The notes under the pieces were generated by a model, which was not told where the DNA came from, did not search any database, and saw nothing but the letters and a program-made list of their open reading frames with translations. The position numbers were made by a program, and so were the translations under genes. This document shows positions 1 to 64,000 of a DNA stretch of 64,000 bases, piece after piece (the stretch's first letter is position 1; each line of letters begins with the position of its first letter). The stretch is from NCBI RefSeq assembly GCF_015694705.1, contig NZ_JADQDR010000002.1, positions 248,001 to 312,000 on the forward strand, in the 5' to 3' direction. The stretch comes from Pontibacter rufus. GTDB taxonomy: Bacteria > Bacteroidota > Bacteroidia > Cytophagales > Hymenobacteraceae.

Positions 1-2991
1 TTTCCGGAAAGCCACAGCATCAACGTAGAAGGTGTAAAGGCAATTTCTAACTTCAACCCCAGCGGCTCCGCAGGCGCCTTAACCAGATTTAAGACCGCTA
101 CCGTGCGGGTTAATGTTGCCGATGGCTTGCTTACCATAAATGCAGATGGCGGCACCAATACCAAGATCAACTCAGCGAAAATTATACCTGTTACAGACGG
201 GCCTTTTACGTACTGGTCGGCTAACTCGCAGGACCTTGCTTTTGAAGAAGGAAGCACGAGCACAGTGAATACTTTCTCTCTGGATCTGAGCAATTCCCTA
301 AGCCGGACTGATGTACAGTATACTTTGTCGGCTGTTTACAGCAGTGGCGGCACAGGCTGGCTGAGTTTTGATGCTACCCATACCGGAACAGAACCGAATG
401 TTACCTTTAACTATGCTGCTGCCCGAAACCTGCCGGCAGGAACCTATACTGCCACGGTTAGTGCTGCTGCACCAGGGTATACCAGCGGAAAAACAACTGT
501 TAAAGTTACTGTCGCTGCTCCCCGGCCATACGTAATTTCCTCCACACCTGCCAATGGTGCCATAAATATCAGCATCAATACGTCCAGTATAGCTGCCAAC
601 AGCTTATATGTGCCTGAAGTTGCGGGTTACAAAGGTGGTGTAGATAATAGTACCATCACCAGCGCTACTGTTAAACTTCTCAAACTGGGCACCATCACCA
701 CAGAGGTACTGGGAGTAGTGCAGGGCACCGGCGGCGGCGATGCTATTTCTTTTTCTCCCACCTTTGCTTTGGAGGCAAACACTACCTACAAGTTTGTCGT
801 AACAGATGGCGTAAAGTCTTTCAGTGGTGCTGCTTTTAAACCTTATGCAGCAACCTTTACCACCGGCGATATCATCGCTACAGCGGAACCACTTGCTGTA
901 GAATTCACGAAAGTATCGATACCGGGTACTCAGAATAAAAAATATAGTTCGCTTTCCATCGGGCCAGACGGTAAACTGTATGCCCTGCGCCTCGATGGCG
1001 TGCTGGAGCGCTTTACCATTAATCATACCGATGGCACCCTTAGCGAACAGCAGTTTATAAACACTGTCGTCAGCAAGTATGGCAACCGCTCTGCTGTAGG
1101 CCTGGTTTTCGATCCGGCATCTACGGCCACCAACCTAATCGCCTATGTCTCTCACTGTTCTTCAGGCTTGCAGTCTGCACCGGAGTTTGACGGCAACATC
1201 TCGCGGCTGAGTGGCGCTAATCTGGAGAAGGAGCAACTGCTGGTAACCAAACTGCCGCGGTCGGCTAAAGACCACCTGGTCAACAGCATGGCCTTTGGCC
1301 CGGATGGGGCCTTATACTTCTGCCAGGGCAGTAACAGTTCTATGGGAGCATACGATGGATCATGGCAACGTAATGAGAGCCTGCTGTCAGGTGCAGTGCT
1401 GCGATTGGATATGAAGAAGCTCGGCACTGTAACACTCCCGCTAAACGTGCTTACCACGGCTGATCAGCAAATAATTAATAGTGCTTCGGGCAGCTCTATG
1501 CTAATGGCGGATGGTACCTACAACCCGTATAGCTCCAGTTCGCCACTCACTATTTATGCCTCGGGCGTACGTAATGCCTATGACCTGGTATGGCACAGCA
1601 ACGGGCAGTTGTACGTGCCTGCCAATGGCTCAGCGGCAGGCGGTAATACACCCGCCTCGGTAGCAGGTACCCGCCGGCCCAATGGCACATTCTATAATGG
1701 TCCCGCTGTGGTAGCTACCTCAAGTGTACAGGTTCAGAACGACTGGCTGTTCCGCATCAACCCGCTTAAGCCGGTGGGCTACTATGGCCATCCAAATCCG
1801 ACGCGGGGTGAGTTTGTGGTGAACCACGGATACGCGGATAACGCTAAATACCCATCTACGTTAGGCCCTGATCAGAACTACCGCGGAGATGCTTATAATT
1901 TTGAAACCAATAAATCGCCGAACGGCGCACTGGAATACAAGAGCAATGCCTTTAACGGCGCCCTGAAGGGTAAACTATTGGTATGCCGCTTTAGCGGCGG
2001 CGGCGATATCATTGTGCTGGAGCCAGGTTCGATAGTAAAAGACCCTGCTGTAACCTCTGCCAGCAGCAATGATGAAGTATACAACATTGTGCAGGCACAG
2101 ACGGGCGCAGGTACCAGCGGGCTGGTAGGTATGTCGGGCTTTATTAATCCGCTGGATATTGTAGAGGATCAGCAAACAGGCAACCTGTACGTGATCGAGT
2201 TTAACTGGAATAACAATGCCACCAGGGAGGCGCAGATTACCCTGCTGCGGGTAAGCGAGCTCTCAGACGTAGAAGGCTTTGCGTCTGCTTATCCGGCTAT
2301 GATTTCGGCGACCGAGGTAGTAGGCGCTACCGAAACTGAGACAACGTATCATGCCGTTACGATAGCAAACACTGGCAGAGGCACCCTGAATGTTAAAGGA
2401 ATCGATATTGAAGGAGCAGATGCGGGCGATTTTAAAATGATAGGAGCGCCCGACGCGAAACCGAATAAGAAAATCAAAATACGTAAAAACAGTTCTATTA
2501 CCTTTAACGTAGCTTTTACCCCTTCGTCTAAAGGAAGGAAAAAGGCCAAATTAAAGGTAGTCAGTCAGAAAAAGAAAAAGGATCAGCAGATAGAAGTCCA
2601 ACTAGATGGTTTGGGTATTGTTTACGAGGAGGCAGTTGAAGCAGCAGCCAGTGACTCTGCGGCAATTACCGCATCAGCAAAGAATGCTTTGACTACAAAG
2701 GCAACCGAAGAAACAATACAAAATAATTCCCGCCTTAAGGTTTATCCCAACCCTAACGTACAGGGTAGTAAAGTATACATAGAGTTGGAACACTTCGGCG
2801 AAAAAGAGCCGGTGACCATTACCATGTACGATGCCTTGGGCCAGGTGGTGCAGGCTAAAACCATTACAACCGATGCGCACGGAATCGCAAACACCGAAAT
2901 GCCGATAACGGAGCAAATGAGTGCGGGTATTTACATTATAAAAGCCCAGGCTGCATCCGGAGAAGAGCAAGCCAAACTGGTGATAGAATAG
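1..2991 (+). CDS. Secreted sugar-dehydrogenase-like beta-propeller protein with malectin-like and T9SS sorting domains (5' truncated)
   Basis: The frame is open from base 1 with no stop, so the gene begins outside the window; the GTG at 103 is internal. The 996 visible residues begin with the end of a malectin-like carbohydrate-binding domain (VADGLLTINADGGTNTKIN). An Ig-like segment follows, then a second Ig-like domain starting near PYVISSTPANGAINI (about residue 177). Residues about 300-740 form a beta-propeller like the PQQ-dependent glucose/sorbosone dehydrogenase family (GPDGKLYALRLDG, YASGVRNAYDLVWHSNGQLY). A choice-of-anchor-D/ASPM-type domain follows (about 765-870), then a C-terminal T9SS type A sorting domain beginning LKVYPNPN. 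It is probably exported by the type IX system and may bind or oxidise sugars; the substrate is unknown. A close paralogue lies at 6927-8954 on the other strand. Confidence 0.85.
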   Translation, partial: FPESHSINVEGVKAISNFNPSGSAGALTRFKTATVRVNVADGLLTINADGGTNTKINSAKIIPVTDGPFTYWSANSQDLAFEEGSTSTVNTFSLDLSNSLSRTDVQYTLSAVYSSGGTGWLSFDATHTGTEPNVTFNYAAARNLPAGTYTATVSAAAPGYTSGKTTVKVTVAAPRPYVISSTPANGAINISINTSSIAANSLYVPEVAGYKGGVDNSTITSATVKLLKLGTITTEVLGVVQGTGGGDAISFSPTFALEANTTYKFVVTDGVKSFSGAAFKPYAATFTTGDIIATAEPLAVEFTKVSIPGTQNKKYSSLSIGPDGKLYALRLDGVLERFTINHTDGTLSEQQFINTVVSKYGNRSAVGLVFDPASTATNLIAYVSHCSSGLQSAPEFDGNISRLSGANLEKEQLLVTKLPRSAKDHLVNSMAFGPDGALYFCQGSNSSMGAYDGSWQRNESLLSGAVLRLDMKKLGTVTLPLNVLTTADQQIINSASGSSMLMADGTYNPYSSSSPLTIYASGVRNAYDLVWHSNGQLYVPANGSAAGGNTPASVAGTRRPNGTFYNGPAVVATSSVQVQNDWLFRINPLKPVGYYGHPNPTRGEFVVNHGYADNAKYPSTLGPDQNYRGDAYNFETNKSPNGALEYKSNAFNGALKGKLLVCRFSGGGDIIVLEPGSIVKDPAVTSASSNDEVYNIVQAQTGAGTSGLVGMSGFINPLDIVEDQQTGNLYVIEFNWNNNATREAQITLLRVSELSDVEGFASAYPAMISATEVVGATETETTYHAVTIANTGRGTLNVKGIDIEGADAGDFKMIGAPDAKPNKKIKIRKNSSITFNVAFTPSSKGRKKAKLKVVSQKKKKDQQIEVQLDGLGIVYEEAVEAAASDSAAITASAKNALTTKATEETIQNNSRLKVYPNPNVQGSKVYIELEHFGEKEPVTITMYDALGQVVQAKTITTDAHGIANTEMPITEQMSAGIYIIKAQAASGEEQAKLVIE

Positions 2992-3016
2992 AACACCTGT
3001 TTAATATTTTGATGGT

Positions 3017-3063
3017 AAGTATAAACGCCCTGCAGATATAATATTTGCAGGGCGTTTATACTT
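3017..3063. terminator. Perfect 18-bp inverted repeat, terminator-like
   Basis: The arms 3017-3034 and 3046-3063 are perfectly complementary and enclose an 11-nt loop. The hairpin lies 26 bases after the stop of the first gene. The base of the stem is AAGTATAAA paired with TTTATACTT, so the usual T-tract is replaced by TTTATACTT, which contains the abundant word TATACTT. It could work on both strands. Confidence 0.75.
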
Positions 3064-3217
3064 TATGTTGTATCGGAACAAAGGGCCGGCCATTTGCTGC
3101 ATAGCTGATAAGCAGGTGTATTCTCGCTTGCCTGTTATACATCTGCCAAACAAAAATAATAGCAAAGTAGTACGTGTAAATGCTTATATTGCTTTCTAAA
3201 ACCTAAACCAAATTGTT

Positions 3218-3322
3218 ATGGGCAAATCACAAGACGCAAAAAAAGAGGTGAAGAAAAAACCTGCTAAAACAGTAAAAGAGAAAAGGGCCGAAAAGCAGGA
3301 GAAAAAGAAGGGCAAAGAGTAG
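3218..3322 (+). CDS. Very small lysine-rich protein, 34 aa
   Basis: This ATG-initiated frame encodes 34 residues starting MGKSQDAKKEVKKKPAK and ending KKKGKE; roughly half of the residues are lysine. I recall similar 30-40 residue lysine-rich proteins with an MGKSQ start as conserved hypotheticals in Bacteroidota, but could not check this. The composition suggests a disordered, nucleic-acid-binding or ribosome-associated role, which is inference from charge alone. It lies between the terminator of the preceding gene and the aldo/keto reductase gene 35 bases downstream, and could share a transcript with the latter. Confidence 0.6.
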   Translation: MGKSQDAKKEVKKKPAKTVKEKRAEKQEKKKGKE

Positions 3323-3357
3323 CCCGCCTGCACCTGGAGTAATTTAAACACAGATAT

Positions 3358-4329
3358 ATGGAATACAGAAGATTTGGGCGTACAGACTGGCAGGTGAGTG
3401 AAATCGGATATGGCATGTGGGGTATGGCAGGCTGGACAGGCTCTGACGAAACACAATCGGATCATTCATTGGATGTAGCAGTAGCTGGTGGCTGCAATTT
3501 TTTTGACACAGCCTGGGGTTACGGCGCCGGCCTGAGCGAACAGATTCTGGGCCGCCTGCTGAAGCGCCACCCGGACAAGCGACTGTATGCGGCTACTAAA
3601 ATTCCGCCCAAAAATATGAAATGGCCCTCCAGGCCCGATTATAAATTAGAGGACTGCTTTCCGGCCGATCATATTATTGCCTACACGGAGAAAAGCCTGA
3701 AAAACCTGGGCGTTGAAACTATTGACCTGCAGCAGTTTCATGTATGGGAAGATAGCTGGGCAGATAACGAGGAGTGGCAGCAGGCCGTGGAAAAGCTGAA
3801 AGCTGATGGTAAAATCCAGCACATGGGCGTTAGCGTGAACCGTTGGGAACCCGAAAATGTTCTGAACACGCTTTGTACCGGCCACATCAGCGCCGTGCAG
3901 GTCATCTACAATATTTTTGATCAGGCGCCGGAAGACGAGCTGTTTCCGCTCTGTGAAAAGCTGGATGTTGGCATTATTGCCCGCGTTCCGTTTGATGAAG
4001 GCACACTGACGGGTAATTTCACCAAGTCAACTACTTTCCCGGATGATGATTGGCGCAGTACCTACTTTGTACCCGAAAACCTGAATGCCAGCGTGGATCA
4101 TGCCGATCAGCTAAAGCCCCTGGTGCCGCCAGGTATGACGATGGCTGAAATGGCGCTGCGCTTTATCCTGAGCAACCCAGCTGTCAGCACCACTATACCA
4201 GGTATGCGCAAGGAGCACCATGTAGCATCTAACCTGGGCGCCAGCGATGGCAAGGGTTTACCGGCAGATCTGCTTACAAAACTGCAGCAGCACCGCTGGG
4301 ACCGGGAGCCAACCGAATGGTCGCAGTAA
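3358..4329 (+). CDS. Aldo/keto reductase
   Basis: This 323-residue protein of the NAD(P)H-dependent aldo/keto reductase superfamily spans a full (beta/alpha)8 barrel. The catalytic tetrad is visible: Asp50 and Tyr55 in FFDTAWGYG, Lys81 in AATKIPP, and His128 in QQFHVWEDSW. The nucleotide-binding end is represented by the C-terminal STTIPGMRKEHHVASNLGA segment. It starts MEYRRFGRTDWQVSEIGYGMW, the usual family N-terminus. It is expected to be a cytosolic reductase of carbonyl substrates; the natural substrate cannot be inferred from the neighbours. A strong terminator follows 23 bases after the stop. Confidence 0.9.
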   Translation: MEYRRFGRTDWQVSEIGYGMWGMAGWTGSDETQSDHSLDVAVAGGCNFFDTAWGYGAGLSEQILGRLLKRHPDKRLYAATKIPPKNMKWPSRPDYKLEDCFPADHIIAYTEKSLKNLGVETIDLQQFHVWEDSWADNEEWQQAVEKLKADGKIQHMGVSVNRWEPENVLNTLCTGHISAVQVIYNIFDQAPEDELFPLCEKLDVGIIARVPFDEGTLTGNFTKSTTFPDDDWRSTYFVPENLNASVDHADQLKPLVPPGMTMAEMALRFILSNPAVSTTIPGMRKEHHVASNLGASDGKGLPADLLTKLQQHRWDREPTEWSQ

Positions 4330-4352
4330 GAAGCTCTGCGCTCGGAAATTAC

Positions 4353-4385
4353 AAAAGCCTCCGGTTGCTGTACCGGAGGCTTTTT
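4353..4385 (+). terminator. Rho-independent terminator after the aldo/keto reductase
   Basis: A 13-bp perfect stem (4353-4365 with 4372-4384) around a 6-nt loop is followed by a run of T. The core is GCCTCCGGT/ACCGGAGGC. The leading A run mirrors the T run, so it could also act on the minus strand. Confidence 0.85.
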
Positions 4386-4455
4386 AGTGACCTAAACATA
4401 CTTCCTGTACTTTACTCATAACCAGGATATTCCCAGAATTCTATACGGATTATAC

Positions 4456-4905
4456 ATGGCCCTGACAAACATATGCAAGGCGTTTGATGCCCTCACCCCC
4501 TATCAGGTATACGACATGCTGCGCCTCCGGAGTGAGGTGTTTGTAGTAGAGCAAACCTGCATTTTTCTGGACCAGGACAACAAAGATCAGCAATGCATAC
4601 ATGTGCTGCTTTACGACGAGCAAGAGCTTGTTGCTACTGCCCGGCTGGTACCCCGGGGCCTCTCTTACCCGGATGCCGTATCCATCGGGCGCATTGTAAC
4701 CAGCCCTCGTGTGCGCGGCACTGGTGTAGGCAAAATATTGGTAAACATGGCCATAGCTGCGTGTTACCGCCTTTATGGTGCAGGCCCTATCAGGATTGGC
4801 GCTCAGGTTTATGCAAAAGGGTTCTATGAATCTTTTGGATTTGAGCAGTCCGGTGAGGTATACGACGAGGATGGCATCGACCACATAGAAATGACCAAAG
4901 TATAG
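4456..4905 (+). CDS. elaA: ElaA-type GNAT N-acetyltransferase
   Basis: This 149-residue protein has the fold and length of the ElaA branch of the GNAT superfamily. Typical marks are the N-terminal LRLRSEVFVVEQ stretch, the central LVATARLVPRG strand and the acetyl-CoA pyrophosphate loop RVRGTGVGK at residues 85-93. It should transfer an acetyl group from acetyl-CoA to an amine; the substrate is not known. The ATG at 4456 follows the upstream terminator by about 70 bases, so the gene probably has its own promoter. The stop codon overlaps an AAGTATA word. Confidence 0.8.
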   Translation: MALTNICKAFDALTPYQVYDMLRLRSEVFVVEQTCIFLDQDNKDQQCIHVLLYDEQELVATARLVPRGLSYPDAVSIGRIVTSPRVRGTGVGKILVNMAIAACYRLYGAGPIRIGAQVYAKGFYESFGFEQSGEVYDEDGIDHIEMTKV

Positions 4906-5080
4906 ATAGTCCGTTCATACCTGCTGCCACATATACCACCTGTTTACTAAGCTGACCTGCGCATTATAACTTTTATAAAAGCTGGTATTCGGCTTATTAG
5001 GTGCAAGACTTATACCAGATTAACGCTATCAATGAGCCTGGTAGCAACACTTTTCTTTAATTCACAAATATTCATCAAGT

Positions 5081-5317
5081 ATGGCAGACCTGTCTCAACC
5101 AGACCCCGCAATCTTAACTGAGCTTGTAACGGTAAAAATGCCTTTTGGCAAGTATAAAGGCACCACTCTCTGCGATTTGCCTGTATCTTATCTGGAGTGG
5201 TTTCAGCGTGAAGGATTTCCGCAGGGCAAGCTGGGCATGCAGTTGGCTACTATTTATGAGATTAAAACCAACGGCCTGGCTTATCTGCTGGAGCCGTTAA
5301 AAAGGCGGCGTATCTGA
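5081..5317 (+). CDS. DUF3820 family protein
   Basis: This 78-residue protein matches the small DUF3820 family, recognisable by MPFGKYKGTTLCDLPVSYLEW (with substitutions) and the Gly-Lys rich loop after a short N-terminal helix. Family members are uncharacterised; some are annotated as putative quorum-sensing-regulated virulence factors or sit beside exonuclease domains, but nothing here supports a specific function. It is cytosolic, has no signal peptide, and is convergent with the ATP-grasp gene on the other strand, 53 bases away. Confidence 0.75.
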   Translation: MADLSQPDPAILTELVTVKMPFGKYKGTTLCDLPVSYLEWFQREGFPQGKLGMQLATIYEIKTNGLAYLLEPLKRRRI

Positions 5318-5370
5318 AGTATAGACATGTTGCATAATACTTTGGCAGCAGTTACAAAAGCTCATGCTTG

Positions 5371-6276
5371 TTATATCATTCCTTTGCAGAACTGGTCCCA
5401 ATAGTTTATCAGCAATTTGTCGCCAAAAGGCGTAAAGGCAGCTCCCAGGCCCGGAGTAGGCGTAAATTCTCCAAAAACAGCACCTTTATCTGTGGCATAA
5501 AAGTCTATCCTAACAAAAATTTCATACGTTTTGCTCAGGCTTACAGCATACGCATACATCTCATCAAAGCATCGGGGCTTTACCTGCAGGTCTGCCGCTT
5601 GCTTGTAAATAGAATTTACGTTTTCCAGCAGATTCCACGCTTTGTCATAAAAGCTCGTAAAGCCTTTTTTTCTGTTAAACCTGTTAATCACCTGCACAAA
5701 AGCGAGCTCTCCGTTAAACATGTAAAACTTATAATCGTTCGGAATTTTATACTCCGCCTCCTCAGTTCTTACAAACTCCTCTATCAAAAACTCTTGGTAG
5801 TGATCGTCTGCCAGCGCTTTATTCAGTGCTTTAATAATTTCTGCATCCGGGTAAGACCGTCCGTCCATCAGATTTCTGCCGTTCTTCATCAGAAAAACTG
5901 ATTTGCAGGAGTGCCCGATAGTTGGCCGGATAACATAATGTGCAGGCAAGCTGCTAAAATCTATCTGGTTGCAGTCTCTTCCGCGCCAGTATAATTCCGG
6001 CACCCTGCAGCCGTGCATGCTGGCAAACTGCCTTGAGTTATACTTGTTGCTAAGCTTGCGTTGCCAGTTTTCTACATTTTTCCATTTTTCCGGTGCGTAA
6101 GAGGCGTCCATTATAGTATTCCTGATGATTTCAGCATCTGCGGGGCTCCAGAATTTATTATGCCTGTATTTAATGCGGCCGGAGAACACTGTATTATCCA
6201 CCTTGCTTCTGCCTTTAAAGACTTTCCGAAGACTTAGGAGCTTACTCTTAATGAACTGCTTTATTGTATCTGACAT
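5371..6276 (-). CDS. TupA-like ATP-grasp family protein
   Basis: This 301-residue protein resembles the ATP-grasp TupA-like family, related to enzymes of teichuronopeptide synthesis in Gram-positives and found in glycan clusters elsewhere. Supporting segments are HYVIRPTIGHSCKSVFLM, FLIEEFVRTEEAEYKIPNDY and the metal-binding core FVRIDFYATDKGAVFGEFT ending TPTPGLG. ATP-grasp enzymes ligate a carboxylate to an amine using ATP, so a role in adding an amino acid to a surface polymer is possible but inferred. No glycan genes are adjacent. The start follows MSDTIKQFIKSKLL. Confidence 0.75.
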   Translation of the reverse strand: MSDTIKQFIKSKLLSLRKVFKGRSKVDNTVFSGRIKYRHNKFWSPADAEIIRNTIMDASYAPEKWKNVENWQRKLSNKYNSRQFASMHGCRVPELYWRGRDCNQIDFSSLPAHYVIRPTIGHSCKSVFLMKNGRNLMDGRSYPDAEIIKALNKALADDHYQEFLIEEFVRTEEAEYKIPNDYKFYMFNGELAFVQVINRFNRKKGFTSFYDKAWNLLENVNSIYKQAADLQVKPRCFDEMYAYAVSLSKTYEIFVRIDFYATDKGAVFGEFTPTPGLGAAFTPFGDKLLINYWDQFCKGMI

Positions 6277-6325
6277 CAGGGCATTGTAGGTTATGAGGGC
6301 TTCAGCACTTAAAAGTAAGAGGCTT

Positions 6326-6370
6326 TATAAACAGCAAAGCCCCGACGTAACCAAGGCTTTGCTGTTTATA
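6326..6370 (-). terminator. Terminator-like hairpin after the lipoprotein gene
   Basis: A 16-bp perfect inverted repeat (6326-6341 with 6355-6370, 13-nt loop) begins 19 bases beyond the stop of the minus-strand lipoprotein gene. Its core is CAGCAAAGCC/GGCTTTGCTG with TATAAA/TTTATA at the base. It separates that gene from the ATP-grasp gene. Confidence 0.75.
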
Positions 6371-6388
6371 CATATAAATTAGTGCTTG

Positions 6389-6829
6389 TTATGGATGTAC
6401 TAACTCTACCCGCACATCAAGTGGGCCGTCTTCATACGTAAAAGTAGTATTACCTATAAAGGAACTGTCATTTAACTCCACCAATTCCCAATCGTGCAGT
6501 TCCGCAGGGTTAGGACCAAACAATAAATGCGTTTCGTTGTCAGTAAATTTCCAGGTGCCGGTTTCGGTACCGCTGGTTCTTGTTTGCGTATAGGTGCCGT
6601 CTTTGTTAAAATCTATCCGGGTACTTTTTACATCGGCAACATCAGGATATTTGTTTTCGTCAGAAACATCAACGCCATTAAAGTCAAGTTTGGATATCTT
6701 CCATTCTCCAGTTGTCAGAAACTCTGTTTTGGCTGATATTGGTGTTGGTTCATCTTCGTCGTTATTACAGGACGAAAGGTTAAAAATAAGTGCTAATAAT
6801 AGCAGGGTAAGCAGCTTCGCGTTCTTCAT
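6389..6829 (-). CDS. Lipocalin-like lipoprotein
   Basis: A longer frame runs upstream, but the start at 6829 is chosen because it begins a clear lipoprotein signal: MKNAKLLTLLLLALIFNLSSC with the lipidated Cys at residue 21. The following NNDEDEP acidic stretch resembles surface-export signals of Bacteroidota lipoproteins. The mature part (146 residues in total) resembles small lipocalin-like domain proteins: a W-x-I-x-x-L strand (TGEWKISKLDFNG), a TRIDFNKDGTYTQTRTSGTETG hairpin region and a GTWKFTDNETHLLFG strand. It probably sits in the outer membrane; its ligand is unknown. It follows the propeller gene 8954-6927 by 97 bases and may be co-transcribed with it. Confidence 0.8.
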   Translation of the reverse strand: MKNAKLLTLLLLALIFNLSSCNNDEDEPTPISAKTEFLTTGEWKISKLDFNGVDVSDENKYPDVADVKSTRIDFNKDGTYTQTRTSGTETGTWKFTDNETHLLFGPNPAELHDWELVELNDSSFIGNTTFTYEDGPLDVRVELVHP

Positions 6830-6926
6830 ATTTATGAATTTTAAGTTAATCACACTATATACTATAAATAAAATATTTTGTTGCAGATTTTCAAGCTTTA
6901 CGCTGGATTTAGTTATCCTCATACGG

Positions 6927-8954
6927 TTAACTTCCCTGTCCGGATGTGTGAGCCTGAACTTTCTTGTTTGGCTTCTGTGCCATAACCGTTCCGGGCTCTG
7001 GCAAATCTTTAACGCGCAGCAAGGTAATCTGGGCTGCTTTTTCGGGATCGTCCTGCCTGTTAAACTCACTTACATACAGGTTGCCGGTTTTTACATCCTC
7101 CACAATATCCAGCGGATTGGCAAAGCCTGACATGCCTGTCACCCCACTCGCTCCCATACCCGTAGTAGCCCGCACAATATCATACACACTGTCGTCGCTG
7201 CCGGCTGAAGTTACTTTCGGATTTTTCACCATTGATCCGGGTTCAAGTATAATAATATCACTGCCACCACTAAAGCGGGTTACCAGTAGTTTGCCCTTCA
7301 GTGCTCCGTTAAAGGCATTGCTCTTATACTCCAGCACGCCATCCGGCGACTTGTTTAAGCCAAAGTTATAGGCGCTGCCCCGATAGTTGGCATCCGGCAT
7401 TACGGAGGCAGGATAATTTAGATTGTCGGTGTATCCTCTGTTCACCACATATTCGCCCCTGAGAGGATTCGGATGCCCGAAATAACCTACCGGCTTGAGC
7501 GGGTTTACACGAAACAGCCAATCGTTCTGCACTGTGGCACTTACAGACGGAAACAGGGCATTGACCAGATCATAACGAAACAACTTCCGAAGTATCCAGC
7601 GGCTCATTACTACCACGCTTGAGGTAGCCGGTATCTTTGGGCCATTATAAAATGTGCCGTTAGGCCGGCGGGTACCTGCTACCGAGGCGGGAGTATTACC
7701 GCCTGCCGCTGAGCCATTGGCTGGTATGTACAGTTGCCCGTTGCTGTGCCACACCAGGTCGTAGGCGTTACGTACGCCCGAGGCATAAATAGTGAGCGGC
7801 GAACTGGCGCTATACGGGTTGTAGGTACCATCTGCCATTAGCATCTTATCTTCCGGAGCATTGTTTATAATTTGCTGATCAGGTGAAGTCATCACGTTCA
7901 GTGGCAACGCTATTTTGCTCAGCTTTTTCATATCCAGGCGCAGCACTGCACCCGACAGCAGACTTTCCTCGCGCTGCCAGAAGCTGTCATAAGCTCCCAT
8001 AGAAGTATTGCTGCCCTGCGAGAAGTATAAAGCGCTGTCGGGACCAAACACCAGGCTGTTTATCATGTGATCTTTGTTGGAGCGCGGCAGTTTGGTTACC
8101 AGCAGTTGTTCCTTCTCCAGTTCAGGGCCACTCAGGCGGGAGATTTTGCTGTCAAATTCAGGTGATTTCTCTAATCCTGCTGAGCTGTGAGAGACGTAAG
8201 CAACCAGGCTGTCAGCGGTAGATGCCGGATCGAAAGTAAGGCCAATGGCCGAGCGTTCACCATACTTATTTACCAGGGTTGCGATTTCTGCCTGCCTGCT
8301 TAGCATGCCATTGGCGTGGTTTACCTTAAACCGCTCTATTGTTCCGTCCAGCCGCAGGGCATACAGTTTCCCGTCCGGTCCGAAGGTGAGGGTGGTATAT
8401 CTCCTGTTTTGTGTTCCGGGTATGGGTACTTTGGTAAACGCTACATGCAGATTTCCGGTATGTTCGGTTTTAGCAGCACCTGTCTCAAAAACGGCTTCAT
8501 ATGGCGCAAAAGAAGCACCACTGTATGATTTCACCCCGCTCGTTATCGTAAATTTATACTTGGTGCTTGGTTCCAGCGGGTATGTTGGTGAAAAGCTGAT
8601 GGCGTCTCCTCCGCCGGTTCCCTGTACCACCCCCAGCACATCGATCTTTGCCCCCTTTACTATCTTTTGCAGCTTAACGGTTTTATGGTTTATCGTAGCA
8701 TTATTTACCCCGCCCAAATAGTCCGACTCTTCCGGCACGTACAGGTTATTAGCCGCAATGCTGGTTACATTAACGCTAACGTGTGTGGCGCCATCCGGCG
8801 GGGTAGATGAAATAACGTAAGGCCCCGAACCTATGGCAGCAATTACAGTAACGACAAGCCCTGTAAATATGAGAAGCAGGACAACGGCCTTCTTTTTATA
8901 GAAGGTAAGTAAAAAACGAGGGCTAAAAGTTGATCTTTTTTTCAATGTATTCAT
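6927..8954 (-). CDS. Sugar-dehydrogenase-like beta-propeller protein, paralogue without sorting domain
   Basis: This 675-residue paralogue of the gene at the left edge begins with a basic N-terminus and a hydrophobic segment (AVVLLLIFTGLVVTVIAAIG) that is a signal or membrane anchor. An Ig-like domain (PYVISSTPPDGATHV) and the glucose/sorbosone-dehydrogenase-like propeller follow. It lacks the N-terminal malectin part, the choice-of-anchor-D domain and the T9SS tail of its paralogue; it ends in a short polar tail. It also carries about 26 extra residues (VVMSRWILRKLF...) in a propeller loop where the paralogue has one. It is probably periplasmic or membrane-attached. Enzymatic activity is not proven. 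Confidence 0.85.
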   Translation of the reverse strand: MNTLKKRSTFSPRFLLTFYKKKAVVLLLIFTGLVVTVIAAIGSGPYVISSTPPDGATHVSVNVTSIAANNLYVPEESDYLGGVNNATINHKTVKLQKIVKGAKIDVLGVVQGTGGGDAISFSPTYPLEPSTKYKFTITSGVKSYSGASFAPYEAVFETGAAKTEHTGNLHVAFTKVPIPGTQNRRYTTLTFGPDGKLYALRLDGTIERFKVNHANGMLSRQAEIATLVNKYGERSAIGLTFDPASTADSLVAYVSHSSAGLEKSPEFDSKISRLSGPELEKEQLLVTKLPRSNKDHMINSLVFGPDSALYFSQGSNTSMGAYDSFWQREESLLSGAVLRLDMKKLSKIALPLNVMTSPDQQIINNAPEDKMLMADGTYNPYSASSPLTIYASGVRNAYDLVWHSNGQLYIPANGSAAGGNTPASVAGTRRPNGTFYNGPKIPATSSVVVMSRWILRKLFRYDLVNALFPSVSATVQNDWLFRVNPLKPVGYFGHPNPLRGEYVVNRGYTDNLNYPASVMPDANYRGSAYNFGLNKSPDGVLEYKSNAFNGALKGKLLVTRFSGGSDIIILEPGSMVKNPKVTSAGSDDSVYDIVRATTGMGASGVTGMSGFANPLDIVEDVKTGNLYVSEFNRQDDPEKAAQITLLRVKDLPEPGTVMAQKPNKKVQAHTSGQGS

Positions 8955-9446
8955 TCACTTCTGCAATTGATAAACAATATCCTGATTAGCTTCCTGCAAC
9001 AGGATCAACCTTGTTCATCTTTTCGGGCTTTGCTAACAGATCTGACGGAGAGGTAAAACCCCGGCGGCAAATATCCAATATTTTCCAGCAAAAACCCATG
9101 TTCATTATCCAATTAACTTATTTTTGATTACCTGTATATGACTTAGCGGATAAAAAGTTACAATTTTTTAAATAAATTAGTTCAGGCTACAGACCGGCTG
9201 GGGTAAGTTACCTTTAACGCAGATAATGCAAATCTCACATTTTTTATCCGAAATGTATCGTGTGCCGTTCTATAAGACACCTCTTCATAAATCATGAAAT
9301 CACTTTTACATAGCTCCCGGGCATATAGATAAGTGCACTGTGTTGCCGTGTTTTTTTGTAGTTGTTGCATCAGCAGCTACACAGCGGCTTTTGGGTATCC
9401 TGAAAAACAGGGCATCGCAAATAGCCTGTGCTACAAAACAGAACGC
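8955..9446. other. Gene-free spacer
   Basis: About 490 bases lie between the divergent-looking 5' end of the propeller gene and the 3' end of the MFS gene. Its 5' part must contain the propeller-gene promoter. A 62-codon minus-strand frame in it has no family resemblance or start signal. I saw no RNA gene or strong hairpin. Confidence 0.5.
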
Positions 9447-10679
9447 TCAGATCAATACAGAAGTATCATCTTCCACAGCTTGTTTATCGGCTTTGTAGCG
9501 GATAGTTGTATTGCCAATATACAGTATAGCCAGGCCCGTTATCGCACAAAGCGCCATTACACCCACCATCGGCAAAATAGTATTGTTATGCAGCACGCTT
9601 ACCGCAGCCGAAACCAGTCCGCCTATTGCCATCCGGAAACTACCCATCAGGGCAGAGGCGCTGCCAGCATGCCTGGTAAAAGGCGCCAGCGAAAGCGCCG
9701 AGGCATTGGGGTTGGTCAGTCCCTGCCCCGTCAGGAAAATAAAGAGCAGCGCAATAAGACTATACTTGCCGTACCAGCCATACCAGGCACCTACCACCAG
9801 CAGAATGCCCACCACCGTTTGGTAATACATGGTTACCTGTATGATTTGCTGGCTCCTGAATCTTTTCAGCAGTATATGGTTCAGCTGTGTGGAACCAATC
9901 ATGGCGAAAGCCAGAAAAGCGAAAATCCAGCCATACTCCTGCTCGCTTACTTTGTAGATGTTCATGAATACATCGGGCGAACCTGCAATATAAGCGAACG
10001 GCGCAGCCGTGGCAATGCCGCCGGCCAAAGTATAAATCAGGAACTGGGGCTGCTTTATGACCGTGTAAAAATTACTCAGCACCGGTTTAGGCCGCAGCGA
10101 TATACTTGCGTCGGCGCTTTTGCCTTCCGGCAACACAAAGAAAACGCCCAGCAAAATCAGGCCCGTAATAGCTGCCAGAATGATAAAGATGGAATGCCAC
10201 CCAAAAGCCGCCGTTACGTAGCCGCCCACAGTAGGCGCCACCATCGGAGACACCGCTATCACTAGGGTCAGCAGCGAGAATGCCTGTGCTGTTTTGTTAA
10301 CCGGAAACAGATCGCGCACCAACGCCTGCGCTGCCACCATACCCGCACAACCGCCGATAGCCTGTAAAAAGCGCATCATAATCAGGGCATCTGCCGATTG
10401 CGTGAGCGCACAGCCCAGAGAGGTAATGATATAAATAACCAGCCCTGCGTACAGCGGCGTTTTGCGGCCAAATCTGTCCAGCAGGGGCCCGTAAAAGAGC
10501 TGCCCCGCCGAGATACCAATCAGGTAGCTGGTAAGTGAGAGTTGTACCCGGGCAATGGTCGTATGCAAATCTCTGGCAATAGCCGGAAAGCCCGGCAGGT
10601 ACATGTCAATAGAAAAGGGGCTAATGGTGGCGAGCGCCCCTAAAATCAGGATGATGGTAATATATTCTTTACGCGACAT
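9447..10679 (-). CDS. Bcr/CflA-type multidrug MFS exporter
   Basis: This drug:H+ antiporter has 12 predicted membrane segments. The start at 10679 (MSRKEYITIILILGALATIS) is preferred over an in-frame ATG 18 codons upstream because family members begin just before the first helix. Motifs include SIDMYLPGFPAIA in helix 1, the motif-A loop GPLLDRFGRKTPLYAG after helix 2, and RFLQAIGGCAGMVAAQALVRD in helix 4, all typical of Bcr/CflA. It should export small hydrophobic drugs or metabolites across the inner membrane. It stands alone, with no regulator beside it. Confidence 0.9.
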   Translation of the reverse strand: MSRKEYITIILILGALATISPFSIDMYLPGFPAIARDLHTTIARVQLSLTSYLIGISAGQLFYGPLLDRFGRKTPLYAGLVIYIITSLGCALTQSADALIMMRFLQAIGGCAGMVAAQALVRDLFPVNKTAQAFSLLTLVIAVSPMVAPTVGGYVTAAFGWHSIFIILAAITGLILLGVFFVLPEGKSADASISLRPKPVLSNFYTVIKQPQFLIYTLAGGIATAAPFAYIAGSPDVFMNIYKVSEQEYGWIFAFLAFAMIGSTQLNHILLKRFRSQQIIQVTMYYQTVVGILLVVGAWYGWYGKYSLIALLFIFLTGQGLTNPNASALSLAPFTRHAGSASALMGSFRMAIGGLVSAAVSVLHNNTILPMVGVMALCAITGLAILYIGNTTIRYKADKQAVEDDTSVLI

Positions 10680-11161
10680 AATTTCTAAAAAGCTACAAAG
10701 GTAAGGCTTTCGCCGGTAACAAGTAGCGGACACAGAAACGATGTTGTTTCGTGAAGACCACCAATTAAGCCGAAGCGGTAAAAGACAGTATCTTATGCTT
10801 TACCCTATATAGGTCTGCTATCTTTATACCAATGCCCGGCTACACTTATACGTACTGCTTCCTGTTGTGCGGCGCTTTACCCGGAATTATAGTTGCGGCC
10901 AGATTATATCCTTAAACCAGAAAAATTATTATACCTGTATGCGGCCTGCAGGGGTGGTTTGCGTTAGATAAAAAGGGCTGCACAGCTGCATGGTAAGTGA
11001 TGGCATAAAAGCAGCTCTGATAGAGAACAAAAGACTTTCGGGGCGTCAATCGTGTTGAGTGAAAAGATTATATCTTCCCCATATTTTGTATGTACTTTAA
11101 ATTGAAACCGCCTTATACTTATACCCGAATTTTTCTCATCACCAATACCCTATAAACAAGT
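10680..11161. other. Gene-free spacer between divergent genes
   Basis: About 480 bases between the MFS gene and the small acetyltransferase gene must contain both promoters. It is AT-rich near 11085-11110. I found no open frame with family resemblance, no RNA gene and no clear operator. Confidence 0.5.
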
Positions 11162-11428
11162 ATGGAAACAGAAATCATACACGAGAAGAAATACCAGCAG
11201 TTTACAGCTGTATTGGGCGACGAAGAAGCCGAGTTGGCCTATGCCCTTCCGGCAGCGGGCGTATTGGATTTCACGCATACGTATGTACCCGAATCTGCCC
11301 GGGGAAAAGGGATAGCCACTAAGCTGATAGAAGCAGGCCTGCATTATGCCCGCCAGAACGGGTATAAAGTGCAGGCCTCTTGCCCGGTCGTAAAAAAGTA
11401 CCTGCAGGCGCATCCTGAGCAGCAATAA
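11162..11428 (+). CDS. Small GNAT-like N-acetyltransferase (YjdJ/CG-like family)
   Basis: This 88-residue protein corresponds to the minimal GNAT-like family. The acetyl-CoA site is seen as FTHTYVPESARGKGIATKLI (about residues 38-57), followed by the helix HYARQNGYKVQASCPVVKKYL. Members acetylate unknown small molecules or proteins, or only bind acetyl-CoA. The ATG is preceded by a short AAGT leader without a Shine-Dalgarno site. It converges with the gluconate permease gene 39 bases downstream. Confidence 0.8.
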   Translation: METEIIHEKKYQQFTAVLGDEEAELAYALPAAGVLDFTHTYVPESARGKGIATKLIEAGLHYARQNGYKVQASCPVVKKYLQAHPEQQ

Positions 11429-11467
11429 GATTTATACTTCTGCCGGCGCAACACATTTGCCAGCTTT

Positions 11468-12784
11468 TTAAATGATCTGCTCCAGCAGCAGCACGCCCAG
11501 TAGCCCCATCACCGATATAATGGTTTCCATCACAGACCAGGTGGCGATTGTCTGCGGGAGCGTGAGGCCGAAGTATTCCTTAAACATCCAGAAACCGGGA
11601 TCGTTTACATGCGAGAACATCAGGCTGCCTGCCCCCACCGACAGCACCATCAGTTCCGGGCTTACGCCCGTTCCTGCCAGCAGAGGCACCACGATTCCTG
11701 CACCAGTAATAGACGCTACCGTAGCAGAGCCCAGGCATACCCGAAGCAGGGCCGTTATCAGCCAGGCCAGAAACAACGGCGACAAGTTGGTGCCGCTTAC
11801 GAGCGCCGTAATATCGGAGCCGACACCGGAATCTACCAGCACCTGCTTCAGCGCCCCGCCTGCTCCTATGATTAGTAAAATCATGGCGATACTAGCCACG
11901 GCATCCGTCATTACTTTCATGATATCAGCCATACTTCTGCCGCGCCTCAGTCCCAAAGTATAAATAGCCACCAGCACCGAAAGAAGCAGCGCCATCACCG
12001 GATCACCGATAAAATTAAAAAACTCTCTTAAGCCGGAGCCAACGGGCAAAAGCAGGCCAAGCACCGCCGCAATCGTCATCAGGGCAATGGGCACCAGGGC
12101 CGTAAACATACTTACGCCGTAACCGGGCATTTCGGCTTCGGTAAGTTCGCGCACTTTAAACAGGTTCTCGGGCGGAGCAGTTTTATACCTGCCAAGTGTG
12201 CGGCTGAACAACGGACCGGCCACCACAATGGCGGGCACTGCCAGCACAAGGCCATACAGCAGCGTAAGTGTAATATCTGCCCCAAATATCACCGCAATAG
12301 CCGTAGGCCCGGGATGAGGCGGCAGAAAACCATGCGTTACCGACAAGGCCGCCGCCATGGGTATGCCCACGTATAGCAGTGACAACCGGGCAGAGGCCGC
12401 CACGGCAAACACCAGCGGAACCAGGATAACGAAGCCGGCATTGTAAAACATGGGCAGGCCCACCACAAATCCCGTCAGCACCATGGCCCATTGCAAATTG
12501 CCGATGCCGAAGCGCCGGATCAGGCCATAAGTTATGCGTTGCGCCGCGCCGCTCTCTGATACCAGGTTACCCAGCATTGCCCCGAAACCAAGTATAAGCG
12601 CCAGCGAACCCAGTGTATCGCCCATGCCCTTCTGCACCGAAGCCAGCGCCTCGCTCACCGTCATTCCCTCTGCTACACCTATTCCGAGCGCCACCAGCAC
12701 CAGCGCCATAAGAGCATTCAGCTTAAAAACCAGGATAAGCAGCAGCAGGGCAAGTACTCCCAGAATAACGATCAAGAGCGACAT
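11468..12784 (-). CDS. gntP: Gluconate:H+ symporter, GntP family
   Basis: This 438-residue inner-membrane permease shows the GntP family pattern: the early helix LALILGFGAMLGNLVSESGAA, the conserved GLPMFYNAGFVILVPLVF and HGFLPPHPGPTAIAVIFGAD, and the late segment LSVGAGSLMFSHVNDPGFWM. These should import gluconate or a similar sugar acid with protons. The gluconokinase gene lies upstream in the same orientation, separated by 391 bases, and together they form an uptake and phosphorylation module feeding 6-phosphogluconate into central metabolism. No GntR-type regulator or 6-phosphogluconate dehydrogenase gene is present here. Confidence 0.9.
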   Translation of the reverse strand: MSLLIVILGVLALLLLILVFKLNALMALVLVALGIGVAEGMTVSEALASVQKGMGDTLGSLALILGFGAMLGNLVSESGAAQRITYGLIRRFGIGNLQWAMVLTGFVVGLPMFYNAGFVILVPLVFAVAASARLSLLYVGIPMAAALSVTHGFLPPHPGPTAIAVIFGADITLTLLYGLVLAVPAIVVAGPLFSRTLGRYKTAPPENLFKVRELTEAEMPGYGVSMFTALVPIALMTIAAVLGLLLPVGSGLREFFNFIGDPVMALLLSVLVAIYTLGLRRGRSMADIMKVMTDAVASIAMILLIIGAGGALKQVLVDSGVGSDITALVSGTNLSPLFLAWLITALLRVCLGSATVASITGAGIVVPLLAGTGVSPELMVLSVGAGSLMFSHVNDPGFWMFKEYFGLTLPQTIATWSVMETIISVMGLLGVLLLEQII

Positions 12785-13175
12785 AGTGACGGCTTTTTGA
12801 GTGTTGCGTCCTCAATGTAAAAAACCTATGGGTTTATTCCTATATATGTAAATCAACAAAGAAAGGTATAGCCATGTTGAGTAGCTAAATTGTTGAAGGT
12901 TATTTGAAGTAAGTAGCTCTACAAAAATAGTTTGAAGTATAAACAGATCTGTTATTCCGGATGAATCTCGTTGGCGGGCGGTAGTTGCGCTTACTTAAAG
13001 GTTCTATAATATGCTAACAAGCTCCCCGCGATAAGTGCGGTATTTATACTTGCAGGAGGACAAAACAGCTTAACTTAATCCTGTTCAGATACTTAGTGGT
13101 CGTATAGCTGTGTATACTTTATCAGTTTCTGCTGATACCTAGAAGCATGCTATCCGGATCACTTCCAAATGAATC
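12785..13175. other. Spacer between gluconokinase and gluconate permease genes
   Basis: These 391 bases separate two same-strand genes of one pathway and carry no recognisable gene. AAGTATA/TATACTT words occur near 12936, 13052 and 13117. A separate promoter for the permease gene is likely but not identified. Confidence 0.5.
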
Positions 13176-14696
13176 TTAATAGCCATAGATTTGGCTGAAG
13201 CTGTCTTTCAGTTTGGGGTAAAGGGTTTCGAAAACGGCGTAGCTTTGCATATAGTGCTGATGCTTAGCCGGATCGGGCACGAACGTTTTGCTGATGGTAG
13301 TCATCTTCTCCACATCTTCCAGCTTTTCTATTATCCCGGTAGCATACATGCCCATAATGGCCGCGCCCAGCGCAGAGCCTTCGGCGGTTTCGGTGAGATG
13401 CACCTGCTTGTTAAAAATATCGGCCAGCATCTGCACCCACGTACCGCAGCGCGAAAACCCGCCGTTGGCATAAATGGTAGTAACAGGCCCGGTGGTTTGC
13501 TCCAGCGCCCGGCCCACGCTATACACGCCAAAAATAACGCCTTCCATCAGGGCCCTGAGAAAATGCTCGCGTGTATGGGTGTAATGCACCCCGATAAAGC
13601 AGGCGCGGGCCGCGGCATCCCAGATGGGCGCACGTTCGCCCAGCAGGTAAGGCAGAAACAGCAGCCCGTCTGCGCCGGCAGGTATGGCCGCCGCTTTGGC
13701 ACACAACGAGGCATAGGTATCAGTGCCGGAAGTTGTGTCTGCTGCATCCGGCTCATAAAAGTTATCGCGGAACCAGCGCAGCACTACGCCGCCATTGTTC
13801 ACGGCACCGCCCAATACAAAATGATCAGGTGTAAGTATATAGCTGAAGATGCGCTCCTGCAGGTCGGTAGCGGGCTTGTGTGCCATTACGCGCACAGCGC
13901 CGCTGGTACCAATTGTAACCACTGCATCGCCGGGATGCACAGCATTGGCGCCCAGGTTAGCCAGGCAGCCGTCGCTTGCTCCAATCACGAAAGGCATGGT
14001 GGCAGGCATGTTCAGCAGTTTGGCATACGCATCCCGTAAATCCGTGAAAATACAGGTAGGCGGCACAGGATCCGGCAACTGGTCTGGCGTAATGCCGGCA
14101 ATTTCCAGCGCTTCGATATGCCACTGCAAGGTAAAAATATCGAACAGGCCGGTGGCTGATGCTATAGAATAATCTACTTTGTACACCCCGAACAGCCGGA
14201 AGAACACATATTCTTTGATGCCGATAAATTTACAGGCCTGCCGGAAGATCTCCGGTTTATGCGTCCGCAGCCAGCATAGTTTGGGCAGCGGCGACATAGG
14301 GTGCAGCGGGGTGCCTGTCTGCAGGTAAATGGTATGGCCGGGGGCGCTTTGCTTTAGCCTGGTTGCTTCTTCCTGGCTCCGGGTATCAGCCCAGATAATG
14401 CTGTTGGTGAGCGGTTCGCCCGCAGCATTTACAGCCAGCAGGCTGTGCATGGCGCTGCTGAAGCTGACGCCTGCCAAAGTATAACTACTCACAGAAAGCT
14501 GCCCTGCAACAGACTGCAACGCAGTAAGCACCGCCTGAAAAACTTCGTCCGGATCCTGCTCGGCATATGCAGGCTGTGGGCTGAGGATGGGGTATTCTAC
14601 GGCATCATAAAACAGGGTTTTGCCCCTGCCGTCAAAAGCCACCGCTTTAGTGCTGGTCGTTCCGATATCGATGCCTATAAAAGCCTGCTGTGCCAT
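13176..14696 (-). CDS. gntK: Gluconokinase, FGGY carbohydrate kinase family
   Basis: This 506-residue kinase has the two actin-like domains of the FGGY family. The N-terminal phosphate loop is IGIDIGTTSTKAVAFD. The sugar-binding part includes IIWADTRSQEEA and DYSIASATGLFDI, and the second ATP motif is VVTIGTSGAVRVM followed by IYANGGFSRCGTWVQMLADI and EGSALGAAIMGMYATG. Similarity to Bacillus-type GntK and the linked GntP-family permease support D-gluconate as the substrate, giving 6-phosphogluconate in the cytosol. Xylulose or another sugar cannot be excluded by sequence alone. Confidence 0.85.
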   Translation of the reverse strand: MAQQAFIGIDIGTTSTKAVAFDGRGKTLFYDAVEYPILSPQPAYAEQDPDEVFQAVLTALQSVAGQLSVSSYTLAGVSFSSAMHSLLAVNAAGEPLTNSIIWADTRSQEEATRLKQSAPGHTIYLQTGTPLHPMSPLPKLCWLRTHKPEIFRQACKFIGIKEYVFFRLFGVYKVDYSIASATGLFDIFTLQWHIEALEIAGITPDQLPDPVPPTCIFTDLRDAYAKLLNMPATMPFVIGASDGCLANLGANAVHPGDAVVTIGTSGAVRVMAHKPATDLQERIFSYILTPDHFVLGGAVNNGGVVLRWFRDNFYEPDAADTTSGTDTYASLCAKAAAIPAGADGLLFLPYLLGERAPIWDAAARACFIGVHYTHTREHFLRALMEGVIFGVYSVGRALEQTTGPVTTIYANGGFSRCGTWVQMLADIFNKQVHLTETAEGSALGAAIMGMYATGIIEKLEDVEKMTTISKTFVPDPAKHQHYMQSYAVFETLYPKLKDSFSQIYGY

Positions 14697-14979
14697 GTAT
14701 TTTCTTTTTTTATGTATACCTACGCAAAACAGGCTTTTATTTGTTGTAGACGGGCTGCATCACAACAGCGGTTTTAAAGCCGGAAGAACGCCATCCATAA
14801 TGCTTGATGCAGCTTTGCTCCGCTAAAATGCCTGTGTCGCACGCCATCTCCAACTTTAGTGCTGCATTTGCAGTATAATTTTTAGCTGCAGCAGCAGCCG
14901 CTCTGTGCCAGCCATATAGCTGTTGCCCCGCGTTTCGCCTGCATACAGCTTATCTTTTGCTCACCCCTAATGCATCTAT

Positions 14980-16062
14980 ATGGCGGATAATGTACAATAC
15001 AACAGCTCTCCGGGCTCCGATACCAAAGAACCTTTTTACCGCAAAGTACTAAAAGCTGCCGGTATAACCCTGGCATTACTGCTGTTCGTTCTTTTCATTT
15101 ATTATACTTTTAACAGTGTGCTGCTGCTGGTGTTTGCCAGTGTGCTGATTGCTATTTTTTTCAGGGGTACGGCCGATGCTTTAAGCAGCCGCACCGGCAT
15201 CCCCACGGGCTGGTCACTTGCCCTGGTGATGGTGGTGTTTCTGGCATTGACGGGGCTTGCCTGGTGGCTGCTGGCGCCCCAGGTTACAGCGCAGATAAGC
15301 ACCCTCAGCAAGGAGTTGCCCAGGTCCATTGCCGGTCTTGAGCAACAGGTACAGCAGTATGAATGGGGCCGTAAGCTGGTGGGCGAGATACCTACACTTG
15401 ACAGCCTGATGGAAAGCAAAAACGGGTGGCTCCAGAAAAGTGTGGGTATACTATCAAGCACTTTAGGTATACTGGCCAACATCTATATCGTACTTTTTAT
15501 CGCCATTTTTATAACCATCAACCCTAAAACATACCGGCAGGGTATTATCATGCTCTTCCCTTTACCAAAGCGCAACCGGGCCAGAGAGGTGCTCGACCAC
15601 ATCGGCTCCACGCTCTACAAATGGATACTGGGCAAGCTTTTCTCGATGACGGTGGTGGGGGTGATGACCTCCATCGGTCTGTCGTTGCTGGGCATACCAA
15701 TGGCACTGGCACTTGGCTTTATTGCCGGCCTCGTGTCGTTTATACCTAACTTTGGCCCCATTATAGCCTTGGTGCCCGCTGTGCTGATTGCGCTGCTCCA
15801 GGGGCCTAACGATGCGCTGTATGTGGTACTGCTGTACACCGGCATCCAACTGGTGGAAAGCAACCTGCTCACGCCGATGGTGCAGAAAAGAATGATAGAA
15901 ATGCCTCCTGCTCTTATTATTTCAGGACAGCTGCTGCTGGGCGTTTTCTCAGGCATACTCGGCCTCATCCTGGCCACTCCCCTTATTGCCATGCTGATTG
16001 TGATCGTGAAAATGCTCTATGTGCGCGATGTACTGGGCGATGATGATGTGCACGTAGGCTAA
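14980..16062 (+). CDS. AI-2E family transporter (PerM/TqsA-like)
   Basis: This 360-residue integral membrane protein has the family's two N-terminal helices, a soluble middle region (about residues 100-165: ISTLSKELPRSIAGLEQQVQQY...) and five or six C-terminal helices with the signature GIPMALALGFIAGLVSFIPNFGPIIALVPA and LLTPMVQKRMIEMPPALII. Members export autoinducer-2 or exchange sodium and protons; which applies here is unknown. The gene is divergent from gluconokinase, with 283 bases between them. No lux-type genes are present. Confidence 0.9.
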   Translation: MADNVQYNSSPGSDTKEPFYRKVLKAAGITLALLLFVLFIYYTFNSVLLLVFASVLIAIFFRGTADALSSRTGIPTGWSLALVMVVFLALTGLAWWLLAPQVTAQISTLSKELPRSIAGLEQQVQQYEWGRKLVGEIPTLDSLMESKNGWLQKSVGILSSTLGILANIYIVLFIAIFITINPKTYRQGIIMLFPLPKRNRAREVLDHIGSTLYKWILGKLFSMTVVGVMTSIGLSLLGIPMALALGFIAGLVSFIPNFGPIIALVPAVLIALLQGPNDALYVVLLYTGIQLVESNLLTPMVQKRMIEMPPALIISGQLLLGVFSGILGLILATPLIAMLIVIVKMLYVRDVLGDDDVHVG

Positions 16063-16169
16063 CTAAACAGCTATACCTGGCTTACAACTCTTACGCGCCT
16101 GGTTTAGTAGCTTCGCATTTGTGCTATACTTTGTCTGTTTTGTCCCGTAAGCGGGGTATGATTATATGC

Positions 16170-16177
16170 TAACTTTG
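16170..16177 (+). promoter_or_regulatory. Bacteroidota-type -7 box upstream of the DUF983 gene
   Basis: TAACTTTG matches the Bacteroidota -7 consensus TAnnTTTG exactly and lies 29 bases before the ATG of the DUF983 gene. No convincing -33 TTTG is at the normal distance, so the call is tentative. Confidence 0.4.
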
Positions 16178-16206
16178 CCGTATAAACCTGTTAAAGATTA
16201 AAGCAA

Positions 16207-16590
16207 ATGAGTTGGAAAGAGAGCAGACTGTACAGCGTTGTAAACATGAAGTGCCCGCGGTGCCACGAAGGCGATTTATTTCCGAAAGGCACGCTGTACA
16301 ATGTGAGCAAATTTGCGGATATGAACGATGCCTGCCCTTGCTGCGGGCAGGTATTCGAGCCTGAGCCCGGCTACTATTATGGGGCTATGTTTGTCAGCTA
16401 CGGCATTACCACGGCCCTGGTGCTGGCTATCTGGTTAGGACTTAGTTTGGTGATGGAGGAAGTTACCATGCTGGCACTGATTCTGTCGCTTACGGTAATG
16501 CTGATTGTTTTGCTGCCTGTCATATTCCGGTTGTCCAGGGCTATCTGGATAAACTTTTTTATCGGCTACAAAGGCCCGCCTCAAGTATAA
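16207..16590 (+). CDS. DUF983 family membrane protein
   Basis: This 127-residue protein has the DUF983 arrangement: two zinc-ribbon-like pairs, CPRCHEGDLF and CPCCGQVFEPEPGYYYGAMF, then two membrane helices (about residues 60-80 and 85-110). The family is uncharacterised but very conserved in Bacteroidota and Alphaproteobacteria. The cysteine pairs suggest metal binding on the cytosolic side. It is followed 98 bases later by an AraC-type regulator gene. Confidence 0.9.
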   Translation: MSWKESRLYSVVNMKCPRCHEGDLFPKGTLYNVSKFADMNDACPCCGQVFEPEPGYYYGAMFVSYGITTALVLAIWLGLSLVMEEVTMLALILSLTVMLIVLLPVIFRLSRAIWINFFIGYKGPPQV

Positions 16591-16688
16591 ACGCCTGTTC
16601 CCCGAAGATGTAAATAAAGAAGCATTCCTGTTCCGGCTTGAAGTTAGGCCGCTGTATTGTATATTGGCTGCCAAACAGCATATCAGGC

Positions 16689-17567
16689 ATGCCGGACAAA
16701 CATCTGCCCATTTTCAGGATACAGGATTTTGATGCGCAAACCCGGCGGGAGCAGTATTTTTATCTTAATAGTTTCGCAAATCATCTCCGCGAGCACCAGT
16801 TTATACAGAAGCCGCACAAGCATAATTTCTATATCGTGCTGCTGCTTACCAGCGGCTCAGGCACCCATACCATCGATTTTAATACCTACCCCGTACAACC
16901 CCGGACAGTATACTTCCTGCGTCCGGGGCAGGTGCACAGCTGGCAATTCACTGCGGACGCTGCTGGTTATATTATTTTCTTCACTTCAGAATTTTACCTG
17001 TGGGGACATCCGCAAAATAAGCTTTATGATTTTCCGTTTTTTAATGCGCTGCTCTCCCGGCCGCTGCTGCAGGTAACCGAGGCAGAAGAGGCACAGCTGT
17101 TAACGGTTATCAAAAGTATAGAGGGAGAGCATGCGGGCCGGCAATCCAAAAAGGAAGACATCATCCGGGATTACCTGGATATTCTGCTCATCCTGCTCTC
17201 GCGTATATACGAGGCGCAGCATCCCCGGGAGCAGGTATCTTCCGGGGAGTTCCTTCAGTTGCAAAACCTCGAAAACCTGATTGACCAGCACTACAAGGCA
17301 CACCAGCCGGTTTCGTTTTATGCCGAACAACTGCACATGACAGCAAAGCAATTGAATGAAAGCAGCAAGCGCACCACTGGCAAAACAATTACGGAGCTGA
17401 TACAGAACCGGGTGGTGCTGGAGGCGCAAAGGCTGCTGGTGCATTCTCCTCTCACGATTACGCAGGTGGCAGCCGAACTTGGCTACTTCGATAATTCTTA
17501 TTTCTCCCGCTTTTTCAAAAAACATGCGGGGCAAACACCCGAACAGTTCCGGCTGCTCCACCAGTAA
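16689..17567 (+). CDS. AraC family transcriptional regulator
   Basis: An N-terminal cupin sensor domain (HKHNFYIVLLLTSGSGTHTIDF and RPGQVHSWQF, about residues 40-100) is followed by a C-terminal double helix-turn-helix (about residues 195-290), with ITQVAAELGYFDNSYFSRFFKKHAGQTPEQFR as the second helix-turn-helix unit. The start at 16689 (MPDKHLPIFRIQDF) fits the family better than the frame's first ATG 17 codons earlier. It likely senses a small molecule and regulates transcription; targets are unknown. The next gene is on the opposite strand. Confidence 0.85.
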   Translation: MPDKHLPIFRIQDFDAQTRREQYFYLNSFANHLREHQFIQKPHKHNFYIVLLLTSGSGTHTIDFNTYPVQPRTVYFLRPGQVHSWQFTADAAGYIIFFTSEFYLWGHPQNKLYDFPFFNALLSRPLLQVTEAEEAQLLTVIKSIEGEHAGRQSKKEDIIRDYLDILLILLSRIYEAQHPREQVSSGEFLQLQNLENLIDQHYKAHQPVSFYAEQLHMTAKQLNESSKRTTGKTITELIQNRVVLEAQRLLVHSPLTITQVAAELGYFDNSYFSRFFKKHAGQTPEQFRLLHQ

Positions 17568-17628
17568 GCTACGAGTTCTAAACGGCTTTAGCCGCATCCT
17601 CAATCCCTGACATCCTCAGTTTATACTT

Positions 17629-18642
17629 TTACTTACCCGGCGGCTGCAGCACCAATTGCACATATATCGGGAAGTGGTCGGAGCCATACTTGGGTAATCT
17701 TTTCAACTCCAGCACACGAAAATGACCGGAAGCATAGATCTGATCCAGGGGCCAGCGCCGGATGAGGGAAGTGGCATCGAAAGAATTATAGAAACCCCTG
17801 CCCACCCGCACATCGTTTAGCTTGCTTTTTTGCCCAAACAACCGGGAAGTGTTCGACCAGGCTACATCATTAAAGTCGCCGGCAACGATGGTTGGCGCCG
17901 TATGTGCAGCCACCATCTCTCCTACTTTTAACAGCACCACTTCCTTCCGGCCCTCTTTTCCAACATTGTCAGGGTATGGGCTGGGTACGGGCGGCACCGG
18001 ATGTACGGTATGCAGTATAAACCAGGAGCCACCGGGCAGCCTGGCCTCCACCTGAAAAGAGGGTACGCTGTCGTGCTGCAGAAACCGGATATGCGCATCG
18101 CGCAGCGGCAGCCTGGAGTATAGCAACATGCCGTAGGTGTTATCCAGCGGGTACAGAATAGTATAAGGGTAGCGCTCCTTCAGAGGCTGCAGCTGGTTGG
18201 CCCACCATTGGTTTGTTTCCATAGCCAGCACCAGATCGGGGTTGGCCTTGTGCACAATCTCCAGGAAACCGGCAGCGTTCCTGTTCTTCATCAGCACATT
18301 GGCTATCAGCAGGCCAACGGTATTTGCCCGGTTAGCTACTGCCGGACTAGCATCCGGCGCTGCTTTAGGCCAGATGGGCGTGTACGGCAGTATAATTATG
18401 GCCTGCAGCGCCGCTGCAGTCACCAGGCCGATCACCAGAAGCACCGCCGAAGTAGCCCAGCGGCGATTTACTGCAACAAACCCGGCCAAGCAGATCAAAC
18501 AGGCAATCAATGTCTGCTCCCGTAGGAAATCGAGCACCTTCAGGAACCAGAATCGGGTATTATACGGCAGCGAGGCCATTGTTAGCAGCACGCACAGGGT
18601 GCCCGCCGCAATAATCAGATAAAATAAGATCCGCCTGCCCAT
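17629..18642 (-). CDS. Membrane-anchored endonuclease/exonuclease/phosphatase family protein
   Basis: This 337-residue protein has three N-terminal membrane helices (residues about 5-24, 42-58 and 66-88), then an EEP domain facing the periplasm. Key EEP motifs are VLAMETNQWW (metal-binding Glu), TVHPVPPVPSPYPDN, VAGDFNDVAWS (Asp/Asn) and the terminal YGSDHFPIYV (Asp/His). Related bacterial proteins are uncharacterised hydrolases of phosphodiesters, with nucleic acid or lipid headgroup as possible substrates. The gene follows YceI on the same strand behind a strong terminator, so it is probably separately transcribed. Confidence 0.85.
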   Translation of the reverse strand: MGRRILFYLIIAAGTLCVLLTMASLPYNTRFWFLKVLDFLREQTLIACLICLAGFVAVNRRWATSAVLLVIGLVTAAALQAIIILPYTPIWPKAAPDASPAVANRANTVGLLIANVLMKNRNAAGFLEIVHKANPDLVLAMETNQWWANQLQPLKERYPYTILYPLDNTYGMLLYSRLPLRDAHIRFLQHDSVPSFQVEARLPGGSWFILHTVHPVPPVPSPYPDNVGKEGRKEVVLLKVGEMVAAHTAPTIVAGDFNDVAWSNTSRLFGQKSKLNDVRVGRGFYNSFDATSLIRRWPLDQIYASGHFRVLELKRLPKYGSDHFPIYVQLVLQPPGK

Positions 18643-18656
18643 ACCTATTACTCACG

Positions 18657-18689
18657 AAAAAAAAGGCCAGTTGTTTTATCAACTGGCCT
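18657..18689 (-). terminator. Rho-independent terminator of the YceI gene
   Basis: A 10-bp stem (18664-18673 with 18680-18689) with a 6-nt loop is followed on the minus strand by eight T residues (18664-18657). It starts 22 bases after the YceI stop. Confidence 0.9.
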
Positions 18690-18710
18690 GCTTCTTATTT
18701 CAGATAAAAA

Positions 18711-19247
18711 CTATGCTTGCTTGACGAGCTGGATTTCAGCATGAAGCTTTATCTCGTCACTCACCACTACACTGCCTGCCTCGGTTACAGCATTCCAGGT
18801 AAGGCCGAATTCCTTTCTGCTGATTTTACCATCAACAGTAAAACCCGCTTTCGTCTGACCGTAAGGGTCCACCACCATACCACCGAACTCTACATTTACC
18901 GTTACTGGTTTTGTAATGCCTCTGATCGTCAGATCGCCCTGCACCTTCGCCTCATCGTCGCTCACTTTCTTGTAGCTCTTGCCATCAAAGCGCAGCTCTG
19001 TATGGTTTTCAGCATCAAAGAAGTCAGCTGAGCGCAGGTGTGTGTCGCGCTGCTCGTTGTTTGTGTTAATAGAGTTTATATCGGCTGTAAAAGTGAGATT
19101 CGAGAATTTCTCAAAATCCTCGTCCTCTGTCTCAACCTCCAGGTTAAACTTCTGAAAATATCCTGTAACTGTTGTGATCATCAGGTGCTTCACTTTAAAC
19201 TGAATCTCGCTGTGGGCAGGGTCAACTGTCCATTTTGTTGTAGCCAT
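18711..19247 (-). CDS. YceI family protein
   Basis: This 178-residue protein has the lipocalin-like YceI fold with the family markers WTVDPAHSEIQFKVKHLMIT, SADFFDAENHTELRF, LTIRGITKPVTVNVEF and SRKEFGLTWN. YceI proteins bind isoprenoid lipids in a long beta-barrel. No signal peptide is visible: the protein begins MATTKWTVDPAHS, so this copy appears cytosolic, as in several Bacteroidota. It is divergent from the M28 peptidase gene. Confidence 0.9.
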   Translation of the reverse strand: MATTKWTVDPAHSEIQFKVKHLMITTVTGYFQKFNLEVETEDEDFEKFSNLTFTADINSINTNNEQRDTHLRSADFFDAENHTELRFDGKSYKKVSDDEAKVQGDLTIRGITKPVTVNVEFGGMVVDPYGQTKAGFTVDGKISRKEFGLTWNAVTEAGSVVVSDEIKLHAEIQLVKQA

Positions 19248-19610
19248 ATCGTTTTATTTTATTGATGTATGATAAAAAATTAAAAACAGCCCGCTACCGT
19301 TTGCTCCTCCTGATTTACTAATCACTGGCGGAGCCGGTAAAAAAATCAATGTAAGTACATATATACGGCTCCACGCGCCAAAGTTACATATGCGCCTGCA
19401 GGCATGGCCGGCAGCAGCCCGAAAATTGTCCGGTTCAGGCACACAACTTTAATGTTTGCGTGTATATTTGGGACACAAGTATGAAGCGGAACATTCCGGA
19501 CATCTTGGAAACATGAGACACAAGACTTTGAAAGTATACATCCTGATTCCGCAATTAATCCTGAATTAAGCATCAGCACATAAATAAACCAGCACCTTTA
19601 CTTTCTCTGC
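19248..19610. other. Divergent promoter region, YceI / M28 peptidase
   Basis: These 363 bases hold no gene. TATATTTG at 19463-19470 matches the TAnnTTTG -7 consensus on the plus strand but is 140 bases before the peptidase ATG, and no -33 box was recognised. Confidence 0.4.
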
Positions 19611-21251
19611 ATGAAAACTGTAAACCTCCTGCTTTGCCTGTGTTTTATACTTGTGGCGCAGCACGCCCTGCCCCAAACCCTGCAGGTAAATAAAAAAGTA
19701 GCCAAAGCCATTCGTAAAATAGCGCCGCAGGATATAGAAGCACACATCCGTTACCTGGCCGACGACAAGTTGCTGGGCCGCAAACCCGGTACCGCAGGCT
19801 ACCAGACGGCCGTAGATTATGTGGTAAGCCAACTTCAGCAACTGGGCGTGCAGCCTGCCGGCGAAAACAACACGTACCTGCAAGACGTGAAGCTGCGCAA
19901 AGCCGTAACTGGTGCCAGTGCTACGATGCAGATCAAAGACAGCCTGGGCAGCAGCGCCAACCTGAGTTACGGGCAGGACTACGTTATCTACCCCAACCCA
20001 CAGCAACCGGAAGTAGCCGTACAGGCGCCGCTTGTATTTGCCGGCTACGGCATCAGCGCTCCCGAACTGGGCTACGACGATTATGCAGGTATAAATACCA
20101 ATGGTAAGATAGTAGTGATTTTGCGGGGCGCACCGGCAAAGTTCGAGTCTACAGTAGCGGCTTATAGTATGGATTTGCGCACTATTCTGAAAAATGCCGC
20201 TGCACATGGCGCGGTGGGCGTCATCATCGGCCAGCCTGATCCGAAAAGGGAACTGCCTAATCTGTCGCGTGGCGTGTACAGCGTGCTGTCGCCGGAGGGT
20301 GAGGTGGCAGTATCGCGGAATTATGTGTCGGAGCAGATAAAGCTACTGGCGCTTGTCAGTAACGAGGTGCTGCTCCGCTTTTTCGGCAATGCCGGATTGG
20401 ATTATCAACAGGCAGAAGCCGCTATCAGTAAAGGTATACCCGCCTCTGCGCCGCTCCATACTTCGGTTAGCGCCGCCTATACTTCCGCTTACCAGGATGT
20501 GGACAGCTATAACGTAATCGGCAAAATTGAAGGCACAGATCCGGCGCTGAAAAATGAATATGTGGTGCACAGCGCCCATCTCGACCATGTGGGCATCGGC
20601 ACACCCGTGCAAGGCGACTCTATCTACAACGGCGCCCACGACAATGCCTCGGGCGTGGCCAGCCTGCTGGAGATTGCCAAAGTATACGCGCGGTTAAAAG
20701 ACAAGCCAAAACGTTCGGTGCTGCTGGTGATGGTAACAGGCGAAGAAATGGGTTTACTGGGCTCCGCCTATTTTGCCAGACACCCTACCGTGCCCGCTCA
20801 AAGCATTGTAGCCGATATCAACACCGACATGCCGACCATTATCGCGCCGCTGCTGTCGGTGGTGGCGCTAGGAGCGGAACATTCTTCGCTGGCAAAGCAG
20901 GTGGCGCAGGCCAGCCGCTACCTCGGCCTGGAAGTGGAAACGGACCCGGAGCCAGAACAAAACCGCTTTATCCGCAGCGATCAGTACAGCTTTGTAACGC
21001 AGGGCATCCCGGCACTCCACATCAAGTATGGCAACAAAACCCCAGACGGCCGCAACAACCTGGATGTGCAGGTAAAAGCCTGGCGCGAAAAATATTACCA
21101 CAAACCGCAGGACGATATCAACGGCATCTTTGATTTTGATGCAGGCCGGAAATACGCGCAACTTAACTTCCTGATCGGCTACCTAGTAGCGCAAAATCCT
21201 GAAAAACCAACCTGGAACAAAGGCGACTTCTTTGGCAGGCGCTTCGATTAA
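19611..21251 (+). CDS. Exported M28 family metallopeptidase with PA domain
   Basis: This 546-residue protein has a signal peptide (MKTVNLLLCLCFILVAQHALPQ). An N-terminal helical part (IEAHIRYLADDKLLGRKPGT) is followed by an inserted PA domain (about residues 130-260) and then the M28 zinc peptidase domain. The metal ligands appear as SAHLDHVG, YNGAHDNASGVAS, VTGEEMGLLGS and DINTDMP, with a final His near YYHKPQDDING. It should remove N-terminal residues from peptides in the periplasm or outside the cell. The terminator-like repeat after it contains AAGTATA words. Confidence 0.9.
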   Translation: MKTVNLLLCLCFILVAQHALPQTLQVNKKVAKAIRKIAPQDIEAHIRYLADDKLLGRKPGTAGYQTAVDYVVSQLQQLGVQPAGENNTYLQDVKLRKAVTGASATMQIKDSLGSSANLSYGQDYVIYPNPQQPEVAVQAPLVFAGYGISAPELGYDDYAGINTNGKIVVILRGAPAKFESTVAAYSMDLRTILKNAAAHGAVGVIIGQPDPKRELPNLSRGVYSVLSPEGEVAVSRNYVSEQIKLLALVSNEVLLRFFGNAGLDYQQAEAAISKGIPASAPLHTSVSAAYTSAYQDVDSYNVIGKIEGTDPALKNEYVVHSAHLDHVGIGTPVQGDSIYNGAHDNASGVASLLEIAKVYARLKDKPKRSVLLVMVTGEEMGLLGSAYFARHPTVPAQSIVADINTDMPTIIAPLLSVVALGAEHSSLAKQVAQASRYLGLEVETDPEPEQNRFIRSDQYSFVTQGIPALHIKYGNKTPDGRNNLDVQVKAWREKYYHKPQDDINGIFDFDAGRKYAQLNFLIGYLVAQNPEKPTWNKGDFFGRRFD

Positions 21252-21254
21252 CAG

Positions 21255-21295
21255 AAGTATAAACCGCTGCAGCTCCGATTGCAGCTTTTATACTT
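21255..21295. terminator. Terminator-like hairpin after the M28 peptidase
   Basis: The arms 21255-21271 and 21280-21295 pair as AAGTATAAA with TTTATACTT and GCTGCA with TGCAGC, with a small internal bulge and an 8-nt loop. It starts 4 bases after the stop. It repeats the pattern seen at 3017-3063. Confidence 0.7.
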
Positions 21296-21314
21296 ATCTG
21301 TATAAATTTTACAC

Positions 21315-21335
21315 GATGTACACACATTGTACATC
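21315..21335. promoter_or_regulatory. Palindromic operator candidate upstream of the HTH gene
   Basis: Perfect half-sites GATGTAC (21315-21321) and GTACATC (21329-21335) are separated by 7 bases, giving dyad symmetry with about two helical turns overall. It lies 66 bases before the ATG of the helix-turn-helix protein, so autoregulation is plausible but inferred. Confidence 0.55.
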
Positions 21336-21400
21336 ACAATTACTTATTTTTGTAAAGTCAACCCTATTTTATCAGGCTTAATTACCGTGCGGAAGACAAA

Positions 21401-21808
21401 ATGAAAGCACCTGTACACAGAGGAGAAGTGATCCGGGACGCCATTAAAACAAGTGGTGTAGCCGTGGGCGTAGTAGCCGACAAGCTCGGCGTCAGCAGAA
21501 AAACGCTTTACAACAAGTTTAAGGAAACCGGCATTCCGTACAGCTTTATACTCCGGCTGGGAGAGGTGATTCACCATGATTTTTCACAGGAGTTTCCGCA
21601 CCTGGGCAAAAACGTAAAAAAAGACACCACGCCGCAACAGCCACAAAATGCCAACCTGCTCCTGCCCTTCGATGTGGAGCCACAGGAAATCTCCAGGCCC
21701 GGCAACTTAGAAGCCTGCGAAGCAGAACTGCTTAGCCTGCAGCGCAAATACATTGCCCTGCTTGAAAAATTTAATGAACTGCTGCTTAAAACATCGCAAG
21801 GCAAGTAA
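21401..21808 (+). CDS. Small helix-turn-helix DNA-binding protein
   Basis: This 135-residue protein begins with a helix-turn-helix (about residues 8-60: GEVIRDAIKTSGVAVGVVADKL then GVSRKTLYNKFKETG), in a style seen in XRE and Fis-like factors. A flexible Gln/Pro linker follows (about 72-85), then a C-terminal helix (LEACEAELLSLQRKYIALLEKF) that probably forms a coiled-coil dimer. A dyad-symmetric site upstream fits a dimeric regulator. It converges with the META lipoprotein gene 23 bases away. Its target genes are unknown. Confidence 0.75.
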   Translation: MKAPVHRGEVIRDAIKTSGVAVGVVADKLGVSRKTLYNKFKETGIPYSFILRLGEVIHHDFSQEFPHLGKNVKKDTTPQQPQNANLLLPFDVEPQEISRPGNLEACEAELLSLQRKYIALLEKFNELLLKTSQGK

Positions 21809-21831
21809 GCGGCTTTTGCCCGAATGAGGGT

Positions 21832-22311
21832 TTAGTGCAGTCCATCCTCCACTTCGTTGTCGATGCTGCGCTCTGTGCCCGCCATAAAGGTGGCTACAGC
21901 CTCGCCGCCGGCATATAGCGTGAGCACATCATCCGAAATACGATAGGAGTCTACATTTTCCAGCACGCGCATCAGCTTATTTTCCAGTTCAATGTTGGGG
22001 CACATCATTTTGGTAGCACCCAACTGGCTTAACTTCAGCGTCTGCTGTTCTTCATTTCCTTCATACTTCCCGAAAAACTTGTTGCAGCCTGTAAAGCCGT
22101 GCACATCGTTTTCGTTTTCCTCGAAGCGGATATAAGCGGTGTGGGTGTTATTCGGCGCCTGCGGGCTTTGTCCCTCAATGGACATCAACATCCAGTAAGC
22201 ATCTTTAAAAGTATAAACTTCCGAAGACTTGTCCTTTGGCTTGATGGTGCAGGCACTCACGAAAAGGGCTAACAGCAGGCAGGCGCCAGCTATAAATTTT
22301 GAGATAGACAT
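21832..22311 (-). CDS. META/HslJ domain lipoprotein
   Basis: This 159-residue lipoprotein has a signal ending LFVSAC with Cys21 as the lipid site. The META-domain hallmarks are AYWMLMSIEG, AYIRFEENENDVHGFTGCNKFFGKYE and LGATKMMCPN, the last two carrying the conserved cysteines. META/HslJ proteins are linked to stress and novobiocin resistance in Enterobacteria, with unknown mechanism. It probably sits in the outer membrane facing the periplasm. Confidence 0.85.
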   Translation of the reverse strand: MSISKFIAGACLLLALFVSACTIKPKDKSSEVYTFKDAYWMLMSIEGQSPQAPNNTHTAYIRFEENENDVHGFTGCNKFFGKYEGNEEQQTLKLSQLGATKMMCPNIELENKLMRVLENVDSYRISDDVLTLYAGGEAVATFMAGTERSIDNEVEDGLH

Positions 22312-22424
22312 ATCGGCTTTATTTTAATTTATTGTTTTGCAGCTATCAGCAACTGCGGCCTTATCCTGTACGGATGGTGCGGCTCTGAGTATAAAAACTG
22401 CCAACAGCAGGAAAATCATCATAT

Positions 22425-22455
22425 AAAAAGCCCACAGTTTTTGGCTGTGGGCTTT
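22425..22455 (-). terminator. Rho-independent terminator of the disordered-protein gene
   Basis: An 11-bp stem (22427-22437 with 22445-22455) with a 7-nt loop has a T run on the minus strand. It starts 15 bases after the stop of the gene at 22470. Confidence 0.85.
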
Positions 22456-22469
22456 CTGGAATGGATTTA

Positions 22470-23363
22470 CTATCCGCGTAAACTTCCGCCTTTGCTATAA
22501 CTGCTGGCGGCAGAATCGGCATTATAGTCCGGCCCTGACCGGTGGCGGCGATCGCTGCTGTTCCTGCTGTAACGGTTTTCGTGTTTCGAATAGTCCTGAT
22601 CGCTTACGTACGAGCGGTTAGAGGCGTAAAGCCCCGTAGCATAGTTGTCGTCGCGGTTCCTGTGAGAGTCCCTGATTTCACCCTGCTGGTACTCGTCGCG
22701 GTTAGATACATCGTCGTAGAACTTGTTGCTACGGCCGCTGCCACGGAAGTCGTTGTCGGAACTGCTGTGGTTAAAATCGGAACGGTCGTTGTAAAAATCT
22801 GCTCCGCCCGGGTTGTAACTACGCTGCTCGTCACGGCCATAACTGCTGTACCTTCTGCCACTGCCGCCGCTCTGGTAGCTGTTATCCTGGCGGGCGTAGC
22901 GGCTGTTTTCGTCGCTGCTGAAGTTCCCCCGGTAAGCGCCTGAGCTGTCGCGCTCCCAGCCGGTTCCGCGGGTTTGTTCATAGCCGCCCATGTATGGGTT
23001 GGGGTCGCCGTAGCGGTAGTGATTGTCGCGGTTCTGGTAGTTTCCGGAGTTTTGCCGGTCATAAGAAGAGCCGGAGTTGTAGCTGCGGTTTCCGTCGTTC
23101 CGGTTGTTGTTCCTGTCGTACTTATCATAGTTGCTGCTGCTGCGCTGCATAGGTCCGGGACTGGTGTTGCCAAATGTAGCGCCACGTGTAGTTCTTACAT
23201 CCTCATACTCGTGGTTGGTGTCCGGCATACCATAATAATTACCATGGTTTTCGTACCGGCTCTGGTAGTTAGATAATTTACGGCCGGCATTTCCGTCGCT
23301 GTTCCGGCTGTAGCTGTCGCTTCTATAATTTCCGCTGTTGTAATAATGATCGTCTCTTTCCAT
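22470..23363 (-). CDS. Intrinsically disordered Tyr/Arg/Asn/Ser/Gly-rich protein
   Basis: I do not recognise this 297-residue protein. From MERDDHYYNSGNYRSD to the end it is built almost entirely of Asn, Ser, Tyr, Arg, Asp and Gly, with almost no hydrophobic residues and no Cys, Leu-rich helix or signal peptide. Weak repeats such as YSRNSS, NYQNRD and RDEYQQG occur. The last residues are SYSKGGSLRG. The composition resembles prion-like or condensate-forming RNA-binding proteins and desiccation or stress proteins. A dedicated terminator and the consistent reading frame support a real gene; the other frames over it are repetitive shadows. Function is unknown. Confidence 0.7.
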   Translation of the reverse strand: MERDDHYYNSGNYRSDSYSRNSDGNAGRKLSNYQSRYENHGNYYGMPDTNHEYEDVRTTRGATFGNTSPGPMQRSSSNYDKYDRNNNRNDGNRSYNSGSSYDRQNSGNYQNRDNHYRYGDPNPYMGGYEQTRGTGWERDSSGAYRGNFSSDENSRYARQDNSYQSGGSGRRYSSYGRDEQRSYNPGGADFYNDRSDFNHSSSDNDFRGSGRSNKFYDDVSNRDEYQQGEIRDSHRNRDDNYATGLYASNRSYVSDQDYSKHENRYSRNSSDRRHRSGPDYNADSAASSYSKGGSLRG

Positions 23364-23635
23364 AGGTATAAAGTTTAAAGTTTGGTATCAGTTTATACTT
23401 ATAAACGGACATCCGGCAACAGTGTTGGCTCATGCGCCCGGAAGGCATGCATTACACCCGCTGTAAAAGCCACCTGTTTGCCCGGCTGGGCCGGTAAACC
23501 TGCATTTTTCAGGCTAGCGGAAAAGGCAATACTTCGGGTAGCTGCGGCAATATGTCGGTGTGTTCGGGGAGTTCATCTAATTTGCAGGCAAAAGGTATTC
23601 TTATTTTATACTTTGTCTGAGCAATAGTATAATAG

Positions 23636-23653
23636 CCCGCGCCCGGGCGCGGG
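23636..23653. repeat. Perfect 18-bp GC-only palindrome
   Basis: CCCGCGCCCGGGCGCGGG equals its own reverse complement and stands in otherwise AT-rich intergenic DNA. It could be a protein-binding site or form a tight hairpin; there is no adjoining T run. Confidence 0.7.
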
Positions 23654-23752
23654 AGAGAAGAAACAGATAATGCCAGCCTTGCGCCACTGCGCATTGCAGC
23701 ACCTGTAATAAAGAAATTGTTGTTTGTTGTTTGTTAATACCCTTACTGATTC

Positions 23753-23780
23753 CCCCGGCTTCTGGTCGGGGTTTTCTTTT
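23753..23780 (+). terminator. Orphan plus-strand terminator-like hairpin
   Basis: CCCCG (23753-23757) pairs with CGGGG (23767-23771), extended by wobble pairs, and is followed by TTTTCTTTTT. No plus-strand protein gene ends within the preceding 1.9 kb, so if functional it would end an RNA gene or an antisense transcript. Confidence 0.4.
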
Positions 23781-23943
23781 TACGACAATTCCTTTTGTTT
23801 TTATAAAAATGCGGAAGGCCGGCCTGTTATACTTGCGTTCAGGATGGTAGCATTGAAAAAGCTATTACCTGGCTAAGCCCTCATAGGCACCGGTTTTATC
23901 CATCCACACGCAGCCATTACGAAAGACACCGGATGAGAAAGAT

Positions 23944-23997
23944 ACTATAAAACAAAGCAGGCTGCCAGTTTTCCGGCAGCCTGCTTTGTTTTATAGT
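23944..23997 (-). terminator. Long perfect hairpin terminator after the amidohydrolase operon
   Basis: A 23-bp perfect inverted repeat (23944-23966 with 23975-23997, 8-nt loop) begins 11 bases after the minus-strand stop at 24008. Its base is ACTATAAAAC/GTTTTATAGT. Confidence 0.85.
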
Positions 23998-24007
23998 AAG
24001 TATAAGT

Positions 24008-25360
24008 TTACTCGCCTGCTGATGTGGCAGGAGCATCTATAGCGGCAGCTTTCTGCTGTGCTTTATACTTGTTCTCAAACTTATGGTACAGGTATTTCTG
24101 CTTATTGTCGAGGCTGATTTTGCGGCCCTGGATGTACGCCAGCGTTACGTTGTTGGTACGCATGTCCAGCAAATCGCCTGAAGACACGACCAGGTTAGCA
24201 TCTTTACCGGCCTCCACAGAACCTGTCTGTTTGTCGATACCCAGAATTTTAGCGGTGTTCAGGGTTACGCTGGACAACGCCTGCTCTTTATCCAAACCAT
24301 AGGCAGCCGAGGTGCCTGCAATAAAAGGCAAATTGCGGATGCCGTGGATGCTCAGGTCATAGTCGAGGGCCACCAGCAGACCTGCCTGTTGCAACAGATA
24401 AGGCATTTTGTAGGGCATGTCCACATCTTCCCCGGGTCTGGAGGGCAGCGCATGTACCCCTGAGTAAATAACGGGAATGTTGTTGTCTTTCAGAAAATCG
24501 GCTACCACCAGCGCATCACCGCCACCTACCAGCACGATATCTTTTACGCCATACTTCTTTGCAAAATTGATGGCCTCCACTATCTCCTTGCCATAATCTG
24601 CATGAATGTACAGCTTTTTGGAGCCGTCGAACAAACCCGCCATCGCAGCCAGCTTCAGGTTTCTGTTGTCATGTGTGCCGGCCTTGTATACAGCCGCATC
24701 ACGCATCAAAGCAGCCAGCTCTGTCAGCATCTCCTCCCGCTGTTCTTTCATGCGGGCCAGGCGCTTGGCGGCTTCCGGATCATTGTTGCCGGTTTCTATC
24801 AGCATGTTGGGCCAGTTCAGGTGTATGCCACCATCCGCTTTCACAATGGCATCTTCCCAGTTCCATGCGTCCAGCTGCACCACCGAAGACGTGCCAGAAA
24901 TGGTACCTCCGATGGGCGTTACCTGCGACAGCAAAACGCCATTGGTGCGGATGGTCGGAATAATATCAGAATCCGTGTTATAGGCCACGACAGAACGGAC
25001 GTTGGGATTGAACTGCCCTACCTCATCCCAGTCGATGGTAGCACGCACGCTTTCTATTTCGTTCAGGCCAAGGCCGGAGTTGGGCTGGATGAGGCCGGGA
25101 TAAATATGCTGCCCTGTTACGTCCACCACTTCGTAGCCATTCAGGTTTGCCCCGCTCTGCGGCCCGGCATACGTAATTTTGCCATCGGCAAATCCTACCA
25201 CAGCATTTTCCACTACTGTGCCGTTGCCTACGTGCAGTGTCGCGCCTTTCAGCAAAATCGGTTTGCTTTGTTTGGGCGCCGGCGCGGGCACCTGCGCAAA
25301 AGCAGGCACACTGAACAGCAAGGCAACCAGCGCTGAAATATATCTTTTAGTAATTTTCAT
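24008..25360 (-). CDS. Exported amidohydrolase-family protein, metal motif degenerate
   Basis: This 450-residue protein has a signal peptide (MKITKRYISALVALLFSVPAFAQ) and an amidohydrolase-like body related to imidazolonepropionase-type proteins. It has an N-terminal beta-sandwich (ILLKGATLHVGNGTVVENAVV), a barrel, and the C-terminal strand pair GSVEAGKDANLVVSSGDLLD. At the place where active members have HxH after GLID it reads YPGLIQPNSGLGLNEIES, so the first two metal ligands are missing. It may be an inactive or regulatory partner of the larger neighbour, whose stop is 29 bases upstream. It is expected in the periplasm. Confidence 0.85.
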   Translation of the reverse strand: MKITKRYISALVALLFSVPAFAQVPAPAPKQSKPILLKGATLHVGNGTVVENAVVGFADGKITYAGPQSGANLNGYEVVDVTGQHIYPGLIQPNSGLGLNEIESVRATIDWDEVGQFNPNVRSVVAYNTDSDIIPTIRTNGVLLSQVTPIGGTISGTSSVVQLDAWNWEDAIVKADGGIHLNWPNMLIETGNNDPEAAKRLARMKEQREEMLTELAALMRDAAVYKAGTHDNRNLKLAAMAGLFDGSKKLYIHADYGKEIVEAINFAKKYGVKDIVLVGGGDALVVADFLKDNNIPVIYSGVHALPSRPGEDVDMPYKMPYLLQQAGLLVALDYDLSIHGIRNLPFIAGTSAAYGLDKEQALSSVTLNTAKILGIDKQTGSVEAGKDANLVVSSGDLLDMRTNNVTLAYIQGRKISLDNKQKYLYHKFENKYKAQQKAAAIDAPATSAGE

Positions 25361-25389
25361 TTTCTAATTTAACTATCCAACGATTAAAA

Positions 25390-28300
25390 TTAATAAGCGA
25401 GAGACTGCTCCTCCTGACTGTACTCCACTTCGTCGCAGTCCAGTACGCGGACGCGCTTGCTGGCGGGTGCCTGTGTTTTGGCGCCGCCGGTTTTGGCGTT
25501 CAGCATCTCCTGCACCAGGCGCATGCGTTCTTTTTCCATATCCTGGCGCAGCTGCGCATCACGCTCCACGTCGTAGTAGGCAATGCCGTCCACAAAGGTC
25601 TTCAACGGTTTGGCATATACAGAAAGCGGGTGGTTGTTCCAGAGCACGATGTCGGCGTCTTTGCCTGCTTTTATACTTCCCATGCGGTCGTCCAGGTGCA
25701 GTAATTTGGCCGGGTTGAGCGTTACCATTTTCAGGGCATCTTCTTCGCTCATGCCGGCATACTTCACGCTTTTGGCTGCTTCCTGGTTCAGGCGGCGGGC
25801 CATTTCGGCATCATCCGAGTTGATGGCTGTTACCACGCCTACTTCGCTCATAATGCCGGCGTTCTGCGGAATCGCATCTTTTACCTCCATTTTATAAGCC
25901 CACCAGTCAGAAAAAGTACCAGCGCCTATACCGCGTGCCGCCATTTTATCAGCCACTTTGTAGCCTTCCAGAATGTGCGTGAAGGTGTTTACCTTGAACC
26001 CCATTTCATCGCCTACCTTCATCATCATGTTGATTTCGGACTGCACATAAGAGTGGCAGGTAATAAAGCGCTTGTCGTTGAGGATTTCTACCAGTGCGTC
26101 CAGTTCCAGGTCGCGGCGCGGCGCGGCGGTTTTAGCCTTCTGGCGCTTCGACAGGTTGTTGTAGTCCTTCCAGGCCTGCTCATACTCCTTAGCTCGCTGG
26201 AAAGCATCTACGTATACCTGCTCCACGCCCATGCGGGTCTGCGGAAAACGGATGCTGTGTACGCGGTCGCGGTTGGATTGCTTCACGTTTTCGCCCAGGG
26301 CAAACTTAATGAACGGATCTGCATTTTCTACCAGCAATTCCTGCGGGCTCTTGCCCCAGCGCATCTTAATAATGGCCGACTGCCCGCCGATGGGGTTGGC
26401 AGAACCGTGCAGCAGTTGTGTGGTGGTAACGCCGCCTGCCAGCTGGCGGTAAATATTCACATCCTCCGAGTTCAGCACATCCGACATACGCACTTCCGAG
26501 GTTACAGCCTGTGTGCCTTCGTTAATATCATCCAGGGCAATGTGCGAGTGCTCGTCTATAATACCGGCTGTTACGTGTTTGCCCGTGCCGTCTATCACTT
26601 TGGCGCCGGGCTCGCTCAGGTTTTTGCCTACCTGGGCAATTTTGCCATTTTTCAGCAGCACATCGGTGTTCTCCAGCTTGCCCTCTTTTTCACCTGTCCA
26701 GATGGTGGCATTCTTGATCAGTACTGTTTCCTGTTTTGGCAATTCGCTTTGGCCGAAGGCGGCAAAAGGATAAATCAGCTTGCCGAGCTGCACCGGCGCT
26801 GCTGTTTTCGTGCTGTCTTTTTTGGCTTTTGCGCTCATGGCCTCCGAAAACGTGGCTACCCATTTCACAGTGCTGGCATCCGGCAGTTTGCCCTCGCCCT
26901 GCATGTTTTTATCAGCCAGCCAGCCACTCAGCCTAATGGCTTCCTTGTTTGTTTTGCTCTTATCGAAGGACAGCGTTACCAGGTTGTTATCAAAGCTGAT
27001 TTTACCTTTCACGGTGTCCTGCGCAATTACTTTAAGCTCCGGCTTTTCGGCTGTGCCCGCAATCAGCAGCCTGCGGACGGGCTCGTTGCCTACTTTTAAA
27101 GTATAAACCCCACGGTAATCGGTCGGCACTTCGGTTACTTTATACTGATGCCCCTGCACCCAGTTTTCCAGGATAAGGTTGTCTTCATCAAACAGGTTGC
27201 CGGAAGTGATAAGGAAGTTGGCCAGCTTGCCTTTGTCCAGGCTGCCGATTTTGTTTTCGGCGTGCAGCAGTGCCGCTGGTGTAGCAGTCAGCGCTTTTAA
27301 AGCTTCCTCCGCGGGCAGGCCATACTTGATTGCCTTGCGCACGTTGGGCAGAAAGTCTTTCTTATCTTTTAAATCTGATGCGGTGAAGGCAAACGTTATA
27401 CCTGCCTTTTGCAGCATGGCAGCATTGGCAGGCGCCATCTCCCAGTGCTTCATATCGGCCAGCGACACACGGCGGGCATCAAACGGATCTTCCACGTTGT
27501 AGGCGTCCGGGTAATTTACCGTAAGTATAAGCGGCGCATTGGTGGCTTTCACCTCGTGCAGCATCTGGTATTCGTCGCCTGCTCCTTTGATGATGTACTG
27601 CTTTCCGAACTCATCGCCCACTTTGTCGGCACGAATCAGGTTTAGCTTGTTTTCCACTTCAAATACCTGCGGATACTTATTGGCTTCGGCAAAAGCTTTC
27701 AGGGATATGTTCTGCTCCTTGGCCGGGTTCTGCGTGTTCCATTGTGCATCCAGGTAGGTCTGGCGCAGCAGCGCCACGGCGCCCATCAGCGAATTAGGGT
27801 AATCCTGCTGCGAAGAGCCACGGTCCAGCGACAGCGCACCGGCCGCTTTATCCAGCACAATTACTTCATTTTCCCTGTCATCGGCCAGTGTTACAAGTGC
27901 CGCGGTGCCGCGGGCAATGCCATCCTGGTACACGGACAGCACCGCGCCAAAACCCAGTTTGCGCAATGCCTCTGCTTCTTCTTTGTCTGCTTTAAAGAGC
28001 TCCACCGCATTGGTTTCGGGTCGTATGGCCTGGTTCCAGGCGTAAGCGCCCTGCTTGTCGGATTCGGGATGCGGCGGCGAACCATAACCGACACGCGCCT
28101 CTTTCACTTCCGGCAGGCCGTAGTTGCTGAACATATCCACCAGGCCCGGATAGATGTGCTTGTCTTTCGCATCTATCACCACGGCACCGGCAGGCACTTT
28201 TACGCCGGCGCCTACGGCCTCTACCTTACCGTTGCGGATAAGGAGCGTTGCGTTCGGAATCGTGGTTTTGTAATCGGTGTGAATGGTGGCGTTGGTGAAA

Positions 28301-28413
28301 GCGACAAGGCCGGAGCGCTCGTCATACACGCCGTTGCGCGGAAAAGTATCCTGCGCCATTACGCTTCCTGCCCCTAAAGCCAGGAAAGCTGCAATGGTAA
28401 AGACTTTCTTCAT
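25390..28413 (-). CDS. Large exported protein with two amidohydrolase modules
   Basis: This 1007-residue protein carries a signal peptide (MKKVFTIAAFLALGAGSVMAQ). The first amidohydrolase-like half (residues about 30-420) has YPGLVDMFSNYGLPEV in place of the HxH site and seems degenerate. A beta-rich linker (about 425-560) follows. The second half (about 565-950) keeps TAGIIDEHSHIALDD with the HxH pair, plus the ITCHSYVQSEI and VNTFTHILEGYKV histidines and INSDDAEMARR for the catalytic Asp. It probably hydrolyses a cyclic amide or dipeptide-like bond in the periplasm. It is first in an operon with the 450-residue homologue. Confidence 0.85.
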   Translation of the reverse strand: MKKVFTIAAFLALGAGSVMAQDTFPRNGVYDERSGLVAFTNATIHTDYKTTIPNATLLIRNGKVEAVGAGVKVPAGAVVIDAKDKHIYPGLVDMFSNYGLPEVKEARVGYGSPPHPESDKQGAYAWNQAIRPETNAVELFKADKEEAEALRKLGFGAVLSVYQDGIARGTAALVTLADDRENEVIVLDKAAGALSLDRGSSQQDYPNSLMGAVALLRQTYLDAQWNTQNPAKEQNISLKAFAEANKYPQVFEVENKLNLIRADKVGDEFGKQYIIKGAGDEYQMLHEVKATNAPLILTVNYPDAYNVEDPFDARRVSLADMKHWEMAPANAAMLQKAGITFAFTASDLKDKKDFLPNVRKAIKYGLPAEEALKALTATPAALLHAENKIGSLDKGKLANFLITSGNLFDEDNLILENWVQGHQYKVTEVPTDYRGVYTLKVGNEPVRRLLIAGTAEKPELKVIAQDTVKGKISFDNNLVTLSFDKSKTNKEAIRLSGWLADKNMQGEGKLPDASTVKWVATFSEAMSAKAKKDSTKTAAPVQLGKLIYPFAAFGQSELPKQETVLIKNATIWTGEKEGKLENTDVLLKNGKIAQVGKNLSEPGAKVIDGTGKHVTAGIIDEHSHIALDDINEGTQAVTSEVRMSDVLNSEDVNIYRQLAGGVTTTQLLHGSANPIGGQSAIIKMRWGKSPQELLVENADPFIKFALGENVKQSNRDRVHSIRFPQTRMGVEQVYVDAFQRAKEYEQAWKDYNNLSKRQKAKTAAPRRDLELDALVEILNDKRFITCHSYVQSEINMMMKVGDEMGFKVNTFTHILEGYKVADKMAARGIGAGTFSDWWAYKMEVKDAIPQNAGIMSEVGVVTAINSDDAEMARRLNQEAAKSVKYAGMSEEDALKMVTLNPAKLLHLDDRMGSIKAGKDADIVLWNNHPLSVYAKPLKTFVDGIAYYDVERDAQLRQDMEKERMRLVQEMLNAKTGGAKTQAPASKRVRVLDCDEVEYSQEEQSLAY

Positions 28414-28905
28414 TGATTAGTAAATTAGGGTAATATGTGGAATGGTTTATAAGTACAAGGCTCAGGTAAAAAACACAAGTATCAGGACATTTTATACCAG
28501 ACTGCTTTATTTATACAGATCTAATAATCAGGGTATTATGCTTCATAATACAGTGCCCGGAAGGATATTTCAGGTTGTTCTGTTACTTGGTTATCCAAAT
28601 ATAGCCAGCGCTGATAAGAATATCTAGCAGGCAAACCGTTATTTTATCTGCTAAGGCCCGGCCATAGTGGTTCCGGACCGTACTGCTCGGTTTAAAAGAC
28701 TCAGATTTCAATCCATACGGCAGGACAATACCACATACAAAAAGTTGAATTTCAGGTGTTTAAACATCATAAAGAAATAGCCGGAATGTATGGTTTATGT
28801 TGGCCTATTTCATATCTTTCGTCTGTATAGCGCCTGCTGTTCAGCCCCGGCACTGCCTTGGTTAGCTATAAGTTTTCAGCATGTATACTTCTTAGCCTTG
28901 CTTCT
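28414..28905. other. Divergent promoter spacer
   Basis: About 490 AT-rich bases between the amidohydrolase operon and the outer membrane protein gene. A 61-codon plus-strand frame here resembles nothing known. No RNA gene or strong hairpin was seen. Confidence 0.5.
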
Positions 28906-30042
28906 ATGAAAAAGTCTCTGCTTCTTTCTGCGCTGTGCTGGCTGACAGTATGCTGCACCGCCCCTTTGCTCAGCAATGCCCAGACCGCTTCCCCGGATTC
29001 GGCAGCTGCGCCAGCCACAAGTATAAAAGGCCTTATTCCGATTCCGGTGATTTATTATACCCCCGATACCCGCCTGGGTGTTGGCGCTGCCGTCATCGGC
29101 TTTCTGCGCCTCAAGAGCAGGCACAACGACACCTATACCCGCCTGTCCACGGCACGCATTCTGGTAGATTATACCCTGAACAAACAGACGGACCAGCAAA
29201 TGGAGTGGAACGTGTTTACGCGTGAGGAAAGATATTTGCTGCGCGGCGAGCTGCGTCACCGCGTATACACCGACCGGTTTTACGGCATTGGCAACAACAC
29301 CCCCGAAACGGATGAGGGCAAGTATAAATACGCGCTTGTCGGCGCCAAGCTGGCCGCTTTAAAGAACATGGGCAGCCATACTTTCCTGGGGGTGGATTAT
29401 CAACTGACAAACTATTATGATCTGCGGTTGGACTCGATAAGCGGCGACCGAGAAAGCCTGCTGCAAACGCATCATATTGCTGGCTACCAGGGCGGCCTGA
29501 ACAGCGGTGTGGGCCTGGTGTTTCTGTTTGACACGCGCGACAATACCGCCTACGCCAGCAGCGGCATGTTGCTCGAAGCCTCTGCTTACCAGTTCGGAAA
29601 ACTCTTTGGCGGCGATTTCAATTACAAAAATTTCAACTTGATTTTCAGTAAGTTCTTTGAACTACGGCCAGCCCATGTTCTTGCCACAAACACTGTAATC
29701 AACCTGAACAACGGTGCAGTGCCCGTTATGCGCCTGTCTGCCGCCGGCGGCGACAAGATTCTGCGCGGCTACGCCCGCAACCGTTTTGTGGACAACAACT
29801 TTGCCGGTACGCAGCTGGAGTATCGCTTCCCGCTGTACCGTAAACTGGGTATGGCTGTTTTTACAGGAATAGGTGATGTATTTAATAAACCTGCTGATGT
29901 AAACTTTTCAACTCTTAAATACTCGCTCGGCACCGGCCTGCGCTATGCTCTTAACCCCGAACAAAAACTGAACCTGCGCTTTGATCTGGGCTATGGCAGC
30001 GAAGGTGCTAATTTCTATATTGTAATTGGAGAAGCATTTTAA
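28906..30042 (+). CDS. BamA/TamA-like (D15 surface antigen) outer membrane beta-barrel protein
   Basis: The chosen ATG at 28906 starts a signal peptide (MKKSLLLSALCWLTVCC...LLSNAQ); the longer frame would use a TTG. The 378-residue protein consists of a 16-strand-type barrel of the D15/Omp85 C-terminal family without POTRA domains. Marks are IPVIYYTPDTRLGVGAAVIGF at the start, FLFDTRDNTAYASSGMLLEA in the middle, and the lid-loop region GGDKILRGYARNRFVDNN followed by GTQLEYRFPL. Short D15 proteins are of unknown function, with surface display of lipases in some fusions. It stands alone. Confidence 0.85.
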   Translation: MKKSLLLSALCWLTVCCTAPLLSNAQTASPDSAAAPATSIKGLIPIPVIYYTPDTRLGVGAAVIGFLRLKSRHNDTYTRLSTARILVDYTLNKQTDQQMEWNVFTREERYLLRGELRHRVYTDRFYGIGNNTPETDEGKYKYALVGAKLAALKNMGSHTFLGVDYQLTNYYDLRLDSISGDRESLLQTHHIAGYQGGLNSGVGLVFLFDTRDNTAYASSGMLLEASAYQFGKLFGGDFNYKNFNLIFSKFFELRPAHVLATNTVINLNNGAVPVMRLSAAGGDKILRGYARNRFVDNNFAGTQLEYRFPLYRKLGMAVFTGIGDVFNKPADVNFSTLKYSLGTGLRYALNPEQKLNLRFDLGYGSEGANFYIVIGEAF

Positions 30043-30092
30043 TAAAGCACCCGGATAAATGCTGACAAGCAGCATAATTCATTAAAAACAGT

Positions 30093-30100
30093 TACTTTTG
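30093..30100 (+). promoter_or_regulatory. Bacteroidota-type -7 box upstream of the rhodanese gene
   Basis: TACTTTTG matches TAnnTTTG exactly, 29 bases before the ATG at 30129. No clear -33 element was recognised. Confidence 0.4.
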
Positions 30101-30128
30101 TTCATCCTTCCATCAGAAAACATACTTT

Positions 30129-30533
30129 ATGAAATACTTTGCTATACTGTTGCTACTTGCCACCATGAGCTGCGCCACCACACAGCCGCAAACCACCGCA
30201 ACAGCAGATGTACAGGTACTAACGCCAACCGAGTACAAAGCGCAGCAGCCCACCCGCAAAGACGTGTTGCTGGACGTACGCACGCCCGAAGAGTATGCGA
30301 CCGGCCACTTGGAGAATGCCCGAAACGTGGATTACCGCGGCGGCGCCTTTGCCGAAGAGATGAAGAACTGGGACAAGAACAAAGTATACTACCTGTATTG
30401 TGCCTCCGGCAATCGCAGCGGCAAAGCGGCTGAATTACTCAAAGAGGCCGGCTTTAAGCACATTTACAACATAGGCGGATTTCCGGCGCTGCAGGAAGCG
30501 AATTTACCGGTAGAGAAAGAAACGCAGCAGTAA
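30129..30533 (+). CDS. Rhodanese-like lipoprotein
   Basis: This 134-residue lipoprotein has a lipobox LATMSC with Cys15. The rhodanese domain spans about residues 28-125: LLDVRTPEEYATGHLENARNV (Asp49, Arg51) and the active-site loop YCASGNRSGKA with the catalytic Cys91. It should transfer sulfane sulfur or act as a thiol-handling protein in the periplasm. It is followed 100 bases later by sbcD. Confidence 0.9.
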   Translation: MKYFAILLLLATMSCATTQPQTTATADVQVLTPTEYKAQQPTRKDVLLDVRTPEEYATGHLENARNVDYRGGAFAEEMKNWDKNKVYYLYCASGNRSGKAAELLKEAGFKHIYNIGGFPALQEANLPVEKETQQ

Positions 30534-30632
30534 AAACCTGACCGCAGTTTATTTTCTACTCTTTTCCCGGCGCTGCTTGCAATATCGCCTGCGCCTGCTG
30601 TATCTTGAAGCGGAATAAGGGAAAGAAAGGAC

Positions 30633-31865
30633 ATGCGCGTATTACATACCTCCGACTGGCACCTGGGCCAGCGCCTCGTTAACCTCGAACGCACCGAAGA
30701 ACACCAGCATTTCCTCGACTGGCTGCTGCAAACCATTGCGCAGGAGCAGGTAGAAGTGCTGCTGATGTCGGGAGATGTGTTCGACAACGGCGCGCCCTCT
30801 AATACCGCGCTCAAGCTATACTATGATTTCCTGCGTCGCATCTGCGCTACCTGCTGCCGCCACATCATCATCACAGGCGGCAACCACGATTCTGTTTCTA
30901 CCCTCAACGCGCCTAAAGAGCTGCTGGAGTGCTTCAACATTTACGTAATAGGCGGCGCCTCGCAAAACCCGCTGGACGAGTTGCTGGAACTGCGCTGCGA
31001 ACAGGGCAAATTACAACTGGTAGTCTGTGCCGTGCCGTTTCTCCGCGACCGCGATGTGCGTCTGTCGGTGCCCGGCGAAACGTTTGAGGAGCGCGAACAG
31101 CGCATCAAACAAGGTATAGCCGCGCATTACGAAGCTTTTGTACCGCACATCCAGCCGTATAAAACGCAACGTATACCCGTCATCGCCATGGGCCACCTGT
31201 TTGCTGCCGGCGGCACTGCCTCCGAGAGCGAGAAGGAAATACACGTGGGCAACCTCGGCCAGATTGGCGCCGACCAGTTCCCGAAGGAGTTTGATTACGT
31301 AGCCCTGGGCCACCTGCACCGTCCGCAGCAGGTCAACCAGACGCATCACATCCGCTACTCCGGCTCTCCTATTCCGCTTAGCTTCAGCGAAGTAACCGAC
31401 AGGAAAGTAATATTTATACTTGATTTTGAAGCCGGCAAGCTGGCAAACCTGCGCGAGTTGGAAATACCCTGCCGCCGCAAACTGCTGCGCTTTAAAGGAC
31501 CGCTCGACAAGGTGAAGCAACAACTGGCCGTGTACGACAACAGTGCCTATGCGTTAACTGCCTGGGCCGAGCTGCAACTGGAACTCGATGCGCCCCTCCC
31601 CGACCTGAACGAGCAACTGGAGGAAGTGCTGCGGCTAAAAAGCACAGAACTGCAACTGCTCATTCATCGCCCGCCCATCATTAAAGCAGCCGCGCAAACG
31701 CTGGCACAGCAGGTACAGCCCGAAGCCGACCTCCATACCTTACGCGAGCAGGACGTGTTCCTGAAACGCTGCCAAAGCGCCTTCCCCGACAACGACCATA
31801 CTGAACTGGTGTCCACCTTTTCGGAGCTGCTGGAGTTGATGGAGCAGGGAGAGTTAGAGAGCTGA
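30633..31865 (+). CDS. sbcD: Exonuclease SbcCD, nuclease subunit D
   Basis: This 410-residue Mre11-type phosphoesterase shows the expected metal motifs in order: TSDWHLGQ (Asp8, His10), LMSGDVFDNG, TGGNHDS, IAMGHLFAAGG and ALGHLHRPQ. A C-terminal capping region (about 275-400) should bind the coiled coil of SbcC. Together they cut hairpins and process double-strand DNA ends. sbcC follows in the same direction, but an inverted-repeat element of about 236 bases sits in the 289-base gap, which is unusual because the two genes usually overlap or nearly touch. Confidence 0.95.
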   Translation: MRVLHTSDWHLGQRLVNLERTEEHQHFLDWLLQTIAQEQVEVLLMSGDVFDNGAPSNTALKLYYDFLRRICATCCRHIIITGGNHDSVSTLNAPKELLECFNIYVIGGASQNPLDELLELRCEQGKLQLVVCAVPFLRDRDVRLSVPGETFEEREQRIKQGIAAHYEAFVPHIQPYKTQRIPVIAMGHLFAAGGTASESEKEIHVGNLGQIGADQFPKEFDYVALGHLHRPQQVNQTHHIRYSGSPIPLSFSEVTDRKVIFILDFEAGKLANLRELEIPCRRKLLRFKGPLDKVKQQLAVYDNSAYALTAWAELQLELDAPLPDLNEQLEEVLRLKSTELQLLIHRPPIIKAAAQTLAQQVQPEADLHTLREQDVFLKRCQSAFPDNDHTELVSTFSELLELMEQGELES

Positions 31866-31890
31866 GAATTAAAAGGGAAGATTTAGTATG

Positions 31891-32126
31891 ACCTCGCAGC
31901 GTGCGCAGCTCCTGCGAGCGTCTTGCCAGCCACGAAGTATAAATGTCTGAATCAGGATTTACAGGATGAAAGGATTTGCAGGATATAGAAGTATAAATTT
32001 AAAGATAACACAGATAAGCAATCCCTAATCCGGAGTATAGAAATTCTGTTCATCCTGGCGGTGGAGCCCTCGACAAATCCTGCTGATTCTGATTCTGACA
32101 AAAAGGAGCTGCGCACGCTGCGAGGT
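31891..32126. repeat. MITE-like element with 23-bp terminal inverted repeats between sbcD and sbcC
   Basis: Bases 31891-31913 and 32104-32126 are perfect 23-bp inverted repeats (start ACCTCGCAGCGTGCGCAGCT). ATG flanks both ends (31888-31890 and 32127-32129), consistent with a 3-bp target duplication or chance. The interior has no gene; it holds two AGGATTTRCAGGAT units at 31954-31967 and 31971-31984 and a partly complementary segment near 32075-32100. The outer motif recurs at 47368. Confidence 0.65.
31954..31984. repeat. Tandem AGGATTTRCAGGAT repeats
   Basis: Two 14-base units with a 17-base period sit inside the inverted-repeat element. I recall similar AATCCTG/CAGGAT repeats as dispersed intergenic elements in Bacteroidota and other phyla. 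Confidence 0.6.
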
Positions 32127-32154
32127 ATGACTTTAAAATAAACACATTACCAAC

Positions 32155-35100
32155 ATGAAAATCCTTGCTGTCCGTTTCCAGAACCTGAACTCCCTGAAAG
32201 GAGAGCACGAAATCCGCTTCGACCAGAGCCCCCTGGCAGAGGCCGGGCTGTTTGCTATTACGGGCCAGACGGGAGCAGGCAAAACCACCATTCTGGATGC
32301 GATAACAGTTGGATTGTACGGCCTGGTGCACCGCCACAGCAACGACAAGCCGCTGGAACTGATGACGCGCCACACGGCCGAGAGCTTTGCAGAGGTTACA
32401 TTTGAAGCCAATGGTAAGCGCTACCGTTCCAAGTGGCACATCCGCCGTAGCCGCGGCAAAGCAGGCGGCAACATGCAGCCGGTACACATGGAGTTGTACG
32501 ACTTTGAGGAAGACGCGCTGTTTGACCTGAAACCCAGCCAGGTACCGGAAAAAGTGGCCGAACTATGCGGCCTGGACTACAACCAGTTTCTGCGCTCCGT
32601 CATGCTCTCGCAGGGCGATTTTGCACGCTTCCTGAAGGCCAACCCCAACGAGCGCAGCAGCCTGTTGGAAAAGATCACAGATACACACATCTATTCCGAA
32701 ATATCAAAATCTGCTTTTAAGAAGGCCAAGGAAGAGCAACAGAAAAAGGAAGATTTAGAACGTCGTCTGCAGGACACGTCCCTGCTGCCTGAAGAGCAGC
32801 GCCAGGCTTATGAACAAAGTATAAACGAACTGGCAGCACAAGAGGCCATACTCCAACAGGACATCTCCGTACTACAGGCACAGGTACAATGGCTGCAGCA
32901 GGTAGCTGTCCTGCAGGCGAAAAAGCAGCAGCAACAAGCGGCTCTGCAGGTGCAGGAGCAGAAGCTGGAGAGCCTGAAGCCGGACTTCCGGAAGCTGCAG
33001 CAGCATGAACAGGCGCATCAGTTTGCAGGCGAACTAGCAGAAATCCGCAGCGCCAACGGCAGGCTGACGGAAGTACAGGAACAACTCCTGACACTGGAGC
33101 AACGGCTGCCGGTGCTGGAAACGGAACTGGAACTAGCCGGAAACATTGCTGCCGAAGCTGGTAAAGCCCATCAGCAGCAGGAAGAAGCGCTGCAAAAACT
33201 GGAGCCGCTGCTCGCGCAGGTCGTTAAACTGGATCACCAGTTGCACACCATCCGCGACAATTATAAGCAAGATAAAGAGGCCTATGTTGCTTTTGAGGAG
33301 CAACTGAAGCAGGAACAGATGCTGCTGCAAACCCGCCAACAGGAGCTGGACGAGCTGACACAGCAGGCGGCAAGTATAAAAAGCTGGCTGGAGCAGCATG
33401 CACGCCTGCAGGATTTACACGAGCATCTGCCGGAATTCAGGAGCACCCTGCGCGATATACAGGAAGTGGAGCAACGCATCAAACGCAACCAACAGGAGCA
33501 GCAGGAGTTGCAACAGCAGCTCCGCCAGGAAGCACAGCAGGCAGCACAACTGGAACTGGTACAGGCGCAGCAACAGGTACAGCAGCAACAGCTGAACATA
33601 CAAAAACAGGAAAAGCTGGCCCGGCTGCAAAGCATGCTTTCTGATAAAAGTATGGAGGAGCTGGAACAGGCGGCGCAGGCACAGCCGGCAATGCTGGCCA
33701 GGTATGAGCGCCTGCAGGAACTCGCCCGGCAACATGCCATACTTCAGCAAAAGTTGCAAAGTATTGACAACCAATGGCAGGAGCACAGGCAGGAAGAAGC
33801 AACCAAAAAAACACAACTGCAGGCGGCACAGCAGCAGTATGAAGATGCCACAGCGCACCTGGCCACGCTCCAGAAACTGGTGCTTTTGCAACAGCAGATG
33901 CAGCAATACGAGGAGGCGCGCCATACCTTAAAACCGGACGAGCCCTGTCCACTTTGCGGCTCTGTGCACCATCCTTTTGCGGAAGACGGTTATACTTTCG
34001 ATTTGCCGGAAGAAGTACAGAAACGCGACAAGCAGCAGGCATTGGCAAAAGAGCTGGAACAACAGGTAAATGCACTGCAACTGCAGTTGAGTGCGCTGGC
34101 GCAAAAGCAAAGTATGGCCGCCGCATCCAAAGCCGAAACAGAAACGGAGTTAAGCCGCCTGCACCATACATTCACGCAGCTGGCCGGGGGCATTTCTGAA
34201 AGTATAAGTATAAGCGATGGGGCCGGATTGGCGGAACTGATGCTGGCGCAGCAGGAATCGGCAGATGCGTTGCAGCAAAAACTAACACAGGCGCGCACGC
34301 TGAGCCGGGAACTGGAAAGTATAAACCAGGCGCTGCAACTGCTGCGCGAAGCACAGGTGCAGGCAACGGGCAAGTATAACCAGCTGCAGCAGTCGGACAG
34401 AATGCTGCAAACCCAGCTGCAGAAGCTCCAAACCATACTTGCCGATGAGCAGGAACAGCAGCAGGACCACACGCAAACTGCCGAATCATTTGCTGCCTCT
34501 TTCGGATTGGTTTATAAACCGGAAGAGCGGCAGCAACTGTTACAAACGTTGGAACAGCAGTCTGCCGCTTTTGCACAAAAGCAGCAGGCGCTGGAACAAA
34601 GGCGGGAGAAGTATGTAGAGTTGAAGGCAGAAGTTAACAACCGGAAAGCCAACGCGCAGCAGAAGGAAAAAGAATTGCAGGAGCGGCAGCAGGCTCTGAA
34701 GGAAGCACACGAGCACCTCACACAAATAAAAGCAGCGCGTCAGGAATTATTCGGGGAAAAAGACCCGGAGCAGGAGCGCCAGCAGGCCCGGCAGGCATTG
34801 CGCCTCCATGCCCTGCAAGCCGAAGAGGCGCGTACCAGGCAGCTGCAAAAGCAGCAGGAACTTCGCGAATCCCGCGCGCGCCAGGCAGAATGCCACGCCA
34901 AACAACAGCAAAATAAATCGGTGCTGAACGAGCTGAAAGAAGGATTGCTGCGCGTGCTCCGGCAAAAAGGCATCGAAACGATAGAGGCGCTCAGCCAGAT
35001 GCTCCTTGACCGCGACGAAGCCGAACGCCTTGCCAACCTCAAAGCCCAGACCGAAAAACACCTGACGGAGCTGCGGAAGTCGCTGCGTGATGTGCAGCAG

Positions 35101-35808
35101 GAACTGGCGCAAACCCAGGCCCTGGAATTGACAACGGAAAATACAGACCTCTTACAAAACCAGTATCAGGAGAAAATAGCGCAGCAGCGCGACCTGATTG
35201 GGCAGCGCGCCCGCTGTCAGCAACTACTGGAGCAGGATGCACAGCAGCGCGAAAAAAACAGGGAACTGGCCGGGCAACTGCAAACGCAGCAGCAGGTATA
35301 TCACCGCTGGGCACAGCTCTCAGATTTAATCGGATCGGCAGATGGCAACAAATTCAGCCGCTTTGCGCAGGGGCTTACGCTGGCACGGCTGGTGGAACTG
35401 GCCAACCGGCACCTGCAAAAGCTCAACGACCGCTACCGCATCCTTAAAAGCCAGGAGGAAGACCTCGAACTGCTGATTGTGGATACCTACCAGGCCGAGG
35501 CCGTGCGCCCGATGAACACGTTATCCGGGGGAGAGAGTTTTCTGGTGAGCCTCTCGCTGGCATTGGGCCTCTCTGACTTGGCCGGACGCCGTACGCAGAT
35601 CAACTCTCTGTTCATAGATGAAGGCTTCGGCACACTGGACGCAGAAACGCTGGATGCCGCTATCTCGACACTGGAAAACCTGCAGGCCAGCGGCAAAATG
35701 ATTGGTATTATTTCGCATGTGGAGGCGCTGAAGGAACGCATCGGCACCCAGATAAAAGTACAACGGCAGGCCGGTGGCATAAGTATAATAGAAGTGGTGG
35801 GTGGATAA
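32155..35808 (+). CDS. sbcC: Exonuclease SbcCD, ATPase subunit C
   Basis: This 1217-residue SMC-like ATPase has Walker A ITGQTGAGKTTILDAI (P-loop at residues 37-44), a long coiled coil interrupted by the zinc hook CPLCG (Cys598, Cys601), the ABC signature LSGGESFLVSLSLALG (about residue 1123) and Walker B SLFIDEGFGTLD (about 1150). The coiled coil is unusually rich in glutamine, with many QQ and QQQ runs. It forms the SbcCD complex with sbcD upstream and powers opening of DNA ends and hairpins. Closely spaced AAGTATA words occur at 34200-34212, where they encode Ser-Ile dipeptides. Confidence 0.95.
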   Translation: MKILAVRFQNLNSLKGEHEIRFDQSPLAEAGLFAITGQTGAGKTTILDAITVGLYGLVHRHSNDKPLELMTRHTAESFAEVTFEANGKRYRSKWHIRRSRGKAGGNMQPVHMELYDFEEDALFDLKPSQVPEKVAELCGLDYNQFLRSVMLSQGDFARFLKANPNERSSLLEKITDTHIYSEISKSAFKKAKEEQQKKEDLERRLQDTSLLPEEQRQAYEQSINELAAQEAILQQDISVLQAQVQWLQQVAVLQAKKQQQQAALQVQEQKLESLKPDFRKLQQHEQAHQFAGELAEIRSANGRLTEVQEQLLTLEQRLPVLETELELAGNIAAEAGKAHQQQEEALQKLEPLLAQVVKLDHQLHTIRDNYKQDKEAYVAFEEQLKQEQMLLQTRQQELDELTQQAASIKSWLEQHARLQDLHEHLPEFRSTLRDIQEVEQRIKRNQQEQQELQQQLRQEAQQAAQLELVQAQQQVQQQQLNIQKQEKLARLQSMLSDKSMEELEQAAQAQPAMLARYERLQELARQHAILQQKLQSIDNQWQEHRQEEATKKTQLQAAQQQYEDATAHLATLQKLVLLQQQMQQYEEARHTLKPDEPCPLCGSVHHPFAEDGYTFDLPEEVQKRDKQQALAKELEQQVNALQLQLSALAQKQSMAAASKAETETELSRLHHTFTQLAGGISESISISDGAGLAELMLAQQESADALQQKLTQARTLSRELESINQALQLLREAQVQATGKYNQLQQSDRMLQTQLQKLQTILADEQEQQQDHTQTAESFAASFGLVYKPEERQQLLQTLEQQSAAFAQKQQALEQRREKYVELKAEVNNRKANAQQKEKELQERQQALKEAHEHLTQIKAARQELFGEKDPEQERQQARQALRLHALQAEEARTRQLQKQQELRESRARQAECHAKQQQNKSVLNELKEGLLRVLRQKGIETIEALSQMLLDRDEAERLANLKAQTEKHLTELRKSLRDVQQELAQTQALELTTENTDLLQNQYQEKIAQQRDLIGQRARCQQLLEQDAQQREKNRELAGQLQTQQQVYHRWAQLSDLIGSADGNKFSRFAQGLTLARLVELANRHLQKLNDRYRILKSQEEDLELLIVDTYQAEAVRPMNTLSGGESFLVSLSLALGLSDLAGRRTQINSLFIDEGFGTLDAETLDAAISTLENLQASGKMIGIISHVEALKERIGTQIKVQRQAGGISIIEVVGG

Positions 35809-35899
35809 TTATCGTATTAGCACATTTACTGATGATGCTGCTGTGCGGCTGCCAAAATTCCAGTGACCTTATGTACGGCTTTCACCTGATGCTTATGCA

Positions 35900-36703
35900 A
35901 TGAAGCTACCACTTTATCACTTATTCCTGATTTATACCCTGCTGGCCACCTCCTGCCAGCACGATCGGAGGGATGCACAGGAGCAGTTCCGCGAACGGCA
36001 ACAGGCGATACTGGAGCGGGCACAGGAGCAACAACCTGCCACCTCGCCTACCACAGCTCCGACTGCTAACACCGCACCCGTCGACACAGAAAAATCCGCA
36101 GAAGTTTTGCCGGAGAAGGAGAAACCTTCGGCCATGGCCGGCGACCGGGTGGTCGCCATAAAAGACGGCGACACCATCGTGCTGCTTCGGAACGGAGAAC
36201 AAATTACGGTGCGCCTGTATGGTGTGGACACACCCGAAAAAACGCAGGATTTCGGGCAAAAGGCCAAACAGTTTACTTCTGATCTGGTGTTTAACAAGTA
36301 TGTGCGCCTCATCCCTAAAAACAAGGATCGCTATGGCCGCACGGTGGGCACTATTCTACTGGCAGACGGGCGCAGTCTGAACGAGGAGCTGGTGCGCAAC
36401 GGCTTTGCCTGGCATTACAAAGCCTACTCCACCGATAAAAACCTGGCCAACCTGGAAGCAGACGCCCGCCGCTACAAGCGCGGCCTGTGGCAAAGCCCCA
36501 ACCCCACTCCGCCTTGGGATTACCGCAAAGACAAGCGTTCGGGAGGAAGCAAAGCAAAGCAAAGCAGGCAACTACAACAAATTCACCTGTTCCGGCAGGC
36601 GCCACCCGGCGCACCGTTTACCTGTGCAGCAGCGCCGGCTCCAAAGTATACCATTACGATAGAAGCTGCGCCGCGCTCCGGCGTTGCAAACAGGACGTTA
36701 TAA
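35900..36703 (+). CDS. Thermonuclease-family lipoprotein, C-terminus frameshifted
   Basis: The 267-residue reading begins with a lipoprotein signal (LLATSC, Cys19) and a Gln/Pro/Thr linker. A staphylococcal-nuclease-like domain follows (about residues 79-205): VVAIKDGDTIVLL, VRLYGVDTPEK (catalytic Arg, Asp and Glu) and NKDRYGRTVGTILL. After SGGSKAK the frame turns into meaningless sequence at three tandem AAAGC units (36551-36565). Removing one 5-base unit joins it to a sensible Cys-containing domain that ends at 36768. The gene is therefore either a recent frameshift, a slippage-switchable gene, or a sequencing error. It likely degrades nucleic acid in the periplasm or at the surface. Confidence 0.85.
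   Translation: MKLPLYHLFLIYTLLATSCQHDRRDAQEQFRERQQAILERAQEQQPATSPTTAPTANTAPVDTEKSAEVLPEKEKPSAMAGDRVVAIKDGDTIVLLRNGEQITVRLYGVDTPEKTQDFGQKAKQFTSDLVFNKYVRLIPKNKDRYGRTVGTILLADGRSLNEELVRNGFAWHYKAYSTDKNLANLEADARRYKRGLWQSPNPTPPWDYRKDKRSGGSKAKQSRQLQQIHLFRQAPPGAPFTCAAAPAPKYTITIEAAPRSGVANRTL
36551..36565 (+). repeat. AAAGC x3 pentanucleotide repeat at the frameshift
   Basis: Three perfect 5-base units lie inside the nuclease gene. Loss of one unit (or any change by 5 modulo 15) would restore the downstream domain to frame. Confidence 0.8.
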
Positions 36704-36768
36704 CCCTGACTGAAGCAACTGCTATCCGGCAGTATGGCCGCCGCGCCGACAAATCCTGCAGCAAATAA
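36565..36768 (+). pseudogene. Out-of-frame C-terminal Cys/His domain of the nuclease gene
   Basis: In the +2 frame relative to the nuclease, this segment encodes VYLCSSAGSKVYHY, then CAALRRC and YGRRADKSCSK, ending in TAA. The pattern Cys-x(9)-His-x(4)-Cys-x(5)-Cys is also seen in the next gene (VWICDAATADIFHTKADC, LLEC, NCQTCSKD), which supports it as the real C-terminal domain of the nuclease. The paired cysteines suggest metal binding. Confidence 0.7.
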
Positions 36769-36810
36769 TTTAGATTATGCTATATTTACGTTTCGCCATT
36801 GATACATTCC

Positions 36811-37212
36811 ATGAAACCCACCCTTAAAGCCAGACAAACCCGGTACTTTATTTTACAGATGGCCTTAGCTGTGATGTTGTTGGCCTCCTGTAACCAGGCT
36901 ACCGAGCAGGAAGTGGCCACAACAGAACAGGCCACAGAAGCAGCTGCCGCTGATACCGTACAAAGAAGGCCTGCCCCTGCATTTTATCTTATTCCGCCCA
37001 ACCTGGTGCGGGAGCGCGTATGGATCTGTGATGCCGCCACAGCAGACATTTTCCATACAAAAGCTGATTGCCCGGTGCTGCTGGAATGCAGGGGCAAAGG
37101 TAATTTCCGGAACGTAAGCCTGCAGCGCGCCATTGAAGAGTATGGCCGCTACAACTGCCAGACCTGCAGCAAAGACCTCGATCATATTTTTGACGAGGAC
37201 ATGGTGCGCTGA
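36811..37212 (+). CDS. Small lipoprotein with Cys/His domain matching the nuclease C-terminus
   Basis: The ATG at 36811 is chosen over an upstream TTG. The 133-residue protein has a lipoprotein signal ending LLASC, an Ala/Thr/Glu linker and a domain (about residues 75-130) with Cys, His, Cys, Cys and a final CQTC. It is homologous to the out-of-frame end of the preceding gene, so the two probably arose by domain duplication and are likely co-expressed, 42 bases apart. I do not know the domain name; a small zinc-binding fold is likely from the spacing. Confidence 0.7.
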   Translation: MKPTLKARQTRYFILQMALAVMLLASCNQATEQEVATTEQATEAAAADTVQRRPAPAFYLIPPNLVRERVWICDAATADIFHTKADCPVLLECRGKGNFRNVSLQRAIEEYGRYNCQTCSKDLDHIFDEDMVR

Positions 37213-37222
37213 CATCATACGT

Positions 37223-37272
37223 AAACCGGGCAAGGGCCGTATTGCCGGAACAATGACCGGCCTGCCTGGTTT
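37223..37272. terminator. Imperfect bidirectional hairpin between convergent genes
   Basis: AAACC-GGCA-GGCCG in the left arm pairs with CGGCC-TGCC-GGTTT in the right arm, with small bulges. It lies 10 bases after the plus-strand lipoprotein gene and 15 bases after the minus-strand stress protein gene. An AAGTATA word follows directly. Confidence 0.5.
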
Positions 37273-37287
37273 AAGTATAGCTTTTGC

Positions 37288-38145
37288 TTACAGGTTGTTT
37301 TTACTGTGCAGCACCAGCAGAGGCATTTCGGCTTGGTAAGTCAGCTGCTCGGCCAGGCTTTGGGAAAACAGCTCCTGCAAAAACCCTTTTTCTTTCCGGA
37401 GAATGGCGAGCAAACTTCCATCTATACTTTCATAGTACCTTTTCAGCCCTTCATCGCGGTGTTTGCTGGTTATTTCCTGAAAGTACAGGGGTACATCGGC
37501 ATAAGTGCTTTGCAGCTCGTTCCAGAACTGCTGCGGTTTAGCTTTCCCTTCGCTTGCCTCATCTTTCACCACGTGCACCACATGAATATCTGCTCCAAAA
37601 AGGCTGCCTACACCTACCACTTCCTCCAGCGCCCTGCTATCTTCCTCGCTGTAATCTGTGGCGTACACGATGCGCTCTATGTTTGGTTCAGAGGCAGTAG
37701 CAGGCACAGATAGCACCGGACAATGTACTTCTTCAATTACAGCCTCGGTGTTGCTCCCGATTAATAATTCTTCCAGGGCACTGCTGCGGCCGGTGGTGCC
37801 CATTACTATAAGATCGTAGCCCTCGGTTTTGGTCAGGTGCGCCGCCGTGTCGGTCAGCAACGCCTCCTTCAGAATATAATCGCAGGTAAAGTGGCCGGCC
37901 TGGTTGGCTCCGAATTGCTGCTCCAGAAACAGGCATTTGGCTCTCAGCTTTTCGCCGGCATCGCGCGTTTGTTCGCTCAGCAGCTCACCCGCTACGAGCG
38001 CTGTGTCAGAGGTGTCCGCAATAGGCAGGTGCAGTACGTGCACCAGCGAGAGATGCGCATTGGCATGCTGCGCAATGTAAACCGCGTATGCCAGCGCCTT
38101 ATCAGAACTCGCGGAGAAGTCCGTCGGACATAGTATCTTTTTCAT
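37288..38145 (-). CDS. Tandem-domain universal stress protein
   Basis: The start at 38145 (MKKILCPTDFSASSDKAL) is chosen because the upstream 52 codons of the open frame have no family resemblance. The 285-residue protein has two UspA folds. The first carries the nucleotide-binding signature MGTTGRSSALEELLIGSNTEAVI; in the second (from RIVYATDYSEEDSRALEEV) that signature is degenerate. UspA proteins protect cells during starvation, oxidative or envelope stress, often binding ATP. It is in the cytosol. A CA-rich leader (ACACAACCAAC) precedes the ATG. Confidence 0.9.
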   Translation of the reverse strand: MKKILCPTDFSASSDKALAYAVYIAQHANAHLSLVHVLHLPIADTSDTALVAGELLSEQTRDAGEKLRAKCLFLEQQFGANQAGHFTCDYILKEALLTDTAAHLTKTEGYDLIVMGTTGRSSALEELLIGSNTEAVIEEVHCPVLSVPATASEPNIERIVYATDYSEEDSRALEEVVGVGSLFGADIHVVHVVKDEASEGKAKPQQFWNELQSTYADVPLYFQEITSKHRDEGLKRYYESIDGSLLAILRKEKGFLQELFSQSLAEQLTYQAEMPLLVLHSKNNL

Positions 38146-38369
38146 GGTTGTTGGTTGTGTGTTTGGTTGTGTATTAGTGAAATGAGAGCTCCCACTATAT
38201 GCCAGTTTCACTATGTATAGCCTGTATACGTGATGCGGCAAAAGAGATAAGCAATAAAGCTTAAAACTTATAGCAACGTGTACCCTGCTATCCGTAAACA
38301 CCTAATTTACAAGTACTAAACACACATAAAACATACTCTGCTGCCACCGGTTTTTTGCTTCCAGCCCTG

Positions 38370-39428
38370 TTAGGTGTTCAGTTCCTTTATTGCTTTCCAG
38401 CTCCAGTTATACTTCGGTTGCAGATGGGCGTAAGCCTGCCGGTAGTAATTCACCACCACCTGTTTCAGCTTGTCTACAGGTATAGCGGAAGAGAAGATTT
38501 CCCGCTCTGTCGGGTTGTCATAGGCTTCTTCGCGCTTTAGCTGGTCTCCGTCGAGGCGCAGCAGCGGCCCGGTTTCCGTTACGGCATCATAAGTCCAGCG
38601 GTGGCCGGAGGTTTCCATCTGATTCAGCTGTGCTGCCAGGGGCGCCATACTGATTCTTGGCAGCGTGGGCCGCGAGGCAATATCTACCCAGGTGGTATAC
38701 TTGTACTCCAGCTCGTAGCGGTTCCGGTCGTAGCAGGTCAGCACCATGTCAAAGCCGGTGGTGCGGCTAAACAGCGCGTAATAATGCAGTGGGTGCGGTA
38801 TCTCGATGATCACCAGGCCGATTTCGGGGTGGCGGGTGAGCTTTGTTTCCGGTTTATACATATCGCGGTAGCCCAGCAGCACGCTTCCTACCTCATCCTC
38901 CCAGGCAGCACGCTCCCAGTCCGGGTCCTGCAGCACACGCCCGAATGCCTGCAGGAAGTATGTAAATTTGCCGGCGCACTGCATCACTTCCTTCTCTTCC
39001 ATCTCGTCGGCGGCGAAAGGCTTGTAAAACAGCTCCCGTTCTCTGGCATTTATCCAGCACACCAGCTTTAGCGCCTCGCCGGCCAGCGGGTGGTTCAGGT
39101 CCAGCTCCCGGAAATCGCCGATGAGCGCCATCTGCCGTAGCAGTTCCTCGTGTTCCAGTGCCTGTTCCGGATTCAGCAGAGCCCACACGCCTACAAAACC
39201 ATCAATATCAAAATGGTTGGCTGTTACATAAGGCAGGTCCAGTTCCGGTAATTGCAGGCGCAGTGCACCCAGCACAATGCCGGCGCTGGTATCGTCCCGG
39301 ATGGCGTCCGGCGTTGGCGCGCCCCGCCAGTGCGACAGCATAAACCCGTTGGCATGTGTGCTGTCTACCACAATGGCCTTATGATTTCTGAGTTCTGAAA
39401 AAGGAATAAATTGTCGTTGCATTATCAT
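38370..39428 (-). CDS. Conserved hypothetical protein (resembles DUF6687)
   Basis: This 352-residue cytosolic protein starts MIMQRQFIPFSELRNHKA, with a second possible ATG two codons later. Conserved-looking blocks are IVVDSTHANGFMLSHWRGAPTP, ANHFDIDGFVGVWALLNPEQ and YRDMYKPETKLTRHPEIGLVIIE. The second recalls DHH-type phosphoesterase motifs (His-x-Asp-x-Asp-Gly), and I believe it belongs to a Bacteroidota family listed as DUF6687. A phosphoesterase-like activity is only a guess from the HFDIDG motif. Its 5' end lies 231 bases from the divergent nicotinate phosphoribosyltransferase gene. Confidence 0.7.
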   Translation of the reverse strand: MIMQRQFIPFSELRNHKAIVVDSTHANGFMLSHWRGAPTPDAIRDDTSAGIVLGALRLQLPELDLPYVTANHFDIDGFVGVWALLNPEQALEHEELLRQMALIGDFRELDLNHPLAGEALKLVCWINARERELFYKPFAADEMEEKEVMQCAGKFTYFLQAFGRVLQDPDWERAAWEDEVGSVLLGYRDMYKPETKLTRHPEIGLVIIEIPHPLHYYALFSRTTGFDMVLTCYDRNRYELEYKYTTWVDIASRPTLPRISMAPLAAQLNQMETSGHRWTYDAVTETGPLLRLDGDQLKREEAYDNPTEREIFSSAIPVDKLKQVVVNYYRQAYAHLQPKYNWSWKAIKELNT

Positions 39429-39659
39429 GGGCTAAAGGTAAAAAGAAGCCGGTACAGAAGCTATCCTATCTGTTATACTTATACGTGGCCAATGTTGGCG
39501 CCTGTTCCTCGTGCTGATGCTGTAGCCAGAGCGCATCTGTTGCTCTATTTACAAAGCGCTGCCTTATACATTAAATCATCATCCATAAAACACGGCAAAA
39601 CCCGGGCACTTACTTTTCCGGATTTTATGCGTACTTCGCAGGGTATTATACTATGCCTT

Positions 39660-41135
39660 ATGAAACTGAACGACATTTATGCTTCTTCTCTCGCCCTGCT
39701 CACGGATTTATACCAACTAACGATGGCTTATGGCTATTGGAAGCAGGGGATGGCAGAGCGGGAAGCCGTGTTCAATTTATACTTCCGGAAAAACCCTTTT
39801 GGCGGCGGTTATACGGTGGCGGCAGGTCTGGAGTACGTTGTAAACTATCTGCAGGAGCTACAATTCCGGGAGGATGATCTGGCTTATCTGGCTTCGCTGG
39901 AAGGAAATGCGGGCCGGCCGCTGTTTGAAACCGCTTTCCTGGATTACCTGCGCAACATGCGCTTTAGCTGCACCGTAGATGCCATACCCGAAGGCACAGC
40001 CGTTTTTCCGGGAGAGCCGCTGGTACGGGTACGCGGACCTTTGCTCCAGGCGCAACTAATCGAAACGCCCCTGCTCACCATTATCAACTTCCAGACGCTT
40101 ATCGCTACCAAAGCAGCCCGCATAACCGATGCTGCCAAAGGCGATCAGGTAATGGAATTTGGCATGCGCCGGGCACAGGGCATCGACGGCGCGCTGGCTG
40201 CAACGCGTGCCGCTTACGTGGGCGGCGCCGACGCGACTTCTAACCTACTGGCCGGCAAGCTTTTCGATATTCCGGTACGCGGCACCCATGCGCACAGTTG
40301 GGTACAGGCCTTCGACTCAGAGCAGGAAGCCTTTGAAGCGTATGGAAAGGCTTTTCCTAAAGATTCTGTTTTTCTGGTAGATACCTATGATACACTGGAG
40401 GGCGTACGCCATGCCATCAAAACAGCCCAAAAACTACAGCCGCTGGGATTCGTATTCGGCGGCATCCGTCTCGACTCCGGCGATTTGACTTACCTGAGCG
40501 TGGAAGCGCGCAAACTGCTGGATGCAGCAGGTTTTACAGATGCCAGCATTGTGGCCAGCAACGATCTGGACGAGCACATCATCACCAGCCTGAAAAGCGA
40601 AGGAGCCAGAATAAACGCATGGGGCGTGGGCACCAGGATGGTAACGGCCTACGATCAGCCCGCGCTGGGCGGCGTGTACAAACTGGCCGCCATCCGGCAG
40701 GACAATGGCGACTGGGACTATAAAATTAAATTATCGGAGCAGCGGGCCAAAACGTCTACGCCCGGCATCCTGCAGGTGCGTCGCTTTTATGACGGCGACG
40801 GTTACCAGGCCGATATGATTTATAACCTGGCGGAGCCGCTCCCGCAAAAGCAAATAATTGTAGACCCGCTCGACAGCACCCGCCGAAAATCCGTTGCGCC
40901 CGGCACCAGGTATAAAGATCTGCTGGAACCCATTTTTGAACAGGGAAAACTCGTTTATACTTTGCCTGACCTAAAAGCTATCAAGGCGAAAACCAAAACG
41001 GAGCTGAACCTCCTGCACGAAAGTATACGCCGCTACCTGAATCCGCATAGCTACCCGGCCGGACTGGAAGAAAGCCTGCACCAGTATAAAATTAATCTTA
41101 TCCTGAAACTGAGGGGCGAAAACACAAATGCCTGA
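39660..41135 (+). CDS. pncB: Nicotinate phosphoribosyltransferase
   Basis: This 491-residue enzyme of NAD salvage joins nicotinate to PRPP with ATP to give nicotinate mononucleotide. The start at 39660 (MKLNDIYASSLALLTDLYQLTMAYGYW) matches the usual family N-terminus; the open frame extends 83 codons further upstream without similarity. Markers are FRKNPFGGGYTVAAGLEYVV, FGMRRAQGIDGALAATRAAYVGGADATSN, VRGTHAHSWVQAF with the catalytic His, and FGGIRLDSGDLTYLS. It is cytosolic and appears monocistronic. Confidence 0.95.
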   Translation: MKLNDIYASSLALLTDLYQLTMAYGYWKQGMAEREAVFNLYFRKNPFGGGYTVAAGLEYVVNYLQELQFREDDLAYLASLEGNAGRPLFETAFLDYLRNMRFSCTVDAIPEGTAVFPGEPLVRVRGPLLQAQLIETPLLTIINFQTLIATKAARITDAAKGDQVMEFGMRRAQGIDGALAATRAAYVGGADATSNLLAGKLFDIPVRGTHAHSWVQAFDSEQEAFEAYGKAFPKDSVFLVDTYDTLEGVRHAIKTAQKLQPLGFVFGGIRLDSGDLTYLSVEARKLLDAAGFTDASIVASNDLDEHIITSLKSEGARINAWGVGTRMVTAYDQPALGGVYKLAAIRQDNGDWDYKIKLSEQRAKTSTPGILQVRRFYDGDGYQADMIYNLAEPLPQKQIIVDPLDSTRRKSVAPGTRYKDLLEPIFEQGKLVYTLPDLKAIKAKTKTELNLLHESIRRYLNPHSYPAGLEESLHQYKINLILKLRGENTNA

Positions 41136-41261
41136 GAGGAAAGTATGGCTGCTGCGCTGGCAGGCTTCAGCAGGCGCTTCCAGCAAACCTGATGTATGTT
41201 TTCAGGATCACAAAATGACTCCTGTGGATTGAAGTATAGATTGGGCTATTGCCGGAAGCCG

Positions 41262-41558
41262 CTACTTTCTTCCGTTTCGCCCGCGGCGGTTAGAGAGACG
41301 CTCCAGGCGCTTGTTGCTTACCCATTTCAGGTAGCGCTGCAGCGGTTCGGCCTGCCGCAGCGCCTCCACAGAATTATAAAGCACCGCCAGTTCGCGGTTG
41401 CTGAGGTGCAGGTGAATGGTGCTGTGGCAGGGCTGGCACAACTCAGCGGTGGCGCCGTAGCGGCCGCCCTCCTCGCGTGGCACCAGGTGGTGCCTGCTGA
41501 GGCTTTGCACTTCACGCCCGCATAGTTCACATACCAGCAACTGCTGCTTTTTGGCCAT
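41262..41558 (-). CDS. Small HNH-nuclease-like protein
   Basis: This 98-residue protein has an HNH/zinc-ribbon arrangement: Cys10 and Cys13 (CELC), His23-His24 in SRHHLVPRE, Cys41 and Cys44 (CQPC), and His45/His49. A basic C-terminal tail (SNRRGRNGRK) could bind DNA. Such stand-alone HNH proteins in Bacteroidota have unknown targets. It is flanked by divergent thioredoxin and convergent pncB. Confidence 0.85.
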   Translation of the reverse strand: MAKKQQLLVCELCGREVQSLSRHHLVPREEGGRYGATAELCQPCHSTIHLHLSNRELAVLYNSVEALRQAEPLQRYLKWVSNKRLERLSNRRGRNGRK

Positions 41559-41732
41559 ACTTCCCGCTAGCTTTATTCCTACTTTTATAACAACAAAGTA
41601 ATTGGCAGAGTTTAAGATTTTCCCGTACCCGGTGCCGGCCTGGTAATTAAGCTAGCAAGACATAAACATTCTGTAACACCCGCCGCTGTTCCAGCCGTAT
41701 CTATAGACAGAATTCAGCATTACAGATAAACT

Positions 41733-42044
41733 ATGGCAAAGAAATCATTTCAGGAACTTATCAGCAGCCCGGGCATGCCGGTGCTGGTTGATTTTTACGC
41801 CGACTGGTGCGGGCCCTGCAAAAGTATGAGCCCGATTGTGCAGCAGGTAGCCGCCGAATACAACGGCAAACTTAAAGTTATAAAGGTAAATGTAGACAGC
41901 AACCAGGCTGCCGCCGCACAATACCGTGTGCAGGGCGTCCCCACGTTTATACTTTTCCGCGACGGTCAACAGGTATGGCGGCAATCGGGAGCCATGCCGG
42001 CGAATGTACTCTCGCAGGCAGTGCAGCAGGTTGTTTCCAGATGA
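41733..42044 (+). CDS. trxA: Thioredoxin
   Basis: This 103-residue thioredoxin has the active site WCGPCK (Cys26, Cys29), the cis-proline loop GVPTFILF and full-length fold, with no signal peptide. It reduces protein disulfides in the cytosol. The TGA stop overlaps the first base of a long inverted repeat shared with the convergent kinase gene. Confidence 0.95.
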   Translation: MAKKSFQELISSPGMPVLVDFYADWCGPCKSMSPIVQQVAAEYNGKLKVIKVNVDSNQAAAAQYRVQGVPTFILFRDGQQVWRQSGAMPANVLSQAVQQVVSR

Positions 42045-42115
42045 GTTACGAGTTAAGAATTCCAGGTTCCGAGTGATGGTTTTATCTCGGAACCCGGAAT
42101 TCTTAACTCGTAACT
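42044..42115. terminator. 30-bp inverted repeat overlapping two convergent stop codons
   Basis: The arms 42044-42073 and 42086-42115 match at 29 of 30 positions around a 12-nt loop. The left arm begins at the last base of the trxA stop; the right arm contains the kinase stop and its last three codons. There is no T run. It may end both transcripts or be an inserted dispersed repeat with AACTCGTAAC-type sequence. Confidence 0.7.
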
Positions 42116-43482
42116 ACTTTCAGCTGCAGGCTGAAAGTAGTAGGGCCGCCGGGTTTGCTGCGCACACGGATGCTGCCGCCATGCTGCTGCATAATTTGTT
42201 TGGATAAGCTCAACCCGATGCCGGAACCCTGCTTTTTGGTAGTATAAAAAGGGATGAAAATCTTGTCCAGTACGTCTTCAGATATGCCGGGCCCGTTGTC
42301 GGTTACGTCGATGCGCAGCTTTTCTTTGTCCTGTTCATCGATATAAGCTACTACTTCCACGCAGGGTGCTGTGGTTTGCTGGCAGGCTTCCATGCCATTT
42401 TTTACCAGGTTGATAAGTACCTGCTCCAGTTGTTCCGCATCAGCCAGCAGCGTTACGTTTTCATCGGGCAGGTACATACTCAGGTTTATTTTATGTGTCT
42501 GCAGTTCAGAGGCGAGCAGCGTGCGTACATTCTGCAGCAACTCGTTTACTTTTAAAAGGCGCAGTTCCGGGGCAGGCAGGCGCATCAGGCGGCGGTAGTT
42601 TTTTACGAAATGCAGCATACCCGTGCTCCGCTTCTCGATGGTGCGCAGGCCTGCCTGTATGTCTTCCAGTGTTTCATCCTCCAGGGGCTCCCCTGCCCTG
42701 TGCTTCTCTATGATTTCTGAATTCAGAAGCCCTGCGACCGTAGATGTAAGCGAGATAACGGGCGTGATGGAGTTCATAATTTCGTGCGTCAGCACCCGGA
42801 TTACTTTTTGCCAGGTCTGCAGTTCCTGTTCCTCCAGCTCCGATTGAATGTTTTGCAACGAAACGATTTTCAGCCGCCGCCCCTGTACCACCAGTTCTGT
42901 GGCGTGGAGTGTCAGCAGCAGTTGCTCATGGCGGGGCTGTATGGTTATAAGCGTCTTTTCGTTGTTGCCGATGCGCATCAGCACCTGCACCAGTTCTTCG
43001 CTCACCCGCTCCAGTGCATAAATGCTGCGCAGGTGCGGCACATGCAATAGTTCTTTTGTAACCTGATTTATGAGGTTTATTTCGCCGGTTTCATCAAAAG
43101 AAAGCAGGCCGATGCCCACATGCTCTACAATGGCCTGCAAGTATAAATGATGTGCCTGCTTTTCTGTTTTTACGCGCTGAAAAGCCTCCGTAATCGCATT
43201 AAAGGACTTATAGAGTTCCTGATAAGACCGGTTAGACTTACCAGTTGCAAAGCGTTGCGTAAAATCGGAATGCCGGATGGCTTCCAGAAAACTGCTGATG
43301 TCGCGGTTGGTGCGTTCTACAAAATGCATCAGTTCGTACACCTGAAACACCACCAGCAGCAGCAGGCAAAATACAGTCATGTACCAGTCGGTGCGGTAGA
43401 GCAACAGCAGCATAAGCACTATAACTGCTATCAGCAGGCTCAGCCGTAGCAGCAGGCTTAACCTGAATCCGTTATAAACCAT
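42103..43482 (-). CDS. Sensor histidine kinase of the sigma-54-type two-component pair
   Basis: The start at 43482 (MVYNGFRLSLLLRL) is used; it overlaps the regulator gene by 11 bases, indicating translational coupling. The 459-residue kinase has two closely spaced membrane helices (about residues 8-28 and 34-50) with almost no periplasmic loop, a PAS-like region (about 115-210), the H-box VLTHEIMNS with His233, and the ATPase boxes NLVKNGMEA, VTDNGPGI, PFYTTKKQGSGIGLSLSKQI. It resembles NtrY-like kinases of Bacteroidota. The absent sensor loop suggests it senses the membrane or an intracellular cue. It likely phosphorylates the regulator encoded upstream. Confidence 0.9.
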   Translation of the reverse strand: MVYNGFRLSLLLRLSLLIAVIVLMLLLLYRTDWYMTVFCLLLLVVFQVYELMHFVERTNRDISSFLEAIRHSDFTQRFATGKSNRSYQELYKSFNAITEAFQRVKTEKQAHHLYLQAIVEHVGIGLLSFDETGEINLINQVTKELLHVPHLRSIYALERVSEELVQVLMRIGNNEKTLITIQPRHEQLLLTLHATELVVQGRRLKIVSLQNIQSELEEQELQTWQKVIRVLTHEIMNSITPVISLTSTVAGLLNSEIIEKHRAGEPLEDETLEDIQAGLRTIEKRSTGMLHFVKNYRRLMRLPAPELRLLKVNELLQNVRTLLASELQTHKINLSMYLPDENVTLLADAEQLEQVLINLVKNGMEACQQTTAPCVEVVAYIDEQDKEKLRIDVTDNGPGISEDVLDKIFIPFYTTKKQGSGIGLSLSKQIMQQHGGSIRVRSKPGGPTTFSLQLKVVTS

Positions 43483-44848
43483 GTTTCTCGATTCTGCGGT
43501 AGAGGGCAGTACGCGTAATGCCCAGTTCTTTGGCAGCATGCGTAATGTTGCCGGCATGCTTCACCAGCACCTTCTGCACCATCATTTTTTCAAGCGCCTC
43601 AAGGGTATAATCGCTGTCTGGCATTGTTCCTGACGGCTGCTGCCGGGCATGCGCACCGGGCGCAAAGTAAAAATCGTCGGCCTGTAGTTCGTTGCCATCA
43701 CAAAGTATAACAGCGCGTTCCATGGCGTGGTCCAGTTCACGGATGTTACCAGGCCAGTGGTATTCGCCCAAGCGTCGCAAAGTTTCTTTGCTGATACGCA
43801 GTTCCGGACGGTTGTACTTCTGGCTGTATACACTCAGAAAATGTTCTACCAGCAACTTAATATCTTCGCGGCGCTCCCGCAATGGTGGCAGGTTAATCTC
43901 TACCGTGTTGATGCGATACAGCAGGTCCTGGCGGAAAGTGCCCTGGTGTACCATCTCGTAAAGCGGCATGTTGGTGGCGCATACCAGCCGGACATCGATA
44001 GGTCGCGGCTTGTTGGTGCCCAGCCGGATAACCTGGCGGCTTTGCAAGGCGGTCAGCAGTTTTGCCTGCAGGCTAAGCGACAGGTTGCCGAGTTCATCCA
44101 GAAACAAAGTGCCGCCGGAAGCTGCCTCAAAGCGCCCGGCGCGATCTTCTTTGGCATCCGTAAACGCTCCTTTGGCATGGCCGAAAAGCTCGCTTTCGAA
44201 CAGTGTTTCGCTTACAGCACCCAGGTCTACTTTCTCAAACACGTGATCTGCCCGCTTTGACTTACGGTGCAGCGCCCGTGCGGCTACTTCTTTACCGGTA
44301 CCGTTTTCGCCCAGTATAAGCACATTGGCATCGGTACTTGCCACTTTATCTATGGTTTGGTACACGCGCTGCATGGCCGGCGACACCCCGATAAAGCCAT
44401 CGTAATGATAGGCCGTGTTGTTTTGCTCGGCTGTTTCGGCGTTGCGGTGGCCGTGCATGCTTTTGCTCTGGCAAGCGGTTTTAAGTATAGCTACCAGTTT
44501 GTCGTTCTGCCAGGGTTTCAGCACAAAGTCGGAAGCGCCTTCTTTTAAGGCACGCACCGCCAGTTCAATGTCGCCGTAGGCTGTCATCAGGATAACGGTA
44601 ACCGACGGATTTTGCTGCAACAGCTGTTTAAGCCAGTGAAAGCCCTCTTTGCTGGAAGTGGCCCCGGTGCTGTAATTCATATCCAGCAATACCACGTCAA
44701 ACTGGTGCTCCTGCAGCAGCGCAGGCAGGCGGTAGGGGTCTGAAGTGGTCATCACGGTGGCAAAATGCTGCTTCAGGAGCAGGCGGCCGGCCGTCAGAAT
44801 ATCCTCTTCATCATCTACAATCAAAATTTTGCATGGCATCTTGCTCAT
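43472..44848 (-). CDS. NtrC-type sigma-54-dependent response regulator
   Basis: This 458-residue protein has a receiver domain with phospho-acceptor Asp56 (DVVLLDMNY), an AAA+ domain with Walker A GENGTGKE, and a Fis-type helix-turn-helix at the end (ITHAAKELGITRTALYRRIEKHG). The sigma-54 contact loop reads GAFTDA rather than GAFTGA; this variant is, to my knowledge, common in Bacteroidota. It should activate sigma-54 promoters by ATP hydrolysis. It is divergent from the export cluster, before which -24/-12-like sequences are found. Confidence 0.9.
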   Translation of the reverse strand: MSKMPCKILIVDDEEDILTAGRLLLKQHFATVMTTSDPYRLPALLQEHQFDVVLLDMNYSTGATSSKEGFHWLKQLLQQNPSVTVILMTAYGDIELAVRALKEGASDFVLKPWQNDKLVAILKTACQSKSMHGHRNAETAEQNNTAYHYDGFIGVSPAMQRVYQTIDKVASTDANVLILGENGTGKEVAARALHRKSKRADHVFEKVDLGAVSETLFESELFGHAKGAFTDAKEDRAGRFEAASGGTLFLDELGNLSLSLQAKLLTALQSRQVIRLGTNKPRPIDVRLVCATNMPLYEMVHQGTFRQDLLYRINTVEINLPPLRERREDIKLLVEHFLSVYSQKYNRPELRISKETLRRLGEYHWPGNIRELDHAMERAVILCDGNELQADDFYFAPGAHARQQPSGTMPDSDYTLEALEKMMVQKVLVKHAGNITHAAKELGITRTALYRRIEKHGL

Positions 44849-45040
44849 GGTACAACAACATAGGTATGGTGCTAAAATTAGGTATTTGGAATTAAAAACT
44901 AAAGATGGTTGCCTTGTAAAATAGTTGCACGGCCGAAGTACTTGTTTTCAGAAACATTTACCGGTACTTCATACGCTTATTTTCCGCCCAAACAGCCTGT
45001 ATAGTCCTGTAATACCTTATTTCTGCAGGCGCTGTAGCTA

Positions 45041-45089
45041 GTCCGGACGACTGTCCGCTGGCAGACACTCCACTGTACGGAAACGGACA
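45041..45089. promoter_or_regulatory. Cluster of GTCCG/CGGAC motifs, possible activator sites
   Basis: The perfect palindrome GTCCGGAC (45041-45048) is followed by TGTCCG (45052-45057) and the inverted CGGACA (45084-45089). The cluster lies about 65-115 bases before the -24/-12-like element, the usual place for enhancer sites of an NtrC-type regulator. The assignment is inference. Confidence 0.45.
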
Positions 45090-45154
45090 ATCTATACATA
45101 GCCACATATTCATATTTCATCATTATACTTTGAAAATCAGTAGGTTATCAACAA

Positions 45155-45171
45155 TGGCATACTTATTGGCA
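45155..45171 (+). promoter_or_regulatory. Sigma-54-like -24/-12 element before the adaptor gene
   Basis: TGGCATACTTATTGGCA has the -24 TGGCA and a -12 TTGG in register (consensus TTGC), so one mismatch remains. It predicts a transcript start near 45182, about 48 bases before the chosen ATG at 45230, and rules out the earlier in-frame ATG at 45173. Confidence 0.5.
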
Positions 45172-45229
45172 AATGCATTTCCAATACGATGCGAAAAGCC
45201 ATCTAATCACAAAGCAACCAAGCCATAAA

Positions 45230-46483
45230 ATGGATCGAGTATTAGAAAAAAAGAAAAACACCCCTCAGAAAATTGCGCTAATTGCCGCTGGTGCCGTTGT
45301 GCTGGCAATAGTTATTTACAACCTGTTGTTTGCCGAACATACTTCTAAGCTGAATGTAGACAGCGAGCGCATCACGGTTGGAAAGGTGCAGGAAGGCGTT
45401 TTTCAGGAATTCATTGCCATTGATGGTTCTGTAGAGCCGCTTAAATCTTTTTATCTCGATATTATAGAGGGCGGCCGTGTAGATAAAATTTTTACCGATG
45501 ACGGCCGCATGGTGCAGAAAGGCGACACCATCCTGAAATTATCGAACACCACGCTGCAGATTGACTTTATGACGCGCGAAACGCAGCTCTATGACCTGAT
45601 GAACGAGCGCCAGAACTCAGAAATCCAGATGAAGCAGGACCTGATAAAGAAGCAGAACGAACTGGCTGAGATTGAATATAACCTGGCCCTGATTGACCGC
45701 AAGTATAAGCGCAACCAGATGCTGATTAAAGAGAAGGTGATTTCGCGGGAAGAGTATGAAGCTTCGAAAGATGAATACGAATACCAGACCAAGCGCAAAG
45801 AGCTGGCCGACCGCTCTGTAAAGCAGGATACCCGCCTGATGCAAGAGCGCCTGCGCCAACTGGATGAGTCCATTAACCGCATGAAAGCGAATATCAACAT
45901 GGCACGCGGCACGCTCAACAACCTGTACGTCATCGCTCCTTTTACGGGGCAGCTGTCTACGCTGAAAGCCGAAGTGGGCGAGTCGAAAGCGCCGGGCGAA
46001 AACATTGGCCAGATAGACGACCTGAATGGCTATAAAATAAAAGCGAACATCGACGAGCATTATATTTCCCGAGTGTATCCGGGCCTGACCGGCTCCTTTG
46101 ATTTCAACGGGAAAACTTACCAGGTAAAAGTTGCCAAAGTGATTCCAGAAGTGCAGAACAATACCTTTGAAGTAGATATGGAGTTTGCAAATGGCACTAC
46201 ACCCGAAGGTATCCGCCGTGGCCAGACGCTACAAATAAAATTGAACCTGAACGGCGGCGGCGAAGCGGTACTGGTGCCACGCGGCGGTTTCTACCAAAGT
46301 ACCGGCGGCAACTGGATATTTGTAGTAGACGAATCGGGTGACTTTGCCACCAAACGCAACATCAAACTGGGCCGCCAGAACCCGAACTACTACGAAGTAC
46401 TGGATGGCCTCCGACCAGGTGAAAAAGTGGTACTCTCCTCCTACGACAGTTACGGCGACATCGACCGGTTGGAGCTACAGTAA
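45230..46483 (+). CDS. Periplasmic adaptor of a tripartite exporter (HlyD/MacA-type)
   Basis: From the ATG at 45230 the protein has 417 residues: one membrane helix (about residues 15-35, IALIAAGAVVLAIVIYNLLFA), a split biotinyl-lipoyl domain (IIEGGRVDKIFTDDGRMVQKGDTIL and VIAPFTGQLSTLKAEVGESKAPGE), a long coiled-coil hairpin (about 110-215) and beta-barrel and membrane-proximal parts (IRRGQTLQIKLNL...GGNWIFVVDE). It should bridge the inner-membrane permeases to the TolC-like protein encoded at the end of the cluster. It is the first gene after the regulatory region. Confidence 0.9.
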   Translation: MDRVLEKKKNTPQKIALIAAGAVVLAIVIYNLLFAEHTSKLNVDSERITVGKVQEGVFQEFIAIDGSVEPLKSFYLDIIEGGRVDKIFTDDGRMVQKGDTILKLSNTTLQIDFMTRETQLYDLMNERQNSEIQMKQDLIKKQNELAEIEYNLALIDRKYKRNQMLIKEKVISREEYEASKDEYEYQTKRKELADRSVKQDTRLMQERLRQLDESINRMKANINMARGTLNNLYVIAPFTGQLSTLKAEVGESKAPGENIGQIDDLNGYKIKANIDEHYISRVYPGLTGSFDFNGKTYQVKVAKVIPEVQNNTFEVDMEFANGTTPEGIRRGQTLQIKLNLNGGGEAVLVPRGGFYQSTGGNWIFVVDESGDFATKRNIKLGRQNPNYYEVLDGLRPGEKVVLSSYDSYGDIDRLELQ

Positions 46484-46586
46484 TGTGCTGATTTCTTAAT
46501 GTGCTGATGTGCTACTTGCGCCAGTAAAGGGGGAGACAACAATCAACCATTTAGCAATTTAACAATTCGGCCATTAAGCACATTAA
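46480..46586. repeat. Inverted AATGTGCT-type repeat in adaptor-ATPase gap
   Basis: AATGTGCTGA occurs twice (from 46482 and 46498), and TTAATGTGCT at 46496-46505 is inverted at 46577-46586 (AGCACATTAA). The first copy overlaps the adaptor's stop codon. It resembles short AT-rich dispersed repeats and could form a large hairpin that weakens read-through to the ATPase gene. Confidence 0.5.
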
Positions 46587-46637
46587 CCACGCATTTAGTA
46601 CAAAATAAAACTAGAACAATATCACAAAACCACTACA

Positions 46638-47357
46638 ATGAATAAGGAAGAATTAATCATCGAAACGGAGAACCTCCAGAAGAAGTACATCACCGACACG
46701 GTAGAAACCACCGCGCTGGCAGGTGTAGATCTTAAAATCAAAAAAGGCGAATTTGTGGCCATCATGGGTCCGTCGGGTTGTGGCAAATCTACGCTGCTCA
46801 ACATCCTGGGCATGCTCGACAGCCCTTCTTCCGGCGCTTTCCGTTTCCTGGGCCAGGACATCAGCAAGGCTACCGAGCGCCAGCGGGCCAAGCTGCGCAA
46901 AGAAAACCTGGGCTTTGTATTCCAGAGTTTTAACCTGATTGACGAGCTGACCGTGGAAGAAAACATTGCACTGCCCCTGGCTTACCTGGGCGTATCGAAG
47001 GCAGACACCGAGAAGAAAGCCAGAGAAGCCATGGAGCGCATGGGCATCGCGCACCGCCGCAACCACTTCCCGCAGCAGCTATCCGGTGGCCAGCAGCAGC
47101 GCGCCGCCATTGCCCGCGCTACCGTGTCGAACCCCAGCCTGATACTGGCAGACGAACCGACCGGTAACCTGGATTCGGTGCACGGCCGTGAGGTGATGTC
47201 GCTGCTATCAGAGCTGAATGAGGCCGGTACCACTGTGGTAATGGTAACGCACTCCCCGTCAGATGCCGAGTATGCGCACCGCATTGTAAACCTGTTCGAT
47301 GGCCAGATTGTAACGGAAAACCTGAACGTAAGAAGACACGCAACCGAGTTGCTTTAA
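46638..47357 (+). CDS. ABC exporter ATPase, MacB/LolD type
   Basis: This 239-residue ATP-binding protein has Walker A GPSGCGKST (residues 44-52), the Q-loop FVFQSFNLIDELTV, the signature QLSGGQQQR, Walker B LILADEPTGNLD and the H-loop VTHS, all typical of the MacB/LolD/FtsE class. It is the only ATPase encoded in the cluster, so it presumably powers all three permeases that follow. ABC exporters of this class move lipoproteins, peptides or antibiotics from the periplasmic face by mechanotransmission. Confidence 0.95.
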   Translation: MNKEELIIETENLQKKYITDTVETTALAGVDLKIKKGEFVAIMGPSGCGKSTLLNILGMLDSPSSGAFRFLGQDISKATERQRAKLRKENLGFVFQSFNLIDELTVEENIALPLAYLGVSKADTEKKAREAMERMGIAHRRNHFPQQLSGGQQQRAAIARATVSNPSLILADEPTGNLDSVHGREVMSLLSELNEAGTTVVMVTHSPSDAEYAHRIVNLFDGQIVTENLNVRRHATELL

Positions 47358-47367
47358 GCTCCTTGCT

Positions 47368-47402
47368 GACCTCGCGGTGTGCGCAGCTCCCGCGAGTGTC
47401 TG
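47368..47402. repeat. Second copy of the GACCTCGC hairpin repeat
   Basis: This 35-base segment matches 31890 onward except for transitions, including the paired change from CTCGCAG/CTGCGAG to CTCGCGG/CCGCGAG that keeps the internal stem. It begins 11 bases after the ATPase gene. Confidence 0.7.
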
Positions 47403-47414
47403 ATAACCGGAAAC

Positions 47415-47451
47415 CAGACACTTACAGCTTTAGAAACACTGTGAGTGTCTG
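47415..47451. repeat. CAGACACT hairpin between ATPase and first permease
   Basis: The 13-base arms 47415-47427 and 47439-47451 pair with one mismatch around an 11-nt loop. There is no T run, so attenuation rather than full termination is possible. Confidence 0.55.
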
Positions 47452-47537
47452 TGGCTACCGCAATAAGAGATGCAAGATACCGCGACGCTTCCATTTACCA
47501 CCTTGCCCGTTTCGCCTGATCATAAAACCTTAAATCT

Positions 47538-49937
47538 ATGCTGCAGAACTACTTCAAAATCGCCATCCGAAACATTGTTCGCAACAAGGTATACTCGGCT
47601 ATTAACATTGTTGGCTTGGCTATTGGTATTTCTGCGTGTATCCTTATTTTTTTGTATGTGCAGGACGAACTCAGCTACGAAAGCCACTTCGATAAGGCTG
47701 ACCGCATAGTGCGCATTGCCAGCGAGATTAAGAATGAAGGCCAAATAGACAGGTTTGCTTTGTCCCCGCCAGTACTTGCGCCTAATCTCATACAGGATTT
47801 CCCGGAACTGGAGCATGTCACTCAGTTATTAGAAGCCCAAAAACAAACTATCTGGTACAAAGAAAAAAGCTTTAATGAAGACAACTTGCTGTATGCTGAC
47901 AGTTCGTTTTTTGACATATTCAACTATGAATTTATAGCTGGCGATCCTGGCACAGCACTCCATGAACCAAACACGATAGTGATAAGTGAGACAATGGCAC
48001 AGAAGTATTTTGGCTCAGTTGATAAAGCCCTGGGCGAAGTACTCACTTTTAACCCGGACCTATACCATGTTACAGGTGTATTCCGGGATAAAGGCCATTC
48101 TCATATTAAAGCAAATGCTTTCTTAGCACGCAGCACCTTCGATAGGCAACGTCAAGACGTGTTAACGGGCACGAACCATTGGTTTAACATGAATCGATAC
48201 ACGTATGTGCTACTAAAAGATACCTCCCAGATTCAACCATTCCAAGACAAGCTCAAGGCATTCGTTGCGACACACGTTACCCCTTGGATAAAAGAAAACA
48301 ATCTAAATGCCTCCATGACTTTTATTCTGCAGCCGTTGAGCAGCATTCATTTCGACACGGTTTACAGGGACGACATTACACCGGCAGGTAACATCAACTA
48401 CGTTTATATTTTTGCGGCGGTCGCCGTTTTCCTGCTGCTCATTGCTAGCATCAATTACATGAATTTAACCACGGCACGCTCTGCCAAACGTGCCAAAGAA
48501 GTAGGTCTTCGAAAGGTTGTAGGAGCTTATCGCTCTCAGATTATCAGCCAGTTTATGGGCGAATCTCTGCTGATAACACTGGTGTCTGTGCTGTTGGCAC
48601 TGGCACTGGTACAAATCATGATTCCTATGTTTAATACGTTTACAGGCAAGCAGTTTGAGTCAGGTTTCTTTTTGCAGAAAGAAGTTTTGCTGGCTCTGCT
48701 TGCCATAGTCGTGTTTATAGGAGTAGTAGCCAGTAGCTATCCGGCCATCTTCCTATCTGGCTTTAAGCCAGTTGATGTTCTGAAGACCGATAAGGCTCCG
48801 AAAGGCGGTAACGCGATACTGCGAAAGACACTGGTTGTGGTACAGTTCGCTATTTCTTTGATTATGATAATCGGAACCATTGTAGTATTTAATCAGATGC
48901 ACTTCCTGAAAAACCGTGATTTAGGCTTCAACAAGGAGCAGGTGCTTGTAATTGAAATTCCGTTTGGCGACTCCACTCTAATTCAGCAAATACCTGGCAT
49001 AAAACACGAGCTACTGAGTAACCCTAACATTGAACAGGTTTCAAACGCGCAAGACATTCCTGCAGAGTCGCTCAATAACTTGCTTGTGTTTGCTGAAAAA
49101 GACGGCAAGACTTTACAAAACAGCATGAATGTTATGTTTGTGGATTATGATTTTATAGATGCTATGGGTATAGAATTGAAAGAAGGCCGCAATTACTCCA
49201 AAGATTATCAAACTGACCTAAAAGGGGCCCTGGTTATAAATGAAGCGGCCGCCAGAAAGATGGAGTGGCAAGAGCCTATCGGAAAACGCCTGGAATTGCT
49301 TGACAGGGATGCAAAGGTAATTGGGGTGGTAAAAGATTTCAACGTAAAATCCCTGCACACTAACATAGAACCTATTATACTGGCACTTGTACTTGAGTCT
49401 CCTGGCTACCTCCTGATGCGCATTAAGCCACAGAATATGGCTTCTACCATCAGTTTTATAGAGAACAAGTGGAGATCCCACTACCCGAAACACCCAATGG
49501 AATACTTCTTTATGGATGAATTCTTTGATAAACAATACCGCGCCGAAGAAAAGATGCTGACCATTTTCGGGTACTTCGCGGGCCTCACCATTTTCATCGC
49601 CTGCCTCGGTTTGTTTGGCCTTGCCTCCTTTACAGCCGAGCAGCGCACCAAGGAAATTGGTATTCGCAAAGTGTTGGGCAGTTCTGTTTCGGGCATCGTT
49701 ATACTTCTATCCATGAATTTCGCGCTGCTGGTTTTAATTTCGATTGTGCTGGCTATACCCATCGCCTGGTATGGTATGAATAAGTGGCTACAGGACTTCG
49801 CCTATAGAGTCGAACTTAGTTGGTGGATATTCGCTGTGGCAGGCTTGGGGGCTATGGTTATTGCGCTGTTAACCATTAGTTACCAAGCTTTAAAAGCGGC
49901 GATAGCAGACCCAGTAAGAGCATTACGTTCTGAATAG
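47538..49937 (+). CDS. MacB-like ABC permease 1
   Basis: This 799-residue permease begins MLQNYFKIAIRNIVRNKVYSAINI and has an N-terminal helix (about residues 18-40), a periplasmic MacB core domain, a central FtsX domain (about 285-430, with ANYMN-like SINYMNLTTARSAKRAKEVGLR coupling helix), a second periplasmic domain and a C-terminal FtsX domain (LFGLASFTAEQRTKEIGIRKVLG). The double-FtsX layout is typical of Bacteroidota. It is closely related to permease 2, sharing even the leader AAATCTATGCTGCAGAACTA, which indicates tandem duplication. Its codons look more AT-rich than those of permease 2. Confidence 0.9.
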   Translation: MLQNYFKIAIRNIVRNKVYSAINIVGLAIGISACILIFLYVQDELSYESHFDKADRIVRIASEIKNEGQIDRFALSPPVLAPNLIQDFPELEHVTQLLEAQKQTIWYKEKSFNEDNLLYADSSFFDIFNYEFIAGDPGTALHEPNTIVISETMAQKYFGSVDKALGEVLTFNPDLYHVTGVFRDKGHSHIKANAFLARSTFDRQRQDVLTGTNHWFNMNRYTYVLLKDTSQIQPFQDKLKAFVATHVTPWIKENNLNASMTFILQPLSSIHFDTVYRDDITPAGNINYVYIFAAVAVFLLLIASINYMNLTTARSAKRAKEVGLRKVVGAYRSQIISQFMGESLLITLVSVLLALALVQIMIPMFNTFTGKQFESGFFLQKEVLLALLAIVVFIGVVASSYPAIFLSGFKPVDVLKTDKAPKGGNAILRKTLVVVQFAISLIMIIGTIVVFNQMHFLKNRDLGFNKEQVLVIEIPFGDSTLIQQIPGIKHELLSNPNIEQVSNAQDIPAESLNNLLVFAEKDGKTLQNSMNVMFVDYDFIDAMGIELKEGRNYSKDYQTDLKGALVINEAAARKMEWQEPIGKRLELLDRDAKVIGVVKDFNVKSLHTNIEPIILALVLESPGYLLMRIKPQNMASTISFIENKWRSHYPKHPMEYFFMDEFFDKQYRAEEKMLTIFGYFAGLTIFIACLGLFGLASFTAEQRTKEIGIRKVLGSSVSGIVILLSMNFALLVLISIVLAIPIAWYGMNKWLQDFAYRVELSWWIFAVAGLGAMVIALLTISYQALKAAIADPVRALRSE

Positions 49938-49963
49938 TAAAACTACACTAATGACATACAAGC

Positions 49964-49979
49964 TATACTTATAAGTATA
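49964..49979. repeat. Perfect 16-bp palindrome TATACTTATAAGTATA
   Basis: Two opposed TATACTT/AAGTATA words separated by AT lie 17 bases before the ATG of permease 2, in the 59-base gap after permease 1. It may be a protein-binding site or simply two copies of the abundant word. Confidence 0.7.
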
Positions 49980-49996
49980 ACCTATATATTAAATCT

Positions 49997-52393
49997 ATGC
50001 TGCAGAACTATTTTAAAATAGCTTTACGGAACCTTATCCGTAATAAAGTATACTCGGCTATTAACATCGCCGGCTTAGCTATCGGGGTAGCCTCCTGTAT
50101 ACTTATCTTTCTGTATATAAAAGACGAGCTGAGCTATGAGAGCCATTTCGACAAGGCAGACCGCATCGTGCGGCTGGTGGGCGAGATAGATTCTGATGCC
50201 GGCCATGAGCAGTTTGCGCTTTCTGCGCCCGCCCTTGCTCCAGCTCTGGTAAAAGATTTCCCGGATGTGGAGCACGTTACGCAGCTGGCAAGAGCCGGTA
50301 AGCAAACCGTCTGGTACAAGGATAAGCGCTTTAACGAGGATGACCTGATTTTTGCCGACAGCTCCTTTTTCCAGGTTTTTAACTACGAAATGCTTGCTGG
50401 CAACCCGGCCGAAGTATTGGACGAACCCAATACGGTGGTGCTCAGCGAGAAAATGGCTCAGAAATACTTCAACTCCCCGGCTGAGGCGGTTGGTGAAATC
50501 TTTACTTTCAGCAACGAGCCTTATCAGGTAACGGGTGTGTTCCGTGATGCCGGCCACTCGCATATCAAAGCCAATGCGTTTATCTCCAGGAGCACGCTGG
50601 ATGCCAGGCTAGATGATGAAACACGCAACAACCAGTGGTTTGCCATGAGCCGCTATACGTATGTGCTGCTGCACGGCCCCGAGGAGTTTGATGCTTTTCA
50701 GGCTAAAATGGATGCTTTTGCCGCGCGGCACGTAAATCCCTGGATAAAGGAAAACGACCTGTCAGGCACCATGCGCTTTGTGGTGCAGCCGCTCAGAACC
50801 ATCCACTTCGATACCAACTATGCCGCCGACTTAAGCCCGGCAGGCAACATCTCTTATGTCTACATTTTTGCCGCTGTTGCTGTTTTCCTGCTGCTGATTG
50901 CCTGCATCAACTACATGAACCTGGCTACTGCGCGCTCAGCCAAACGTGCCAAGGAAGTAGGCCTGCGCAAAGTGGTAGGCGCTGACCGCAGCCAGATTAT
51001 CCGCCAGTTTATGGGCGAATCCGTGTTTATTACACTCATCGCCGTCATGCTGGCGCTGGCGCTGGTACAGATATTGATTCCGACTTTCAACGCGCTCACC
51101 GACAAGAATTTTACATCTGGCTTCTTTTTGCAATGGGAGTTCTTAGCTATTCTGCTGGCCATCGTGGTGTTTGTAGGCATCGTGGCGGGCAGTTACCCGG
51201 CCTTCTTCCTTTCGGGCTTTAAGCCAGCCGATGTACTCAAATCAGACAAAGCACCGCGCGGCGGCAGCGCCATCCTGCGCAGGGCACTGGTGGTGCTGCA
51301 GTTTACTATTTCGCTCATCATGATTATCGGCACCATTGTGGTGTTCAGCCAGATGAATTTCCTCAAAAACCGCGACCTCGGCTTTAACAAAAACCAGGTC
51401 ATGGTGATTGACATTCCGCGCGGTGATTCTACACTGGTAAAAGGCCTGCCACGCATCAAGCAGGAACTGCTTAGCAATCCAAATGTGGAGGTTGTGTCTA
51501 ATACAAATAATATTCCGGCAGAAGGCATGTCGAAGCTGCTGATGCTGATGGAGAAAGATGGCCAGCAGGTAGAGAAAACCATGAACACCATGTTTGTAGA
51601 CTATGACTTTCTGGATGCCATGGGCATTAAACTGAGCCGCGGCCGCAATTACTCCCGTGACTTTAAAACGGATGAAAAAAGTGCCCTGATTATAAACGAG
51701 GCAGCCGCCAAACTCATGGGCTGGACAAACCCGATTGGCAAGCGCATTCAGGTAATGGACCTGGATGCCAAAGTAATTGGCGTAACCAAAGATTTTCACA
51801 CGAAATCGCTGCATACAGAAGTAGAACCCCTGCTGATGGTGCTTGCCCCCGAATCTGATGGCTACCTGCTGGCCCGTGTGAAGCCGCAGGATATGGCTGC
51901 CACTGTAAACTTTATCGAAAACAAGTGGCAGGCTTACGACCCGAAGCACCCCATGGACTACTTTTTTATGGATGAGCATTTTGATGAGCAATACCGCGCT
52001 GAGGAGAAAATGCTGACAGTGTTCGGCTACTTTGCAGGGCTCACCATCCTGATTGCCTGCCTTGGTTTGTTCGGCCTGGCCTCTTTCACTGCCGAACAGC
52101 GCACCAAAGAAATCGGCATCCGCAAAGTTCTGGGCTCCTCAACCGGCAGCATCGTGCTGTTGCTTTCCAAAGACTTCGCCCTGCTGGTTATGCTATCCAT
52201 TATACTTGCCAGCCCGGTCGCCTGGTATGGCATGAACAAATGGCTGCAGGACTTTGCTTTTCGGGTGCCGCTTAGCTGGTGGATATTTGCGGCAGCAGGC
52301 TGCTCGGCCATGCTGATTGCCCTGCTAACGGTAAGCTTGCAGGCCATGAAAGCGGCCATGCTGGACCCCGTAAATGCCATCCGCACACAGTAA
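49997..52393 (+). CDS. MacB-like ABC permease 2
   Basis: This 798-residue permease has the same architecture as permease 1: MLQNYFKIALRNLIRNKVYSAINIAG start, first helix, MacB core (ADRIVRLVGEIDSDAGHEQF...), FtsX block (YMNLATARSAKRAKEVGLRKVVGADR), second core and terminal FtsX block with QRTKEIGIRKVLGSS. It should form a dimer, alone or with a paralogue, over the single ATPase. The gap to permease 1 is 59 bases, so co-transcription is likely. The substrate is unknown. Confidence 0.92.
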   Translation: MLQNYFKIALRNLIRNKVYSAINIAGLAIGVASCILIFLYIKDELSYESHFDKADRIVRLVGEIDSDAGHEQFALSAPALAPALVKDFPDVEHVTQLARAGKQTVWYKDKRFNEDDLIFADSSFFQVFNYEMLAGNPAEVLDEPNTVVLSEKMAQKYFNSPAEAVGEIFTFSNEPYQVTGVFRDAGHSHIKANAFISRSTLDARLDDETRNNQWFAMSRYTYVLLHGPEEFDAFQAKMDAFAARHVNPWIKENDLSGTMRFVVQPLRTIHFDTNYAADLSPAGNISYVYIFAAVAVFLLLIACINYMNLATARSAKRAKEVGLRKVVGADRSQIIRQFMGESVFITLIAVMLALALVQILIPTFNALTDKNFTSGFFLQWEFLAILLAIVVFVGIVAGSYPAFFLSGFKPADVLKSDKAPRGGSAILRRALVVLQFTISLIMIIGTIVVFSQMNFLKNRDLGFNKNQVMVIDIPRGDSTLVKGLPRIKQELLSNPNVEVVSNTNNIPAEGMSKLLMLMEKDGQQVEKTMNTMFVDYDFLDAMGIKLSRGRNYSRDFKTDEKSALIINEAAAKLMGWTNPIGKRIQVMDLDAKVIGVTKDFHTKSLHTEVEPLLMVLAPESDGYLLARVKPQDMAATVNFIENKWQAYDPKHPMDYFFMDEHFDEQYRAEEKMLTVFGYFAGLTILIACLGLFGLASFTAEQRTKEIGIRKVLGSSTGSIVLLLSKDFALLVMLSIILASPVAWYGMNKWLQDFAFRVPLSWWIFAAAGCSAMLIALLTVSLQAMKAAMLDPVNAIRTQ

Positions 52394-52458
52394 TAACTAG
52401 CTTGGCTCCGCTAACAGGAGGTCTTTAAAACACCCACATAATCAAACCAAATAGAATT

Positions 52459-53202
52459 ATGAAAAACACCTTGTTGATTGCTCTTTTCCTGTTACCGGCG
52501 CACCTGCTGTTCGCGCAGCAAAAGTATACCAAAACAGTATCGGGGGCGGGCGTAAAAAAAGGCAGCATACACTTAGAAATTCCTGCTGGCGAACTGACCC
52601 TGAACAGCGACGGCAGTAGCCTGGTCGAAACAGAGGTGCAGTATACTGATGCAGACTGGAAACCCAGCTTAAGCCAGAGCACCAGCAACGGCGTGGTGAC
52701 GCTCACCTTTAAGCAAAAAGACATTAACAATGGCGATAACGGGGACACTGAAAACAAGTGGCGCGTAAACCTGAGCAAAACTATCCCTACTGATTTATAC
52801 CTGAAAATGGGCGCCGGTGAAACAAAGCTGGACCTGAGCAACAGCCCTGTGACCAAACTGGATGTGGAAGCCGGTGCGGTATCGCTGAGTGTGAATCTAA
52901 AAGGCAGCAAAGCCAGGGAAGTTGACATCAACGCAGGTGTTGGCGAAGTAAACCTGGATCTGACCGGCAACTGGGATCATGATGCAATCATCGACATAGC
53001 CGGCGGCATTGGGGAGGTGAACCTCAAGCTGCCAAAAAATACAGGTATCAGGTTAAAAACGGCCGGCTTGGGTGGCAGAGATCTGGGCAACCTGCAGAAA
53101 AACGGTAGCTACTATACCAACGCCGCCTACGGCAGAAGCAAGCATACGCTTACCATTTCCGTAGCTGGCGGCCTAGGAAGTATAAATGTGGTGCAGGAGT
53201 AG
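52459..53202 (+). CDS. Exported LiaF/DUF4097-like beta-structure protein
   Basis: This 247-residue protein has a signal peptide (MKNTLLIALFLLPAHLLFAQ) and then a repetitive beta-strand region of toast-rack or DUF4097 type: YLKMGAGETKLDLSNSPV, KLDVEAGAVSLSVNLKG, DINAGVGEVNLDLTGNW, DIAGGIGEVNLKLPKN, with a glycine-rich turn at each step. Related domains occur in LiaF, a sensor partner in envelope stress systems, and in putative adhesins. Its place between permeases 2 and 3 suggests a periplasmic accessory or sensor of the export system. This role is inferred from position only. Confidence 0.75.
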   Translation: MKNTLLIALFLLPAHLLFAQQKYTKTVSGAGVKKGSIHLEIPAGELTLNSDGSSLVETEVQYTDADWKPSLSQSTSNGVVTLTFKQKDINNGDNGDTENKWRVNLSKTIPTDLYLKMGAGETKLDLSNSPVTKLDVEAGAVSLSVNLKGSKAREVDINAGVGEVNLDLTGNWDHDAIIDIAGGIGEVNLKLPKNTGIRLKTAGLGGRDLGNLQKNGSYYTNAAYGRSKHTLTISVAGGLGSINVVQE

Positions 53203-53305
53203 CGAAGTATAATCATCCGGCTTTCCCGGGAGGAAGGAAAAGTTTCGCTCTGCGGAAGTGGATTTGAGGAAGAGCTGTCAACTCAGGAAAAACACAGTAT
53301 TTAAA

Positions 53306-53331
53306 TGTCATTCCGACGGCAGGAGAAATCT
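53306..53331. repeat. TGTCATTCCGACGGCAGGAG-type dispersed repeat
   Basis: This 26-base segment in the gap before permease 3 matches a type I remember as scattered intergenic copies in Bacteroidota genomes (GTCATT..GACG..AGGAGAAATCT). Only one copy was seen here. Confidence 0.5.
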
Positions 53332-53433
53332 ATTACAGATACATTCTAAAGCAACCAGGAGAGCTTTACCTGATTTGGAGAGCACAGGCATCAACTACAG
53401 GAAAAGGGTTTTATAAACTATAAACAGGAAAAG

Positions 53434-55827
53434 ATGGTGCAGCATTATTTAAAATCCACCTGGCGCAATTTAACGCGCAACAAAGTGTATACCGCTATCA
53501 ATGTGGTAGGCCTGGCGATTGGCGTGGCCTCGTGCCTGCTTATTTTCCTGTATGTGCAGCACGAACTGAGTTACGACAAGGCTTTCACCAAACACGACCG
53601 GATCTATCGCGTGGTGAATAACCTGATCGTGGGCGACGACGTGGAGAAAGCCTCTATTACGCATGCCGCACTTGCCCCTGGTCTGGCGGGAGACTATCCT
53701 GAGATAGAAGCCGCAACCAGAATGATAGACTGGAATAAAAAGGTACTGCGGCTGGAGGAGAAAGCCCTCTCGATTGATCATGTCTTTTTTGTAGACAGTA
53801 ACTACTTCGACCTGTTCGACTACAAACTGCTGGAAGGCAACCCCAAAACTGCACTGACGGAGCCAAATACCATGGTTATCTCCGAGGAGGTAGCAGGTAA
53901 GTTCTTTGCCAATCCGCTGGATGCCATGTTCAGTACCCTGCAGATCGGTGGCGACTCGTATAAGATTACGGGTATTTTAAGGGCAGTTGATGCAGCGCAC
54001 ATGAAGCCTAATGTGCTTATCTCCTTAAACTCTTTGCCTGCCGAGCTACGCGAGCGCTTTAAATCAAACTGGTTCAGCACCAACAGTTATACGTACATAC
54101 TACTCCGCCAACCCGACCTGGCCAACGCCCTACAGGCCAAGCTGCCGGACTTTGTAGAGCGCCGTGTGGCCCCGGCGCGTGGCGATACCAAAGAACGCGT
54201 CGAGCTATACCTGCAGCCGCTCACGTATATTCACTTAAATTCTGATTACCTGTGGGAGGCGTTTCCTGTAGGAAATAAATCATACATCTATATCTTTTCG
54301 TTTGTTGGGATTTTTATCCTGCTGATTGCCTCTATCAACTACATGAACCTGGCCACGGCCCGTTCGGTAAAACGTGCCAGAGAAGTAGGGCTGCGCAAAG
54401 TGGTAGGCGCCAGCCGCCCGCAACTCATCGCACAGTTCCTGAGCGAGTCGGTTTTGCTCACATTGCTGTCCCTGCTCATTGCGCTTGTTTTTGTGGAACT
54501 GCTGTTGCCGAGCTTCAACAGCCTCACCGAAAAGCAGATTCCTTCCACCTACTTCACCAATCCGACATTGTTGCTGCTTATCATAGGCATCGGCATTTTC
54601 ATTGGGCTGGTGGCTGGCAGCTATCCGGCACTGGTACTGTCGCATTTCCGGCCTGTGGACATTCTCAAATCTGATAAAACGCCACAAGGAGGCGGCGCTA
54701 TGCTGCGGAAAGCGCTGGTGGTACTGCAGTTCACCATTTCGCTGGTGCTGATAATCGGCACAGTCGTCGTGTACAGCCAGATGCATTACCTCAAAAAACA
54801 GGATCTGGGCTTTACGAAAGAGCAGGTGCTGGTCATCGATATCCCAAGCGGCGACTCGGCCATCGTCAGTAAAATGCCCGTGATAAAAGCGGAGCTGCTG
54901 CGCAACCCGGCCATTACCAAAGTAGCCACTGCCGGCATGATACCTGGTGAAGAAACAGGCGTCATCATCTTTAATGTGGAGCGTGACGGAAAAATGACCG
55001 AAAAAACCATGAACACCATTTGGGTAGATTATGACTATTTCGACCTGATGGGCATCCCCGTGAAGAAAGGCAGAAACTTCTCGAAAGACATGCCGACTGA
55101 TCTCGACAACGGCTTTATCATCAACGAAGCGGCCGCCAAAGCGCTGGGCTGGACCGACAACCCAATAGGCAAACGCATTGGCGGTTCTGATACTACGTCC
55201 GGCCGGGTGATTGGCATGACAGAAGATTTCAACTACAAATCGCTTCACAGCCAGATAGAGCCGCTGGTGATAATGCTGGCTCCCGAAAACAGTGGTTCCT
55301 TGTTAGCCCGCATATCGCCCGGGCATTTCAGTGAAACCATGACTTATGTAGAAAGCACATGGCAACGGCTGGCGCCGACGCATCCACTGGATTATACTTT
55401 CCTGGACGATAGCTTTAACCAGCAGTACCGCGCCGAGGAGAAAATGCTGACCATTTTCGGGTATTTCGCCGGACTCACCATCCTTATCGCCTGTATGGGC
55501 CTTTTCGGGCTGGCCTCCTTTATGGCCGAGCAGCGCACCAAAGAAATCGGCATCCGCAAGGTACTGGGAAGTTCGGTTTCGGATATTGTGTTGCTTTTAA
55601 CCAAGGATTTTGCCCTGCTGGTGCTGGTGGCCATTGTGCTGGCCTGCCCTATTGCCTGGTATGGCATGGACAAGTGGCTGCAGGACTTCGCCTATCGCAC
55701 CCAGATCAGCGCCTGGATATTTATACTTTCAGGTTTGGCTGCACTGGCGCTGGCTATACTTACCGTTAGCTACAAAGCCACCCGCGCCGCTTTAACAGAT
55801 CCGGTGCTGGCGCTGCGCTCCGAATAG
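53434..55827 (+). CDS. MacB-like ABC permease 3
   Basis: This 797-residue permease has the same double-FtsX layout as the other two but is more diverged (MVQHYLKSTWRNLTRNKVYTAINVVG start; ATRMIDWNKKVLRLEEKALS in the core). The coupling helices YMNLATARSVKRAREVGLRK and EQRTKEIGIRKVLGSS are kept. It follows the LiaF-like gene by 231 bases that include a dispersed repeat, so it may have its own promoter. It probably uses the same ATPase and could give the exporter a different substrate. Confidence 0.92.
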   Translation: MVQHYLKSTWRNLTRNKVYTAINVVGLAIGVASCLLIFLYVQHELSYDKAFTKHDRIYRVVNNLIVGDDVEKASITHAALAPGLAGDYPEIEAATRMIDWNKKVLRLEEKALSIDHVFFVDSNYFDLFDYKLLEGNPKTALTEPNTMVISEEVAGKFFANPLDAMFSTLQIGGDSYKITGILRAVDAAHMKPNVLISLNSLPAELRERFKSNWFSTNSYTYILLRQPDLANALQAKLPDFVERRVAPARGDTKERVELYLQPLTYIHLNSDYLWEAFPVGNKSYIYIFSFVGIFILLIASINYMNLATARSVKRAREVGLRKVVGASRPQLIAQFLSESVLLTLLSLLIALVFVELLLPSFNSLTEKQIPSTYFTNPTLLLLIIGIGIFIGLVAGSYPALVLSHFRPVDILKSDKTPQGGGAMLRKALVVLQFTISLVLIIGTVVVYSQMHYLKKQDLGFTKEQVLVIDIPSGDSAIVSKMPVIKAELLRNPAITKVATAGMIPGEETGVIIFNVERDGKMTEKTMNTIWVDYDYFDLMGIPVKKGRNFSKDMPTDLDNGFIINEAAAKALGWTDNPIGKRIGGSDTTSGRVIGMTEDFNYKSLHSQIEPLVIMLAPENSGSLLARISPGHFSETMTYVESTWQRLAPTHPLDYTFLDDSFNQQYRAEEKMLTIFGYFAGLTILIACMGLFGLASFMAEQRTKEIGIRKVLGSSVSDIVLLLTKDFALLVLVAIVLACPIAWYGMDKWLQDFAYRTQISAWIFILSGLAALALAILTVSYKATRAALTDPVLALRSE

Positions 55828-56160
55828 AGAATTTGATTAATTGTTTTGTGTTAGTGTTAGTTGTTTAGTGTCAAGGTGAGTCTCCGGTAGGTGTAGTTGC
55901 AGCTGCCCTGCCGGAGCATCCTTCACGTATGGGCATCTTGTAGTAACATAAGGTAAAGAGCCACGAAGCAGGTTTATCTATAAAAAAGGGCTGCTGGTCG
56001 AAAAGAAGATTAACACAGGAGTCAGTATAGTATCTTTAAGTACAGAAGACCCGGGTATAAAGTGTAGCTTGCTGATACTTATTCCTGGCATAAGGTATGC
56101 GTATCAGGAGAAATTTTATCTCCGTTTTACATAAATAAGTCGCTATTTTAAGTATAACTC
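55828..56160. other. Spacer before the M61 peptidase gene
   Basis: These 333 bases have no gene. They contain an imperfect hairpin around 55880-55920 (CTCCGG with CCGGAG) and a -24/-12-like element at 56086-56100. Confidence 0.5.
56086..56100 (+). promoter_or_regulatory. Sigma-54-like -24/-12 element before the M61 gene
   Basis: TGGCATAAGGTATGC has GG and GC with the exact 10-base spacing of the sigma-54 consensus. It places a transcript start near 56112, about 49 bases before the ATG, nearly the same leader length as for the adaptor gene. Confidence 0.5.
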
Positions 56161-58038
56161 ATGACATTTAAAAAAACATTCCTGCTACTCGGGCTGGGCC
56201 TGAGCCTGAACTTACCCGGCTTTGCAGGCCCGCAGGAAGCCCGCACCAATAAGTATAGCTTCACCATCGACCTGACGAAAGTAAAGGACGACAGGATACA
56301 GGTAACGTTGCTGGCACCGGATGTAAAGCAGCAGGAAATTGTATACAACATGCCCAAAATTGTGCCGGGCACTTATTCTGTGTCGGATTTTGGCAAGTAT
56401 GTAACGGACTTTAAGGCGCTGGACAAAAAAGGAAAGCCGCTGGAAGTAGAACAGCTTGACACCAACCGCTGGAAAATAAAGAATGCCTCAAAGCTGGAGA
56501 AAATCACCTACTGGACAAACGACACTTTCGACGCCCAGAAGCGGGAAGATGTGCTGTTTGAGCCCGGTGGTACCAACATCGAGGAGAATGAGAACTTCCT
56601 GTTGAATACGTTTGGCTTCGTGGGCTACTTTGATGGCATGAAGCAGGTACCTTTTGAGCTGAACATCACCAAGCCAAGTGGCTTTTATGGCTCTACGCCC
56701 CTTATAGCTGTTGCTAGCACCGCCACGTCCGATATGTACCAGGTGCCCTCCTACATGGAACTGGCCGATTCGCCGCTGATGTATAACAAGCCAGATACCA
56801 CGGTGCTGAACGTGGGCGATACCAAAGTGCTGGTGTCGGTTTACTCGCCTACAGGCAAAGTTACATCGAAACCTGTTGCCGCCAACGTGAAGGATATCCT
56901 GGAGGCGCAGCGCCAGTACTTAGGCGGCACGCTGCCTGTCGACAAGTATGCTTTTATTATTTATGTATCGGAGAAAGGTGGCAAGTCGGGCGCCTTCGGG
57001 GCGCTGGAGCATCCCAACTCTTCGGTATACTTTCTGCCCGAGATGCCGGAAGAAATGTTCAGCAGCACCCTGCGCGACATGGCCGCCCACGAGTTTTTCC
57101 ACATTGTAACGCCGCTGGGCATCCACTCCGAAGAGATTGGCAATTTCGATTACATCAACCCTAAAATGTCGAAACACCTGTGGCTCTATGAGGGTGTTAC
57201 AGAATATTTTGCCTCTCATGTGCAGGCGTATGAAGGCCTCTACGATCTGGAAAACTACCTCGACAAGCTGCGCGAGTACATCATCACTTCCAAAACCACC
57301 TTTAACGATACCCTGCCCTTTACCCTGATGAGTGCCAACGTGCTGGACAAGCCGTATGCAGATGAGTATGGCAACGTGTATCAGAAAGGGGCTTTGATCG
57401 GGTTGATGCTGGACATACAATTGCGCGATTTATCCGGCGGCAAGTATGGCCTGCGCAACCTGATGGCAGACTTGGCCAGGACGTATGGCAAAGAAAAATC
57501 CTTTAAGGATGAGGAGCTTTTCGACAAAATTGCAGAGCTGACTTACCCCGAACTCCGGCAGTTTTTTACCCGGTATGTAGAAGGTTCGGAGCCGCTGCCA
57601 CTTACCGAAATTTTCCGGAAAGTAGGAATTATCTATGAACCTGAAGCTACCATAACGGCCAACTCTTACGGCGGCTTTACGCCAGGCTATGACCAGGAGA
57701 GCGGTCATATCATTGTAGCTGAAACCGCCGATATGGATGACTTTGGCCAGGCCATGGGCTTTCAGGAAGGCGACCAGTTGCTGGCCATGAACGGCACCCC
57801 CATGACGCCGGTGAACGTCCGCGAATTAATCGGCGAAAAGCTGCAGGAGATGAAGCCGGGCGAGCCAATCACCATCACTGTAGGCCGCAAAGATAAAAAG
57901 GGAAAGCTGAAAGAAGTGCAGCTGCAAGGCAAGGTAACACCCACCGAACGGAAAGGGTTGCACCTGCTGAAGCCCGACCCAAATGCTACCCCACAGCAGT
58001 TGGAACTGCGGGCTGCCTGGCTAAACAAGCAAGTATAA
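56161..58038 (+). CDS. Exported M61 family aminopeptidase with PDZ domain
   Basis: This 625-residue protein has a signal peptide (MTFKKTFLLLGLGLSLNLPGFAG), an N-terminal beta domain, and a gluzincin catalytic domain with HEFFH (His310-His314) and the third ligand Glu344 in LWLYEGVTEYF. A PDZ domain near residues 515-590 (MDDFGQAMGFQEGDQLLAMNGTPM) completes the M61 glycyl-aminopeptidase plan. It should trim peptides in the periplasm. It is 35 bases from the TolC-like gene, so both form a transcript, perhaps from the -24/-12-like element. Confidence 0.9.
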   Translation: MTFKKTFLLLGLGLSLNLPGFAGPQEARTNKYSFTIDLTKVKDDRIQVTLLAPDVKQQEIVYNMPKIVPGTYSVSDFGKYVTDFKALDKKGKPLEVEQLDTNRWKIKNASKLEKITYWTNDTFDAQKREDVLFEPGGTNIEENENFLLNTFGFVGYFDGMKQVPFELNITKPSGFYGSTPLIAVASTATSDMYQVPSYMELADSPLMYNKPDTTVLNVGDTKVLVSVYSPTGKVTSKPVAANVKDILEAQRQYLGGTLPVDKYAFIIYVSEKGGKSGAFGALEHPNSSVYFLPEMPEEMFSSTLRDMAAHEFFHIVTPLGIHSEEIGNFDYINPKMSKHLWLYEGVTEYFASHVQAYEGLYDLENYLDKLREYIITSKTTFNDTLPFTLMSANVLDKPYADEYGNVYQKGALIGLMLDIQLRDLSGGKYGLRNLMADLARTYGKEKSFKDEELFDKIAELTYPELRQFFTRYVEGSEPLPLTEIFRKVGIIYEPEATITANSYGGFTPGYDQESGHIIVAETADMDDFGQAMGFQEGDQLLAMNGTPMTPVNVRELIGEKLQEMKPGEPITITVGRKDKKGKLKEVQLQGKVTPTERKGLHLLKPDPNATPQQLELRAAWLNKQV

Positions 58039-58072
58039 ATCGAATCACGAGCCATTAGTATAAAGTAAACCT

Positions 58073-59428
58073 ATGAAAAATGTTACCCCAAAAGCCCTGC
58101 TGCGAAAGCTGGGAGGGCTTGCTGTTTGCCTAGGTGTAGCAGCATCTGTGCAGGCGCAGGAGCTGCTCACACTGGAACAAAGCCTGGAACTGGCGCGCCT
58201 GAACAACGTGGCGCTGCGCCAGGCAAAGTATAACAGCTCCAAAGCTACGGTAAAGCTGCGCCAGAACCAGTTTGCCTACCTACCCGCCATTACGGCACGT
58301 GGCGATATAAGCCGCGTAAACGGCCTGACCTTCGATAACGTGCAGGGGGAAGTAAAGCGTGGCAATACAACCACCTCCAACCCTTACCTTGTAGGCGAGC
58401 TGGTGCTGTTTGAGGGGTTTGCCAGGTTGTTCGAAATGAAGCAGGCACGCGAGCAGGCAACCGCCGGCAAGTATACCGCGTCGCAGGCAGAGATTGACCT
58501 GGAAGCCACCATTACAGGTAAATTTATGCAGGCGATTCTGGACCGGGAGAACATCCGGATTGCCACGGAGCGCATTGCCCTGCTCGAGCAGCAAACCAAA
58601 CGCATGGAAATACTGGAGCGTGCCGGCACCCATACTGAGAGCGACGTTTACCAGCTCAAGTCGCAGCTGGCCACCGAAAAACTGAACCTCATCACCAACC
58701 AGAATAATTACCGGCAATCGATGCTGGCGCTGGTACAGGAGATGAACGCGGGTAGTAACCTGGACTATGAGTTGCAGGCCCCAACTGATCCGCTGGACAT
58801 TACGGCTCCGCTGCCTCCGCTGGATTCGGTGCTGGCCCGTGCGGTAGCTTATTCGCCGCTACTGAAAGCATCGAAGGCCACAGTGGGCGCCACGCAGTAT
58901 GGTCTCAGCATGGCGCGCAGCAATCTGTCTCCTACCCTGTCGCTCAACGGCATTGTCGGCTCCAACTTCTCCAGCAACATCATGCAAACGAATCCTGAAA
59001 CCCAGCTGCAGGAGCAGACACCGTATTTCGATCAGCTGAACCAGAACCAGCAGAACATTGTACAGTTGAGCCTGAGTATTCCTGTGTTCAACGGCCTTCG
59101 CAATCATTTTCAGGCTCAAATGGCACGCATCGACCTGCGCAATGCCGAACTGGATTATGTTGCAACCGAAAACACGCTGCGGCAAACCGTGCAGCAGGCT
59201 TACCAGGATGTGCTGGCCGCACGGGAGAAGTATAATACCGTTATCGCGAACCTGGCCTATACCGAAAAAGCCTACGAAATGGCCCAGCGCCGCTACGAAG
59301 CCGGCGTCATGGACTTTTATGCTTACCTCGAATCACTTAACAATAAAAACAAGGCTGAAGCAGAACTCATACAAAGCAAGTGTGAGTTCTATTTTAAGCA
59401 ACGCATCCTGCAGCTTTACCAGGGCTAA
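58073..59428 (+). CDS. TolC-like outer membrane efflux protein
   Basis: This 451-residue protein has a signal peptide (cleavage near VQAQE) and two OEP repeats. Each has long helices, as in LTLEQSLELARLNNVALRQAKYN and RAVAYSPLLKASKATVGATQYGLSMARSNLSPTLSLNG, and it ends YEAGVMDFYAYLESLNNKNKAEAELIQ. It is the outer-membrane channel that with the adaptor and permeases would complete a tripartite exporter. The strong terminator just after it marks the end of the cluster. Confidence 0.92.
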   Translation: MKNVTPKALLRKLGGLAVCLGVAASVQAQELLTLEQSLELARLNNVALRQAKYNSSKATVKLRQNQFAYLPAITARGDISRVNGLTFDNVQGEVKRGNTTTSNPYLVGELVLFEGFARLFEMKQAREQATAGKYTASQAEIDLEATITGKFMQAILDRENIRIATERIALLEQQTKRMEILERAGTHTESDVYQLKSQLATEKLNLITNQNNYRQSMLALVQEMNAGSNLDYELQAPTDPLDITAPLPPLDSVLARAVAYSPLLKASKATVGATQYGLSMARSNLSPTLSLNGIVGSNFSSNIMQTNPETQLQEQTPYFDQLNQNQQNIVQLSLSIPVFNGLRNHFQAQMARIDLRNAELDYVATENTLRQTVQQAYQDVLAAREKYNTVIANLAYTEKAYEMAQRRYEAGVMDFYAYLESLNNKNKAEAELIQSKCEFYFKQRILQLYQG

Positions 59429-59453
59429 GGTCAAACGTCTGCTACCCGATTTA

Positions 59454-59488
59454 AAGCCGGCATCCGCAGGGAACCGGCTTCTTTTTTT
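59454..59488 (+). terminator. Rho-independent terminator ending the export cluster
   Basis: AAGCCGG (59454-59460) pairs with CCGGCTT (59474-59480) and is followed by seven T residues. It lies 25 bases after the TolC-like gene. Confidence 0.75.
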
Positions 59489-59537
59489 ATTTAGTTATAA
59501 ACATATATAGATAAATAACGTTATTCTGCAGAACATC

Positions 59538-59569
59538 TTTGTTCTTGTATTGATATTTTGTTATTTTAC
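59538..59569 (+). promoter_or_regulatory. Bacteroidota-type promoter candidate of the TonB receptor gene
   Basis: TTTG (59538-59541) and TATTTTAC (59562-59569) are separated by 20 bases, resembling the -33/-7 elements of Bacteroidota promoters with two mismatches in the -7 box. The ATG is 31 bases downstream. Confidence 0.4.
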
Positions 59570-59600
59570 GTAACATAATATAGCAAGCTTTACTTCCTTT

Positions 59601-61925
59601 ATGCGTTTCCCGCTGTTCCTGCTGCCTTTATTGCTCGTATTGCTGTGTGTTATACCTGGCTTTGCGCAAACATATGCAGTAAACGGCATCATCAGCTCTA
59701 CTGATAATGGAGAACCGCTCGCAGGCGCTACTGTCTCGGTGCCGGCGCTGCAGGCAGGCAGCCTCACCAACGAAAAAGGCGCTTATACCTTACAACTGCC
59801 CGCCGGCACGCATACGCTGCAGGTAAGTTACCTGGGCTATCAGCCTATTAGCCGCAGCATTCGGGTGAGTAACTCCGGCACAACCATCAACCTGGCCCTG
59901 CAGCCCGTGAGCAGCCAGCTGCAGGAGGTAGAAGTGGAAACCAACACGCTGCGCCAGAAACTGAATGATACCCGCATGAGCGTGGAGAAGCTGAGTTCGC
60001 GCGAGGCAAAGCTGCTGCCCGCCTTGTTTGGTGAGATAGACCTGATTAAAACGCTGCAGCTAAAGCCCGGCGTTCAGTCCGGTGGCGAGGGCTCTTCGGG
60101 CCTGTATGTGCGGGGCGGCGGGCCGGATCAGAATCTGGTGCTGCTGGATGGCGCTGTTATCTACAATCCCTCCCACCTGTTCGGCTTCTTCAGTGTGTTT
60201 AACCCGGATGCAGTAAAAAGTGTGGAGCTGTATAAGGGTGGTTTTCCGGCACAATTTGGGGGCAGGCTCTCCTCGGTGCTGGACGTAGACATGAACGAAG
60301 GTAACAACGAAAGCATCCATACTTCGGGCGGCCTGGGCCTGATTTCCTCCCGCCTTACGGTAGAGGGGCCTGTCATAAAAGACAAAGCAACCTTTACCAT
60401 ATCCGGCCGCCGCACTTATGTAGATGTATTTACGCGCCAGATAAACAAGTGGAGCGAGGGCAAGGAGGACTACAACCCCATTCCTGATTACTATTTCTAC
60501 GACCTTAACGGCAAGTTTACCTACAAGCTAGGCGCTAACGACCAGTTGTACCTGAGCGGCTACTATGGCCGCGACTTTTTCAACTTCGACAACAACGGTT
60601 TTAAGTTTGGCTTTAACTGGGGCAATACGATGGCGGCGCTACGCTGGCGGCACAAGTATAACCCGCGCCTGTATGCCAACACCACCCTGAGCGCCACCAG
60701 CTATCAGTATACCATTAAAAACGAGTTTGATGTTTTCTCATTGGATCTCACCTCCGCCATTCGGGATTATAGTTTAAAAACCGACTATGATTTGTTTGTG
60801 GATGGCGGCCACAGCATCAGGTTCGGGGCCATGGCTACGTATCATGGTTTTACGGTGGGCAAACTCAACACCTACAACGGCGACAGCCTTACCATCGGGG
60901 CAGGCAGCAATTACAAAGCCGCTGAATTTGGCGTTTATGCCGCCGACGATTACCAGGTAAACGCCAGGCTCTCGCTCAACTACGGGCTGCGCCTGTCGGG
61001 ATTCGGCAACAGCGGCAAGGTATACATGGGCCTGGAGCCGCGCGCTTCAGCCAAGTATAACCTCTCCGAAACGGTCTCGCTCAAGGGCAGCTTTGCCAGT
61101 ATGATGCAGTACATCCACCTGGTATCTAACTCCGGCGCTTCGCTGCCTACCGATATCTGGTACCCGTCTACGCGCTACGTAAAGCCGCAACGCTCGCAGC
61201 AGGTAGCGCTGGGCGTAAGCAAGCTGTTCGGCAACGGCAGGTTTCTGCTCACCAACGAAGTATACTATAAATGGATGCACCGCCAGATCGATTTTCGCAA
61301 TGGCGCCAACCTGTTCTTAAACGACAGCCTGGAGAGCGAATTCCTGTTTGGCAAAGGACGCAGCTATGGGAACGAAGTGTACCTCGAAAAAACAAAAGGC
61401 AAAACTACCGGCTGGATTGGCTATACTTTGTCGTGGACGGAGCGGAAGTTTGACATGGAGGATAATACCGAAGACATAAACGGCGGCAACTGGTTTCCGG
61501 CACGATACGATCGCCGCCACGACCTGAACGTGGTGGTGCTGCACAAACTAAGTAAACGCCTCAGCCTGACAGGTGTATTCGTTTTCAGCACCGGCGATGC
61601 TTATTCGATGCCGGTGGCCCGTTTTGCTTTTCAGGATGTGGAAGGGGAAGATGCTGCGGTGGTGCCCATCTATCTCAGGCGCAACGGCTTCAGGCAGGTA
61701 TCCTATCACCGTCTCGACCTGGGAGCGGTGCTAAAACTGCGGCCAAAGCACGGCGAGGCCGATTTAACATTTAGCGTATACAATGCCTATAACCGTCGTA
61801 ACCCTTACTTTGTATACATCGAGCAGCGCAAAGACGAAGGTGACGGACGGATTCTGGGCTTCCAGGCGAAACAGGTATCCCTTTTCCCGGTTGTTCCTTC
61901 AGTTACCTACAACTTCAAATTCTGA
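59601..61925 (+). CDS. TonB-dependent receptor with carboxypeptidase-like domain
   Basis: This 774-residue outer-membrane receptor has a signal peptide (MRFPLFLLPLLLVLLCVIPGFAQ) and a CarboxypepD_reg-like beta-sandwich (residues 24-105: VNGIISSTDNGEPLAGATVSV). A plug domain follows (KTLQLKPGVQSGGEGSSGLYVRGGGPDQNLVLLDG), then a 22-strand barrel ending in the aromatic VTYNFKF. It is of the short type that accompanies DUF4249 lipoproteins. The stop overlaps the next ATG (TGATG), so translation is coupled. It imports an unknown ligand in TonB-dependent fashion. Confidence 0.92.
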   Translation: MRFPLFLLPLLLVLLCVIPGFAQTYAVNGIISSTDNGEPLAGATVSVPALQAGSLTNEKGAYTLQLPAGTHTLQVSYLGYQPISRSIRVSNSGTTINLALQPVSSQLQEVEVETNTLRQKLNDTRMSVEKLSSREAKLLPALFGEIDLIKTLQLKPGVQSGGEGSSGLYVRGGGPDQNLVLLDGAVIYNPSHLFGFFSVFNPDAVKSVELYKGGFPAQFGGRLSSVLDVDMNEGNNESIHTSGGLGLISSRLTVEGPVIKDKATFTISGRRTYVDVFTRQINKWSEGKEDYNPIPDYYFYDLNGKFTYKLGANDQLYLSGYYGRDFFNFDNNGFKFGFNWGNTMAALRWRHKYNPRLYANTTLSATSYQYTIKNEFDVFSLDLTSAIRDYSLKTDYDLFVDGGHSIRFGAMATYHGFTVGKLNTYNGDSLTIGAGSNYKAAEFGVYAADDYQVNARLSLNYGLRLSGFGNSGKVYMGLEPRASAKYNLSETVSLKGSFASMMQYIHLVSNSGASLPTDIWYPSTRYVKPQRSQQVALGVSKLFGNGRFLLTNEVYYKWMHRQIDFRNGANLFLNDSLESEFLFGKGRSYGNEVYLEKTKGKTTGWIGYTLSWTERKFDMEDNTEDINGGNWFPARYDRRHDLNVVVLHKLSKRLSLTGVFVFSTGDAYSMPVARFAFQDVEGEDAAVVPIYLRRNGFRQVSYHRLDLGAVLKLRPKHGEADLTFSVYNAYNRRNPYFVYIEQRKDEGDGRILGFQAKQVSLFPVVPSVTYNFKF

Positions 61926-62731
61926 TGACGCGCATATTTTTATACTTGCTGTTGCCCCTGCTGCTACTGCTCTGCAGTTGTGATCTTCAAAAAGATATTG
62001 AAGTTGAACTGCCACCCTATGCACCCCAACTGGTAGTAGAGTGCTATCTGGAGCCCGGCCAGCCATTCCGGTTGACGGTGCTGGAAAGCAGCAGTTATTT
62101 TGAAACGCCCCAGCCGGTGGTGGTTGACGATGCACAGGTATACATTACCTACAACGGCAAAAGAACAGAGGTGCCCTACAAGCCAACTTACAATGAGAGC
62201 TCCGGCCGCCTGTATACACATGTTTCTGATGAGGTAATGAACGGCAAGCCAGGTGATGTATATGACCTGGAGGTAAGGGACGAAAAGGGCAGGAAGGTAA
62301 CCGGCACTACCACCATCCTGCCAAAGGTGCCCATCGATACCATAGAATGGAAGTTTAACGAAAAAGATAAAGCCTACCTGCTCACCAGCTTCCAGGACAA
62401 CCCCAACTCAGCAGATTATTACCGCTACTTTGTGCACCAGGACAGCCTTAAAACAGACCCAGACCAAAATTTTACCAGTTCCGATAATTTATCAAACAAC
62501 AAGCGCATATCCTATGGTTCTGGCTTCGACTATGAGCAGGGCGATGTAGTTATTGTTACGCTATTCCACATCGAGAAGCAGTACTACGATTTTCTGAACT
62601 CCACCGCCGATGCCCGTAACGCCAACGGCAACCCCTTTGCACAGCCCGCACAAATTGAATCTTCCGTACAGGGCGGCATCGGCATTTTTACCAACCTGGC
62701 TTTCGACCGCAAAGTGGTGGTAATAAAGTAG
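61925..62731 (+). CDS. DUF4249 family lipoprotein
   Basis: This 268-residue lipoprotein has a signal ending LLLLLCSC with Cys19 as lipid site and Asp next to it. DUF4249 features are the start LPPYAPQLVVECYLEPGQPFRLTV, VDDAQVYITYNGKR, PGDVYDLEVRDEKGRKVTG and the end GIFTNLAFDRKVV. It is the usual partner of the preceding short TonB receptor, with a one-base overlap, and probably a surface-exposed ligand-binding lid. The ligand is unknown. Confidence 0.9.
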   Translation: MTRIFLYLLLPLLLLLCSCDLQKDIEVELPPYAPQLVVECYLEPGQPFRLTVLESSSYFETPQPVVVDDAQVYITYNGKRTEVPYKPTYNESSGRLYTHVSDEVMNGKPGDVYDLEVRDEKGRKVTGTTTILPKVPIDTIEWKFNEKDKAYLLTSFQDNPNSADYYRYFVHQDSLKTDPDQNFTSSDNLSNNKRISYGSGFDYEQGDVVIVTLFHIEKQYYDFLNSTADARNANGNPFAQPAQIESSVQGGIGIFTNLAFDRKVVVIK

Positions 62732-62985
62732 CCGCGTCCAGTAACCGGCAGGCTTTCAGCCAAAGTATAGCAGGCGGAATTAAAGCATGTAGCTTAAGTA
62801 TGGCTATATCAGGTACAAGGCTCTTTTCTTTATTTTGATAAGCAGCATTCTATACTTCACGGTAAAACATTTAAAATGTACTCTTTATTTTATCCGCTTC
62901 CTTATTCGATACAGTGCTTCAAATCCTTTTGCTTTTATGAACGTTTTCTACTATTAACTAGCACAGGATTTACAAGAACTAAAAT

Positions 62986-62996
62986 AAAGGAGGTGA
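62986..62996 (+). promoter_or_regulatory. Perfect Shine-Dalgarno site
   Basis: AAAGGAGGTGA is an 11-base complement of the 16S 3' end, 8 bases (from GGAGG) before the ATG at 63002. None of the other genes in the window shows such a site; Bacteroidota seldom use them. Confidence 0.85.
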
Positions 62997-63001
62997 AAAC
63001 A

Positions 63002-63301
63002 ATGGCAAAAACAACCTGGAAAGCGGATACGACGCATGGCGATTTAAGCACCAAAGAAAAAAACGATTTACCGGACAGTGTTTTCGCTTTTCCGAAACAG
63101 CGCAAAGAGCCTTTAACGGACGCTTCGCACGTTAAAAATGCCCTGGCACGATTTGACCAGGTAAAAGGTGTGACAGATGAAGATCGCGATTTAGCTTTCG
63201 CCAATATCAGGAAAGCCGCCGAACATTACGGCGTGGAAGTCAGCGAGACCAACTGGCACGAACTCGGCAAAACACCGCATACTAAAAACCCGTCTCATTA
63301 A
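63002..63301 (+). CDS. DUF6582-like small protein
   Basis: The start at 63002 follows an ideal Shine-Dalgarno site; the open frame extends 42 codons upstream without similarity. The 99-residue protein has the block NDLPDSVFAFPKQRKEPLTDASHVKNALARFDQVKGV and an end KAAEHYGVEVSETNWHELG, which I recognise as DUF6582. This family also occurs as part of phage and mobile-element proteins; its function is unknown. The protein is hydrophilic and cytosolic. The strong translation signal suggests high expression or acquired origin. Confidence 0.8.
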   Translation: MAKTTWKADTTHGDLSTKEKNDLPDSVFAFPKQRKEPLTDASHVKNALARFDQVKGVTDEDRDLAFANIRKAAEHYGVEVSETNWHELGKTPHTKNPSH

Positions 63302-63414
63302 CCGCAAATTAAGATTTGCAGCAGAAGTATAAAGTATAGCAGGAAAAATTAAAGCCTGGAAGTATAACGGTTAAATATAAATAAATATATTTGAGTAAAC
63401 CTATACTTCCTCCT

Positions 63415-63837
63415 ATGAAAGCAAAACTTTTACTCACACTGCTATTCGCCTTGTTGCTGGCACAGAAAGGTTTCTGCCAGTTAAACGTTTCCTACCACCA
63501 GTCCAGCCTGCCATTTATTGCCGTGGGCTACGAGTCCGTGCACTGGACACCCGAGCTACGGCTAAACACGGACATTTATACTTCTGACCTGAGTGCCGAG
63601 GTGGTGGTGCCTTACAAAATCGTGCGCAAAGAAAGTTATTACCTGGATGCCGGCTTGGGTTTCCGCGCTGGCCTTAATCAGGGGCTGTTAGTGCCCGTGG
63701 GCCTCTCGGTTTTCCCGTTTGAGCGGAAGCAGTTTGGCTTTCATACAGAACTTGCCTGGCTGACCGGCATCGGCGGCTCCAGTTCTGTGCTGCGCGGCAG
63801 CTGGGGCATCACGTTCCGGTTCAAGGAAAAATCTTAG
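63415..63837 (+). CDS. Small exported outer-membrane-like protein
   Basis: The ATG at 63415 starts a signal peptide (MKAKLLLTLLFALLLAQKGFCQ); an earlier TTG in frame is less likely. The remaining 118 residues alternate polar and aromatic/hydrophobic residues in short strands (LPFIAVGYESVHW, RLNTDIYTSDLSAEVVV, YYLDAGLGFRAGL, WGITFRFKEKS), like a small eight-stranded beta-barrel or outer-membrane fold. I do not recognise a named family. The upstream spacer has three AAGTATA words. Confidence 0.65.
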   Translation: MKAKLLLTLLFALLLAQKGFCQLNVSYHQSSLPFIAVGYESVHWTPELRLNTDIYTSDLSAEVVVPYKIVRKESYYLDAGLGFRAGLNQGLLVPVGLSVFPFERKQFGFHTELAWLTGIGGSSSVLRGSWGITFRFKEKS

Positions 63838-63889
63838 CTGTAAGGCAGCAGCACCTACACACTGCCGCTGCCTTCAATTTCTTTTAAAG

Positions 63890-64000
63890 TTAACTGTTCC
63901 GGATCAGCTCCCGGATCAGCATGGTCATATGTGGCTCTGCTTTGGCAGCGGCGGCCAGTATATCGGCCAGCACCACCTGCTTCAGTTGCCCGGGCGTGCA
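63890..64000 (-). CDS. 3' end of an unidentified minus-strand gene
   Basis: On the minus strand the frame is open from the right edge to a TAA at 63890 and encodes 36 residues: CTPGQLKQVVLADILAAAAK followed by AEPHMTMLIRELIRNS. The codon use resembles real genes here and the segment looks helical. Too little is visible to name the product. It converges with the small outer-membrane-like gene. Confidence 0.55.
   Translation of the reverse strand, partial: CTPGQLKQVVLADILAAAAKAEPHMTMLIRELIRNS

Follow-up and report, generated by a model that had tools for sequence, protein, structure and literature searches.

The over-represented heptamer AAGTATA of Pontibacter forms dialects and is probably a tag for self-DNA uptake

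The heptamer AAGTATA/TATACTT is strongly over-represented in the 64,000-nt stretch of Pontibacter DNA analysed here (the window) and in the genome to which this stretch belongs, and related genomes carry words that differ from it by one base. Uptake tags with dialects are found in two families that use type IV pili, Neisseriaceae and Pasteurellaceae. Because the Pontibacter word has the hallmarks of DUS (DNA uptake sequences) and USS (uptake signal sequences), a self-DNA tag is its best explanation, and we consider it probable that AAGTATA represents the local dialect of a DUS/USS-like self-DNA tag that has spread by biased natural transformation. A preliminary description of the window had proposed several functions for the word; among these, a DNA uptake signal is the best fit.

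AAGTATA is over-represented in the window and genome-wide

The window contains 108 copies of AAGTATA/TATACTT (1..64000, counting both strands; roughly one every 0.6 kb), whereas 100 dinucleotide shuffles give 6.4 ± 2.1 copies (maximum 13) and Markov models predict 10.5 at order 2 and 21.7 at order 3. AAGTATA ranks first among all 7-mers of the window by order-2 z-score. Extending the count to 464 kb (the window together with 400 kb of contig C11 of its genome) gave 694 copies versus 159 expected at order 3, which places the word first among 8186 words; the expectation drops to 83 when the word is masked before fitting. Finally, the whole 5.03-Mb genome contains 7427 copies (3623 + 3804) versus 590 (276 + 314) for the reversed word. 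These counts bear out the over-representation claimed in the preliminary description and, over the 464 kb covered, also by the Markov test proposed there. Within the window, 70 of 108 copies have an A at position 8 and 52 of 108 have one at position 9. Beyond two flanking bases, the information per position is at most about 0.1 bit, and there is no extended consensus in the flanks.

Seven copies had previously been reported in the first 5.4 kb. All seven positions are right (2075..2081, 2771..2777, 3017..3023, 4898..4904, 5150..5156 and 5317..5323 on the + strand and 3057..3063 on the − strand); however, the true count is nine, as the copies at 319..325 and 1313..1319, both on the − strand, had been missed. 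The copies at 2075 and 2771 lie within the ORF 103-2991, and the copy at 3017 lies after this ORF and is the first arm of an inverted pair that has the copy at 3057 as its second arm; the two delimit an imperfect inverted repeat with AAGTATAaacgccctgca on both strands. Several other copies are closely associated with each other. An overlapping double copy, the 13-mer AAGTATAAGTATA (34200..34212, + strand), is located in an SbcC/Rad50-like gene (32155-35808); genome-wide, this 13-mer occurs 22 + 43 times, many of these occurrences being in two tandem arrays, while its reversed control occurs 0 times. The spacer between two MacB/FtsX genes contains the head-to-head pair TATACTTATAAGTATA (49964..49979, both strands), and two copies on the + strand directly abut each other at 63325..63338. 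The widest gap between adjacent copies, 4.0 kb (45701..49706), spans an ABC transporter ATPase and a MacB/FtsX gene.

The word has dialects that track phylogeny

Among 50 Pontibacter genomes, the over-represented words differ by one base: using class labels drawn from the 20 kb surrounding comEC in each genome, 20 genomes have AAGTATA, 12 have AGGTATA, seven have AACTATA and six are without a clear word. AAGTATA is present in 4114-11818 copies in the 20 AAGTATA genomes, compared with 112-1661 copies in 100 genomes from five other genera of the family. In a tree of five neighbouring genes obtained by a quick search, the 12 AGGTATA genomes (5748-9303 copies of AGGTATA) form one clade, and another clade of seven members includes five genomes with 11674-13168 copies of AACTATA. 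The same clade includes G028 and G055, which are mixed (AACTATA 8118 and 6094 copies, AAGTATA 7552 and 9116 copies, respectively). Thus, dialects track phylogeny across the 50 genomes, mixed genomes included. Among named species, P. mucosus has AAGTATA and P. aquaedesilientis has AGGTATA. Genomes labelled as having no word may hold a weak excess, e.g. G008 with 1987 copies of AAGTATA versus 946 of the reversed word and 1919 copies of AGGTATA versus 617.

The word is retained within a dialect, and some sites have changed in place between dialects

Retention at orthologous sites was tabulated for 43 of the 50 genomes (20 AAGTATA, 12 AGGTATA, five AACTATA and six no-word genomes). Seven genomes in which the words are mixed, weak or different (G028, G055, G131, G073, G125, G002 and G115) were set aside. 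In gene pairs from two AAGTATA genomes, the word was kept at 85/523, 347/921, 392/823 and 110/180 sites at protein identities of <60, 60-75, 75-90 and >90%, respectively, while the fractions for generic 7-mers in the matching classes were 0.064, 0.111, 0.205 and 0.351, i.e. the word is retained 1.7 to 3.4 times as often as generic 7-mers. By contrast, in comparisons of AAGTATA genomes with no-word genomes, the word was kept at 13/337, 12/365 and 5/223 sites and retention fell below that of generic 7-mers (0.056, 0.086 and 0.168). For the genome of the window, however, retention is only slightly above generic (40/193 = 0.207 versus 0.161), and for G071 it is below generic (43/304 = 0.141 versus 0.213). 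Genic copies are evenly divided between sense (210) and antisense (211) orientation. Altogether, the conservation at orthologous positions that was to be looked for is present within a dialect and lost in no-word genomes, and these data support the earlier suggestion that selection, or drive, acts on the DNA word itself.

Between dialects, a fraction of the sites has changed in place. Over all identity classes listed, an AAGTATA site corresponds to AACTATA in 56/618 comparisons with AACTATA genomes, versus 0/2447 for other AAGTATA genomes and 0/925 for no-word genomes. The corresponding numbers for a change to AGGTATA are 81/1458 in AGGTATA genomes, 43/2447 in other AAGTATA genomes and 6/925 in no-word genomes; this excess is confined to the 60-75% identity class (63/570 versus 16/921) and is absent in the <60% (15/658 versus 12/523) and 75-90% (3/230 versus 9/823) classes, which makes the uptake explanation slightly less likely and the HIP1-like alternative discussed below slightly more so. 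Counted as distinct shared alignment columns, there are nine for AAGTATA/AGGTATA (shuffle mean 0.22) and six for AAGTATA/AACTATA (shuffle mean 0.36), five of the nine and all six of which are in comEC, with a shuffle that ignores amino-acid constraint. When word sites were aligned to no-word genomes, 141/2737 coincided with a gap or a break of the frame; therefore, most copies arose by substitution, and insertion of a mobile mini-element was rejected. The generic sample had 447/24993 such breaks, and the excess at word sites fits with copies being in weakly constrained places.

Competence genes are present and a full type IV pilus ATPase was not found

ComEC and DprA are present in all 50 Pontibacter genomes, and a ComEA-like HHH protein of 304-346 amino acids in 49. 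Two genomes, G087 and G043, have broken copies of both ComEC and DprA, and the HHH gene of G087 is broken as well, whereas 12 neighbour genes common to G087 and G064 are at least 92% as long in G087 as in G064. Low coverage removed comEC of both genomes and the HHH gene of G087 from the single-gene trees. The six no-word genomes retain ComEC, DprA and the HHH protein and, thus, their presence is no predictor of the word. In the two competence-broken genomes, there is no clear loss of words: G043 keeps 9303 copies of AGGTATA, and G087 has a retention at the comEC locus (37/104) that, relative to generic 7-mers, is like that of related genomes and retains 10/29, 8/15 and 3/6 sites in 100-kb comparisons. 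The word density of G087 (1.0 per kb) is below that of its eight nearest relatives (1.2-2.3 per kb), while its retention is not reduced.

No full type IV pilus/T2SS ATPase was found in the 50 genomes. The listed PF00437 matches span 38-66 of 370 profile positions and exceed the cut-off in just 3 of the 50 genomes, with 31 candidates scored in most genomes and a few candidates left unscored. Judged from this ATPase search, the classical DUS/USS machine seems to be absent, and the reader of the word would therefore be of a new kind. A DUF5689 protein was considered as the reader and rejected because it is found in only 22 of 50 genomes, and the neighbours at six of the 22 loci, judged by eye, resemble SusC/SusD-type nutrient loci or unrelated genes. 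Similarly, a speed-up of ComEC or the HHH protein on the stems leading to dialects was rejected, as their rates are within the range of those of neighbouring genes.

A model for the tag and its relation to known systems

In the mechanism that we propose, a putative outer-membrane receptor of competent Pontibacter cells would prefer double-stranded DNA containing the word. The imported DNA would pass the ComEA-like double helix-hairpin-helix protein and then ComEC, DprA would protect the incoming DNA, and recombination into the chromosome would follow. Alleles with the word would be imported more often and, in this way, copies arising by point mutation would spread by molecular drive, limited by selection on proteins. 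A shift of one base in receptor preference would cause sites to be rewritten over time, giving rise to dialects. This mechanism presupposes that Pontibacter is transformable; a literature search found no report of transformation in Pontibacter, and AAGTATA as an uptake sequence was absent among the matches listed, subscription papers being mostly outside this search.

As described in PMC3630211, DUS of Neisseriaceae are short non-palindromic words with thousands of copies, a common core and dialects that track phylogeny, and one genome has two dialects in near-equal numbers; the Pontibacter words are similar in all these respects. However, they have another sequence, belong to Bacteroidota, occur in genomes in which the search for a complete type IV pilus ATPase came up empty and have a receptor and an uptake that are putative. 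The similarities to USS of Pasteurellaceae include over-representation, two dialects and a shared inner core, according to PMC12616744, and copies within genes in both orientations, according to PMC2346458. By contrast, the extended USS has 17 bases, unlike the short Pontibacter word, and the proposed receptor for USS is a type IV minor pilin, as given in the title of PMC12616744. Within Bacteroidota, transformation in Riemerella requires ComEC, DprA, ComF, RecA and an HHH protein, and four essential transformation proteins lack homology to known machines (PMC8459023); ComEC, DprA and the HHH protein are shared with Pontibacter. R. columbina favours its own DNA; however, the k-mer table of the source has A/T-rich words only (PMC7965970), and the DUF5689 protein, which is essential in Riemerella, was not detected in the Pontibacter genome of the window.

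In a wider reading, which may well hold although we stop short of calling it probable, a sequence-specific DNA-uptake system with its own family of genome tags would have arisen in Hymenobacteraceae separately from those of Neisseriaceae and Pasteurellaceae, with no type IV pilus involved. The tags would be read by an outer-membrane receptor of a new class, whose changes of preference would rewrite whole genomes and contribute to the splitting of species. By eye, over-represented words from several members of the family fit the pattern YYNTASNY: Pontibacter has TTATACTT, CTATACCT, CTATAGTT and CTCTACCT, and Hymenobacter and other genera have CCCTACCC, CCCTAGCC and CCCTAGGT. If true, this would be a third case of uptake tags, in another phylum and apparently without a pilus, i.e. 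convergent self-recognition in bacterial sex, and would allow the origin of tags, by molecular drive or for a selected function, to be tested. Moreover, the receptor should covary with dialect and would, thus, provide a handle on the outer-membrane step of transformation in Bacteroidota.

Alternative explanations

Cyanobacterial HIP1 is a comparable, genome-wide over-represented word for which some lineages substitute alternates with a matching methyltransferase (PMC4390886). In a HIP1-like process, a methyltransferase and methylation-dependent repair or conversion would make and maintain the word in the cell without uptake, and dialects would reflect target changes. Such a process needs no receptor and would account for the persistence of the word in competence-broken genomes. 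However, HIPs are palindromes tied to methyltransferases, while the three main Pontibacter words AAGTATA, AGGTATA and AACTATA are non-palindromic. Moreover, single-base correction predicts depleted neighbours, but the lowest observed/expected among the one-base neighbours of AAGTATA is 0.7, which is no strong depletion, and AAGTATG is enriched 4.3-fold; single-base conversion towards AAGTATA was rejected on these grounds. We regard a HIP1-like origin as unlikely.

Frames, strands, spacers and spacing were analysed on sequence from the genome of the window, with genes called by our own codon-score script. As the preliminary description had stated, copies are present in both genes and spacers, with a density of 1.13 per kb in genes and 2.88 per kb in spacers (2.5 times). 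This spacer excess, the equal strands and the constraint on the word would fit the site of an abundant DNA-binding protein in nucleoid organisation, segregation or repair with selection for spread-out sites. However, a static site is hard to square with thousands of one-base changes in two clades and losses elsewhere, and there is no promoter preference, spacer density being similar in four gene arrangements (2.2-3.4 per kb). We consider this explanation even more doubtful than a HIP1-like process. Even spacing was rejected, as the copies are clustered (CV 1.19 versus a null of 1.00 ± 0.04), an arrangement that speaks against the uptake model.

A short non-palindromic word in very many copies would also suit a Chi-like or replication-polar recombination signal, and, with the leading strand approximated by GC skew, the pooled comEC loci of AAGTATA genomes, which are orthologous and not independent, have 322 copies on the G-rich versus 435 on the other strand. 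But polarity is inconsistent: ten windows of G087, whose genome is a single contig, give 116 versus 101, the pooled loci of AGGTATA and AACTATA genomes give 285 versus 254 and 150 versus 179, respectively, and the strand split along 400 kb of the genome of the window is 282 versus 304. Hence, the replication signal suggested earlier finds no support, and a signal of this type is very improbable.

Slightly less probable still is a transcription signal, either a promoter element or a terminator stem. Convergent spacers are the densest (3.38 per kb), and close pairs are more often +- (44) than -+ (25); however, 421 of 684 classified sites are within genes, in all frames and both orientations, and the flanks lack an extended consensus. 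Terminator function, as proposed previously, cannot alone account for the 421 genic sites, although some copies may double as terminator stems.

Lastly, codon-pair or compositional bias is hardly credible: the word often supplies an ATA codon (for the two frames counted, 157 of 1813 ATA codons belong to it), but congeneric genomes of similar base composition have other words, the Markov controls are exceeded and, as described earlier, the word occurs in several reading frames; all six frame/orientation classes are populated (46, 49, 68, 76, 89 and 93 genic copies) and, therefore, codon-pair bias in one frame is no explanation.

AAGTATA is over-represented in the window and throughout the genome

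AAGTATA/TATACTT occurs 108 times in the window, compared with 6.4 ± 2.1 copies (maximum 13) in 100 dinucleotide shuffles and with 10.5 and 21.7 copies expected from Markov models of order 2 and order 3, respectively, fitted to the window. Moreover, it is on top of the order-2 z-score ranking of all 7-mers in the window. The preliminary description had counted seven copies in the first 5.4 kb; all seven positions are correct, but two further copies are present there. The over-representation that it claimed holds against an order-3 model over a larger sample of this genome, 464 kb made up of the window and 400 kb of contig C11, with 694 copies vs 159 expected, and this expectation drops to 83 once AAGTATA is masked prior to fitting. 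The whole genome contains 7427 copies vs 590 for the reversed word. The window encodes Bacteroidota-type proteins (Por secretion tail, DUF4249, TonB receptor), and the top matches of its NAPRTase include named Pontibacter loci.

In the 464 kb, with genes called by our own script, 421 copies are in genes (1.13 per kb) and 263 in spacers (2.88 per kb). The use of several reading frames, noted earlier from the sequence, is borne out by 46-93 copies in each of the six frame/orientation classes. Spacing is clustered (CV 1.19 vs 1.00 ± 0.04), with 4 to 27 copies per 10 kb (mean 14.65). C11 250-280 kb, which encodes EF-Tu, L7/L12, RpoC, EF-G and SecY, has 18 copies in 30 kb, RpoC alone having 4; a second AAGTATA-poor stretch carries glycosyl hydrolase and esterase genes. 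There is no strand polarity in this genome (282 to 304) or in the Pontibacter genome G087 (116 to 101); strands are uneven in the pooled comEC loci of AAGTATA genomes (322 to 435), but these loci are orthologous.

One-base neighbours of AAGTATA are mostly near expectation, AAGTATG being enriched 4.3-fold and none being under 0.7 of expectation. Information in the pooled logos, (A)AAGTATAAA, CAGGTATAG and AACTATAG, does not exceed about 0.1 bit past two flanking bases. At window 3017-3063, immediately past the ORF at 103-2991, an imperfect inverted repeat of ~47 bases, a possible terminator, has an AAGTATA copy at both outer ends. Genome G000 has tandem (AAGTAT)n arrays in the same orientation at a contig end (C2:208618-208696; stretch L007) and a contig start (C8:5-77; L008), perhaps one long array that interrupted assembly.

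Pontibacter genomes use dialects of the word

We counted AAGTATA in 150 genomes of the family, i.e. 50 from Pontibacter and 100 from five other genera. The 20 AAGTATA-class Pontibacter genomes contain 4114-11818 copies and the 100 genomes of other genera 112-1661, the highest of the latter, in genus g3, being about twice the reversed controls. The strongest word was sought in 20 kb around comEC in all 50 Pontibacter genomes, and those poor in AAGTATA often have another strong word there: AGGTATA is the main word in 12 and AACTATA in 5, while G028 and G055 have AACTATA and AAGTATA side by side. The top word of G125 is AGGTAGAG; the words of G002 and G115 are weaker, AACTATA is weak in G131 and G073, and six genomes (G008, G023, G095, G109, G113 and G127) have no clear word in these 20 kb. 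Genome-wide counts agree with these assignments: AGGTATA has 5748-9303 copies in its 12 genomes vs 720-3132 elsewhere, and AACTATA has 11674-13168 in its 5 genomes, 8118 in G028, 6094 in G055, 3531 in G038 and at most 1969 elsewhere. Mixing is graded, and the AACTATA genome G013 also has 5110 AAGTATA copies.

In a tree of ComEC and four neighbour proteins (a quick search on 50 rows and 1631 columns, rooted at the midpoint), the 12 AGGTATA genomes form one clade and the 7 AACTATA genomes, including G028 and G055, a separate clade, both with support 100. Genomes without a clear word occur in at least three places. Because AAGTATA genomes are present on either side of the midpoint root, AAGTATA looks like the ancestral dialect in this one-locus tree without outgroup.

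Words are retained within dialects and some sites were rewritten in place

Retention was determined by codon-by-codon alignment of 7542 reciprocal-best gene pairs from comEC loci, in which pair counts are not independent. Conservation at orthologous positions, which the preliminary description had proposed to examine, was found between AAGTATA genomes: at protein identities of <60, 60-75, 75-90 and >90%, the word was kept in 85/523, 347/921, 392/823 and 110/180 aligned cases, the generic 7-mer retention being 0.064, 0.111, 0.205 and 0.351. From AAGTATA genomes to genomes without a clear word, it was kept in 13/337, 12/365 and 5/223 cases, i.e. under the generic 0.056, 0.086 and 0.168. AGGTATA (471/732; generic 0.213) and AACTATA (38/82; generic 0.235) behave like AAGTATA within their own clades at 75-90% identity. 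Genomes differ in how well the word is kept relative to generic 7-mers: the ratio runs from 0.66 in G071 (43/304) and 1.10 in G085 up to 3.53 in G075, and is 1.29 (40/193) in the window's own genome. G071 has the lowest AAGTATA count of its class (4114) and open ComEC and DprA frames; it is perhaps in the course of losing its word preference.

In alignments to genomes without a clear word, 95% of word sites are gap-free and differences are more frequent than at generic sites; words thus originate mainly through substitution where constraint is weak. Some cross-dialect rows run opposite to the main trend. At 75-90% identity, AAGTATA genomes have an unaltered AGGTATA in 27/164 cases where an AGGTATA genome has the word and, therefore, some words lie on conserved protein stretches.

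Summed over the identity classes listed, AAGTATA sites are opposite AGGTATA in 81/1458 cases in AGGTATA genomes, 43/2447 in AAGTATA genomes and 6/925 in genomes without a clear word. This excess stems from the 60-75% class (63/570 against 16/921) and is absent at <60% (15/658 against 12/523) and 75-90% (3/230 against 9/823). Summed likewise, AAGTATA sites are opposite AACTATA in 56/618, 0/2447 and 0/925 cases in AACTATA genomes, AAGTATA genomes and genomes without a clear word, respectively, all 56 in the <60% class. Among distinct alignment columns in 21 orthogroups (AAGTATA 107, AGGTATA 60, AACTATA 28), 9 are common to AAGTATA/AGGTATA, 6 to AAGTATA/AACTATA and 2 to AGGTATA/AACTATA (shuffle means 0.22, 0.36 and 0.08), comEC holding 5/9, 6/6 and 2/2 of these. 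In total, the in-place counts and common columns show, albeit in a small sample, that some sites were rewritten in place.

Competence genes and the favoured function of the word

ComEC and DprA are present in 50/50 Pontibacter genomes. PF12836 matches occur in 50/50, partly owing to a protein of larger size (about 775 aa); among the matches listed, 49 genomes have a ComEA-like helix-hairpin-helix (HHH) protein of 304-346 aa. Both ComEC and DprA have in-frame stops in G087 and G043 (stretches L108, L103, L201 and L190); G087 also has a broken HHH gene, which in G043 is open, and G119 has a shorter ComEC frame (561 aa). The 12 HHH-gene neighbours common to G087 and G064 have lengths in G087 of at least 92% of those in G064, and gene lengths in other parts of G087 are normal. 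The breakage in G087 and G043 is thus an apparent coordinated loss of competence. The pattern points to ComEC, DprA and HHH as one dispensable pathway, as in the Riemerella case excerpted from PMC8459023. Word density in G087 is lower than in its eight nearest relatives; its word retention is not clearly reduced.

We favour the interpretation that the word is an uptake tag read by a putative pilus-independent receptor, because the DNA uptake sequences (DUS) of Neisseriaceae, as described in excerpts of PMC3630211, have all of these features as well: they occur in thousands of copies, their dialects match the phylogeny and have a core in common, and one genome carries two dialects at once. The main rival would be a methyltransferase-linked word modelled on the cyanobacterial HIP1 (excerpts of PMC4390886). 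As an uptake tag, the word would work like DUS/USS, yet we leave it outside that class, because the pilus feature of DUS/USS was looked for in Pontibacter and not found; for the type IV pilus/T2SS ATPase family, only short partial matches were detected in Pontibacter genomes.

Words in other genera of the family

In single ~20-kb stretches from other genera, some top words have a TA[CG] core in common with the Pontibacter words. Words with this core are over-represented in L019 (P. aquaedesilientis), L027 (Hymenobacter ginkgonis), L181 (genome G114), L164 (G004) and L054 (H. setariae). Our alignment by eye gives YYNTASNY as a candidate common pattern, which is only a lead. Genome-wide, CCCTACC is most numerous in the g5 genomes G053, G090, G092, G104, G114 and G124, with 2138-4733 copies (reversed control 333-404); it has more than 1500 in three further genomes (G120, G145 and G149) and at most 1371 in the rest of the 150. 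H. ginkgonis has CCCTACC as well, which suggests that g5 is Hymenobacter. Finally, in a 20-kb stretch of the g3 genome G019 (L173), AAATATT (64 against 14.2 expected) is strongly over-represented together with AATATTG (33 against 7.0), and these are unlike the other words.
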